Shown here in pieces: positions 1-64,000 of a DNA stretch of 64,000 bases. Under the pieces are notes generated by a model that worked only from the letters and a program-made list of their open reading frames with translations, had not been told where the DNA came from and searched no databases. Position 1 is the stretch's first letter, and each line of letters begins with the position of its first letter. This DNA comes from Tubulanus polymorphus (Eukaryota > Nemertea > Palaeonemertea > Tubulaniformes > Tubulanidae), in contig NC_134029.1 of assembly GCF_964204645.1 (NCBI RefSeq), positions 1,993,001-2,057,000 on the forward strand, given 5' to 3'. The translations under genes were made by a program, and so were the position numbers.

Positions 1-895
<895 letters not shown>

Positions 896-1009
896 TCAAC
901 TCTTCATTTAAACAGTAACAAAACCTATGAAAAAAGATAATTTCATGTGCAAGTTGCATTCACACTATGAGCATGATTTGTACATTCTAAATCTAGTCAA
1001 TTCCAATTA

Positions 1010-1154
1010 ATGGACCAAGTGCGTTCTAGAACAGACCAATTTAGAATTACCAAAAAGACCGGTTCAAGTCTGTTCTAAATTTTAGGCCCATCTGATCCGT
1101 TAGAGGCATGGGGTAATTAGAACAGACTATCTAGTGATAGTGTGAACGTGGCTA
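1010..1154 (-). mobile_element. putative MITE-like element, copy 1 (minus orientation)
   Basis: The right end (about 1128-1154) reads, in reverse complement, TAGCCACGTTCACACTATC. It matches the start of a second segment at 2171 (AGCCGCGTTCACACTATCG), and the two keep patchy similarity further in. There is no coding capacity. The left end and any target-site duplication are not clear, so the boundaries are approximate. Confidence 0.35.
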
Positions 1155-1821
1155 TATTCATAGATGAATCCGTGCTTCTTCATCGCATTCTAATTTTGTC
1201 TTTTATTACACAACGCTTTGATCAACAGCATTTAATCTCTGAGAATCATCACATTCATGATGCATTAATTCATGATTGATTTGCTTCGTTGCACGGTTTC
1301 ACTTTCAATTCGGATATGAACGAACGCTGCAGAGTATTCCTGGTCATCGACTGTTAATAATCTGAAATACGTGATGTTTTTCAAGCTGCCGGTGATCGAT
1401 GATAATCAAATCATAGAGAGATAGATGATTGCTGGACTCGGGCAGCGGTTAACTGCTATCAATAGTGTCAACAGTGACACGAAGAGAAAAACATCAGTTT
1501 TAGATGAGCATTCATCAGCTTTCTCTCCCTCCTCTCTTCTCTCCCTCTCTCTCTCAAATTGTCAATGCATCATGAGCATGTGAACGTGAAGAGTTGATGC
1601 CACATATGCATCAATGATTGCTTTAATCTCAAATTCAATACAAGAATTTCTAAAATGTCGGTGAATTTTCTCAGAAGATCCAGAAATGCGGATATGGGAG
1701 AATTAGCAGTTTACACACATACACTTTATGAATGGCCAGCAATGATTTATTGAAATCCCAGTCACTCATTTGACGTGGTTCTGGATGGTCCTTTCAGGAT
1801 GAAATAAAATGATGGATACAA

Positions 1822-1898
1822 GATACTGGGTGATATCTAGAATACTGGATGATATCTAGAGTATTCAGTGATATCTAGAAAACTCAGTGATATCTACA
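1822..1898. repeat. ~20 bp tandem repeat, 4 copies
   Basis: Four imperfect copies of a unit close to GATACTGGGTGATATCTAGA follow one another directly. Confidence 0.7.
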
Positions 1899-2170
1899 TA
1901 AATGGGTTTAATGCAAGGATTGATTAAATGTTCATCTCTTATCGAGATCATCTTCTCAATAAAGAGATAAGTCTACTTTCAGTAATGAACCCTTTTCAGA
2001 TGACCACGCAGCCATTTTGCAGCCCTAACAAATATTTCCCAATACAGTTAACAGTGTCGACTATAATTGCTGATGGACTACATTATTGTGGTTTGTACAC
2101 AATCTTCATCTCTGGGCAACTAATTATCAACTAATAAGTCCATCAGTACATGAAGAAATAGTTATTGACT

Positions 2171-2360
2171 ACAGCCGCGTTCACACTATCGCTAGTTAGT
2201 CCCTTCTAATTTGGCCTATTCCAGGAAAGGCCCAAATCATGTAGGTTCATGCATGTTTAGATATCAACTGTTATCACTGGTCAAGCTAGACGGTCGGTAC
2301 TAATTGGTCCGATCTAAATTCGAATGGACTAGATTAAGGACATAGTGAATAGCGGAATTA
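2171..2360 (+). mobile_element. putative MITE-like element, copy 2 (plus orientation)
   Basis: This segment begins with AGCCGCGTTCACACTATCG, the inverted counterpart of the end of the 1010-1154 segment. It ends near a degenerate inverted copy (about 2343-2358, atagtgaatagcgg). It is non-coding and the boundaries are approximate. Confidence 0.35.
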
Positions 2361-5186
2361 CACGTCCCTCAGACTGATACTCAATGATAGTTGATTCCTC
2401 ATAACATCATTACCAAACTCAGTTATTATCAATTCGTCTTTAAATGACATGTTACTCGATATTGAAGTTAATACTTGAGATCGACTCTTAGCGGATACTT
2501 CTCGGTTTCCAGCCGATTAATCGCTACAATAACTGCAAGCTTCAAAATCAATAATCGCTAGTTTAGCCAGTCTGATACAACTCCCTCCTGGAGGTTGCAT
2601 TTACTGTGAACTCTTGTTTCATGGTGAGTGACAGTTTTATATTCATCTCAGATGTGTGATGCTGTAAAGCCGATGTGTCCTTTGTGAGTGACTGACTCAT
2701 CTCACAGGCACTACTCAGCACTCTAGCACTATACACTACTATTACTGCAGCATAGTTTCAATACTCATCAGCATATAAATCATTTAATCAGTCAAATTTG
2801 ATTAAGTTGAAGGTCACCGCTACTAACTGTCACAGTTAATCACGCAGTAACATTTTATATTCGGACATCTGAATATGAATTATTCATTTGAACCTTCTTC
2901 AGTTTTTTGGAAAAGCAATTAAGTCGATCGATCGCACAAGGGAAATTACTAGCGATAAGAGATTCACACCAGGCATTAAATCATTGGAAATGGGTCAGAG
3001 CTTCATAATCATGTCATGTTTATCTTTGAAACTTGGACGTTATTCAAATCTCGACATCGTCTCAATGAACCAGCGCTTACCAACTTCTTAACCCAGCCCT
3101 TACCAACTTCTTATCTCTAGTTGATATGCGCGTTCTATGAATAGCACGACGTCACTTATAAGTTATCATAATTCTAAAGCCAAGCCTCGGTGCGCGAAAA
3201 TAGAACGTGACATCAAAGAAAAAGCATGTAAACAAGATTAAGAAATCTGAGGAAAATAGTCCCAATGAGGTCAATGCTTGAAGATGTTTTAAGACGAGGA
3301 TCTTACAATCTTCATAGGCGTAACCTGGTAAAAGAGCTGATGATGTAAAGTAAGTAGGCCTACAGGTGATTAATCAATTCACCCATGCCGATGGAAATAA
3401 ATCAACTCACATGGGATATGTCCAGATAGAGGGCCCAGACAGTAGGCTAAGCCTACTGCTGTAGTCAATTCACATCAGAACAACTGCTTAAGATATAGGC
3501 CTAGACCCATCACACAAACCGGCATTACAAATTTATTAATTCAAGTAAAACTAACCTGGAATGTAACTTGCATCGGATCGGAATCATCCAGAAAACGTAT
3601 TGTGCACGTATATTCCACATTTTCGTCTTTTTTGTGACGAGTATTCGTTTTTTTACGAAGCATCATGGCTTATCGTCTACTAACCGCTCATCGAGAACCC
3701 GCGTTTATGCAGCAATATGTGACACAGCGCTTTATTGCAGTACTTCTACAGATACTGACAGCTGCTGTCATCAATATACGGCAATTTACTTCCTGGTTGG
3801 TGGCGCTACGTTCTGGAGGAAATCGCCCGCTATTCCTCGCATGCCACAAGTGGATCCCCGGTTGCCACAATAGACGTGCATCAGCCGGAATACGACTCGG
3901 ACGTTTGGTTAACATTTCGGGGCCAGCGTCTATGATTTTTGACTGTGGTGATCTTAACTATTTATTGACAAATACCCACTATATTATCCTGGACTAAGTT
4001 GCACAGTCGTGACTTAGGTCTTAATGGCTATGTACCAAAATGTTCTCACACGTAACGGTCGTCTTGTCCTCGTCGACCACAGTGACGCCGTGGGCCCCCA
4101 AAGAATACACCACCTTCTAACATGATGCGATTGGGGATATTCTATACAAAAACTGACTCAGAGAGTTCGCACTGTACACCGGTCCGACCGCGACACACAC
4201 TGTGAGCTGTTCATCCGTTTTACTATGCAGCATGCTGACACAGTCTGATTGATAGATACATAAATTTTTGTCGTAATTCTTTTTGAATTTAAGACCTTCA
4301 TGCAAAGCTGCAGCATCGGGAAATAAAAACTGAACATTTCAAGAACTGAAATTAATGATTTTGATAAAAAGCGTGGTTTTTATGAGAAGAAATTCATTGA
4401 ATATAATGCAGAACTCTCCACAGAATAATCCAAACCTCGATCCCAACACGTAAATTCCTGACATGCGCAAAGCGCGAACCTTGAACATTATGACGTGTGT
4501 GGTCATTGTGTCCATTGTGACCTGCACTGGTTTGATCCAGCGCAGGAAAATGGCGGCCTCCAAAATAAATCACACCACATAAAAACCGTACAATTTCCCA
4601 AACATTACCAGCCTCCCTTCACACCCCACAATTCAATATTTCAATATTCGGTAAGTGTTTATCACATGAAATGATATAAATGTATTTAACCACAGATATT
4701 GCGGGTAACCAATATTTGACCACCATGGGCCTCACACCTCACTCTGTACTGTAATTTAAATTTCATTCTGAAATTATTCTCCAAAATGTGAATTAGTTTT
4801 GGTGAATTCCATGTAAATTCATTCTGTTTTTATTGTGTTTTAAAAGTATCAAGCGTTCTGTTTTCATTTGTAGACGTGTAAAACCATTTTATGTAGAATT
4901 GACACCAGAAACAGAAAGGTAATTTCATCTTTTTAATGTTTTCTTCGTCAGTTTCAGAAGCAGATAATATTCATAATACTGTTTCGTCATTAGTTTCTCT
5001 TTTTATATTTACGTTCAACTCAGCAGCGAAACCTAAACCTCAGATAGAAAAACCGCCTGATGAACAATTTGATTTGTAAGTTATAAATTCTATAATTCTG
5101 CAGTTATTTCTAAGGAAAGAAACCAATCCTGGATTTGTCTAATTATAGGTATCACTTTACAATGGGAACTTGGATTCAGCACATCA

Positions 5187-5380
5187 GATTTGCTTGGATT
5201 CTGCACAGGACAACAAGGAATCACTGTTTTACAATCAGACTTGCATGGATTCTGCACAGGACAACAAGGAATCACTGTTTTACAATCAGACTTGCTTGGA
5301 TTCTGCACAGACATCAAGGGATCAGTGTTTTACAATCAGACTTGCTTGGATTTTGCACAGGACAACAAGAATCACTAAAT
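5187..5380. repeat. 51 bp tandem repeat, about 4 copies
   Basis: The unit contains CTTGGATTCTGCACAGGACA, CAAGGAATCACTG and TTTTACAATCAGA. The period of 51 bp is divisible by three, so open frames persist in several frames on both strands. I regard these frames as artefacts of the repeat and not as genes. Confidence 0.8.
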
Positions 5381-5724
5381 GGAAATTCAAGATAAGTTAC
5401 ATTTATTTTTATTTATCAGTTGTTGATTTGTTTCAAGGAACCAGTTTTACAGTGTTATAAATCATGTTTTGAAATGATATCACAGTGACTTGTTGCATTT
5501 GGTTCAATCCATTCTGATTTCCCCCACTGATATTGGTGCATATTTGGTAAGGATTAGTTCATGTTGGTTAGTTTTGCTAAACCGGGTTTCCTACTGCGAT
5601 TTACTCAAATGTTATTACTAATCTATATAAAACTGGTTCCGGATGTCAATAATACAACTGTTATTTAAATCATGTTCCTTCGTGACAATCACATTTGTAT
5701 AGAATTTCTGTAGATTAAACTGCT

Positions 5725-5885
5725 GTACTCAGTTACAGATACATGTAACATTGTGTACAGATACATAGTAAAGATCACTGCATTACTTCATCTTGCGATT
5801 GAACAGTGATTTAATGTTCTCTCATCTTCATTAGATTCTCATCCGTCTAACTAAAACATCAGAACATTTCAACTCACCTAACCGC
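5725..5885 (-). repeat. inverted copy of the flank of the 2.7 kb duplicated unit
   Basis: This stretch is the reverse complement of the sequence that follows the G-rich satellites at about 9017-9205 and 11730-11910. Shared landmarks are TAACATTGTGTACAGATACA, the atgaagtaatgcagtgatc motif in reverse complement, and AAAACATCAGAACATTTCAAC. Like those copies, it directly abuts a G-rich satellite. Confidence 0.8.
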
Positions 5886-6075
5886 GGGGTTCGGGGAGGT
5901 TGGGTAGGGTTGGGGGGAGGGATGGGGTGAGGGAGGGTGGGAGGGAAGGGGTGCGGGAGGGGGGAGGGAAGGGGTGCGGGAGGGGGAGGGATGGGGTCTG
6001 GGAGGGTGGGAGGGACAGTGTGAGGGAGGGTGGGGAGACATTGGGCTGAGGGAGGGCTGGGAGGGCTGGGAGGGA
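5883..6075. repeat. G-rich satellite (GGGAGGG type), copy 1
   Basis: Degenerate tandem array of GGGAGGG, GGGAAGGGGTGCGGGAGG and related units on the plus strand. It resembles the arrays at 8795-9020 and 11531-11725. Runs of three or more G at short intervals make it a candidate G-quadruplex former. Confidence 0.8.
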
Positions 6076-6079
6076 TGGT

Positions 6080-7139
6080 AGTCTAGGTAGTTATTTTTGG
6101 TGTTAAACTAGGCCTATAGGATATTTCAGGAAATGTGTCGTATCTTTATATTGTATTCTAGTAGATAAACAAATAGGATAAATCAGAATAAGACACCTTC
6201 ACAGTCGATTACCAGAACGGGACTTTCATAACTCTGCGATTTTTAGGGCCATTATTCAAGTTGGCCACGAATGAGTTATTTATGATTGAGCAGAATCTTT
6301 ACTCGCCTCCAGCAGTACGTGGCACCGATACGTATCGCAATTTATAGATAGATATCCTTAATCAGTAGTAATCATAGTGTTTTCAAAAAGAAATTTTCGG
6401 AAATGAACTGTATAATTTATAGGTGAAACGATGATGATACGGATTGGCGATTTATGGACTGTTTGTGTCTTATTCGTTTTCATACAGAATAAGGATGCGA
6501 GCTAATAACACTTATACAGTATAAAGAAATCTTTCATTTTTACTCTATTTCAAAGTCGCAGAGTGAAAAGTAAACACGCATAGAATAGATTAAGTGAACA
6601 GATCTGTAATTTCAGTTTTCAACCCTTTCACTAGGTTGAGAGTAGTTTGAGAGTAGTTTGGTGTAAGAGCTGCCGTTTTGATAAAATGCACATCGTAGTT
6701 GCACGGATAAGGATTATTTCTGTGTTTGAGGTTTTTGAGAATCCTCGATTATTAAAAGAATCTTGACGATATTTACTGGTGGGATCGGGAAACTCGTGAA
6801 CTCCATTTCAAGGGGATAGAGTTTCTTCTCACATATTCGTTAACAGTAGAAATTGTAGATTTATTTCTCTTAGTTACAGCTATTTTATTTTGCCATTTTT
6901 CACGATCATATCAGTTTATAAATGTTGCAGTTATCAATCAGTGTTTCACATAGACTTTGATCAATGTGTCTATCATTCGAGACTTTAATTATTAGTGAAT
7001 TATTTCTGAAATTTACACAGATTTTGATGAACTCATTCACTGTATAATCATTGACTTTATACACGTGATCAAAACATGCAACGCTCAATATCATGTTATG
7101 TGTGCTGTGGTGATATAATCTCTTTGGTGCCGAATCAAA
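6080..7139. other. non-coding, nothing recognised
   Basis: Unique-looking AT-rich sequence with no supported gene or repeat. Confidence 0.4.
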
Positions 7140-7735
7140 AACTTTGAACCGAACCAGAGCCATGGACCAAACTCTGCCTCTAGGGGTCTTCAGCCCAGCC
7201 CTTGATTCCCTCACTAACCCAGAGCCATGTACCAAATTTTGACTCTTTGGTCACTAAACCAGGGTCATGGACCTAACCTTGACTCTTAGTCCCCAAACCA
7301 GGGCCATGGACCAAATTTTGACTCTTTGGTCACTAAACCAGGGCCATGGACCTATGGACCAAACCGTGACTCTTTAGTCCCCAAACCAGAGCCATGGACC
7401 AAATTTTGACTCTTTGGTCACTAAACCAGGGCCATGGACCAAACTTTGACTTTTTGGTCCCCGAACCAGAGCCATGGGCCAAATTTTGACTATCTTTGGT
7501 CACTAAACCAGGGTCATGGACCTAACCTTGTCTCTTATTCCCCAAACCAGGGCCATGGACCAAATTTTGACTCTTTGGTCACTAAAGCAGGGCCATGGAC
7601 CAATGGACCAAACCTTGACTCTTTAGTCCCCAAACCAGAGCCATGGACCAAATTTTGACTCTTTGGTCACTAAACCAGGGCCATTGACCAAACTTTGACT
7701 CTTAGGTCCCCAAACCAGGGCCATGAATAAAAAAA
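7140..7735. repeat. minisatellite, ~40-50 bp unit
   Basis: About a dozen imperfect copies of a unit containing CAGGGCCATGGACCAAA, TTTTGACTCTTTGGTC and ACTAAACC. Some copies carry CCTATGGACC insertions. Open frames inside it (for example 7434-7658) come from the repeat. Confidence 0.85.
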
Positions 7736-8790
7736 TGTATTTCTGTTGTCTTCACGAATCTATTTTGAGAATGAAATAATTTACGTGTGGGACTAATGAC
7801 GGTGTACACTGTAGACAATGTTGTATATATATATCAATGCTGCTGCTGCTGCTGCTGCTACTACTACTGGTTTTATCAGCAACTCCGAGACATTCTCTAA
7901 AATTAACATATCTTACTGCCACTGACTACTGTTACACTTGATCCCAGTCGGAACTGACGAGTGTCGGTGAGAGGCCAATATGAGGAAAATAAAAGCCATG
8001 CGAAAAGAAAAGTATGAAGCGAACGTGTGAGCTTTTATAGCCACAAAATAAAACAGCATAAAATGCTGTTATAAAGAGTGGGGTCCGAGAGCAATTCGAA
8101 GGTTTAGTGTCCTGCACGCTTAGAGGGCGGGCAGGGGTCTATTCCTACCTCGACTCAAAAACACAAAATACTGAGAAACGTTCGCAAAAGATAAGAATAG
8201 AAAGTAAAAATGGAAAAATGGCAAATGACTGAATAAATGGCCGGAGTTTTATTTTGTTCCACTGGGTTTAAGTGTAACTTGAACAGACAATCAAACAGAT
8301 TGTTTATTATTAGACATCAGGAGTCTATAATTGATAATTGATAAATCTGAATGAATAGAATTATGTAAAACAACTCGCTGTATTGTAAAACCTCTAGTAG
8401 ACAGTATTGAAATGTCTATCAACTGTCATTAGTCCACAATAGTTTCATAATATGAGTGATTGGTTGAATTCGTGAAGCAGCATAAATAACCTCTAGATGA
8501 ATCAATCATCATTGTTGTAGTTGATTTGTGTTCCACGCTCCTCACAACATTGTCAGTTTGTAGTTTAGTGAACCCTTCACACCTACCCTTCATACCTTAC
8601 AGTATTGATGTTACGTTGAGTTCCTCAGGTTTGGTTTGAGAATTTGCAGATGAAAACAACTTAAACTCGCTCCATTTGATAATCTGATTTCGATTTGTTT
8701 ATGAAATTGATGTGATCGTAAAAAATGGCAAATTGTTTTCAAGTTGAGTGGTGTCAGAGGAAGAGACAGAGTTGAGGAAGCTTTATGGGG
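7736..8790. other. non-coding, short CTG run only
   Basis: Contains a short imperfect trinucleotide run (tgctgctgctgctgctgc, about 7838-7868). Nothing else is recognisable and no gene is supported. Confidence 0.4.
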
Positions 8791-8794
8791 CATT

Positions 8795-9016
8795 GAGTGA
8801 GGGAGGGAGGGCCAGGTGGGGGGCATTGAGGGAGGGTGGTCCAGGTGGGAGGGCATTGAGGGAGGGAGGGGTGGGGTGCGGGAGGGTGGGAGGGAAGGGG
8901 TCCGGGAGGGAAGGGGGAGGGAAGGGGTCTGGGAGGGGGGAGGGAAGGGGTCCGGGAGGGCGGGAGGGAAGGGGTCCGGGAGGGCGGGAGGGATGGGTTC
9001 CGGGAGGGTCGGGTCG
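8795..9016. repeat. G-rich satellite, copy 2
   Basis: Array of GGGAGGG and GGGAAGGGGTCCGGGAGG units. It immediately precedes the first copy of the 2.7 kb duplicated unit. The Gly/Arg-rich open frames across it are repeat artefacts. Confidence 0.85.
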
Positions 9017-9287
9017 GGAGGTTAGATGAGTTGAAATGTTCTGATGTTTTAGTTAGACGGATGAGAATCTAATGAAGATGAGAGAACATTAAATCACTGT
9101 TCAATCACAAGATGAAGTAATGCAGTGATCTTTACTCTGTATCTGTACACAATGTTACATGTATCTGTAACTGAGTACAGCAGTTTAATCTACAGAAATT
9201 CTTATTGTAAATTTCTCTACTGAATTCTCTGTTTATGTCTTGAACAAAAAACTAATGTTTTACACTCATTTCAGGATGAGATGAAGT

Positions 9288-9361
<74 letters not shown>

Positions 9362-9376
9362 CAGCAGCAGCAACAG
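9288..9376 (+). repeat. (CAG)n microsatellite, ~29 units
   Basis: Nearly perfect CAG repeat with two interruptions near its 3' end. The corresponding tract in unit B (12003-12028) has only about nine units, so it is length-variable between the two duplicates. Confidence 0.95.
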
Positions 9377-10478
9377 TAGGTAAAACCCATCTGGAAATTC
9401 ACAGAATTCAATATTTCAGAACTTACTATTCTTGTTTATAATTTCAGGAATCAATCACTGAACGATCCCAGCTCATTTTGAGCCGAGTTTTCAATCATAT
9501 CAATCAAGGTTCTTGCTTTTCATCCATATTTTCAATGGAAAAAGGCTATGATGATTTTGGAGCCTTAGAATTCTGCACCTCCAGATCGAAAAGGAAAAGG
9601 AAAGTGGTGAGTTTTTGATATGGTTTGAAACTGCTCTTAATATATTACAACTTATGTATGTTTGCTTCTATATGCAAATTCTGTATTCAAGGGGTCGAAA
9701 TGAAGCAGAACTTGGACAAGTCTGCAAACAGTAAACATTGCGCTCTAAGAATCAAACAAAGTCTATAGTAGTGAGTTTTATATCGATTTATTGCAGTAAT
9801 TTGTGGTGATTTATCAGTTATAATTAAACTGTTTCTTATTTTTGTCTGATATCTATTGATTTATCTCCAAATCAAGTCAGGAAAATGGTGGATTTTTAAA
9901 GGGTAAATAAGACGAAAGTCAAAAGCTACCATCAAATACCTCAGAAATCTGCATCACTCAACACATTGTGATAAACAACTCAAAAACCTGGTAGGTTTTC
10001 TGTCAATCGAACGCAGCCAAGCCGCAGTTTCTATTTATTTCACTAATGATTTTCTGGCATTATTTTCTTTTTTCAGAATACGATGCACCAAACACAAATT
10101 GCAGCAGGGGAAATTAGAATATTCACCTTCAAAGAGTGAAGAAGCTCTTGTTGTTGGCTGAGGCTGCTGTTATTTCTTCAAAACAAACTAAGTAATTTTC
10201 TCTACATAATTCAACCTAGTTCTCGCTAGTTATAAAACTTAACGGTTCAATTATTTACGTATTCATTTTTTCAGGAAATCATCAGTGCTCTTAACTTATG
10301 ACATTAACTGAAATCCTGCTATAGAAATTGTATGCATCGTCAAAATGGCACTTAACTAATCTGATACATGTTTAGAAATGGTGAGTTTTACTCTAATTTG
10401 ATAATAACTTAAAAATTCATTATTCTATACAGTATTTTTATGTGTTATTCTCTAGAAAGTTCTGTAAGAAGTGGCTAC

Positions 10479-10588
10479 TGCTGGTGCTGCTGCTGCCCTC
10501 AGCTCACTGCTGCTGCTGCTCACTGCTACTGCTGCTGCTGTTGCTGCTTCTGCTGGTGCTGTCCCAATCAAATCTACTGCTGCTGCTA

Positions 10589-10661
<73 letters not shown>

Positions 10662-10672
10662 TGCTGCTGCCC
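10479..10672 (+). repeat. (CTG)n-rich tract in unit A
   Basis: Long CTG/GCTG-rich tract with interruptions, including a pure run near 10592-10655. It produces poly-Leu, poly-Ala, poly-Cys or poly-Ser frames, none of which looks like a real protein. It is flanked by two copies of CCCAATCAAATCTAC. Confidence 0.9.
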
Positions 10673-11530
10673 CAATCAAATCTACCGGATAATACTGTGG
10701 ACAATAAACTACTACAATAGTCAAAACAAGTAAGAAAAATAGTAATTTCCAGAATAACACACAAACACGTGACGTCTCTTTATTTCACTAATAGTTTTCT
10801 CTTTACAGAATGAAATCCACGCAGCACCAGAATTTACAGCTCAAAAAACCTCATTCAAAGTTCACCTTTAAACATATTGCTAGATCCTCCTCACACGCAG
10901 CAGGACAATTCTGCAAACAAGTGAAACGAAAGCCGTGAGATTTAATCTAAATTTGCTCTTATTCCATAACAATTTAATTGACAATTTGTAACATTGATAC
11001 ATTTGTTTTTAGGAGGCAAAATAAACGGAACATTTGACAGAATCTGTGAACAGTAAACATCGCGAATTCACCGAACATTTGTAAATGATGGACATCCAGA
11101 TCCTCAAAACAAATACCGGTAAATATCTCTACAGATTGGTATTAAGTAATTTCCTGATAAGACTAAGTATTTCCACCAGGATACAGATCAAAGAGATTTG
11201 GCGAGGAGCGTTCTTCTTCGCTGCCTTTTATTTGAAGGATGTTTCAGGACAGTTGGGTTGTATCTATAGGCGGTGGGCCCGGCTGTCATTGCTCAGGGTG
11301 TGTGTGTGTGAGTTTTTCGTTCGGGGTCAGCTCATTCCGATTTGCATTCCATTCCTCCATCCGATCAGTTTGATCCGGATCAAAGCGATTGATGTTTGTT
11401 TTGTTTTCATTTTGGAACTTTGCAGCCTTTTTTTCGGCAGCTGGGAGTCTCTGGCCGGTTATTCGGTGGGAAGTGTTTTTGGGAGTTCCTTCTCTTTCAT
11501 GGGCTGTGAGACACATTTTTGGGAGCCTTT

Positions 11531-11725
11531 TCCACCGGGAGGGAAGGGGTGTGGGAGGGGGGAGGGAAGGGGTGTGGGAGGGGGGAGGGAAGGGGTGTGG
11601 GAGGGGGGAGGGAAGGGGTCCGGGAGGGCGGGAGGGAAGGGGTCCGGGAGGGCGGGAGGGAAGGGGTCCGGGAGGGAAGGGGTCCGGGAGGGCGGGAGGG
11701 GGTTGGGATGGGTTTCGGGAGGGTC
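11531..11725. repeat. G-rich satellite, copy 3
   Basis: GGGAGGG/GGGAAGGGGTCCGGGAGG array joining duplicated units A and B. The corresponding place at the end of unit B (about 14180) lacks the satellite. Confidence 0.85.
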
Positions 11726-11729
11726 AAAT

Positions 11730-13258
11730 CGGGAGGTTAGATGAGTTGAAATGTTCTGATGTTTTAGTGAGACGGATAAGAATCTAATGAAGATGAGAGA
11801 ACATTAAATCACTGTTCAATCACAAGATGAAGTAATGCAGTGATCTTTACTATGTATCTGTACACAATGTTACATGTATCTGTAACTGAGTACAGCAGTT
11901 TAATCTACAGAGATTTTTATTGTAAATTTCTCTACTGAATTCTCTGTTTATCTCTTGAACAAAAAACTAATGTTTTACACTCATTTCAGGATGAGATGAA
12001 GTAGCAGCAGCAGCAGCAGCAGCAGCAGGTAAAACCCATCTGGAAATTCACAGAATTCAATATTTCAGAACTTACTATTCTTGTTTATAATTTCAGGAAT
12101 CAATCACTGAACATTCTCAGCTCATTTTGAGCCGAGTTTTCAATCATATCAATCAAGGTTCTTGCTTTTCATCCATATTTTCAATGGAAAAAGGCTATGA
12201 TGATTTTGGAGCCTAAGAATTCTGCACCTCCAGATCGAAAAGGAAAATGGTGAGTTTTTGATATATGGTTTGAAACTGCTCTTAATATATTACAACTTAT
12301 GTATGTTTGCTTCTATATACAAATTCTGTATTCAAGGGGTCGAAATGAAGCAGAACTTGGACAAATCTGCAAACAGTAAACATTGCGCTCTAAGAATCAA
12401 ACAAAGTCTAAAGTAGTGAGTTTTATATCGATTTATTGCAGTAATTTGTGGTGATTTATCAGTTATAATTAAACTATTTCTTATTTTTGTCTGATATCTA
12501 TAGATTTATCTCCAAATCAAGTCAGGAAAATGGTGGATTTTTAAAGGGTAAATAAGACGAAAGTCAAAAGCTACCATCAAATACCTCAGAAATCTGCATC
12601 ACTCAACACATTGTGATAAACAACTCAAAAACCTGGTAGGTTTTCTGTCAATCGAACGCAACCAAGCCGCAGTTTCTATTTATTTCACTAATGATTTTCT
12701 GGCATAATTTTCTCTTTTCAGAATACGATGCACCAAACATAAATTGCAGCAGGGGAAATTAGAATATTCACCTTCAAAGAGTGAAGAAGCTCTTGTTGTT
12801 GGCTGAGGCTGCTGTTATTTCTTCAAAACAAACTAAGTAATTTTCTCTACATAATTCAACCTAGTTCTCGCTAGTTATAAAACTTAACGGTTCAATTATT
12901 TACGTATTCATTTTTTCAGGAAATCATCAGTGCTCTTAACTTATGACATTAACTGAAATCCTGCTATAGAAATTGTATGCATCGTCAAAATGGCACTTAA
13001 CTAATCTGATACATGTTTAGAAATGGTGAGTTTTACTCTAATTTGATAATAACTTAAAAATTCATTATTCTATACAGTATTTTTGTGTGTTATTCTCTAG
13101 AAAGTTCTGTAAGAAGTGGTTACTGCTGGTGCTGCTGCTGCCCTCAGCTCACTGCTGCTGCTGCTCACTGCTACTGCTGCTCACTGCTACTGCTGCTGCT
13201 GTTGCTGCTTCTGCTGGTGCTGTCCCAATCAAATCTACTGCTGCTGCTACTTTTGCTG

Positions 13259-13299
<41 letters not shown>

Positions 13300-14180
13300 A
13301 CTGCTGCTGTTGCTGCTGCTGCCCCAATCAAATCTACCGGATAATACTGTGGACAATAAACTACTACAATAGTCAAAACAAGTAAGAAAAATAGTAATTT
13401 CCAGAATAACACACAAACACGTGACGTCTCTTCATTTCACTAATCAGTTTTCTCTTTACAGAATGAAATCCACGCAGCACCAGAATTTACAGCTCAAAAA
13501 ACCTCGTTCAAAGTTCACCTTTAAACATATTGCTAGATCCTCCTCACACTCAGCCTGACAATTCTGCAAACAAGTGAAACGAAAGCCGTGAGTTTTAATC
13601 TAAATTTGCTCTTATTCCATAACAATTTAACTGACAATTTGTAACATTGATACATTTGTTTTTAGGAGGCAAAATAAACGGAACATTTGACAGAATCTGT
13701 GAACAGTAAACATCGCGAATTCACCGAACATTTGTAAATGATGGACATCCAGATCCTCAAAACAAATACCGGTAAATATCTCTACAGATTGGTATTAAGT
13801 AATTTCCTGATAAGACTAAGTATTTCCACCAGGATACAGATCAAAGAGGTTTGGCGAGGAGCGTTCTTCTTCGCTGCCTTAAAGGATGTTTTAGGACAGT
13901 TGGGTTGTATCTATAGGCTGTGGGCCCGGCTGTCATTGCTCAGAGTGTGTGAGTTTTTCGTTCGGGGTCAGCTCATTCCGATTTGCATTCCATTCCTCCA
14001 TCCGATCAGTTTGATCCGGATCAAAACGATTGATGTTTGTTTTGTTTTCATTTTGGAACTTTGCAGCCTTTTTTTCGGCAGCTGAGGGTCTCTGGCCGGT
14101 TATTCGGTGGGAAGTGTTTTTGGGTTTTCCTTCTCTTTCATGGGCTGGGAGACACATTTTTTGGGAGCCTTTTCCACCGC
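11730..14180 (+). repeat. 2.7 kb tandem duplication, unit B
   Basis: Second copy of 9017-11729 with the same order of exon-like blocks. The CAG tract is shorter (12003-12028), and the CTG tract is present at about 13123-13322. The block matching 9449-9606 has a TAA (GCC TAA) where copy A has GCC TTA, which argues against coding function. Similarity stops near 14180, just before where the G-rich satellite would be expected. Confidence 0.8.
13123..13322 (+). repeat. (CTG)n-rich tract in unit B
   Basis: Counterpart of 10479-10672, with more ACTG interruptions and a shorter pure run. Confidence 0.9.
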
Positions 14181-15195
14181 CTGTTGCTTGGCTAATCCTT
14201 CTAAAATGTGCCCCACTTAACGTATCGGGTATTCCAAAAAATGTTTAGCGGTATAAATCCAGTTCCCAAACTAGGGTAACTTCTAAAATGTGCCCCGCGT
14301 AACGTGTCCTGAAGGAAATACAAATTTTACTCCAGAAAATTTTACTCCCTTTTTATTTTATGACCATCCAGTTCTACACATGAATATTCAATCACTTCTC
14401 TCCTTGTCAAAGTTTAGATGATTAGTCCAAAATTATACAGCATTTGTATTTTAGGGGTCAAAATGAAGCTGAACCTGAACAAATCTGCAAACAGTAAACA
14501 AAAATTCTACAGTTAAGGTGAGTATTCAATCACTTATTCTGGTGAAAGTAGAAATTATCAAGGTTGTCATGATTTTCATATATTCATATTTTCAAGGTAG
14601 ACCTTTCTTATTTCATGAAAACAATTCCCAAGTTTTCTCTCTTTATTCTAGGACGAAGTGGGCACCACCATCTGACCATCACAGGGCCTCGGATCAATAT
14701 ACCCATCTGACAGGAACAGGAACAGGAACAGGAACAGGAACAGGAACAGGAACCTACTGCGGGGAGATTGAAATGCTGCCACTTATTCAGAGATCAGCTA
14801 TGATTACCGAATATCAATGAATTCTTTTTAATTTTACCGGCCGGTATGGGTTAGCTACAGATTACTGTTGTTCTGTTTGTGATGGTATATCACATATCCA
14901 TAATGACATGTGGACACATCTTGCGATTCGTCTCATAAAGCTGTAATGTCAGTTTTTCTAGAAGAAAAGCCTCCATAGTTCTAGACATGGGGATTAAAAC
15001 CCACTATGTACAAATATATGTATTATTTATCAACAATCATTATCAAAATAAGTGAATGAATAAATAACTAGAACAGAACGCACAAAATAACAAAATCTCT
15101 CAACCTTAGCACAAAATAACCAACTCTCTCTCTCTAGACTTTCTTAATTAACTTGTTCTTCCCTCTTTATTTTCCCAGTGTTCTAGTTATTTTTT
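14181..15195. other. non-coding; short direct repeat and GGAACA array
   Basis: Contains a direct repeat beginning CTTCTAAAATGTGCCCC (about 14200 and 14281). A block at about 14455-14515 resembles blocks in the duplicated units (tctgcaaacagtaaaca followed by an aaggtgag donor). There is also a hexanucleotide array. No gene is supported. Confidence 0.4.
14709..14754 (+). repeat. (AGGAAC)n microsatellite, ~7 units
   Basis: Perfect hexanucleotide array. Confidence 0.95.
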
Positions 15196-15236
15196 CGACA
15201 CCTGATGATGATCTCTAGAGATTCCAAAACGTCGTG
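15196..15236 (+). ncRNA. hammerhead-ribozyme-like / Penelope-type motif (degenerate)
   Basis: The sequence contains CTGATGA, a short self-complementary stem (ATCTCTAGAGAT), then CCAAAACGTCG. This resembles the CTGATGA-stem-GAAAC core of hammerhead motifs found with Penelope-like retroelements. The GAAA box reads AAAA here, so catalytic activity is doubtful. It is probably a mobile-element remnant. Confidence 0.3.
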
Positions 15237-15871
15237 TATTTTGATTTTAATTCTTTTAATTTAAAGTGGGTTTTAATTTCGAATGAAAATCGAAATTGAA
15301 AATTGACGATCCGCTTTCTGAGATTGATCAGGAGCATAAAGATACACGAGTTTGCATTTTGACCCCCATAATCTGTGTATGCATGTATCTCATTGTATGA
15401 TATTGTTTGGACCTATTTTCAATGATGCATCAAGTCCCACTATCAAAAACCAAAAGGATGAAATATCGACGGTTTTTTATTATGGGATTATTTTGTAAGA
15501 CGTTTCATGAACCCGGTTCCACTGTTCTGTGTAATGTATGTATAAACTTGTATAATATTGTAAATTGACTTATTTTGTATGATTTGTCAAGTCCCACAAT
15601 CAAAAACCAAAAAGTTGAAATTATTTCAACTGATAATTTTTTATTATGGGACTTAGACTTTATTCTATATTGAATTGTTGTATTGTTTTATTTGAAATAA
15701 ATATCTATTTTCTGTGTTGTTCTAGTTATGATTACAGACGCCAGCAGTTTCACAGACTCTGCTGCGTCACATCCCACCCGTTCAGTTTCACACACACACA
15801 TAATTCAACGTGTTTTCTATTGAAGAAAAAAGTTGAAATTTGAATTATTAAAGGTTTGTGAAACGGATTCA

Positions 15872-15990
15872 GGGACCAGTTGCACAGTCCTGACTTAAGA
15901 ATTGTCTTAAGATTTATTTAAGATTGGTTATAGAACCAAGAGCTAGTCTTAGGCTGGTCTTTAACCTTATAACGACATGCAACTGGTCCC
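15872..15990 (+). mobile_element. 119 bp MITE-like element, copy 1
   Basis: Perfect 13 bp terminal inverted repeats: GGGACCAGTTGCA at the left and TGCAACTGGTCCC at the right. The internal sequence is itself partly self-complementary (cttaag, cttaagat). It is non-coding. It lies inside the 797 bp tandem unit and was amplified with it. Confidence 0.75.
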
Positions 15991-16669
15991 AGGGATTAAA
16001 TAATGTTTACTAAGTCTATGAAATTGCAGCATCTGAAACTGATTGAAACCCTCGCATCATAAATCAAATCATACCCAGGGTTTGGCGCACAAATGATGAA
16101 CTTTTTAAAAACTATCGCTGGACCCGTTCTTACCCTGGTATGCGAGGGTTTGATAATTCTAGCCCTAGTATGCGAGGGTTTTGATAATTCTAGCCCTAGT
16201 ATGCGAGGGTTTAATTGATTCTAGCCCTTTTATGCTAGGGTTTTGATAATTCTAGCCCTGGTATGCGAGGGTTTTTATTATGGGATTATTTTGTAAGACG
16301 TTTCATGAACCCGGTTCCACTGTTCTGTGTGTGTATGTATAAACTTGTATAATCTTGTAAATTGACTTATTTTGTATGATGTGTCAAGTCCCACAATCAA
16401 AAACCAAAAAGTTGAAATTATTTCAACTGATAATTTTTTATTATGGGACTTAGACTTTATTCTATATTGAATTGTTGTATTGTTTTATTTGAAATAAATA
16501 TCTATTTTCTGTGTTGTTCTAGTTATGATTACAGACGCCAGCAGTTTCACAGACTCTGCTGCGTCACATCCCACCCGTTCAGTTTCACACACACACATAA
16601 TTCAACGTGTTTTCTATTGAAGAAAAAAGTTGAAATTTGAATTATTAAAGGTTTGTGAAACGGATTCAG

Positions 16670-16788
16670 GGACCAGTTGCACAGTCCTGACTTAAGAATT
16701 GTCTTAAGATTTATTTAAGATGGGTTATAGAACCAAGAGCTAGTCTTAGGCTGGTCTTTAACCTTATAACGACATGCAACTGGTCCCA
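16670..16788 (+). mobile_element. 119 bp MITE-like element, copy 2
   Basis: Same element and same position within the second 797 bp unit. Confidence 0.75.
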
Positions 16789-17466
16789 GGGATTAAATAC
16801 TGTTTACTAAGTCTATGAAATTGCAGCATCTGAAACTGATTGAAACCCTCGCATCATAAATCAAATCATACCCAGGGTTTGGCGCACAAATGATGAACTT
16901 TTTAAAAACTATCGCTGGACCCGTTCTTACCCTGGTATGCGAGGGTTTTGATAATTCTAGCCCTAGTATGCGAGGGTTTTGATAATTCTAGCCCTAGTAT
17001 GCGAGGGTTTAATTGATTCTAGCCCTTTTATGCTAGGGTTTTGATAATTCTAGCCCTGGTATGCGAGGGTTTTTATTATGGGATTATTTTGTAAGACGTT
17101 TCATGAACCCGGTTCCACTGTTCTGTGTGTGTATGTATAAACTTGTATAATCTTGTAAATTGACTTATTTTGTATGATGTGTCAAGTCCCACAATCAAAA
17201 ACCAAAAAGTTGAAATTATTTCAACTGATAATTTTTTATTATGGGACTTAGACTTTATTCTATATTGAATTGTTGTATTGTTTTATTTGAAATAAATATC
17301 TATTTTCTGTGTTGTTCTAGTTATGATTACAGACGCCAGCAGTTTCACAGACTCTGCTGCGTCACATCCCACCCGTTCAGTTTCACACACACACATAATT
17401 CAACGTGTTTTCTATTGAAGAAAAAAGTTGAAATTTGAATTATTAAAGGTTTGTGAAACGGATTCA

Positions 17467-17585
17467 GGGACCAGTTGCACAGTCCTGACTTAAGAATTGT
17501 CTTAAGATTTATTTAAGATTGGTTATAGAACCAAGAGCTAGTCTTAGGCTGGTCTTTAACCTTATAACGACATGCAACTGGTCCC
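17467..17585 (+). mobile_element. 119 bp MITE-like element, copy 3
   Basis: Same element and same position within the third 797 bp unit. Confidence 0.75.
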
Positions 17586-17720
17586 AGGGATTAAATAATG
17601 TTTACTAAGTCTATGAAATTGCAGCATCTGAAACTGATTGAAACCCTCGCATCATAAACCAAATCATACCCAGGGTTTGGCGCACAAATGATGAACTTTA
17701 TAAAAATATCGCTGGACCCG

Positions 17721-18493
17721 TTCTTACCCTAGTATGCGAGGGTTTTGATAATTCTAGCCCTAGTATGCGAGGGTTTTATTGATTCTAGCCCTTGTATGCT
17801 AGGGTTTTGATAATTCTAGCCCTGGTATGCGAGGGTTTTAATGATTCTTACCCTGGTATGCTAGGGTTTTGATAATTCTAGCCCTGGTATGCCAGGGTTT
17901 TAATGATTCTTACCCTGGTACGCGAGGGTTTTGATAATTCTAGCCCTGGCATGCGAGGGTTTTATTGATTCTAGCCCTGCTATGCGAGGGTTTTGATAAT
18001 TCTAGCCCTGGTATGCGAGGGTTTTATTGATTCTAGCCCTGCTATGTGAGGGTTTTGATAATTCTAGCCCTGGTATGCGAGGGTTTTGATAATTCTAGCC
18101 CTGGTATGCCAGGGTTTTATTGATTCTAGCCCTGATATGCGAGGGTTTTAATGATTCTTGCCCTGGTATGCGAGGGTTTTAATGATTCTTGACCTGGTAT
18201 GCGAGGGTTTTAATGATTCTTGCCTTGGTATGCGAGGGTTTTATTGATTCTAGCCCTGGTATGCGAGGGTTTTAATAATTCTTGCCCTGGTATGCGAGGG
18301 TTTTAAAGATTCTCACCTTGGTATGCGAGGATTTTAATGATTCTTACATGCGAAATATATATGTTATGAATTACAGTATTGGCCTGTTCAATAAACGCAG
18401 AAACTCTAGTGTTGGCATGGCGAATAAACGTAAAAACCCTAGTGTTGGCCTGTTTAATGAACGCAGGAACCCTGGTATGCGAGGGTTTTAATG
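17721..18493 (+). repeat. ~31 bp minisatellite array
   Basis: About 25 imperfect copies of a unit reading roughly GCCCTGGTATGCGAGGGTTTT followed by GATAATTCTA. It extends the short arrays found at the 3' end of each 797 bp unit (for example 16135-16275), so the minisatellite and the tandem units are probably related in origin. Confidence 0.9.
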
Positions 18494-19240
18494 ATCAGAT
18501 TAAATGAAAAGTAATCTATTCTCAAATTATTTATTCAGGCCGATTAGGTTAGTTACGGCTCGCTCAGGAGCTGTCGCTATAGTCTTACATCAATGGATCG
18601 ATGATGATGACGATGGACGGAATATTGGAGATAAATATCATAAATTTAACGTCTGAGAAAATATAAACGGGACGTTATTGAAGAAGAACCCCTTTTATTT
18701 CGTGGTAAAAAGTGTCCTTTTTCTGCCCCTCAAAAATGCTCGGCATGGGCCCGTGAATAATTAATTGTCAGTAAAACAGTTTAGAAAGCATGAGGAGTGC
18801 CAGTGATTTTTACACTGGTCTATACCCGATATTTGACTATAGACTTTTCTATACATTAATATACTTCAATTAAAATGCAAAATACATCTGATGAATATTG
18901 TGAATAAAAAAAAATTAATCGCCTGATTGTTTCAGTAGGACAGAGTCAAAATCTGGTGTAGTCACTGAGCTGCTAAGCAATGACACCAACTCACCACTCA
19001 CTGCAACTCACGCTGAATCAATTATGATTATCACAACGCTAGCGACGTTTGACGTCATTGGTATCGATCCGTCGTCTCGCAGCATCAGCAACAGCCGCCA
19101 TTTATATGATAAACATCGACGACAAGATTCTACATTGTATCTACCCGTGCAAGGCTGGTGCTGCATTCAGTGTATGAATTGATAGAACACATCATCACCC
19201 CCGTTCGTTCCAAACATAGAGGTTTCTCCCAATATTTGCC
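18494..19240. other. non-coding upstream region of PAL
   Basis: No gene is supported. The 3' part should contain the promoter and 5' UTR of the lyase gene starting at 19241. I see no convincing TATA box. Confidence 0.4.
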
Positions 19241-22200
19241 ATGTATCTGGCGGGACCGGCTACATTTCTGTGTTTGTTTGCAGTTCTGGGCAGCAGTTTT
19301 GCAGATAAACTGGAAAATTCCGACGATGATTCGAACGCACGCGACAATCATGTATTAGACGCAATAAAACACGCAGAATCGGTAAGTAACAATTAATTCT
19401 CACAATTTTCTCGCATTAATTCTTAAATTTTGTATTAATGAATAATAATAATAAATTGTTTGTATATGGCGCAAGTATCCAAATGTGCCCCCTGGAAAAA
19501 TCTTTTTAAGAATGTGAACTGCGCCACATTCATTTTAAGGGAAACACGACCTATCTGTATAGGTCAATAGTGATATGGTGAGAGTATGTGCATTTGAATG
19601 AAAAATAAATTTTACTTTGCACAAACGTTATCCTTACTATCAGAAATATTGTCTATATTGGATAGCAATTCATTCAGAAAGAAACTACATTTCAATTGGG
19701 ACCGTTTTTACTAATGAAACTCCATCCTTATAGTAAAATGAGCAGTTCCTGGGCTTATTCAAACCGACTGACATATTATAGATACGATTAGATTTACTGA
19801 ATGTGTTCTTTTTTATTTTTAATATTCCACTGTTCCCCGCCTGACGCCCGATCAATTTACTTCAGTAGAAAACATTAGGTTAGGAAAATATCTCGTAGGG
19901 TTTCAGCTTGCCAAAACAGCATCATCTTTCGTAATATAATAAACTAGCTTCGAAGAACAAACTGAACGGACGAATCACAAGGAGCCAACGCTTAAATCAC
20001 CCTAGAAACATTCATACCGCCATCACAAAGTGACAGCCATACAGATTGAGACACGACGCTGTTTTATGGATATGTAATATGGATGTACGTCCTGGGAATT
20101 TGAAAAGTGTCCCTTTTCGATACGCCGATAGTATCGGAATTACAAAGAGGATGTCATTAATTTGCCGCAGACCAGAAAAATACTTTCGATCAGGAAACAT
20201 CTCTAGGGTATCAACAACTACTTCAAACCACTCCCATTAGAATGAAATCATAGTATCCGACCACGATAGATGGAAAAAAACTTTAACTATAAACAATTAA
20301 ATAAAGGATTGCATTCGTATATATCAAACATTTAAGCGATTAAATTTGTGCATTCATTTTTCTTTTGAAGGACGATGAATGGGAACATGAGAATGGACAT
20401 TACGATCAAAAGGAACCATCGCATCCCGATGAAGATTTTTGGGGAGATGGCCGTAAATACAGGGGTGCGCGCCCCGAGGGAGATTTCTGGGACTACGGTG
20501 ACAAGTACAAAGGTCTTCGTATTGATGGCGAATGGCCGGAGATGGGTATACGGTTAGGTCAGATTGGAGGCATTGCCGCTGATGATATGGGCAAGCTGTT
20601 TGTATTCCAGAGAAACAGTGTTGTATGGGACGACAGGTAATTAACTAGCTATCTGTTCACAAAAACCGATTTTTCAAAATAACACGTTCGAATAGACTAA
20701 AATTTGTTTTATATCTGTCAACATTTTCAGCTCATTTGACAGCAAAGATAACTATCTGAAAAAAGACAAAGGACCGATAAAAGATGCCACTATTTACGAG
20801 TTCGATGAATTCGGTATTCTGGACAAGAAATTCGGAGAGAATAGGTGAACAATCTATCTTACACGACTCGATCTGATAAATTAGAAATGAGATTTGAGTT
20901 TTAGATCGGATTCTGACAAACGATCAATCAAAACGTAATCAATAATTGATGAGACATCATCTGTGAAGATCTGATACGTCATCATCTGTTTTATATCTAT
21001 TCGGATCGAGTCTCAGTGCTCGTAGATACATTAGGTGGACCCTCCATTAAACGATCGAATGGTTTAAACTTCTTTCCAGATTCTATATGCCGCATGGTTT
21101 AACACTGGATCGTTTCGGTAATTTCTGGATGACCGATGTCGCCTTGCATCAGGTGAGTTCACTTGAAATCACACGAAAAATGTAAAAATCTCACCATTGC
21201 AAAACGAATCAAAGGTTTTTTTTAGAACATAAGAAATATTTCAGGTGGTTACAACCACCCTTCTTCAGTATAAAATCCTGTTGAAATGATAGGCCTAAAC
21301 TCTATACATACAATCGTTGTAGTAGATGTAAACATGAATGTTGAAACAGTTTGATGACAGTTTGACACTTTGTATTCTGTTTAAAGGTTTTTAAGTGGCC
21401 TGCCTCCAGTCCAAAACCCACAATGGTTTTAGGAGAGAAATTCGTTCCCGGCACTGACGATTCGCATTTTTGTAAACCAACCGATGTTGCTGTGGCGTCT
21501 AACGGGCATTTTTTCGTGTCTGACGGGTAAGACTTAATTCTGGGGTTTAGAACCTGGCTTTGTCGTCCACTTTTAGGTCAACGTTATCTCATATATCAAA
21601 TGAATTTTTCAGATACTGCAACAGCCGAATCTTAAAGTTTGACAAAGACGGAAAAGTGTTGACAAAATGGGGAAAAGATCCAGACGGTAAAATATCCATT
21701 TTCGTTGAATTTTCCTTTCTTTGAATGTCAATCACGAACGGCATAGCGTTAAGAAATATATAAATGACATTTATTTCAGATGATGACAACCCAAAAGATA
21801 ATGAATTTCTCATACCGCATAGCCTTGCATTAATTGAGCAAAGTGACATTTTATGCGTAGCTGACCGTGAAAATGGAAGGTAGGTCAAAATAAAAATAAA
21901 AGCCAGACCTATATGACCTCCGAGCGGAATGATCATTCTATTTGGTCTTCACACTCAAAAATGTCCTTTGAACCGCTCGATTGTTTGGGTGCTTCTTTTT
22001 TCAATTACTGGCCCAATTTATGAAGTCACAGATAGCGATACACTGATAAACCAGCGGGAATCTTGTTGCCCTCGTCCGAAATCGCTTATGATACGATAAC
22101 AAATTTCAAACGTGTAATTTCGTTGCAGTAGGCCTATGTCTACTCAACTATAGTCATTATCGTCTGGAACTCATATTCAACAGAAGGAATTCTGTGGTTG

Positions 22201-22986
22201 GTTAACTTAAGATATTTAACAAATTTGAAATACGCTGATTCTATCATTTCTAGCCTTATGTAGCTATGCGTTCATAACATCGAAATATGCGGCTAAGGAA
22301 ATGTGATAAATATTTCATTTATTTTTCAGAATTCAATGCTTTAACGCCGGACTCGAAGACCACACAAAAACCGGGGAGTTTCTATACAGCATAACAGACC
22401 CTCGATTCGGAAAGGTCTTTGCCATCGAGTATGACGAAAATTGTGAGTTTTACTGTCACTGACGAATTATTGACTTCTCATACATGAAGTGATTAAGCAC
22501 TGACTATATTTCATTTCTGAATGATTATTATTATTTAGCTGGTGTTTTGTATGCGGTGAACGGAAGAACGAAAGATATAGATCAAGTTTCTGGGTTCACT
22601 ATTGATCTCGACAGTCAACAAGTCATCGACGAATGGACTCCGCAGAGAAATGGACAGGTAATGATAATCATTCATCTGCATTGTTTTATCTAACGTTTCA
22701 AGTGTAATGTCAAAGAAGGTTTTCTTGGCGACCTGAATATTATAATCTCTCTAAACGACCCTACCTCGCTGAGGGTCGAGCCCTACCTCACTGAGGGTCG
22801 AGCCTATCAAGTGTCACAGTATTACGGTAAGAGATGTGGCGACGTGTTCCTGCTTGTATCTTATCCGAAAGTTTATTCATTTCGTTGCAGGGATTCCAAC
22901 AGCCTCATGACGTCACAACAGACGGCCGTTCCGTTTTTGTGGGAGAAATTGGTCCGAATATGTTGTGGAAATTCAACAAACTGTAG
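19241..22986 (+). CDS. PAL: peptidyl-alpha-hydroxyglycine alpha-amidating lyase (PAL), secreted, 411 aa
   Basis: Ten exons join in frame: 19241-19381, 20371-20636, 20731-20844, 21080-21152, 21387-21526, 21613-21686, 21780-21879, 22330-22442, 22539-22657 and 22891-22986 (1,236 bases, TAG stop). The start ATG opens a hydrophobic signal peptide (about residues 1-21), followed by an acidic linker and a six-bladed NHL-type propeller. In the vertebrate enzyme PAM this domain cleaves peptidyl-alpha-hydroxyglycine to the C-terminal amide and glyoxylate. The three zinc-ligand histidines of PAL are recognisable at His179 (MPHGL), His283 (IPHSL) and His386 (QPHDV). The DGYCNSRI motif carries the active-site Tyr. 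Cysteine pairs are present in HFCKPTDV/GYCNSR and LCVADRENGRIQC. No monooxygenase (PHM) domain precedes it, so this is the single-domain form known from other invertebrates. It probably acts in the secretory pathway on neuropeptide precursors. Confidence 0.93.
22757..22803 (+). repeat. short tandem duplication in PAL intron 9
   Basis: Two copies of a ~23 bp unit (CCCTACCTCGCTGAGGGTCG with one change). Confidence 0.75.
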
Positions 22987-23574
22987 AAGATTGGGAAGGT
23001 GTAGGACGAAAGTATTACATACTACAATCACTTGAATATATCGAAATTTTTTAAATCAAAATTACCTTTAATCAGAGAGAAACAATTCAATAGTTCATCA
23101 CTTCTACTTTTGGGAGGACATATTTTGATAGAAGCTACTTTTATTCAGTGGAATAGCCAATGTTTCACTATTGATTTTTGAAAACCGCAAACGATGAATT
23201 GAGTAGGCTCAGAACGTTAGAAATTCATGGGTAGGGCTATAATAGTGGATCTATTGAAAACAAATTATCGGAATTAGATAATAATAAATTATCAGTATAA
23301 CTAGGGACAATTTGATCTTAAAAAGTTCCCACTATAAACTCAATATCAAACATATCATTCGTTGTATAAAGAGCTGTTGCGCGCTGTTGTCACAAATTGA
23401 TGTTTTATTTGTCGTGATTATGATATCAATATGATATATCATTAGGGTCTATAAACGAATGATTTACGCTACTTTCGCTGTGGTTTGAGCGGGTGCATTC
23501 TCGAATCCAAACCAGCTGTGACAAGGGCGGGATCTTCTTGACCTGTGATATGAAAGTACTTAATATACTCAATG

Positions 23575-23615
23575 GGATACCCGGTCGTCGTCTGTGATAA
23601 ACGCGACGGGTATCC
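23575..23615. repeat. short inverted repeat
   Basis: Arms GGATACCCGGTCG and CGCGACGGGTATCC face each other across about 14 bases. Confidence 0.5.
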
Positions 23616-26099
23616 TATAAATAAAGGGGTGAGCTCTAGTCAAATTGTACATAAAATTCATTTATTATGTACAATGTATAAACCTGTATATAATATAATC
23701 ATATATATTGTAATATATTAACCGACTTATTTCTTAGAAGGCACAAAAACCCGCCTTTACTTTATACGTTTAGTTTTCAAGGTTTCGTGAAATAGCATAT
23801 ATATACAGTATTACCAACAATTTTTGGAACAATGAAATGACGCATCTCCGCGATATTTCTGATGTGAAATTTCTGAACGCTGATAGCCGAAAAAATCATC
23901 ACAGATAATCACGGATCATTGGGATCCTTTTATCAGAACGATTTTAAAGAAATTTATCTATGGTGGAAATTCCCTGCTTGTCTTCTTATCTTAGAAACAA
24001 AATACCCGATATATACTTTGAAAACAATCGAAATCAGCTACAAAATACAATTTTTGTTGTTAAGTTTCCGTTGTTTGAATATTATGCTTTATATATAGTT
24101 TAACATTGCATGAATTCTATCGACTTCAACTAATCATTGAAATGCTATTTATTCTATTTTTCTCTAATAATCAACTTAGTCTCCAAATAACCTAATGAAA
24201 ATAAAGAAACGCGAATATTCACCTAGATTATCTGTTGGCGTTGCCTCGGACAACTTGTCAAATTGAAAACAATCTCAAACCCGACTTCTAGCAATGCTAA
24301 TGATATTTAGGGTGCTATATGAAGGTTTCATTATATCACAATAAATTCTTCCAACTATAAATAAATTTAAACGATAATATAATTTCTGGATAGATTAGAA
24401 GATATGTATCTTATCTTTCTCTGCATTATCCTTTCTTCATTGTACGTATGTAATTCATCATGGTGACCTCCCCCCTAAACCCAGGACCCAGTCCAAATAT
24501 GATTTGATAAATGTTAATAACTCTAGTGGAAATCCCACAAAATGCATTTATTTGTGATTACCAATAAAGAGTAGATATTATAAGACACTACAATGTACTA
24601 TAGTATATACATATATATTGTGGCGTCTTGTCGTAAAACATCAAAAAAGTGAACGATTGTTTCTTGTCAAAATAAACCAGTAACTAATATGGAATAATAA
24701 GGACTGGGAGATGAAACTGTGAATGAAATTATTGAAATTTTGTTTTACCAGGCCATTCTTCAAACGCCTGTCCAAAAACTGCTATTGATGATATATACCC
24801 ACCGATCTGAACGATGTATTAAATTTTGTAATTTCTACTGCTGTCACAATTCTACCGATTCAACCGCTGATATGGGAGGAAATTGTGTCTCCCGGTTTGT
24901 ATTAATGAAATTGTACAAATGTATTTCAAACGGCTTTTTTCGGTTTTCGGGCTTTGTCCGCCATACACACTCAAAATGAGATGATATTGTTGATGATGAT
25001 GAATATTAGTAAACTATGTAAAGTCAGTGCAAAATACATATATAATGTTACAAAAAATCGAGCTTAATTTTGTTCATGGAATTCAGCGAACTCGGAACGT
25101 GTGGAAACGTCTTTCATACTGTAGACCGATTGTACGTGACGTCACAGATTAATATAAAACCCACGATATTAACGACGAACAACAACTAATGAATCAGTCT
25201 CACTGATATCTTCAGAGATTGCGTTTTTTTTGTGTATGCTATTAAAGGCAGCGACTTGTCTAAATCGATTTCGACGCCATATACGTATAGTTTGTTTGCC
25301 CGTCAGTAGGGGATTTGTGATGTAAATCTGCCATTGTACTGACTGTCAATGTAGTGACGTGTTTTAAGCACATGGATGCAATCGAGACTCATTTAATGAG
25401 TCTATTGACAACACAAGCCACTAAACGAATGAAGTAAAAAGAATGCAACGATTGGTGGAAATTTATGATACATTTCATTAGATAAAACTTAAATACATTC
25501 TTACATCTATATTAGATATCTAACCTTCAGTTAGAATTACAAACATTTCAATTCGACTAGAAACAAATCAGTCTCCTCTCGTTAATTCATCTATCGTTAT
25601 CGTTTAAAATAAGTAATAGAAATTCTAAGATTACTGATTTGATTAGGGCAACAATCACTTAGGTATTTGTATAACCTCTAATTTTCAAATTCCATAAATA
25701 ATCTCAGTAAATGAGCAGAATACGTAGCATGGATTATAGCACATTTCACTCGATCTAAGCACATCTTTTCACATGGAATCTCATGCTATTGGCACGAAAG
25801 TTCTAAATTCTAGATCAACTATATTATCTTCACCTAGAAACAACCCGAAATCAGAGAGCCATGTAGACACAATACTCCTTTTCAGAACATATCATTTGAT
25901 GATAGAATTTTATATATCTTTGCAAAAGTAACACAGTACGAATCTACAACCTGTACAATTCAAGGCATTCAAGGCATCACCATCTTTTAATTATTGAACA
26001 TCATCCAGGCTTCACATGTCTCCATCTACACGCTGCAGTGGAAAATATCTTGAAGAGGTGTGTCGCAATTCAGGGCAGCAGATTATTGACATAAAAACC

Positions 26100-26254
26100 C
26101 ACAGTATGAAGATGTAACAACTAAAATCTGTTAACTAACGTTTTGGAAAGATGACTTCTAAAAGTATCCATCTTCAGACATGAATTCAAAATGAATAATT
26201 CTGAAACGTCATGTTAACAGATACCGGTATTTTATGTTGAATCTTCATATTGTG
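26100..26254. mobile_element. foldback element with hammerhead/Penelope-like core
   Basis: Long imperfect inverted arms (CACAGTATGAAGATG at the left, CATCTTCAT-type at the right, plus GTTAAC near the inner ends) fold on each other. The interior, read on the minus strand, has CTGAAGATGG, a stem, then CCAAAACGTTAG. This resembles the motif at 15196-15236. Confidence 0.5.
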
Positions 26255-26366
26255 AAGCTTTTATAAACTGCGACTGTAGTCTCCATTAAATTACCGATTG
26301 ACACCTATGTTATTAAAGGCTGAACCAGTTTTAAACAAGCACAGTTTTATCTATCACAGTTACCAA

Positions 26367-29215
26367 TTATTGAACCGGAGTTCGATTTATTTTACGGTTG
26401 TCTGATCTATTACTATCATCGGCGCGTGGTTCAAATTCATCCGTCAACAATTCAAACAAGAACTTCGTTAATTTCAGAATCACGACGTGTAACGTATATT
26501 GTATAACTAACGCTCCGAATCCTTTGTAAAATCCTAACATTCCTTCATTAATGAGGATTGATTTGAAACAGTCGATCGCTCCCTCGTACGAAGTATTTAT
26601 CGGAATGACACCGAGTCCGATATCCGTGTTATCAATAATCGTACGCGTTCCCTGAACGTGCAGTCTATGTACGACTGTCTCTAGCGGATACAACATCACA
26701 TCGGCGCAAATACTGCCGGAAAATGTGGCAAGAAGTTCGGGAAAATAGCGGTCATACATCGATTTCACCGGTTCAGAATCTCCGCGATCAGAATCCTAGA
26801 AAATAGATGAATTAATGTACATGATTTATAAAATGAGGACGCTGGATGGATAACTTGATTGGAACAACACCCATTGCTTAAAGGGTGTCGTCGAGTAAGG
26901 GTAATCGTTATGCTTTGACTTATCAAAATGACGACTTATACTTGTGAACATGAAATACACAAATTGGGGCTCAAAAATAGTGACAACATAAGCAAATTAA
27001 TCCGTATTTACTGATTGGACGATATATTTTTACTCAATATTAATCCTTACCTCTTTCATTTCATTGTGAAGAAATGTCATCATAGTATATTGAGCTACTG
27101 ATTTAATCATGTAATGACCGAGTCCGTACATTACTGACGGTATCAGAAGTTTCCATATCGGCAGTAATCGCGTAGTTTGAGCGACGCCAAATCCGCAAAG
27201 ACGAGAAAATCCTTCTTTCACACAATCTAAAACTCCAGGACGTTCGCTGGCTATTTCACTCTGAAATTATCATAACATACATCATACAAATTCAATAAGG
27301 AGCCATTAGTGTTCAACTTTCCAACTGTTTTCTTCTGATATTGAGCTAATTCAATACTGAAAAGATACGTAGACGCAATTCTTATGATTTCAAACCTCAG
27401 TTTATCCATGAATGAATACAATTTTAAACATTATGTTCTTTAGGAAGGAAAGGCATAAACATACACATACTCAGGGGCAGATCAGTTTTCCTGTGCTTTT
27501 TTGAAAAACAACAGTAAATTTCTAGGGCCGATATTTTCACCCACATCAATTTATAGGAACAGCAAACTATACATACCAGTACATATTCTCTTAAATGTCA
27601 CCCGAATGCCTAAAATTGCATCAAAATGCCCAGAAATTTCCGAATTTCTAGACCCCTGTCTTGGTTTGAGTGATACTTGCCAGTATGCCATTTTCATTTC
27701 TTTACACTCGTGTTAAAGTCCACCCCTGCATCCCCCATGATACTTTTTCAATGGTTGTCGATTCCGATCAATATGAGATATAAAACCACAAACCTGTACG
27801 GTTTCAATGAGACTGGCTGCGAAGAATGGCGTCGTGATGAGATAAGTCAGTCTATATGAAATATAAAATCAATTTGATCAAGCGCACATTATACAGAATA
27901 TTTCATTTATATCAACAGACATGCTTTTCTTACCCTTTCAGTATTATATGCTGACCAAGTTTTTTCAGTGAAGTATGTCTAGTCACCTCCCTGGATTGAA
28001 GGAAATAAAATTAATTAAAAACAACCATTCAATTTGCATATCAATTTGTAGGATAAATTTGAAATACCTCGGAAATGGAGTAAATTCGCTAATTGCTGCT
28101 TCACTTACTAGTGAAATACCTTTCACTACGAAAACACTGCCAATACCCTTCCACAAAGTGGCTGGACTCTACATGAAATAATCGAAATAAAAGTGAAATC
28201 AAAGAAGTTCTAGAAACGAGGTATCAATTCTTTAGCCTTATACTTACTTGATTGCGTTGGAGAGTATAAATAACAGTGAACATTGTAAAAGGAGTCAGGT
28301 GATACCATTCTGAATCATGATGCACCTACAAATATACCACCAGATGATTTTGTTATTGGCCGATCAGAATTCCAGTTTTATCTTAGCCCGGGTTTTTCTA
28401 CTTATAGTTTATCCATGAAATTTGCTTCAGCGGATTTTACTACATTGGACAATCTGAATGGTGCCACAAGTTTTCTTGCGGCATACCTGAGCATGTACCT
28501 GCACACCCGGTCTCGTGTGACAGGGTTTTGTGCCGAGCCGAGTCCAGTAGGGATGCCATCAGGTTCGAAATCCCAGGAGAGAGAGGATGCACCTAGGTCC
28601 TGCACCAGTCAGTAACCTATCTGTGGTTTAGTTTCACGATCAGATATTTTCACAAACATCAGATTATAAAAGCTCACCACCAATGACTGGATAACTAACT
28701 ATAACTAATCCTGCCCTAGTAGCTTTTAGTACAAACCTGACATTGCCTTCTCAATGTTATACACGGATGTGAAAGTAGGTTTTCAGCGAAAACACTGAAA
28801 AAGACAGAAACAAAAGATTTCAGGGATATTCAAAAAACCACCATGAGGCCGAGGGGTTCGACCCACCGGGACAGAGAATTGGGTGGGGCCCGACCAAAAA
28901 GCATGTAATTCTACCCCAGACAACCACCCAGCTAAATAATTTACCTGGAAAGACCGATTCCAAGTCCAGCAAATCTCTGCATTTGTTCTGAAATATTAAA
29001 ATACAGTTATCAACGGTCAGTTTCAAACTGGACGCAGGTTACCCAGACTAATCAACTCGGTATATTTTACCTAATTGATGTCGTTTAGGAGCCGCTGAGT
29101 CGAGCTGACGCAGAATGTTATTTTCAGCCATTACTTCAGTTTCATGCTGATCGGATAATCTGTTAATTGGGTAACGATTAACGCGTTCGACTGCAGGAAC
29201 CCGATCTGAAACCAT
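26367..29215 (-). CDS. SLC25A46: SLC25A46-type mitochondrial outer-membrane carrier protein, 392 aa
   Basis: Nine minus-strand exons join in frame: 29215-29071, 28987-28945, 28794-28737, 28325-28248, 28168-28068, 27990-27934, 27851-27794, 27260-27051 and 26795-26367 (stop TTA on plus, TAA in sense). The ATG at 29215 gives a 48-residue N-terminal segment before [10 protein letters not shown]. That is shorter than vertebrate proteins of about 418 aa, and an upstream exon cannot be excluded. Family landmarks run in order: [76 protein letters not shown] and [19 protein letters not shown]25A46 is a degenerate SLC25-family member that, in vertebrates, acts in mitochondrial fission, cristae shape and lipid handling, not in known transport. 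It is divergent from ADAL. Confidence 0.92.
28500..28615 (+). repeat. possible SINE/tRNA-derived fragment in SLC25A46 intron
   Basis: Carries a B-box-like GGTTCGAAATCCC preceded by a weakly A-box-like region. It is non-coding and lies in an intron on the opposite strand. Low confidence because no family comparison is possible here. Confidence 0.2.
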
Positions 29216-29252
29216 CCGTGTTACTGTCAAAAACAGGATAGAGCTAACCTAG

Positions 29253-29420
29253 ACCGTCAAGTGCTGCCACTAGATTTATCAATAGCGGTGAACATGTGAA
29301 CTAACTCACCACACAATATTCCTACTGCGGCGCGCAAGTACTAACTAGATTGCCAGTGTCGACTAACGTTAGTGCATGGAAATTCCGCTAACGACGAGCA
29401 TAGCGGCAGCACCTTACGGT
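29253..29420. mobile_element. 168 bp inverted-repeat element, copy 1
   Basis: Terminal inverted repeats ACCGTCAAGTGCTGCC and (in reverse complement) ACCGTAAGGTGCTGCC match at 14 of 16 positions. The interior shares CACAATATTCCT, TAGCGGT and related stretches with the element at 32275-32404. It has no coding capacity. It lies in the divergent promoter region. Confidence 0.65.
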
Positions 29421-29664
29421 TCACCTATTCAAGAGCGGGGTGACTCGTTACCGGTATACCGGTGATTGAAAAATCTGGTTTTCGTCATGAAAGACCCCAG
29501 GGAAGATATTCATGAATGCTAGCAAGGCCGACCTACTCAGTCCATGAATTTGTAGTTTAAGGCAATGGGGGGGGGGGGTGTTTGGATTTCTAAATACGGA
29601 CCACCTGGTTTGAGCAATCACTGATGAAATCTACAGTTTTTAAAAACAATTCTTGCGTGCAAAT

Positions 29665-29740
29665 AATGAAATGACAGCGTTGGTAAAACGGTAGCATTAT
29701 AATCAACCACATGGTCCCGGGTTCGAATCCGAACTCTATT
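29665..29740 (+). repeat. tRNA-derived SINE-like sequence
   Basis: Contains a perfect T-arm/B-box (CCCGGGTTCGAATCC) and an upstream A-box-like stretch (GCGTTGGTAAAACGG) at tRNA-like spacing. The anticodon stem does not pair, so I do not call a functional tRNA. Confidence 0.35.
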
Positions 29741-29913
29741 TGTTCACATCTTCGAAATCCAGCTGAATTAATCACATCCTCGAAATTCGGGTCATGTTCC
29801 GCTTTAAAGGTTAGATGTGGACCCGGAAATAAAATGGCTGATTCCTTTAAATTTAAGGAGATTTTTACGTGAATTTTGAATAGATACTTTCAATGTTGTA
29901 ATCGGCATACAGT

Positions 29914-31850
29914 ATGGAGAGTTTCTGCAAGAATCTGCCGAAAATTGTACGTTCACATTGATTTGAATAGTTGGATTTCATGCTTGAAGCCGTCAGATGC
30001 GGTCAAAACATTCAATACAATTCAATCAACCAGCAGATTTATTGCTACAAAATTGACCGTGTCGCGACCATACATAAATTTAACTTCTTTTTCCCTAATA
30101 ATGATTATGATTGATGTTCCAGGAATTACATGCACACATCAATGGTTCAATTAGTAATTCTACAATGAATAAATTGATCGAATTGAAGAGACAAAAAGAT
30201 GCACAGTTTTCTGTAGAGCAATGGATGACTTGTATTGGGAAAGGGGAGAAACGCAGTCTAGAAGAGTAAGTAGATATTTTCTCTTGATACATCCAGTTAT
30301 CACTGAACTGATATTACCATCAATTTATTTATAACTTCAGGTGTTTTAAAATGTTCAAATTGATTCACCAGATCTCTGATAATGCAGATGCAGTTTATAT
30401 GGTAAATATTATATAGTGAGGATTGACTTTGTCTTTGAAGTTTTGTGAAATTATTCTAATTGATCGTTCGCACTGTAAACTCTGCCGTACTTAGTTGACC
30501 ATATACCCAAGCCAAAATTGAAGGTTTTACTAGATAGATTTGAGAAAAATTCACCAGCGAGTGATTTACTGATTAGGAGTCTACTGTATCTTTTTTGTTC
30601 CTATACATGGAATGTTATTCATTGCAGATTACTAAAGATGTAATAAGGGAATTTGCTGAAGATGGAGTGAAGTATTTAGAACTGAGGAGTACACCTCGTG
30701 AAGTGTCAACTAATAATATGACTAAGCGACAATATGTAGAATCAGTTATAAAAGCAATTAACGAATGTCAATCTGATGATAATTTGGATATCATCGTACG
30801 ATTGATTTTAGCTATCGATCGACGTAACGACATACAAGTGGCTTTAGATACTGTTAATTTAGCTGCTGAATTTAAACAACTGTCTCAGGGTATTGTAGTA
30901 GGAGTTGATATGAGTGGCGATCCGTCTGTTGGTGATGCCCGCTCTCTGATTCCGGCTTTTGAAGAAGCGAGGAAGCATGGTCTTAAGTTAGCTCTTCATC
31001 TAGCGGAGGTAAAGTATTCTTTAACAAACTCATAATATTCTTCCCGCTTATTGTTGTTTTATAGTTTTACTTTTTTTAGGTTCCAAACAAAAATACAGAG
31101 ACCGAAGCATTACTAGATGAGTTCACGGATAGGATCGGTCATGGAACGTTTTTACTCCCGGAAGATGGTGGTTCTGAAGCTATTCTCAAAACAGTTGTTG
31201 ATAAATCAATACCACTAGGTACTGAATGATTTCAGATACTTTCTTGTATGTAAAATTTGAAATATTTGATGATTCTGTGTATATAGTATAACTTGCTTAA
31301 TTCAGATCACCTGGGACTAGAAAATTTGGTCCAAATTACATGAAATCCAAATTATGTGTTCTCATTTGAATAGAAGTTACCTAGAGGGGACTGTAATTTT
31401 AGTCCGAAATAAGTGAAATCCGAATTAAGTGAGTTATACTGGACAATCAGATTTTACTTGAAATTTTTCAGAATTATGTTTGACGTCGAATGTGAAAGGA
31501 CAAACTGTAAAATCCTTTGATATTCATCATTTCAAGTTTTGGTACGAACGAAATCATCCTTGTGTTATATGTGTAAGTTCGATCATTGTTTTCCATTCAG
31601 ACCAAATCGCATATGTTTTTAGATGTCCGAGAGTCTTATTTAACTCATTTTTCAGACTGATGATAAGGGAGTATTTGCTACCAGTTTGTCCACAGAATAT
31701 CAAATAGCTGCGACAGCATTTTCACTTTCTAAAAAACAGCTGTGGGAACTTTCTCAATCGAGTATTGATTGTATATTCTCTGGTGACGATATAAAACTGC
31801 ATCTTCGGCAAAAGTTCGATAATATTAAAAACCAGTTAGTGTTTGATTGA
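29914..31850 (+). CDS. ADAL: N6-methyl-AMP deaminase / adenosine deaminase-like protein, 350 aa
   Basis: Seven exons join in frame: 29914-29946, 30123-30265, 30341-30401, 30628-31008, 31080-31218, 31472-31572 and 31656-31850 (1,053 bases, TGA). The short first exon starts MESFCKNLPKI and continues into ELHAHINGS, matching the conserved N-terminus of the family and fixing the start. Metal and catalytic motifs of the adenosine deaminase superfamily are all visible: His14/His16 (HAH), His203 and Glu206 (HLAE), His227 (GHG) and Asp288/Asp289 (TDD). Length is close to the vertebrate protein (about 355 aa). The ADAL/MAPDA branch hydrolyses N6-methyl-AMP to IMP in the cytosol, clearing modified nucleotides from RNA turnover. 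Specificity is taken from the family. Confidence 0.95.
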
Positions 31851-33138
31851 TGATTGATGAAATAGTGAAGCGTTTTTTAATTTGGAAATAAAAATCCCAG
31901 TAAGTAAATGTAGCGGTATTTGTTAATTTCTAGCATCAATACGAGCACCAGTACGGTGAAAGGATTATCTGAGGATTCATCTCTAACTATTTTCAAGGCA
32001 TACCCGAAATATTATATATAATATCGGATAATGTGTTACGATTGATGCATTCAATTCGTAGGAACCCACTTCGCGGTTGAAGAAGCAGAATTCGCTGGAT
32101 GTCTCAAATAATGACTGAAATATCAAACCCATAATAGAAATTGATAGATATGAAACATCGAAAAACGAATGAAAACTTCAGATTTACGATTTCCATCTAA
32201 AAATCATAAATAGAGAACAATTCGATTTTATTGCGTGGATGACGTTGCAGGTTGAAGCTAATCTTGATCGTTATGTGCTGCCCCTATTGATATCATTAGC
32301 GGTATACATTTGAAATAATTCGGCTGCACAATATTCCTCCTGTGGCGTGCGAGTAGTCAGTTAGTTCGCACATTCACCGTCAACGATGTGTATATGGGCA
32401 GCACCGTAAACGCCTAAGATCTTGCAATGATTCAAACAGACCATACAGTTTTTTTTTTATCGATAGCGTAATTGTCATAAAGAACCAAAGACTTTATATC
32501 AAAAATAAGAAACTTTTAACACGTTGACGATAGAATTTCAAGAATTGGTAAGGCGGTTTACATATGCTACGCATCCGTATGATCATTAACATATTAGAAA
32601 AAAATTAGTATTGATATATTATTGTATATACAGGTGAAACGTTTTATCAATCACCGAAAATTCGATGAATACATAGAACTAAGAGGCTTGATGAACTTCT
32701 CTACACACTATCAAGAAAGTTGGGGTTAAAGCGACGGAAATCGATCTAATTTTCAGCAAATCGCTTTATCAGCAATTTTCAGTCTTATAAAACGTGCATC
32801 ACAAACCCAGCTGTTTGATAATTAAATTCTAATTTGCCGAAGACAATCAACACTTGCCACTTCTCAATAGAGGTTCAAACATATGTGTCATCCGACGCTT
32901 TTGTTTAGAATTTTGAACACGAAATAAAAACTCATTAAAACCAAATTAATCAATTGGGTAAACAATGATGGTGAAACTGAAAGTGACGGTCAACATGAAG
33001 TTAAAATTTAGCTTAGCTCAGCGCATCGAAAAAATGAGAACCTGGTATAGCTGGTGCGCATGCGTAATGAAAAGCCCCTCCCAGAAGACAATAGTTCAAA
33101 AAATAATCTGTCAGTCGAGATGGTTTTCGGACTGCCTC
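31851..33138. other. non-coding region between ADAL and the giant gene
   Basis: AT-rich. Contains an inverted-repeat element (32275-32404) and a T-run near 32450. The last part is the upstream region of the giant gene. No gene is supported. Confidence 0.5.
32275..32404. mobile_element. 130 bp inverted-repeat element, copy 2
   Basis: GTGCTGCC at the left and GGCAGCAC at the right. The interior shares several blocks with the element at 29253-29420 (attagcggt, cacaatattcctcctg). It is a more decayed copy of the same family. Confidence 0.6.
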
Positions 33139-33147
33139 TATAAAAGG
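33139..33147 (+). promoter_or_regulatory. TATA box of the giant vWD/antistasin gene
   Basis: TATAAAAGG lies 61 bases upstream of the ATG at 33200. Initiation about 30 bases downstream would leave a 5' UTR of roughly 30 bases. A strong TATA box with a short leader is common for abundantly expressed, tissue-restricted secretory genes (general knowledge; expression here is inferred). Confidence 0.7.
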
Positions 33148-33199
33148 CTTCGTCTGAGTAGAAACTTCAGAACCGGCAGGGCATTTTGAAGAGCCAAAC

Positions 33200-33296
33200 A
33201 TGCCTATGTCCCGGTCACTCAGGCCTACTGGCCTAATACTAGCTATATTATGGATCGCCGCCGGTCAAACGTATGTCGAGGCTGGTCACAGAAGTC
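33200..33296 (+). CDS. giant gene exon 1: signal peptide
   Basis: The exon starts at ATG and encodes 32 residues plus one base. A basic N-terminus (MSRSLRP) is followed by a hydrophobic core (about residues 11-20, GLILAILWIAAG), typical of a secretory signal, with cleavage likely near residue 20-27. The donor is gtaagt. The nearby TATA box and the absence of an earlier in-frame exon support this start. Confidence 0.85.
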
Positions 33297-36200
33297 GTAA
33301 GTTTTGAAAAGAAGGCAATTTGTAGCAATTTTAGAAATAAAATTACATTCTTTTAGAATAGAATTTTACGGATTTCTTCCTAGCAAGATTTTCATAATTT
33401 CCTTTTGATTAAGCTATAATTGCAGACGCCAAAGAAAATTCTATAAGATCTTCTAGACTTTCCCGTATACGCGACAATATATGTAAATGTATGTTTAGGT
33501 TACTGCAAATGTACCGCATCTGGAGACCCTCACTACCTTACTTTTGACGAACAAGCGATTCATTTCCAAGGAGAATGCAAATATACACTGGCAAAGTCTA
33601 CAAATCCTGCAGATGTTTGTTACTTCGAAGTCGAAGTCAAGAACGAACATCGTAAAGGAAATCGGAAGGTTACGTGGACCAGGATGGTTGACATCCGATT
33701 CCGTGGAAACCTGTTCCGTATAGGTCCCGGTACTAAAGTTGCTGTAAGTTGAAATTTCACATTCGTCAAAAAATATACGAAAGAAATATTGCAAAAAGTA
33801 TTTCAATATGAATTTCATCGTTCTTATAATTTGTTAGCTATGATAGAAATTGTTATTCGAAGTTTGTTCTCATGAGAATATTAAGCTTTGTCTATTTAAC
33901 GCACACGGGTCAAGATTAACTTTCTCTTATTGAAAATTGTAAAACAGAATTCACTAAAATCTAAATAAATGAACAGGTAAATGGCATTGAAAAACAAACG
34001 CCTGTTTACAACATACCGGGAGTTCGAATTATCAAATCTGGTCGCCAACTCGTCATCGGGAACAGAAAATGCGGCTGCAAATTAACATTCGACGGAACAT
34101 TGGTTACACTGAAGCTGAAACGAAGTATTCACGGAGGTCGAGTACACGGTCTCTGCGGTAACTGTAACGGCAATAAGCACGATGATCTGAGGACCTTTGA
34201 GGGCATCGATGTCTCAACAAGTCCTAACAAATACGTGCTGATTGGGGACAGTTACTCAGTTCCGGATGATTCTGACCGACCTGTCGAGTGGTAAGATTGA
34301 ATTAAACATTTTCATGAAATACATATTCTTTTTACCAAAGGAAGGATAAAGCATAAAAGAAATTGAATTCCCACAAATTAATCAACGAATGAAAGTCCTA
34401 TATCGAATAAAGATAATTTCATATCAAACAAATGCATTTACAATAAAGATCTAATTGTTTTCAAAAAGGTGTCGCACAAAGACATACAAATCTCGATGCT
34501 CTGGTCGATTGGAATACCTGGTGAAAACAAAGAGTTATTGTGGACTAATCCGCAATAAAAACGGCCCATTCGGAGATTGTATCAGAAGCGGAAGAGTCAA
34601 CTCAAAACGCTACTACAAATTCTGTAAATTTGACGTTTGCGCTATGAAGGGTATGAAAAACCAGAGAAAGGCTGTGTGCGCCGCTTTGTCAGCTTTTGCT
34701 GAAGTTTGCGCTCAGGCTGGTTTCACCAAACGATGGAGATCGAAACGTTTCTGTCGTAAGTACTTACTACCCAAATTCATTTTCACTAGTATAAGTTTGA
34801 AGTAAGCTTATATGAAAGGAAAGTTTTCATCTTTATATCCACTCCCAAAAAGATAAAATTACCCATTACTTTTAGCAATTAAGTGCGGACGCAACCAAGT
34901 TTACAAGTCTTCTGCGAGCGGGTGTCGAAATACATGCGACTGTCCCTACTGCAGACGTAAAGCCTGTCACGAACCTAACAGAGATGGGTGCGTCTGCAAA
35001 TCAGGATACCTCTTCAGCGGTGATAAATGTGTAAAACGTCATCAATGTGGTTGTAAAAGTAAAAAAGGAAATTACTACCAGGTAATAAACCACGAGTATC
35101 TTTTATAACGATTGCTGCCCCCAACATAAACATTAATTTTATTTGTGGGTTAAAATGTATTTTCACGGTGCTGCAATCTTATTGCTTGATATGACTTTTT
35201 AGCTCGGGGCAAAATGGTACAGTAAGCAATGTTCACATTGGCTTCATTGTACTCTGAAACATGGCAAACCAAAAATCATTCATCATCGCGTCAAATGCCA
35301 TCGTAACGCACAATGTGGACTGAAAGACGGTCGCCACGCTTGTATCTGTAGAGAAGGCTACGTTGGAAATGGACTTCAATGCAAAAAAGGTACAATTATT
35401 ACATTTCTAGGAGCGCACTGTGTATGCATTAGAATAAAGTTAAATAACACAAAGGAACTCATCTCATTTATGTAATTCAGCTTGTCCAAGATTCGCCTGT
35501 CGTCGAATGTGTAAATATGGATACAAGATCGAATGTGGATGCCGTGTGTGCAAATGTAAACGTGAGTAACATTTTGGTTCAACGTGAAAATGTAGTATCT
35601 TTCAAAATTTTGAAATATTTCGTTGAGGAATAGATGAAAAAAAATTAGTTTGATAGAATTTTCAAGAACTCGAAGTGACGTCAATCTGATCATTGTCTGC
35701 GCACATGTTACCAAAACATATGTGGTGGAATTCAGTAAACATCTTTTCAGGTTCATAATTAAATAAACATTTATCACCATTAAGTGACAGGTTTTACACA
35801 ATGAATATCAATATGAACAAGATAGCTCAATAACAGATGGTACATCATCAATAGATTAATAGATTAACTGCGCAATAAATTTAGAAAAAATTTGGATACA
35901 TATCATGATAATTTAGTTAAAAAATTTTCAATATATACGTGATGAAATATTTGGTTCCTCTTTTAGTTTGATCTGTTCCACGAAGTGTTATTATAATTCT
36001 ATTCAATCTGCCATATCATGATAAAAACTATTTTCTTTTACAGGATGCCCAGAATTTAAGTGCTATAAGAAATGTCGTTTTGGTTACGTTCGTAATTCCC
36101 GTGGATGCCGTCAGTGCCGCTGTAACAAATGTAAGCCCCAAATCTATGAAACTTCTGATTATTCAAACATCACTTTATATACGTCAGTATATTGGATGGT

Positions 36201-39200
36201 AAAGAACAATTAATTCAATTATGCTATCTATTTCTTAAATGATAGTTTGTCCGAGGCCACGATGTTGGAAACGATGTCCATTCGGAAGAACGTGGAAGCG
36301 TAACAAATTTGGTTGCTGGTACTGCGTTTGCCGCCGACCTGGTAAAGATTCTATCGAATTAATATTTTACAAATGATTTCCGTTCTAAACTCTTAGATCA
36401 TTCAGTTCATGTTAAATATTTTCGTTTTAGTTTGCAAACCACCAAAATGTCCTACAAGCTGTAAATATGGCGTTCGTCACACTAGAAACCGATATGGATG
36501 CAAAATCTGTGTTTGTCGATGTAAGTTCCTATCATGGTTAATTTGTTTCTGTTTGGAAAACTCAGTTATTTCACCGATTATCAGTTTTACTTTTTGATAT
36601 TTTGAAGACTGTAAAAAGGTGAAATGTCCAAGAAAATGTAGATATGGTTACATCGTTAAAGTGAATCAACGCGGGTGTCTTAAGACTTGTAGATGTCGCA
36701 GTGAGTATTGTTTTCGCGATTTCCGAATGTGGCAATATTTGCTATTCTGTGAATCATTGATGTTTATTTATGAATAATGTATCTAACAGAAAATCTGAAA
36801 TTCATTTTCTAGCATGTAAACCATCTCCGTGTCCACTGAAATGTCGATATGGCTATCGAACTATTGTCAAAGGTGGATGCCGTCTGGCTTGTTGGTGCAA
36901 ACGTAAGTGCCATTCAGTGATGGTGATGGAATGTCTATTGCGACTTCAGTGAAATATACATCAAAATTCAGTAAAATGTAAATTTTTCAAAAGTTAACAG
37001 ATTTTTGTCTTTTTTCTTAGATTGTCATCCAGCTAAATGTCCGCGCCGAAGATCGTGTAGACATGGACTCAAGAAAACTTACAGACGCGGCTGCCTTATC
37101 CGATGTCGATGTAAAAGTAAGCCTCGTTCAGTACATGTCGCTCTTTCCAAATGTAGTGACTTTGTCTTGATCTAATGAACGACAATTTTGATTTGTTACT
37201 TTTTATAGAATGTAAATCTGTTCGCTGTCCACGAAAATGTGACTTTGGTTACAAGAAGAAATGGCGCGGTAAATGTTTGGTCAGATGCAAGTGCAAACGT
37301 GAGTAAAGATCTATCTACATTCCTCAGGGTACAATTTATCAAACACATGAAAATCAAGAGTGATAGAATTGTTTTCCTTTTAGCATGCAGACCGGTTCGC
37401 TGTCCAAAGTATTGTCCTTTCGGAACCAAACAAGCTTTCAAGAAGAACTGTCGAATTCATTGTTCATGCAAACGTAAGATACTCCGTCTATTTCTCAGTT
37501 TCCTGGTTTAACCCGATACACAGAGTTTCGAAAATCTGAATTTTTCAATCTTCTGTAATTAGGATGCAATCCTGCTAAATGTCCTCATAATTGCCACTTC
37601 GGACGTAGGAGAAAGTTCAAACTGAAATGCCTGAAGAAATGTACATGCAAACGTGAGTATTAAGATTGTTAGATTTCGATTTCGATGTAACTATGTGAAT
37701 TTGACGGAACGGGAATAATGAAGAGGGGAATAATTACATTGAAATCACTTCTTTTTCATGTAGCATGCTCTGCCGTCAGAGCAAAGTGTCCAAAGAGATG
37801 CCCGCATGGACGCAGGAAGAAATACAAACACGGCTGCAGAGTTCACTGTCGTTGCAAGCGTACGTGCTTTCAACACATCACGATGTTCTTTCATAAAATT
37901 ACAAATTTATAATCGATGATTAAAATTTGATTTTTCAATGATCTCTTACAGGTTGTCATCCAGCTCACTGCCCAAAACACTGTCATTTCGGACGTGCCAA
38001 ACGATTCTATCACGGTTGCCTCAAGAGTTGCCGATGCAAACGTACGTCATAGATATTATGTCAGAATTTTTCCTCACTTTCTAAATTATTTTATGTCAGA
38101 ATCTTTTAGGGTTATTTTCTAAACTTTTTCTTCAGCATGTTCCGCTGTTCGTAAACGCTGTCCAGATCACTGTCCCTTTGGCAAAAAGAGGAAATTTGTC
38201 AATCGCTGTTTGATCAAGTGTAAATGCAAAAGTAAGAAACGCAAATATTCACCTTAGAAATTTTCTATAAAATACGATACTTGTTTCAGTCCTCCGATTG
38301 ATATTCAAATGAATTAAATTGATTACTTCTTTTTTCAACAGAATGTGAACCAAAACCATGTCCACGTCGATGTCCATTTGGTAAAATCAAGAAATACAAA
38401 CGCAAATGTCGAGTTAAATGCAGATGCAGACGTAAGTATATTCAAATCAATTAATTCAGTTCTTAAGACTTTGTCTTTTCTATATCATGTAGAAAAGTTG
38501 GTAAATCGAGCTTGCTTAATTATTCAATAGCGTGTCGTCATGTTCGAGCTCGTTGCGCCAGTTTCTGTCCATTCGGATACATCAAAAAGTACAAACATGG
38601 TTGTCTTCTTAAGTGTGACTGCAAACGTAAGTCTTTCCTAAAAATACACACAACTTTGATGATCAACGTTTTCATAGAATCAAAACCGCTTAGTTTGTAA
38701 GGTAAGTGCTTCTATCGTTTCTGAACTTCGATTATCAACTCTTTGTAGCTTGCAAAGCCGCCAAATGTCCAAAGATTTGTTTCTGGGGACGCAAGAAAAA
38801 GTACAAGCGCGGATGTAGAATCAGTTGTAAATGCAGAGGTAATGCAGAATTAGATTTATGACATATCATTAACGAAGGAATGTTCCTCTTTGTTTGATAA
38901 TCTGGTTTCTTTGTTCGTAGGCTGCAAAAATAAGAAATGTCCAAAATTCTGTCCATTTGGCACAATCCAGAAATGGGTTCATAAATGTCGCAGGAAATGT
39001 GAATGCAAACGTAAGTTTGAAAGTTCGAAATGCTTACAATCATTATGATCATAGCTGACTCGTGAAATTTACCACGATTTGTTTTTAGCATGTTCATACA
39101 TCAGAAAACGTTGCCCGAAGAACTGTAGATTCGGTGTCATTCGCAAGAGGAAATACAACTGTACAGTCAAGTGTAAATGTAAACGTAAGTATTAAATCCT

Positions 39201-42200
39201 TTCCGATTGTTATATATCAGCCCTTCATGATGAAGCCTCATAAATAAGCTGATTTACTTCATGCTGTGGTATTTACCGTTTTGCCTCTGAAAGGGTTTGT
39301 AGTTTTGTTAATCATACGTAACGAGGATATATATCTACATTCTATTTTCCCCGTAGCATGTAGTCCTGTCCCTTGTCCAAGGAACTGCTGGTGGGGTAAG
39401 ATCAAGAAATACAAATACAGATGTCTTGTTAGATGTAAATGCAAACGTAAGTTAATATGAATTCATGGGATGAGTAATTCTATTTCTAATTGGTGATTTT
39501 ATTCAAAAATTGCTCAATTTAAAACAAATCTCCAACTTACGTTACGCGTGTTATTTGACAGGATGCCCGAAAGCCAGATGTCCAAAGAAATGCTACTTTG
39601 GGTACAAAAAGACGATCAAACATGGCTGCAGAGTCGGTTGCAGATGCAAAGGTACGGAGCTTTTCTGAGAGGATTATCAATTCGGTGTACGATATACCAT
39701 TTACAAATATCTTCGATATAATGGTTTTCAGGTTGTAGAAAAGCCAAGTGTCCACTTCGCTGTCCATTCGGCGTTAAACGACGTTTCTATAAGAAATGCC
39801 TCTACAGATGTCACTGTATCCGTAAGTTTCACTCGACACATAAACATATCTTAAACTAGAGTTATAGATCGCATGCCTCATGGGCACCAGGGTTTGAATC
39901 ACCGTGATATTACTTTTTAAGATTGTAAACCTGCCAAATGTCCCAAGAATTGTCACTGGGGTAAGAAAAAGTCCTTCTACAAACGCTGTCTCACTCGTTG
40001 TCGATGTAAACGTAAGTTTCATATTCTGATATTGTCATGGGGATGATAGCAAAATGATCTGATTATAAAAAAATGATGATTTTTCTGGAATTCTCTTTCA
40101 CAGCATGTAAGCCAGCTCGCTGTCCGAAATTCTGTCCTCATGGAATGCGCAAGAGACGCAAGCATGGATGTCGTGTAAGCTGCAAATGCAAAGGTATTCT
40201 AATTCATATTTCGATAATGATTCCAGGATGCTATGTAATATATTAAAACCATCAATTGCTTTAATATTCTGATCTTTTATTGAAATATTCTTTTTGTAAA
40301 TGCTTTATCTTCTAAATTTCAGGATGTCGACCTGTCAGATGTCCAAGAAATTGTCCTCTCGGTAAAATCAGGAAGTTCTACTATAGATGCCTTAAAACCT
40401 GCAAATGCAAACGTAAGTGACTAAAGCTGAAACAAACTAACGGATTTAAATAAAACCTAAAAATATAGGGCGTAATTTTCGATAATTCTGAGATTAAGTA
40501 TTACAACATTAAGATAGTAGAGTGGGGATTAAACTGATTGATATCGATGTATCAAATTATTATAGTAATTACATTGTATAAAATTGTGATCTTTACAGCT
40601 TGTAAACGCTATCCATGTCCACGTAATTGCCCCCATGGCTTGAAGAAGAAATACTTCCATGGCTGCAGAATTCATTGTCGGTGCAAACGTAAGTTCATGT
40701 GGCTTTTCTCAAAATGCATCGCTTCGAGTAATAAGTCTGATTACTCCAAGCTTCGATATAGGTTGCAGGATCACGGCTAGATAACTTTGAAAATGCAAGT
40801 CAGAATGTCGTTTGTTATTTTCTAGGTTGCCAAATGGCCAAATGCCCAAGACATTGTCATTTCGGTAAAATACAGAAATACAAAGGAAGCTGTCGAATTC
40901 GCTGCAAATGTAGACGTAAATATGAATTTTCTTTATGCAAATTAATACAAATGATTTTGCAATTCCATGAAAATAATATAGTTTGTTTATGAAAATGGCC
41001 GATGGATGTTTCAAAATGAGGTGCATTTTTATTTCGGTCTAGCGTGTAAACCAGCTCGTTGTCCACGCCACTGTTATTGGGGACGTGTCAAGAAATTCAA
41101 ACACAAATGCCGAATCAGCTGTAAATGTAAACCATGTCGACGTGCTAAATGTCCACGCCGTTGTGCTTTCGGCAAGATTAAGAAATTCAAACATGGATGT
41201 CTCAGGCGTTGTAAATGTAGACGTATGTATTAAGAGAATAACTTCACAAGTATACAACTTCATAAGTATACAAGGGCCATACTTAGAAATGTTTTGAAAA
41301 TTGTAATCAATTGATTTTGTTTCCAGCATGTTCCCACGTGCGTAAAACTTGTCCAGGAAACTGCCGTCATGGCACAATAATAAAAAGGAAACATGGCTGT
41401 CAGATTTCATGCCGTTGTAGACGTGAGTTACCTACAAATCTCACGATTATGTGCGAAGTTTTTCATCATAATTTGTTAATCTGAACATATATATGTTTTT
41501 ATAGCTTGTCGCCCGGCTCCGTGTCCACGACGTCGTTGCTGGTGGGGAAAGGTTAAACGATACAACAAATATAATTGCCGCACAACTTGTAGATGTAAAC
41601 GTGAGTGCATATCAATCATCTTATGTATTTCCAAAAAAATTATTTGTGATCAAACCTGTGAAGTTTAATCTGTTAAGATTCTCGATAAGACGTATGTTAA
41701 TCCTTCTCTAGCGTGCAAACCAGTTTCATGCCCGCGTCGATGTTACTGGGGACGAGTCAAAAAGTACAAACATAAATGCCGCGTAAGTTGTAGATGTAAA
41801 ACATGCAGACCAGCTCGATGCCCGAAATTCTGTCCATTCGGAAAAATCAAACGCATTAAACATAAATGTCGTCGCAGTTGCCGATGTCGGCGTAAGTATA
41901 AATATTCCTAATCTACGGGATTACAACATCCCCAGAAAGTAATAATACTATCAAATGTTTTTTGCTTGCAGCATGCAGTCATGTTCGAAAATCATGTCCA
42001 CGCCACTGTAGGAACGGAGTCATTCGTAAACGCAGACATGGCTGTCAAGTTAGATGCCGCTGTCGACCATGTACCCCAGCTAGATGCCCACAGTTCTGCC
42101 CATGGGGACGTGTCAAGAAATATAAACAACGTTGTCGTATCAGTTGTAAATGCAAACGTAAGACAAGTGATCTACAATTGCTATACATTTCTACGATTTG

Positions 42201-45200
42201 TCAACGTACCATGTGAAAATTAATTGGTGAAATTTATAATTACAGCATGTAAACCCGCTCGCTGTCCAAGACGCTGTCGCTGGGGATACAAAAAACGACG
42301 AAGACACAGTTGCCGCACTAGCTGTTCCTGTAAACGTAAGTTTTCAAAAATTAATCAAAGTATAGACCGCCCTCTTGATCTGCGAATACCATTCACATAA
42401 TTCAATTATTTTCAGCATGTAGACCAGTTCGCTGCCCTCGTAGCTGCCACTGGGGACGGATCAAGAAATACAAATACAACTGCCGAGTCAAATGTCATTG
42501 CAAACGTATGTGCCTTTTCGATTTTTAAATGCACAGTAAGATTAAATTTCGAAAGATTATTTATTGGATGGATCTACTGAGAAATATCTGTTTAATTTCT
42601 GCAGCGTGTAAACCTGCACGATGTCCACGTCGCTGTTACTGGGGTAAGGTAAAGCGATTTAAACACCGATGTCGCATCAGTTGTAAATGCAAACGATGCA
42701 GCCCAGCACACTGTCCACGTCGATGCCACTGGGGCAAAATTAAGATTCGTAAACACGGATGCATTGTCAAGTGCAGATGCAAACGTAAATATCTTTTTCA
42801 TTTCAACCATTTAATAATTGAATGAAGTATCCATATTCCTAAGTCTCCTGCTCCGATTTATAGCATGCAGTCCAGCTCCATGTCCACGCCGCTGTTACTG
42901 GGGCAAGGCAAAGAAATACAGACATAGATGCCGAGTTCGGTGCAGATGCACGCCATGCAGACCGGCTAAATGTCCGAAACATTGTCACTGGGGTAAAATA
43001 AAGAAGTTCAGGCACGGATGCCTCAGGAGGTGCAGTTGTAAACGTAAGGGCTTCATCCAACTAATATATACGCGAATTTAAAACCACTAAAATGATGCAT
43101 GCCAGTAGCTCATTTTCTAATTCCCCCACGTTTAGCATGCAAACCAGTGAGATGTCCGCGAAATTGCGCCCATGGCTACGTCAAGAAATTCAAGCACAAA
43201 TGCCGTCGCAGTTGTCGGTGTAGAAAATGTCGACCACGTCGATGTCCAAGGAGATGCCAACATGGATACATTAAGAAATTCGACAAATATAATTGCGTCA
43301 GGAGATGCAGATGTAGACGTGAGTTCAACTTATTCTAGCTATACACGTTTATACACTTTACATGTGTGAAACCTGACGCATAACCATGATTAAATTGTAT
43401 TTACAGCTGCAAACTGTAGGGATTCAAAGAAGATTGGGCCAGGAAGAGCAAGTATCTCGCGTTGGTATTATAACCGTAGTTTGAAAGACTGTAAGAAGTT
43501 TTACTGGGGTGGAAAGAGACCTAATGGTAACAACTTTAGATCATTGAAAGCATGCCGCAAAGAGTGCGTCAGTAAGTCGGAAATATGAGCGTCTTTGAAA
43601 TGTCACCTTAAAATCATAAATGAGATACATAACAAAAGAGCAGTTTACCATATATATACATGCATGAGATGGATAAACATTTCAGTAAATTTTAGAGTAT
43701 TTGATATGATTTATTCTCTTCCTTCCTCAGAATGCAGACCTGTTCCATGTCCATCACGCTGCCGCTATGGGAAAATAAAGCGCTACAGAAGAGGTGGTTG
43801 TCGATACATTTGCCGATGCCGTGGCTGTAAAAAGGCCAGCTGTCCATCCAAACGTCACTGTGGTTACCGTGGCTTCATAAAGAAATACAACAAGCATGGA
43901 TGTCGCATCAGATGCAGATGCAAACGTATGTGAAGAAATATGACGAGAGTTTTGTAGTTTCCCCAAACGACATAGCTCTATGTTGGTTATTGGTGGATAA
44001 TTTTTGAAATGACCATAAATTGGAAAATATATTTTTTCAGCTTGCAGACCAGCTCACTGTCCGAAGCGTTGCAGATATGGCAGGATAAAGAAGTTCAAAC
44101 ACAAATGTCGAATTAGCTGTCGATGCAGACCATGTAGAATGGCCAAGTGTCCATCACGACGCCACTGTGGATACCGTGGATTCATCAAGAAAAACAACAA
44201 GCACGGATGCCGTAGAAGCTGTAGATGTAAACGTAAGTTGATCATGTGAAAATAATTCTTCAAAGATTTTTCTGTTATTACATGCCTATGTTTGATTTGA
44301 TTATATTGGAAATGTTACGTACTCTCATAGCATGTCGACCAGCTCGTTGTCCAAGATCCTGTAGATATGGTAAGATCAAGAAGTACAGGTACAAGTGTCG
44401 CTACAGCTGCAGATGTAGACCATGTAGAATGGCCAAGTGTCCATCCAAACGTCACTGTGGTTACCGAGGATTTATCAAGAAACACAACAAGCATGGATGT
44501 CGCAGAAGCTGTAGATGCAAACGTACGTTTATCATACATCACCCATAAAATATTATTAACTAAAATCTTCAAGAAAACCAGCTTTTTCTGATAATTCACA
44601 TATATCTTCTCTATTCTATAGCATGTAGACCAGCCCGTTGTCCACGTAAATGTCCTTTTGGTCGTATCAAGAAATACAGATATAAATGTCGTTACAGTTG
44701 CAGATGCAAACGTAAGATATTACGAGCTGCCTGATAGGATTTTGACTCCATAAGGTAATAACCAATGTCTCACAAAGTTCATATCTTTTATTTGCAGCAT
44801 GTAAACCCGCTCCTTGTCCCCGTCGTTGTTACTGGGGTAAGATAAAACGTTATAGACACAACTGTCGTCTGAAATGTAGATGCAAACCATGTAGACCAGC
44901 ACGTTGTCCACGTATATGCCACTGGGGCAAAACTAAGAAATTCAGACACGGATGTCTTAGACGATGCCGATGCAAACGTAAGCAGTTGCAAAATATACAT
45001 ATTCTACCATTTGCAACCTGTCTTTACTTCGGCCCATTTCTATATGATAAAGTTATCCTTTTATCTAGCATGCAGTCCAGCTTCCTGCCCTCAGAGGTGT
45101 CGATATGGCAAAATTAAGAAATACAAACACAACTGCCGCATTCACTGTAGATGTAGACGTAAGTTGAATATACTTCAGGATAACTTCTGATGAAACATAT

Positions 45201-48200
45201 TATATTATCGAAATTCATGAATATCCTCAGAACTTAAGGATATTTGCATAGTTATGATCAAATTGAATAAATCTATTATGTTCACCCAGCATGCGCACGA
45301 GCCAATTGCCCGAGCCACTGTCACTGGGGTAAGATGAAAAAGTACAACAAACATGGATGTCGTATCCGCTGTAGATGTAAGAAATGTCCACACAAGCCGT
45401 GTCCACGTAACTGTCACTGGGGAAAGATTCGAACCAGAAAGCACGGATGTCAAGTTGCTTGTAGATGTCGATGTATGTATGATGAAGTTTCCTACGAATG
45501 AACATATATATTTATACGATTTCGTACTAAAGTTTAATCTCTTAATTTAGCATGCAGACCTGCGAAATGTCCACGCCACTGCCACTGGGGTCGCATAATC
45601 AGAAAACGCCACGGCTGTCGCACAAGCTGTACCTGTAAACGTAAGTTACAAATGATTTAATCTATGTAATGAAAGTTAATGTTTCTTTTCGTTTCTTAAA
45701 TAAATGCAGTGACTTACATCGTCTCTGCTTTTATTATCGCTTTAATAGCTTGCAGACCAGCTCGATGTCCTAGGCATTGTAAATACGGTAAGATAAAAAA
45801 ACATAAACACAACTGTCGAGTCAGCTGCAAATGCAGAGGCTGCAAAATGGCAGTGTGTCCACCTAGAAGAAAATGTCACAGGGGTTACATCAAGAAACAC
45901 AACAGGCATGGTTGTCGCATTAGATGCAAGTGCAAGCGTGAGTGGATATCGAATTAGGCAATCTGATCAATAACTGAAAATTATGTTAATGTTCGCTTTC
46001 CGTGAAAAATTTCTTTTTCTTACATAGCATGTAGCCCAGCTCGATGTCCAAGTCATTGTTACTGGGGAAAGGTTAAACGATATAGACACCGATGTCGCAT
46101 CAGTTGTAAATGTAAACCATGCAGACCAGCCCGATGTCCACGTATATGCCACTGGGGCAAAACTAAGAAACGTAGACATGGATGTCTTAGAAGCTGCACA
46201 TGCAAACGTGAGATCTATTCTCCTACGTACAATCTAATATTATGAAATGTATCAATCATTTAATACTATATGTATCAATCGTGTGAATACATGTATTATG
46301 CTACTCATCTTACAGCCTGTCGACCTGCCCGTTGTCCAAGACATTGCAAATATGGCAAAATCAAGAGACACAGACATAGATGCCGTGTTAGCTGTAAATG
46401 TAGATCATGTACAATGGCGAGGTGTCCATCCAGACGTCGCTGTGGATACCGTGGATACATCAAGAAACACAACAAACACGGTTGTCGCACCAAATGCAGA
46501 TGTAAACGTATGTTATCAATGTCGATAAAATGCATCTAAAGGATTGCCTAAATATGATTTTGAATCGACAACCGTTGTTCTGTTTTTACAGCTTGTAGAC
46601 CAGCTCGTTGTCCACGTCGCTGCCACTGGGGTAAAGTGAAGAAATACAGATATGGCTGCAGATACAGTTGTAAATGCAAATGTATGTATTGTAATGGTAA
46701 AACAGTAGTTCCTGAAATAATTAACAGGTTTAAAATGATCTCAATTCTATTCAGCATGCAGTCCAGCTCCATGTCCACGTGGTTGTCACTGGGGACGAAG
46801 GAAGAAATATAGACATAAATGCCGCATTAGTTGCAGATGCATACCATGCAGGCCAGCCCGTTGTCCAAAATTCTGTCCGTTTGGAAAGATCAAAAAGCGC
46901 AAATATGGCTGTACCAGAAGCTGTATTTGCAAACGTAAAGTTGCATCAAGTTAATTATTTATTTCATAAAAGAATTTCAAACAGGATAGTCATTCCAAAT
47001 AGTTCAATTGACATTTCAGGATGTAAACCTGCACGCTGTCCCCGGCATTGTCACCATGGACTTAAGGAGAAGTTCAAATACCAATGTCGTGTAAGATGTG
47101 TTTGTAAAGGTAAAGATTTGTTTTATGAAAGTTTTATTAGCATGTATTTTTCTTACTTGAAAAAAATTACTTGCACGTATTATTATTTCTAGAATGTAAA
47201 CCTGCTCGTTGTCCAAGGAATTGTAGATATGGCAGGATTAAAAAGTACAGACACAAGTGTCGTATACGCTGCAGATGTAGACCATGTAGAATGGCCAAAT
47301 GTCCATCGAAACGTCAATGTGGTTACCGCGGATTCATCAAGAAAACGAATAAATATGGATGCCGCAGAAGCTGCAGATGCAAAGGTAAGTCATTTGATGC
47401 AACGTGCTAAACAATTCTGTTTTATAATTAATTAATCGATTATCCAATATTAATGTTCACAATTGATAATCAAATTTAATGAAATTAAATGATTTAAGCA
47501 TGCAGACCAGCACGTTGTCCTCGACGTTGTCACTGGGGACGCATCAAGAAATATCGATACAGATGTCGCTACAGCTGTAGGTGTAGACCATGTAGACCAA
47601 CTAAATGTCCACGTCGATGCCACTGGGGCAAGATTATCAGACGTAGATATGGATGTATCAGAAGCTGTACATGTAAGCCATGTAAACCAGCCCGTTGTCC
47701 ACGACGTTGTCATTGGGGACGTATCAAGAAGTTTAGATACAAATGCCGTGTCGGCTGTAAATGTAAACCATGTAAACCAGCTCGTTGTCCGAGACACTGT
47801 CCTTTTGGAAAGATTAAAAAACGCAGGCATGGATGTCTTAGAACATGCAGATGTAAACGTAGGTCCATTTCAATAAAATCCATTTCCCCTACTTCCAGTA
47901 TATTACCATTTCAGTATTTCGAAATCTTCATGAATTCTAAACATTTTTCTTCAGCATGTTCTCATGTGCGCAAATCATGTCCACGCCACTGTAGACATGG
48001 TGTCATTCGTAAACGTAGACATGGTTGTCAAGTTGGATGTAGATGCAGACCATGTAGAAGAGCCAAGTGTCCTAAAGTATGTCACTGGGGGCGTATCAAG
48101 AAATTCAAACGTAAATGTCGCATCAGCTGTAGATGTAAACCATGCAGACCATCTAGGTGTCCCCGTCGATGCCATTGGGGTAAAATTGTCAAACGAAGAC

Positions 48201-51200
48201 ACGGATGTATTAGAAGCTGTAAATGCAAGCCATGTAAACCGGCTCGATGTCCAGGAAGCTGCAAATATGGAAAGATCAAGAAATACAAATACAAATGTCG
48301 TATCAGCTGTAGATGCCGACGTAAGTATGAATACGACTTATGAGAATAAATTTATGATAATATTAATATTTCAGCTTCATTACCTCCATTGCTTAACCTT
48401 GTCAGTGCTGACTAACTAATACCCTAAAGTGCCAGAGATAATTTTTCAAAATTTCACCTCACTATAACGGGTAGCCTGTACGGCTGTAGCGCATCTACAC
48501 CGCAGCAGGGTGTATCTTAAGTTATCAATGTTTAACTGTGTTTGACAGATGCCATGTTTCATGTTTCATGTTTCATGAGGTAAAAACTAATGACTCATTA
48601 TATCAATACGATGCAATGTGGTGTACTAACAAAGTCCATCGCCGATTTAAATGCGGGGTTGAAGCACTAAGGGTTAATGGTTCTATTTTTATCCTTTAAA
48701 TAAACAGCCTGTAGTCCAGCTAGATGTCCACGACGTTGCCACTGGGGTAAAACGAAACGTTTCGACAAACATGGATGTCGCATCCGCTGCAAATGTAAAC
48801 CATGTAGACAAGCAAGGTGTCCACGCAAATGCAGATATGGTTTCAACAAAGTTCGCAGGCATGGCTGTCTTCGCCGATGCACATGCAAACGTAAGTATAA
48901 TGTAAATGTATGAATGTCTGATAATGAATATATCAATATATTACGATCTATGGTTAATAGGTCACCCGTGTAAGCAGCCTAAGAAGGTTGGGCCCGGTAG
49001 GGCTCGTATTCTTCGTTGGTACTACAACCGTAGTGCAAAAGACTGTAGGAAGTTCCACTGGGGTGGAGCGAAAGCAAATGGTAACAACTTCAGATCAAAG
49101 AGAGCATGTCGCCAGAGATGTGTCCGTGAGTACAACTGACAATGACAGTGAAATAAGACTTCTTTTGTCAACATCTAATTTTCAAATTTTGTTTCTAGCT
49201 TGCAAGAGAGCTCCTTGTCCAAGACACTGTAAGCATGGCAAGATTAAGAAATACAGCCGTGGATGTCGCATAAGATGTAGATGCAGAGTTTGCAGGCGTA
49301 TTAAATGTGGTGGATGCCATTGGGGATATATTCCAGTATTCAACAAATGGGGCTGTCAGATACGCTGCCGATGCAAACGTAAGGGAATGGATTTATCGAT
49401 TTCTCTTTGTTCATGATTTTATCTTGAATCCAATTAGATCATCAACTGCTAAAATACCATAAATCTAATTTCATTTCATGCAGCTTGTAAACCTGTCCGA
49501 TGTCCGAGGTTCTGTCCTTGGGGCAAGATAAAAAAACATAAACATGGCTGTCGCAGAGTCTGCAAATGTAAACCTTGTAAACCTGTTAGATGTCCACGTC
49601 GCTGTCGGTTTGGAAAGATCAAGAAATATAAACATAGATGTCGACGAGTCTGTAAATGCCGGCGTAAGTATTGCAGATCAATCGGGTAATATGCGAGGGA
49701 CATCTTTCCTATGTAAAAACTTCCATTGCTTATGGGATATGTCCTTTAAATTGTAGTACAAAATTAATAGTTTCAATAACCAACCATATTTATTCCAGCC
49801 TGTTCGGATATCCGTGTTCGTTGCCCAAAGTCATGTAGCTGGGGAGTTATTCGTAAACTTAGACATGGTTGTCAAGTGGGATGCCGATGCAAACGTACGT
49901 AGTTTTAGATCTAATATCCGAATAAAAGCAATTTATCCTAAATTGTTAAAATGTCCAAGACTTGCAAAGATATGAGCTATGACCTTAAAGCAAATAATAG
50001 TGCCACCGCTATTTTTGTAGAGTAAACTTTTGATTCGACTCCGCCCATCTCGATATACATTTTCATCGCAACCGCTCAGCACGGAAACTACTGTAAATTG
50101 CATTATCACAGCATCAGTGTTTTGTTTTATTTGATTTCAGCATGTAAACCAGCTCGTTGCCCAAGAGTATGCCATTGGGGTCGGATAAAGAAATTCAGAC
50201 GGCGGTGCCGAGTCAGATGCAAGTGTAAACCATGTAGACCAGCACGCTGTCCGAAATTCTGTCCATTTGGAAAGATCAAGGTGATCAGACATGGGTGTCT
50301 CAGAAAATGCAGATGTAAGCCATGTAAACCAGCACGTTGTCCGAGAAACTGTAAATATGGAAAAATTAAGAAATTCAGATACAAATGCCGCATCAGATGC
50401 CGATGTAGACGTAAGTAAACAATTTACTCATTTTCACTGTGGGTTGTATAATAAACGTGAATAGCAGAAAAAAAACTAGTATTTTCATTTCTTCCCAGCA
50501 TGCAAACGAGCTAGATGTCCACGTCATTGTCACTGGGGTAAAATCAAACGCTTTAACAAACATGGATGTCGTATCCGCTGTAAATGTAAACCATGCAGAC
50601 CAGCAAAATGTCCAAGCAGATGCAGATATGGTTTCATCAAAGTTCGAAAATACGGCTGTGTACGTCGATGCACATGTAAACGTGAGTATGATCATAGAAC
50701 AACCGCTAAGCTAACCGATAAGCAACCGCTGAAAGTCATTCAATGTGCCATGATTGGTAAATTTTCTAGATCGTAAAACTAGGGCAAATATTTTCAGGTC
50801 ATCCATGTAGCCAAGCTAAGAAAGTTGGACCGGGTAGAGCTCGCATTCCTCGTTGGTACTACAACCATAGTGTTAAAGACTGTAAGAAGTTCTACTGGGG
50901 TGGAATGAAAGCAAATGGTAACAACTTTAAATCTTTGAGAGCTTGTCGAAAGAGATGCGTCCGTGAGTATGAAAGCACGATTTTTGGTGGAATCATGGTT
51001 TTATGATCATTATGGTTTGCAACAAATGACATCGCATGAATACGGTTTATAATTCCAGCATGTAAACCAGCTCCTTGTCCAAGAAGCTGTAAATATGGCA
51101 AGATTAAGAAGTTCAAGCGTGGATGTCGTGTTGTCTGTCGATGTAGACCTTGTAGACGTGCTCGCTGTCCATCTAAACGTCACTGCGGTTATCGTGGCTT

Positions 51201-54200
51201 CATCAAGAAATATAACAAACATGGTTGTCGTAAGACCTGCAGATGCAAACGTAAGATTTACATTACAATGATAACATTAAATTCATAGAAATTGAAATTC
51301 AGCAATTCCATTCTATCGAATAATAAATCTTTTTCAGCATGCAGACCCGCACCATGCCCAAGAAGATGTCACTGGGGACGAATCAAGAAATACAGATACA
51401 GATGCCGCTATAGCTGTAAATGCAGACCATGTAGACCAGCTAAATGTCCACGTGTTTGTCATTGGGGCAAGATCAAGAAGCGTCGACATGGATGTATTAG
51501 AAGCTGTATTTGCAAACGTACGTTTTTATTATTTACATAGGTTGGCTAGATTATGTTTCAGAATATTCTCAAATGCCTTTTTTATTTCACAGCTTGCAGT
51601 CCAGCCCGTTGTCCAAGGTCCTGCAGATATGGTAAGATTAAGAAGTTCAGGCACAATTGTCGCGTCAGATGTAAATGCAGACCATGTAGAATGGCAAAGT
51701 GCCCATCTCGAAGACACTGCGGATATCGCGGATTCATCAAGAAACACAACAAGCATGGATGTCGCAGGAGCTGTAGGTGCAAACGTAAGTTACCCCTTAA
51801 AAATCGGTTCACGAATATTTGAATTGTGAAAGTAAATTTATTCCAAGTATCGATTATTATTCTTCAAGCATGCCGCCCCGCTCGTTGCCCACGTCACTGT
51901 AACTGGGGAATCAAAAAGAAATCAAGATATGGATGTCGCTATAGCTGTACATGTAAACGTATGTTTCACATATTTGTTTGAATATCATATTAGTTTAAAT
52001 GAATACATCGGTGAGTTGCTTTAATAATATCGGATTTCGTTTTACTAGCATGCAGACCAGCTTCCTGTCCAAAGCATTGCATCTTGGGACGTATCAAGAA
52101 GTTTAGACATAAATGTCGCGTGAGTTGTAGATGCAAACCATGCAGACCGGCCAGGTGTCCAAAATTCTGTCCATGGGGAAAGATAAAAAGACGTAGACAT
52201 GGATGCCTGCGAAGCTGTAAATGCAAACGTAAGAATATTTTTTCTTTCAGTGACCAATCAGAAACTTTATTCAATAGTATTTACTTCATTCATGTACGTT
52301 ATATTGCAGATTGCAAGCCGGCCCGCTGTCCAAGAGGCTGTAAATATGGCAAGATCAAGAAACATAAATACAAATGTCGCATCGGCTGTAAATGCAGACC
52401 ATGTAGAATGGCGAAATGTCCATCGAGACGTGCTTGTGGTTATCGTGGATACATAAAAAGATACAACAGGCATGGATGCCGAAAAGGTTGCAAATGCAAA
52501 CGTACGTTTTAAGTGTACTTTCAGAAAATCGACGTAATAAACAAAAGCTTTTCTAATGTATTGTTTTGTATGTCTATGTTCAGTGCAGTAAATTAGAACG
52601 ATATATTTCATATTTCAGCTTGCCGACCAGCTCGCTGTCCACGTCACTGCTCGTTTGGTCGTATAAAAAAATACAGATACAGATGTCGCTATAGTTGCCG
52701 ATGCAAACGTGAGTAATGTTATTTTCAAAGAGATGATCGATTAATTTCTTCTCCCAACTGCAAAAGAGAGATAAATTTCCAAAATATTTCTTTCCCTCAA
52801 GCATGCAAACCGGCTCGATGTCCACGCGTTTGTCACTGGGGAATGAGGAAGAAACACAGACGTAACTGTCGAATCAGTTGTCGCTGTCGACCATGCAGGC
52901 CAGTTCGATGTCCACGTCGTTGCCACTGGGGCAGGATCAAGAAACGCAGACACGGTTGTTTGAGACTCTGCAAATGCAAACGTAATGAGTTTTATCAGTT
53001 TGGCTTATATTGAGAGGTATCACATGCATTTAGATTTCTTTCTAAGGATCATGAATTGTTTTTCAGCATGTAAACCGGCAAGTTGTCCAAAACGATGTAG
53101 ATATGGTAAAATCAAGAAGTTCAAGCACAACTGTCGCATCAGCTGCAGATGCAGACCATGTAGAATGGCCAAGTGTCCATCCAAACGTCACTGTGGTTAC
53201 CGTGGATTCGTAAGAAAATACAACAAACATGGATGCCGCAGAAGTTGCAAATGCAAACGTGTGTACATAATCAAGAACATCGGATAGACGTGTCGATTGC
53301 AAAGTCATTGCCACTTATTGATAGATTAGATCTAAGAAATCGTTTTCTGCATGTTGATCATTTTTATTTTACAGCGTGTAGACCAGCTCGCTGTCCTAGA
53401 CGATGTCATTGGGGACATGTCAAAAAATTCAGATACAGATGTCGTTACAGTTGTACATGTAAATCATGTAACGCAGCTAAATGTCCACGTCGCTGCGCAT
53501 TCGGAAAGATAATGAAACGCAGACATGGTTGTCTCAGAAGTTGCCGCTGTAGACGTAAGTTTTTTTTACGATGCGTTATTTATTTGCGATTTTTTAAAGT
53601 GGGACAATTCCATTGAAATATATCATAGAATGTGATAACTATATACTTTGTTTTAATTCCATTTGACAGCATGTGCTGATGTAAGAAAGTCATGTCCGCG
53701 CCTCTGTAAACATGGTGTTATCCGTAAACGTAGACATGGCTGCCAGGTCGGATGTAAATGCAGACAATGCAGACCGGCATCATGTCCCAAAGTGTGTCAT
53801 TGGGGACGTATCAAGAAATTCAAACGAAAATGTCGCATCAGTTGTAGATGTAAACCATGTAGACCAGCACGCTGTCCCAAATTCTGTCCGTTTGGAAAGA
53901 TCAAGATAAGAAAACATGGTTGCCTGAGGAAATGCAAATGCAAACGTAATTAATATTCTAATAGTCCTATTATCAATAAGCGGGCCGGCTTTTTTGTAAC
54001 TATAACACCGTAATAATTTCCCAATGATACTGATATTTACTTACTCTTATCAGCATGCAAGCGTGATAGATGTCCGAAAAGATGTCCTCATGGTGTCAAG
54101 AAAATCTTTAAATTCAAATGCCGTGTTAGATGCAGATGCAAAGGTTCGTGCAATATTTTTCGAACACATACTTGATTGATAGTCATGAAGATACGAAATA

Positions 54201-57200
54201 TGTTATTGAATAATCGGTTTCATTACTGATAGAGTGTAAACCAGCCCAATGTCCAAGACGATGTAAATATGGCAAAATTAAGAAATACAGACGCCACTGC
54301 AGAATTAGTTGTAGATGTAGACCATGTAGAATGGCCAAATGTCCATCTAGACGTCACTGCGGTTACCGTGGATTCATTAAGAAATACAACAAACATGGAT
54401 GTCGCAGAAGTTGTAGATGCAAACGTAAGTTTCATTTGTGACTGGAAAGTGGTTGCATTAGAAGATAGATAGATGATAGTGATTGCTTTAATTGATGTTT
54501 GATATCAACATAGATCTTGTGCTTCAATTGTCGTTTGTACATTCATAGCATGTAGACCAGCTCCATGTCCAAGAAGATGTCATTGGGGCCGAATCAAGAA
54601 ATACCGACACAGATGCCGCTATAGCTGTAAATGTAAAATATGCAGACCAGCTAAATGTCCACGCCGATGCTACTGGGGGAAGATCATCAAACGCAGACAT
54701 GGATGCATCAGAAAATGTCAATGTAAAGAGTGTAAACCAGTCCGTTGTCCAAAATCATGTAGATATGGAAAGATCAAGAAATACAGACATAACTGTCGTG
54801 TCAGATGTAAATGTAGACCATGTAGAATGGCCAAATGTCCATCACGTCGTCACTGTGGATACCGTGGATTTATCAAGAAACACAACAGACATGGATGTCG
54901 CATCAGATGCAAGTGCAAACGTATGTGCCAATTACCTGGTCCATGGTTTTCCGTTTGTTCATCCACTTAAAACATGAAAAGGATTAATAAAAGATTTTTT
55001 TTAGTAAATTTACAATGGCAATCACAAATAAAGAGAACACATAAGTCAAACATAATTTTGATAAAATAAAGATAAAACACTTCTGAGAAAATAGGTTATT
55101 TAGTTGTTTAATGGGCCTACTTGTTAATGAGATTCCCTTCTATTCAGCGTGCAGACCGGCTCGTTGTCCTCGCCGTTGTCACTGGGGAGTCAAAAAGAAG
55201 CTCAGATATGGTTGTCGATACAGCTGTAAATGTAAACGTATGTATTTTTTGCCTGACAGTTTCTAATTCTTTTTTAAATGAAACGACTGGCGATATCTTA
55301 CAAGAACTTTTTGACGTGACTATTTCTATAATATTTACTATAGCATGCATGCCAGCTCGATGTCCAAAACATTGCAAATATGGCAAGATCAAGAAACACA
55401 AACACAATTGTCGAAGGAGTTGTAAATGTAGATCATGTAGAATGGCAAGATGTCCAACCAGACGTCACTGTGGTTACCGAGGATTCATAAAAAGATTCAA
55501 TAGACATGGTTGTCGCACTGGATGTCGTTGTAAACGTAGGGATTATCTTTAAACGATTGATTGATTAAAAAGAATATATAAGAATATTTTGACAAGGATT
55601 CCGAAAATATTTCAGCTTGTAGACCTGCTCGATGTCCAAGAACCTGCCGATGGGGTAAGAAAAAGAAATACAGATACAACTGCCGTTATCTCTGCCGTTG
55701 TAAACGTAAGTAGATTAAGCACTAATGTCAATTGTTTGTTGAAAGAAATATTTTGATAACTAATAAACGTACTTATATATATAGCATGTAGACCTGCTTC
55801 ATGCCCACGCGGTTGTCGTTGGGGACGTATCAAGAAATTCAAACACAAGTGCCGTATTAGCTGCAGATGTAAACCGTGCAGACCAGCCAAATGTCCACGT
55901 CGCTGTCACTGGGGAAAACTTAAGATAAAGAAACATGGCTGCCTAAGATCCTGCCGATGTAAACCTTGTAAACCAGCTCATTGTCCACGCAGATGCAGGT
56001 ACGGCAAGATTAAGAAATTCAGACATCGTTGCCGCATCGGCTGTCGCTGCAGACCTTGCAAGATGGCTAGGTGTCCACCCAGGTCTGTCTGCCACTGGGG
56101 ATATAGGAAAAAACACAACAAGCATGGATGTCGCACAAGTTGCAGATGTAAACGTAAGTAGGAGTTTGCACTTGCGGAAGGTTGATTAATGTATATAAAA
56201 GTAAAAAGCATTCGACTTCTACTTTTAAATATGTAATTGATGTAAACTGTGGGAATAATTATTCATTTCTTTTTGCCAGCATGCAGACCAGTGTCATGTC
56301 CTCGTCACTGTAACTGGGGACGCAGGAAGAAATATCGACACAAATGCCGCATCAGCTGTAAATGCAGACCATGCAGACCAGTTCCATGTCCACGCCGCTG
56401 TCACTGGGGTCGTGTCAAGAAATTCAGACACAGATGTCGAGTCAGCTGCCAATGTAAACGTAAGTAATATTTGTATTATTAATTAAAGTAACAAGCTTAC
56501 GTGACGGCCGTATACTTTTTTCGAGGCTTTTCGAATGCAGACATTCAAATATCAACTATGTTATTTTACTTCCTCTTTTTTTAAGCTTGTCGGCCAGCAA
56601 GATGCCCTCGAAATTGCTGGTGGGGTAAAATCAAGAAACGAAAACATAAATGTATTGTAGGCTGCAGATGTCGACGTAAGTTTGATGAAATTATTCAAAA
56701 TATTTAGTCGTGTGTTGACTCTTTGCTATTTCTCAAGGCAATATTTTCGCATGTAGCATGTAAGCCAGCTCGTTGTCCAAAACGCTGTCATTGGGGACGC
56801 ATCAAGAAATTCAGACATAATTGTCGCACCAGATGCAGATGCAAACCTTGTCGCCCTGCCCGCTGTCCAAAATTCTGCCCCTGGGGCAAGGTCAAAAAAC
56901 GTAGGCATGGGTGTCTCAGGAGCTGCAGATGTAAAGCATGTAAACGGGCTCGTTGCCCAAGTTCATGTAAATACGGGAAGATCAAGAAATACAAGTACAA
57001 ATGTCGTATCAGCTGTAAATGCAGACGTAAGTAGAACATTAATATAACGATTAAAGATTTATATTGCACTGGAAAATTATCGTCAATAATGAATACCCAA
57101 ATAAACATATCATTGATAGCGTGCAGACGAGCTAAATGTCCACGTCGTTGTCACTGGGGTAAGATCAAACGTTTCAACAAACATGGATGCCGTATCCGCT

Positions 57201-60200
57201 GTAAATGTAAACCATGCAGGCCAGCAAGATGTCCAAATAGATGTAGACATGGTTTCACCAAGGTCCGCCGACATGGATGTGTCCGTCGATGTACATGCAA
57301 ACGTGAGTATGAATATCGAATATCGATATCGAATATTCAATGTAAAGATGTTTTTTGTCGACCAAACCTCATAACCAATAATCGTAAATTCAGGTCACCC
57401 TTGTGAACAGCCAAAGAAAGTTGGTCCTGGCAAGGCTCGTATCAGACGTTGGTATTACAACCATAGTGTAAAAGACTGTAAGAAGTTCTACTGGGGTGGA
57501 ATGAAAGCAAATGGTAACAACTTTAAATCTTTGAGAGCTTGTCGAAAGAGATGCGTCCGTGAGTATGAAAGCACGATTTTTGGTCGAATCATGGTTTTAT
57601 GGTCATTATGGTTTGCAACAAATGACATCGCATGAATACGGATTATAATTCCAGCATGTAAACCAGCTCCTTGTCCAAGAAGCTGTAAATATGGCAAAAT
57701 TAAGAAGTTCAAGCGTGGATGTCGTGTTGTCTGTCGGTGTAGACCTTGTAGACGTGCTCGCTGTCCATCTAAACGTCACTGCGGTTATCGTGGCCTCATC
57801 AAGAAATATAACAAACATGGTTGTCGTAGAAGCTGTAGATGCAAACGTGAGATATTAATCCCAATGATAACATTAGATTCATAGAAATTGAAATTCAGCA
57901 ATTCCATTCTATCGAATAATAAATCTTTTTCAGCATGCAGACCCGCACCATGCCCAAGAAGATGTTACTGGGGACGAATCAAGAAATACAGATACAGATG
58001 CCGCTATAGCTGTAAATGCAGACCATGTAGACCAGCTAAATGTCCACGTGTTTGTCATTGGGGCAAGATCAAGAAGCGTCGACATGGATGTATTAGAAGC
58101 TGTATTTGCAAACGTACGTTTTTATTTTTTACATAGGTTGGCTAGATTATGTTTCAGAATATTCTCAAATGCCACTTTTATTTCACAGCTTGCAGTCCAG
58201 CCCGTTGTCCAAGGTCCTGCAGATATGGTAAAATTAAGAAGTTCAGGCACAATTGTCGCGTCAGATGTAAATGCAGACCATGTAGAATGGCAAAGTGCCC
58301 ATCTCGAAGACACTGCGGATATCGCGGATTCATCAAGAAACACAACAAGCATGGATGTCGCAGGAGCTGTAGGTGCAAACGTAAGTTACCCCTTAAAAAT
58401 CGGTTCACGAATGTTTGAATTGTGAAAGTAAATTTATTCCAAGTATCGATTATTATTCTTCAAGCATGCCGCCCCGCTCGTTGCCCACGTCACTGTCACT
58501 GGGGAATCAAAAAGAAATCAAGATATGGATGTCGCTATAGCTGTACATGTAAACGTATGTTTCACATATTTGTTTAAATATCATATTAGTTTAAATGAAT
58601 ACATCGGTGAGTTGCTTTAATAATATCGGATTTCGTTTTACTAGCATGCAGACCAGCTTCCTGTCCAAAGCATTGCATCTTGGGACGTATCAAGAAGTTT
58701 AGACATAAATGTCGCGTGAGTTGTAGATGCAAACCATGCAGACCTGCCAGGTGTCCAAAATTCTGTCCATGGGGAAAGATAAAAGGACGTAGACATGGAT
58801 GCCTGCGAAGCTGTAAATGCAAACGTAAGAATATTTTTCGCTTTGATTTCATTTCAGTGACCAATCAGAAACTTTATTCAATAGTATTTACTTCATTCAA
58901 GTACGTTATATTGCAGATTGCAAGCCGGCCCGCTGTCCAAGAGGCTGTAAATATGGCAAGATCAAGAAACATAAATACAAATGTCGCATCGGCTGTAAAT
59001 GCAGACCATGTAGAATGGCGAAATGTCCATCGAGACGTGCTTGTGGTTATCGTGGATACATAAAAAGATACAACAGGCATGGATGCCGAAAAGGTTGCAC
59101 ATGCAAACGTACGTTTTAAGTTTACTTTTAGAAAATCGATGTAATAAACAAAAGCTTTTCTAATGTATTGTTTTGTATGTCTATGTTCAGTGCAGTAAAT
59201 AAGAACGATATATTTCATATTTCAGCTTGCCGACCAGCTCGCTGTCCACGTCACTGCTCGTTTGGTCGTATAAAAAAATACAGATACAGATGTCGCTATA
59301 GTTGCAGATGCAAACGTGAGTAATGTTATTTTCAATGAGATGATCGATTAATATCTTCTCCCAACTGCAAAAGAGAGATAAATTTCCGAAATATGCCTTT
59401 CCCTCAAGCATGCAAGCCGGCTCGATGTCCACGCGTTTGTCACTGGGGAATGAGGAAGAAACACAGACGTAACTGTCGAATCAGTTGTCGCTGTCGACCA
59501 TGCAGGCCAGTTCGATGTCCACGTCGTTGCCACTGGGGCAGGATCAAGAAACGCAGACACGGCTGTTTGAGACTCTGCAAATGCAAACGTAATGAGTTTT
59601 ATCAGTTTGGATTATATTGAGAGGTATTACATGCATATAGATTTCTTTCTAAGGATCATGAATTGTTTTTCAGCGTGTAAACCGGCAAGTTGTCCGAAAC
59701 GATGTAGATATGGTAAAATCAAGAAGTTCAAGCATAACTGTCGCATCAGCTGCAGATGCAGACCATGTAGAATGGCCAAATGTCCATCCAAACGTCACTG
59801 TGGTTACCGTGGATTCGTAAGAAAATACAACAAACATGGATGCCGCAGAAGTTGCAAATGCAAACGTGTGTACATAATCAAGAACATCGGATAGACGTGT
59901 CGATTGCAAAGTCATTGCCACTTATTGATAGATTAGATCTAAGAAATCGTTTTCTGCATGTTGATCATTTTTATTTTACAGCGTGTAGACCAGCTCGCTG
60001 TCCTAGAAGATGTCATTGGGGACGTGTCAAAAAATTCAGATACAGATGTCGTTACAGTTGTACATGTAAATCATGTAGAGCAGCTAAATGTCCACGTCGC
60101 TGCGCATTCGGAAAGATAATAAAACGTAGACATGGTTGTCTCAGAAGTTGCCGCTGTAGACGTATGTCTTTTTAACGAAGCGTTATTTATTTGCGATTTT

Positions 60201-63200
60201 TTAAAGTGGTACAATTCCATTGAAATATATCATAGAATGTGATAACTATATACTTTGTTTTAATTCCATTTGACAGCATGTGCTGATGTAAGAAAGTCAT
60301 GTCCGCGCCGCTGTAAACATGGTGTTATCCGTAAACGTAGACATGGCTGCCAGGTCGGATGTAAATGCAGACAATGCAGACCGGCATCATGTCCCAAAGT
60401 GTGTCATTGGGGACGTATCAAGAAATTCAAACGAAAATGTCGCATCAGTTGTAGATGTAAACCATGTAGACCAGCACGCTGTCCCAAATTCTGTCCGTTT
60501 GGAAAGATCAAGATAAGAAAACATGGTTGCCTGAGGAAATGCAAATGCAAACGTAATTAATATTCTAAGTCCTATTATCAATAAGCAGGCCGGCTTTTGT
60601 AACTATAACACCGTAATAATTTCCCAATGATACTGATATTTACTTACTCTTATCAGCATGCAAGCGTGATAGATGTCCGAAAAGATGTCCTCATGGTGTC
60701 AAGAAAATCTTTAAATTCAAATGCCGTGTTAGATGCAGATGCAAAGGTTCGTGCAATATTTTTCGAACACATACTTGATTGATAGTCATGAAGATACGAA
60801 ATATGTTATTGAATAATCGGTTTCATTACTGATAGAGTGTAAACCAGCCCAATGTCCAAGACGATGTAAATATGGCAAAATTAAGAAATACAGACGCCAC
60901 TGCAGAATTAGTTGTAGATGTAGACCATGTAGAATGGCCAAATGTCCATCTAGACGTCACTGCGGTTACCGTGGATTCATTAAGAAATACAACAAACATG
61001 GATGTCGCAGAAGTTGTAGATGCAAACGTAAGTTTCATTTGTAACTGGAAAGTGGTTGCATTAGAAGATAGATAGATGATAGTGATTGCTTTAATTGATG
61101 TTTGATATCAACATAGATCTTGTGCTTCAATTGTCGTTTTGTACATTCTTAGCATGTAGACCAGCTCCATGTCCAAGAAGATGTCATTGGGGCCGAATCA
61201 AGAAATACCGACACAGATGCCGCTATAGCTGTAAATGTAAAATATGCAGACCAGCTAAATGTCCACGCCGATGCTACTGGGGGAAGATCATCAAACGCAG
61301 ACATGGATGCATCAGAAAATGTCAATGTAAAGAGTGTAAACCAGTCCGTTGTCCAAAATCATGTAGATATGGAAAGATCAAGAAATACAGACATAACTGT
61401 CGTGTCAGATGTAAATGTAGACCATGTAGAATGGCCAAATGTCCATCACGTCGTCACTGTGGATACCGTGGATTTATCAAGAAACACAACAGACATGGAT
61501 GTCGCATCAGATGCAAGTGCAAACGTATGTGCCAATTACCTGGTCCATGGTTTTCCGTTTGTTCATCCACTTAAAACATGAAAAAGATTAATAAAGGATT
61601 TTTTTTAGTAAATTACAATGGCAATCACAAATAAAGAGAACACATAAGTCAAACATAATTTTGATAAAATAAAGATAAAACACTACTGAGAAAATAGGTT
61701 ATTTAGTGGTTTAATGGGCCTACTTGTTAATGAGATTCCCTTCTATTCAGCGTGCAGACCGGCTCGTTGTCCTCGCCGTTGTCACTGGGGAGTCAAAAAG
61801 AAGCTCAGATATGGTTGTCGATACAGCTGTAAATGTAAACGTATGTATTTTTTGCATGACAGTTTCTAATTCTTTTTTAAATGAAACGACTGGCGATATC
61901 TTACAAGAACTTTTTGACGTGACTATTTCTATATTATTTACTATAGCATGCATGCCAGCTCGATGTCCAAAACATTGCAAATATGGCAAGATCAAGAAAC
62001 ACAAACACAATTGTCGAAGGAGTTGTAAATGTAGATCATGTAGAATGGCAAGATGTCCAACCAGACGTCACTGTGGTTACCGAGGATTCATAAAAAGATT
62101 CAATAGACATGGTTGTCGCACTGGATGTCGTTGTAAACGTAGGGATTATCTTTAAACGATTGATTGATTAAAAAGAATATACATAATTTGACAAGGATTC
62201 CGAAAATATTTCAGCTTGTAGACCTGTTCGATGTCCAAGAACCTGCCGATGGGGTAAGAAAAAGAAATACAGATACAACTGCCGTTATCTCTGCCGTTGT
62301 AAACGTAAGTAGATTAAGCACTAATTTCAATTGTTTGTTGAAAGAAATATTTTGATAACTAATAAACGTACTTATCTATATAGCATGTAGACCTGCTTCA
62401 TGCCCACGAGGTTGTCGTTGGGGACGTATCAAGAAATTCAAACACAAGTGCCGTATTAGCTGCAGATGTAAACCGTGCAGACCAGCCAAATGTCCACGTC
62501 GCTGTCACTGGGGAAAACTTAAGATAAAGAAACACGGCTGCCTAAGATCCTGCCGATGTAAACCTTGTAAACCAGCTCATTGTCCACGCAGATGCAGGTA
62601 CGGCAAGATTAAGAAATTCAGACATCGTTGCCGCATCGGCTGTCGCTGCAGACCTTGCAAGATGGCTAGATGTCCACCCAGGTCTGTCTGCCACTGGGGA
62701 TATAGGAAAAAATACAACAAGCATGGATGTCGCACAAGTTGCAGATGTAAACGTAAGTAGGAGTTTGCACTTGCAGAAGGTTGATTAATGTATATAAAAG
62801 TAAAAAACATTTGACATCTACTTTTAAATATGTAAATAATGTAAACTGTGGGAATAATTATTCATTTCTTTTTGCCAGCATGCAGACCAGTGTCATGTCC
62901 ACGTCACTGTAACTGGGGACGCAGGAAGAAATACCGACATAAATGCCGCATCAGCTGTAAATGCAGACCATGCAGACCAGTTCCATGTCCACGCCGCTGT
63001 CACTGGGGTCGTATCAAGAAATTCAGACACAGATGTCGAGTCAGCTGCCAATGTAAACGTAAGTAATATTTGTATTATTAATTAAAGTAACAAGCTTACG
63101 TGACGGCCGTATACTTTTTTCGAGGCTTTTCGAATGCAGACATTCAAATATCAACTATGTTATTTTACTTCCTCTCTTTTTAAGCTTGTCGGCCAGCAAG

Positions 63201-64000
63201 ATGCCCTCGAAATTGCTGGTGGGGTAAAATCAAGAAACGAAAACATAACTGTGTTGTTGGCTGCAGATGCCGACGTAAGTTTGATAAATCATCCAAAATA
63301 TCTAGGCGTATGTTGACTCTGCTAGCTATTGCTCAAGGCAATATTTTTTACCTTTAGCATGTAAGCCAGCTCGTTGTCCAAAGCTCTGTCATTGGGGTCG
63401 CATCAAGAAATTCAGACACAATTGTCGCATCAGATGCAGATGCAAACCATGTCGCCCTGCCCGCTGTCCGAAATTCTGTCCTTGGGGCAAGGTAAAAAAA
63501 CGTAGGCATGGATGTCTCAGAAGCTGCAGATGTAAATCATGTAAACGAGCTCGTTGCCCAAGTTCATGTAAATACGGAAAGATCAAGAAATACAAATACA
63601 AGTGTCGTATCAGCTGTAAATGCAGGCGTAAGTAGAACATAAATATGTTGATTCAAGACCTTATTAATTGTAGTGCCATATCATTGTCAAATAAGGGTAT
63701 TCATAAAATATATATATCATTGATAGCGTGCAGACGAGCTAAATGTCCACGTCGTTGTTACTGGGGTAAGATCAAACGCTTCAATAAACATGGATGTCGC
63801 ATCCGATGTAAATGTAAACCATGCAGACCAGCGAAATGTCCGCGAAGATGCAAATTTGGTTTCAATAAAGTCCGCAGGCACGGCTGTGTACGTCGATGCA
63901 CATGCAAACGTATGTATACATAATATGGAATATAAATTAGTTTTTTATCACTTTTCCTCACTCCATAGCCATAATTGTAGGTCACCCATGTAATCAGCCG
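33200..64000 (+). CDS. giant secreted vWD-C8-TIL protein with ~175 antistasin-like and 5 Kunitz-like modules (3' end beyond window)
   Basis: One multi-exon gene runs to the window edge. I place about 114 exons, all joining in frame, encoding about 6,000 residues so far. Order: signal peptide; vWD (residues about 33-219); C8 (220-315); TIL (316-383); VWC/EGF-like (384-445); then an unbroken array of six-cysteine modules with consensus C-x4-C-P-x2-C-x-[WYF]-G-x2-K-K-[FY]-x3-C-x3-C-x-C, joined by two-residue K-P linkers. The module matches the antistasin family pattern. All array exons are symmetric phase 1-1 and a multiple of three bases long, which splits the linker Pro codon. Five exons encode Kunitz-type domains instead. 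About one residue in five is Cys and more than one in three is Lys or Arg. The vWD-C8-TIL head is that of gel-forming mucins and related extracellular multimers. I know of no described protein with this architecture. Function is unknown. Confidence 0.9.
33499..34290 (+). CDS. giant gene exons 2-3: von Willebrand factor type D domain
   Basis: The exons are 33499-33743 and 33977-34290. The vWD landmarks are GDPHYLTFD (residues 41-49), FQGECKYTLA, and near the C-terminal end GLCGNCNGN (172-180) followed by DDL (183-185). These correspond to the calcium-site region and the CGLCGN-type motif of vWD domains. In mucins and VWF these domains support disulfide-linked multimer assembly. The domain is complete. 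It is already basic compared with typical vWD domains. Confidence 0.92.
34469..34755 (+). CDS. giant gene exon 4: C8 domain
   Basis: Directly follows vWD, as in mucins, zonadhesin, otogelin and VWF. The eight-cysteine pattern is visible: W-C near the start (junction with exon 3), then C in KSRCSG, KSYCGL, GDCIR, KFCKFDVCAMKG, AVCAALSAF and EVCAQ, ending KRFC. The domain has unusually many Lys and Arg for a C8. It ends in gtaagt. Confidence 0.9.
34876..35081 (+). CDS. giant gene exon 5: TIL (trypsin inhibitor-like cysteine-rich) domain
   Basis: The exon encodes a pattern beginning IKCGRNQVYKSSASGC, then TCDCPYC, HEPNRDGCVCKSGYL and CVKRHQCGC. This is the usual TIL layout found after vWD-C8. 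It is complete and in frame with the flanking exons. Confidence 0.88.
35203..35389 (+). CDS. giant gene exon 6: VWC-like / EGF-like cysteine segment
   Basis: Starts with a VWC-like W-Y...C...C stretch that follows TIL domains in mucin-type proteins. It ends ACICREGYVGNGLQC, an EGF-type C-terminal loop. It links the vWD-C8-TIL head to the repeat array. The first antistasin-like exon follows 91 bases later. Confidence 0.75.
35481..40915 (+). CDS. array block 1: 26 single-module exons (antistasin-like 1-26)
   Basis: Exons: 35481-35561, 36044-36130, 36246-36341, 36431-36520, 36608-36700, 36813-36902, 37021-37116, 37209-37298, 37384-37473, 37563-37652, 37764-37859, 37952-38041, 38136-38231, 38342-38431, 38531-38626, 38749-38838, 38921-39010, 39089-39184, 39357-39446, 39562-39651, 39732-39821, 39922-40011, 40104-40193, 40323-40412, 40599-40688, 40826-40915. 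Each holds exactly one module (27-32 residues) and introns are mostly 80-180 bases. Modules 1-4 keep the classic antistasin ending G-C-x2-C-x-C (for example GCRVCKCK type). From module 5 onward the spacing becomes C-x3-C-x-C and the sequence more basic. These are the most diverged modules, consistent with the oldest part of the array. Confidence 0.88.
39855..39905 (+). repeat. tRNA-like (SINE?) fragment in an intron of the giant gene
   Basis: Contains GGGTTTGAATCACCG, a B-box-like stretch, in the intron between two single-module exons. It is too short and degenerate for a firm call. Confidence 0.2.
41043..43318 (+). CDS. array block 2: 10 exons, 16 antistasin-like modules
   Basis: Exons (modules): 41043-41222 (2), 41327-41422 (1), 41505-41600 (1), 41712-41891 (2), 41972-42157 (2), 42246-42335 (1), 42416-42505 (1), 42605-42784 (2), 42864-43043 (2), 43136-43318 (2). 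Two-module exons appear here for the first time. The modules within one exon are joined by C-K-x-C without an intron. Exons at 41327 and 41972 start with the S-H-V-R-K-x-C-P variant, which has five residues between Cys1 and Cys2. Confidence 0.9.
43407..43571 (+). CDS. Kunitz-like exon K1 (four-cysteine, 14-38 disulfide absent)
   Basis: The 165-base phase 1-1 exon encodes a Kunitz/BPTI fold: ISRWYYNRS, a central DCKKFYWGG, GNNFRS and a final ACRKEC. The cysteine expected at BPTI position 14 is Gly (GPGRAS) and the one expected at 38 is replaced (WGGKRPNG), so only the 5-55 and 30-51 pairs remain. Arg follows directly in the P1-equivalent position. This is the most diverged of the five copies. 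Confidence 0.9.
43731..48890 (+). CDS. array block 3: 18 exons, ~35 antistasin-like modules
   Basis: Exons (modules): 43731-43925 (2), 44041-44232 (2), 44331-44522 (2), 44622-44711 (1), 44798-44977 (2), 45069-45158 (1), 45290-45472 (2), 45551-45640 (1), 45749-45937 (2), 46028-46207 (2), 46316-46507 (2), 46592-46681 (1), 46755-46934 (2), 47020-47109 (1), 47193-47384 (2), 47499-47858 (4), 47955-48320 (4), 48708-48890 (2). A second module subtype appears right after K1, with C-P-[SP]-[KR]-R-H-C-G-Y-R-G-[FY], two residues longer between Cys2 and Cys3 (starting in the exon at 43731). Four-module exons occur at 47499 and 47955. The 387-base intron before 48708 is long for this region and contains three copies of TTTCATG. 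Confidence 0.9.
48961..49125 (+). CDS. Kunitz-like exon K2 (four-cysteine)
   Basis: Same 165-base module as K1. HPCKQPKKVGPGRARI is followed by RWYYNRS, DCRKFHWGG, NGNNFRS and ACRQRC. Gly replaces Cys14 and Ala replaces Cys38. The P1-to-P4' stretch R-A-R-I resembles the reactive loop K-A-R-I of BPTI. Confidence 0.92.
49199..50681 (+). CDS. array block 4: 5 exons, 10 antistasin-like modules
   Basis: Exons (modules): 49199-49378 (2), 49484-49663 (2), 49799-49894 (1), 50141-50410 (3), 50499-50681 (2). The second module at 49199 is atypical, with only two residues between Cys2 and Cys3 (KCGGCHWG). The 49799 exon is the S-D-I-R-V-R variant. The final exon, with its FNKHGC module, is the type that always precedes a Kunitz exon from here on. 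Confidence 0.9.
50798..50962 (+). CDS. Kunitz-like exon K3 (four-cysteine)
   Basis: HPCSQAKKVGPGRARI, RWYYNHS, DCKKFYWGG, NGNNFKS, ACRKRC. Cys14 to Gly and Cys38 to Met/Lys region (WGGMKANG), as in the other copies. The left border of the 6.6 kb duplication falls inside this exon (about 50865): its 3' part is nearly identical to K4, its 5' part less so. Confidence 0.92.
50865..57460 (+). repeat. 6.6 kb segmental tandem duplication, copy 1
   Basis: Exons and introns match 57461-64000 one-to-one at an offset of about 6,596-6,607 bases. One 180-base exon (51338 versus 57934) differs at a single base, and its following 75-base intron differs at about three. Similarity declines near the ends of the unit (for example the exon at 56757 versus 63358). 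Confidence 0.92.
51059..57302 (+). CDS. array block 5: 22 exons, 44 antistasin-like modules (duplication copy 1)
   Basis: Exons (modules): 51059-51250 (2), 51338-51517 (2), 51593-51784 (2), 51869-51958 (1), 52049-52228 (2), 52310-52501 (2), 52619-52708 (1), 52802-52981 (2), 53067-53258 (2), 53375-53554 (2), 53670-53945 (3), 54054-54143 (1), 54233-54424 (2), 54549-54920 (4), 55148-55237 (1), 55344-55535 (2), 55616-55705 (1), 55785-56153 (4), 56280-56459 (2), 56586-56675 (1), 56757-57026 (3), 57120-57302 (2). The modules mix the standard, A-D-V-R-K and M-A-K-C-P-S types in a fixed order. All exons are phase 1-1 and the splice sites are intact. Confidence 0.92.
57394..57558 (+). CDS. Kunitz-like exon K4 (four-cysteine)
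   Basis: HPCEQPKKVGPGKARI with Lys at the P1-equivalent position instead of Arg; the rest (RWYYNHS, DCKKFYWGG, NGNNFKS, ACRKRC) is as K3. Cys14 and Cys38 are absent. Confidence 0.92.
57655..63909 (+). CDS. array block 6: 22 exons, 44 antistasin-like modules (duplication copy 2)
   Basis: Exons (modules): 57655-57846 (2), 57934-58113 (2), 58189-58380 (2), 58465-58554 (1), 58645-58824 (2), 58917-59108 (2), 59226-59315 (1), 59409-59588 (2), 59674-59865 (2), 59982-60161 (2), 60277-60552 (3), 60657-60746 (1), 60836-61027 (2), 61153-61524 (4), 61751-61840 (1), 61947-62138 (2), 62215-62304 (1), 62384-62752 (4), 62879-63058 (2), 63185-63274 (1), 63358-63627 (3), 63727-63909 (2). No frame disruption or splice-site loss is seen, so the second copy looks functional. 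Confidence 0.92.
63981..64000 (+). CDS. Kunitz-like exon K5, start only
   Basis: After a TAG acceptor the sequence GTCACCCATGTAATCAGCC reads (R)HPCNQP, the first residues of the same Kunitz-like module as K2-K4. The window ends here, so the gene continues. Confidence 0.8.

Follow-up and report, generated by a model that had tools for sequence, protein, structure and literature searches.

A single ribbon-worm gene appears to encode a giant secreted polycation of antistasin-type and Kunitz modules

A gene that starts at position 33200 of a 64,000-nucleotide stretch of Tubulanus polymorphus DNA (hereafter, the window) and runs far past its end appears to be a single gene encoding one secreted giant protein. 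In the window and 99 kb of further sequence, the gene model comprises 406 exons and 20,720 aa, with no internal stop and a sole, terminal stop at extended coordinate 138,233, in agreement with an earlier, sequence-only reading of the window that had joined head and array in one exon chain. The encoded protein has a predicted mass of about 2.5 MDa and is approximately 3.4 times longer than its part inside the window. A leader and one VWD-C8-TIL-EGF head are followed by 640 modules, 616 of them antistasin-type and 24 Kunitz, and, after the end of the array at extended coordinate 137,826, by two tail exons. The sequence-only reading had seen approximately 6,000 residues without a stop by the window edge and approximately 175 antistasin-like and Kunitz modules; we counted 113 in-phase exons (6,030 aa) and 175 antistasin-type modules, and no stop precedes the edge because the gene runs on beyond it. 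The window contains the leader, the VWD (two exons), C8, TIL and EGF-like exons, the 175 antistasin-type modules and four complete Kunitz modules, as follows:

33200..33296, + strand: exon 1, with the start codon (ATG) and a signal-peptide-like leader with a hydrophobic core, judged by eye; donor GTAAGT
33499..34290, + strand: VWD domain in two exons, 33499-33743 and 33977-34290 (Pfam VWD, 3.7e-28)
34469..34755, + strand: C8 domain exon, aligned to a Mytilus protein (see below) and within the region to which solved chains of FCGBP, VWF and mucins align
34876..35081, + strand: TIL domain exon (Pfam TIL 23.8 bits, just below the cut-off of 24.5), aligned to the Mytilus protein and to solved chains
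35203..35389, + strand: EGF-like exon, which closes the head, aligned to the Mytilus protein
35481..64000, + strand: part of the antistasin-type array inside the window (175 modules)
35481..36519, + strand: first four antistasin modules, in four exons (Pfam Antistasin 24.3, 31.9, 18.1 and 20.0 bits; cut-off 21.2)
43407..43571, + strand: Kunitz exon 1 (4 Cys)
48961..49125, + strand: Kunitz exon 2 (4 Cys; Pfam Kunitz_BPTI 69.3 bits)
50798..50962, + strand: Kunitz exon 3 (4 Cys)
57394..57558, + strand: Kunitz exon 4 (4 Cys)
63981..64000, + strand: start of Kunitz exon 5, which ends beyond the window edge at 64145

In all 374 module exons, the acceptor AG precedes the first Cys codon by exactly 2 nt; at the 15 alternative offsets tested, an AG occurred in 0 to 6 of the 374. 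The lengths of all 398 array exons were divisible by 3. In the 405-exon model, 403 of the 404 introns were GT-AG and one was GC-AG, with the splice letters partly demanded in exon choice: donors of all array exons, and acceptor as well as donor of each Kunitz or irregular exon, were picked by requiring splice letters at the right phase. The 406th exon, added later, is flanked by AG and GT. Given the AG geometry, the divisibility by 3 and the GT-AG pattern, the exon chain is not due to chance, and because no intron exceeds 513 bp there is little space for a hidden gene boundary. An Rfam search of the window gave no match at the gathering threshold.

The head is of the VWF/mucin/FCGBP type, as judged from its matches, which upholds the vWD-C8-TIL head of the sequence-only reading. 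It is 37% identical over 416 columns, EGF part included, to a zonadhesin-like protein of Mytilus edulis (P0006), which has an EGF type among its precomputed domains, and solved chains of FCGBP, VWF and gel-forming mucins match across VWD, C8 and TIL; the C8 exon gave no match in a Pfam scan at E up to 0.1. Unlike those proteins, the giant protein combines a single D assembly with a polycationic body. A gel-forming mucin has both a VWD-C8-TIL D assembly and a Pro-Thr-Ser-rich O-glycosylated region; the giant protein has the former, once, but Ser and Thr make up just 4.47% of its 20,155-residue body, which thus has no Ser/Thr-rich glycosylated region. Gel-forming mucins also carry a C-terminal cystine knot and form covalent multimers; in the tail of the giant protein, a Pfam scan at E up to 0.1 gave Antistasin alone and no cystine-knot family.

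Recognition of the array modules by Pfam was better at the ends of the array (up to 39 bits) and weak or absent for many core modules. Of the first 10 modules, 8 gave an Antistasin match at E up to 1, with 4 above the 21.2-bit cut-off; in modules 2-4 Cys 4 and Cys 5 are separated by the antistasin-like x2 gap, and module 1 is irregular. The last module scored 39 bits (PF02822) and shares 17 of 26 residues with a module of an ordinary antistasin array that this genome carries at C1:23.69 Mb. In the window, 17 of the 39 distinct two-module exons (44 in total) had an Antistasin match with E no higher than 1, the best of them 9.3e-5, each other Pfam family matching no more than one of them, and three other core stretches had no Pfam match at E up to 0.1. 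When 200 of the 440 core modules were compared by hhalign with eight distinct canonical antistasin modules from this genome, the resemblance was unconvincing: the score was 13.3 (probability 9%) and was exceeded by 1 of 30 column-shuffled controls. A search of solved structures with the array core gave no match up to E 10.

Of the 613 regular modules, two, one towards each end of the array, show exactly the canonical antistasin spacing 4-3-10-2-1, and 440 have the spacing 4-3-11-3-1. By contrast, the gaps in modules of the C1 array are x10 and x2, and nine of its ten modules carry a net charge of -1 or -2 (the tenth, +4), against a mean of +9.87 per regular module of the giant protein. The giant protein also departs from the antistasin family in its P1-equivalent residue, the position after the second Cys, read from structure 1skz as that of antistasin Arg34, which we take to be the P1 residue. 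It is Pro in 595 of the 613 regular modules and Lys or Arg in 6, so classical inhibition by these modules is unlikely, which leaves the protease inhibition that the earlier reading had raised as a possibility unsupported for them.

The Kunitz modules that had also been reported are present but few, and most are altered. Both exons scanned, of 24, matched Pfam Kunitz_BPTI (69.3 and 71.2 bits against a cut-off of 21), and P1 is basic (K/R) in 24/24, as in Kunitz/BPTI proteins. Unlike those proteins, which have six Cys and three disulfides, 22 of the 24 modules lack both Cys14 and Cys38; two have both, and none has one singly. Loss of this pair, which is also missing from Conkunitzin-S1, is expected to weaken the Kunitz binding loop, and the P1 residues suggest that weak inhibition may persist. 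A search for Kunitz paralogues, in which all 57 first-look candidates were scored, gave 54 matches, namely the 24 array copies and 30 others, at most 50% identical. In a tree, the 24 array copies group together (95/95) with the 22 four-Cys copies nested inside (96/86); the alignment spans 55 columns, branches are long, and the two Cys columns themselves contribute to the grouping.

The polycationic character noted earlier holds for the whole protein: with 7,272 Lys and Arg and 127 Asp and Glu, its net charge is +7,145, and to our knowledge no single polypeptide described so far would be more positively charged. The protein contains 3,833 Cys. Asp and Glu are absent from 571 of the 613 regular modules, and no 200 residues beyond residue 500 have a net charge below +60. 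Linkers between modules are mostly two residues long; 413 of 582 such linkers end in Pro and 52 are dibasic. Pro after Lys or Arg resists cleavage. Computed tryptic peptides have a median length of 3, and roughly a quarter of the sequence (5,297 of 20,720 residues) falls in peptides of at least 7, so coverage of the protein in trypsin-made mucus proteomes is predicted to be poor; short-read transcriptomics would likewise detect it poorly.

A 185-aa array query against 5.8 billion proteins returned 12 candidates, none at E up to 0.001, within a reach of proteins of approximately 102-324 aa. With a query fused with a neighbour gene, the best 120 of 851 matches all carry the neighbour gene's domain, and weaker array matches would not appear among them. 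In a search for array paralogues (150 of 312 candidates scored), the array matches listed all lie inside this locus. No such protein was found in the literature searched, which consisted of open-licence PMC papers.

Tubulanus lives in mucus tubes. The function that we infer from the sequence, at about even confidence, is that of a secreted bead-string polycation with a structural role in mucus or tube, where it would cross-link polyanions. Once the protein is released in mucus, its approximately 7,000 net positive charges would bind acidic mucins, sulfated glycans, DNA and bacterial surfaces and cross-link them into a tube wall or ionic gel, so that the protein would be an ordinary mucin with inverted charge. 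Disulfides formed by the head may anchor chains or join them to one another, although covalent networks remain putative because there is one D assembly and the Pfam tail scan gave no cystine-knot match; the Kunitz modules scattered through the array may protect the lysine- and arginine-rich chain from rapid digestion. More tentatively, the protein could be a gel-forming "inverse mucin", in which 640 disulfide-knotted beads with some 7,000 net positive charges replace the glycosylated polyanionic body, cross-link acidic mucus ionically into a tube or defensive gel and are guarded against digestion by their own Kunitz modules. As an idea, this resembles the polybasic proteins of coacervating marine cements such as that of the sandcastle worm, secreted polycations condensed by polyanions; those proteins are small and Cys-poor, whereas this one is a giant string of Cys-rich modules. 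The foot and mantle, suggested earlier as tissues to sample, fit a mollusc rather than a ribbon worm. A gel role is no less plausible for a ribbon worm, whose skin bears thick mucus that is chemically not well explored, according to one paper (PMC6410017). Antistasin/Kazal-type inhibitors are reported from the mucus of two heteronemerteans (PMC12846013). In another study, an antistasin-like peptide turned up in a sea-water control, and the authors suspected misidentification (PMC10674772).

If true, this would be a new material principle for animal mucus, a mucin plan of opposite charge in which disulfide beads take the place of sugars, and a protease-inhibitor family would have lost its inhibitory residue and been recruited as structural charge, with graded modules persisting at the array ends. 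At 20,720 aa, the protein would rank among the longest known; titin is longer.

The alternative that fares best, although we consider it unlikely, is an antimicrobial or membrane-active polymer of the mucus, with knotted cationic beads that would kill microbes, aggregate them or keep predators away. The modules are small, cationic, Cys-rich and mostly acid-free, and cytolytic and neurotoxic activity is described for nemertean mucus (PMC6410017); however, the modules form one giant covalent chain in which most two-residue linkers contain Pro, and no antimicrobial family was among the Pfam matches of the scanned stretches. An inhibitor array against predator or microbial proteases would suit the two module families and the basic Kunitz P1 residues, but is made improbable by Pro at the antistasin-type P1 position and by the joint loss of Cys14 and Cys38. 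We give the same low weight to a structural role in an extracellular matrix other than mucus or tube, be it egg coat, cuticle, proboscis secretion or the matrix of gland granules: the same anatomy suits any polyanion-packing matrix, and antistasin-type proteins are reported from the nemertean proboscis too. Slightly less probable still is a polyprotein precursor from which many separate cationic peptides would be released by cleavage: the self-contained, repeated modules and the dibasic linkers would allow it, but most two-residue linkers end in Pro, and 183 of 371 module exons contain 2-5 modules.

The gene probably arose from an ordinary antistasin array that expanded as symmetric phase-1 exons underwent unequal crossing-over. 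The array contains a 6.5-kb segmental duplication:

50793..57304, + strand: copy 1 (megablast, 96.7% over 6,535 columns)
57389..63911, + strand: copy 2 (dS 0.088, dN 0.010)

Over 23 duplicated exon pairs dN/dS was 0.115, and over 63 module pairs pN/pS was 0.105, indicating that the recent duplicates are under purifying selection. That several genes or a decaying array were wrongly chained, or that the assembly is at fault, is very improbable: the locus is highly repetitive, and many exon ends were chosen by their splice letters, but 20,720 codons without an internal stop, the low dN/dS and the short introns argue against mischaining, and the duplicated copies differ by approximately 3%, which we judge enough for long reads to separate them. 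K/R status was altered in 36 of 82 accepted amino-acid changes between module pairs (0.44, against approximately 0.395 expected), so that single charges are no better protected than other residues. None of the same 82 changes affected a Cys, against about 26% expected.

When the gene starting at window position 33,200 on the + strand was read through the window and 99 kb of sequence beyond it, a single chain of 406 exons over 105 kb was obtained, encoding a 20,720-aa protein whose only stop is the terminal one. The gene ends at extended coordinate 138,233 (window numbering carried past 64,000 into the same contig, C5), which corresponds to C5:2,131,233. It encodes 616 antistasin-type modules (613 regular six-cysteine units and 3 irregular ones) and 24 Kunitz modules; the window covers 113 of the exons and 6,030 aa, including 175 of the antistasin-type modules and four whole Kunitz modules. 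Because the chain was assembled using splice rules, these rules were then tested separately. In the first pass, every one of the 371 module exons had AG exactly 2 nt ahead of its first Cys codon, and 362 of them had their first GT 4 nt beyond the last Cys codon. The AG rule held for all 374 module exons of the final set, compared with 0–6 of 374 at each of 15 other offsets. All 398 array exons have lengths divisible by 3, and thus the frame would survive both unequal crossing-over and exon skipping. The G+C content was 45.6% in exons and 29.8% in introns, and the longest intron was 513 bp. A single GC–AG intron was present among the 404 checked, at extended coordinate 115206, after exon 115116–115205 within the array.

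The protein opens with a leader, after which come VWD, C8, TIL and an EGF-like exon, and it closes with two short basic exons. Pfam detected VWD in the head (3.7e-28) and scored TIL at 23.8 bits, slightly below the cut-off, with no report for C8. VWD, C8 and TIL were all covered when the head was aligned to a Mytilus protein (37% identity over 416 columns) and to the solved chains of FCGBP, VWF and mucins. Lysine and arginine make up 35% of the whole protein and cysteine 18.5%, for a mass of approximately 2.47 MDa (computed before one 27-residue exon was added). With 7,272 K+R, 127 D+E and 3,833 Cys residues, the net charge is +7,145; regular modules carry a mean charge of +9.87, and 571 of the 613 are acid-free.

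The window contains two copies of a 6.5-kb block, 96.7% identical to each other. Across its 23 exon pairs, which leave out one unpaired exon of copy 2, dS was 0.088 and dN 0.010 (ratio, 0.115). When only single-difference codons were counted, pN/pS was 0.105 for 63 module pairs that were reciprocal best matches, had the same spacing and showed 1–14 differences. None of the 82 amino-acid changes in these pairs affected a cysteine, versus approximately 26% expected, and one involved an acidic residue, versus 6–8% expected. By contrast, 36 of the 82 altered K/R status, no fewer than the expected fraction of 0.395. These ratios and counts indicate that selection preserves the encoded protein and keeps its cysteines fixed, whereas single charges show no protection other than that of the overall constraint and of the rarity of acidic residues.

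The antistasin core has an arginine after its second Cys, residue 34 by structure numbering, which we take to be P1. Of the 613 regular modules, 595 have proline at the equivalent position and only 6 have K/R, so that the antistasin P1 has been lost. In the Kunitz modules, P1 is K/R and P1′ is Ala in 24 of 24. Cys14 and Cys38 are both absent from 22 of them and both kept in 2 (extended coordinates 83412–83576 and 115296–115460), with no intermediate. A genome search with a Kunitz query returned 54 matches, 24 from the array (56–98% identical) and 30 others at most 50% identical. In a tree built on few columns, the 24 array modules grouped together, with the 22 four-Cys copies inside. We infer that the Cys14–Cys38 disulfide was probably lost once and that the copies were amplified afterwards. 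Elsewhere in the genome, C1:9,370,001–9,376,000 (on contig C1) contains eight or more Kunitz modules of the conventional six-Cys type, as well as one antistasin module and a WAP-like stretch.

Graded similarity to antistasin is seen at the array ends. Modules 1, 2, 5 and 6 exceed the Pfam Antistasin cut-off; matches at E ≤1 extend to eight of the first ten, and the last module scores 39 bits. Of the window's 39 distinct exons with two modules, 17 match Antistasin at E ≤1, with other families matching at most one exon each; three other core stretches gave no Pfam match at E ≤0.1. Only three regular modules at the array start, together with the last one, retain an x2 gap separating Cys 4 from Cys 5 (these already include two further regular x2 modules). 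At 17 of 26 residues, the last module agrees with a unit of an ordinary tandem array of antistasin modules on C1 (C1:23,693,001–23,697,000), a repeating module set that is mostly slightly acidic (9 of 10 modules net −1 or −2, one +4). A profile comparison of 200 core with 8 canonical modules was unconvincing, since 1 of 30 shuffled controls scored better. We read the array as antistasin-derived from its graded end modules, and the core modules as too altered for sequence by itself to assign them to a family. The array is most diverged at its ends (a unit's best match among the others averages 0.65 identity in the two terminal bins and up to 0.99 in the interior), and unit-to-unit similarity is highest at a 45-unit lag, a pattern that growth by unequal crossing-over would give.

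We put at about even the chance that the product is a giant secreted polycation of mucus or tube. Whereas the anatomy, the charge, the selection and the loss of the antistasin P1 are established from the sequence, the following steps are proposed: such a protein would be secreted into the mucus and cross-link polyanion partners there through charge into a gel, its mucin-type head may link chains, and the Kunitz beads may serve as guards. Bolder, and in our estimate somewhat improbable, is its reading as an 'inverse mucin', in which positively charged disulfide beads replace the glycosylated polyanionic body. Cleavage of the chain into small peptides is disfavoured: two-residue linkers occupy 582 of 612 module junctions, and 413 of the 582 contain Pro but only 52 are dibasic. 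One account describes nemertean skin mucus as thick and its chemistry as not well explored (PMC6410017). Other nemerteans are reported to have antistasin-type proteins in their mucus or proboscis (PMC12846013, PMC9132205, PMC10674772), the last report carrying a sea-water-control caveat, and a limpet adhesive protein is described as combining WAP and antistasin-like domains (PMC7333891). The constituent parts belong to known families; their scale, charge and combination are, to our knowledge, new. No protein of this plan was found in the published literature searched or in protein databases, where candidate lengths were limited and one search covered the best 120 of 851 matches.

The window (C5 bases 1,993,001–2,057,000) also contains the following features upstream of the giant gene:
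5900–6080, 8800–9010 and 11540–11700, + strand: short G-rich tandem repeats of the GGGAGG type.
16133–16275, 16930–17073 and 17727–18344: three arrays of a near-identical 31-bp tandem repeat, successive starts 797 bp apart.
26370–26795, − strand: mitochondrial carrier-like open frame, which we assume to be SLC25A46.
Approximately 30100–31850: N6-methyl-AMP deaminase-like gene, directly upstream of the giant gene; the pieces used, which made up 52% of a fused query, were 100% identical to a Tubulanus polymorphus protein record of that name.

The assembly of this palaeonemertean comprises 77 contigs and 267.8 Mb, and flow cytometry of Pacific and Atlantic worms named Tubulanus polymorphus is reported to give somewhat larger values, 313 and 358 Mb, respectively (PMC8468679). 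Its 15.6-kb contig C77 is without mitochondrial genes, and some of its frames appear by eye to be integrase-like, suggesting a mobile element.
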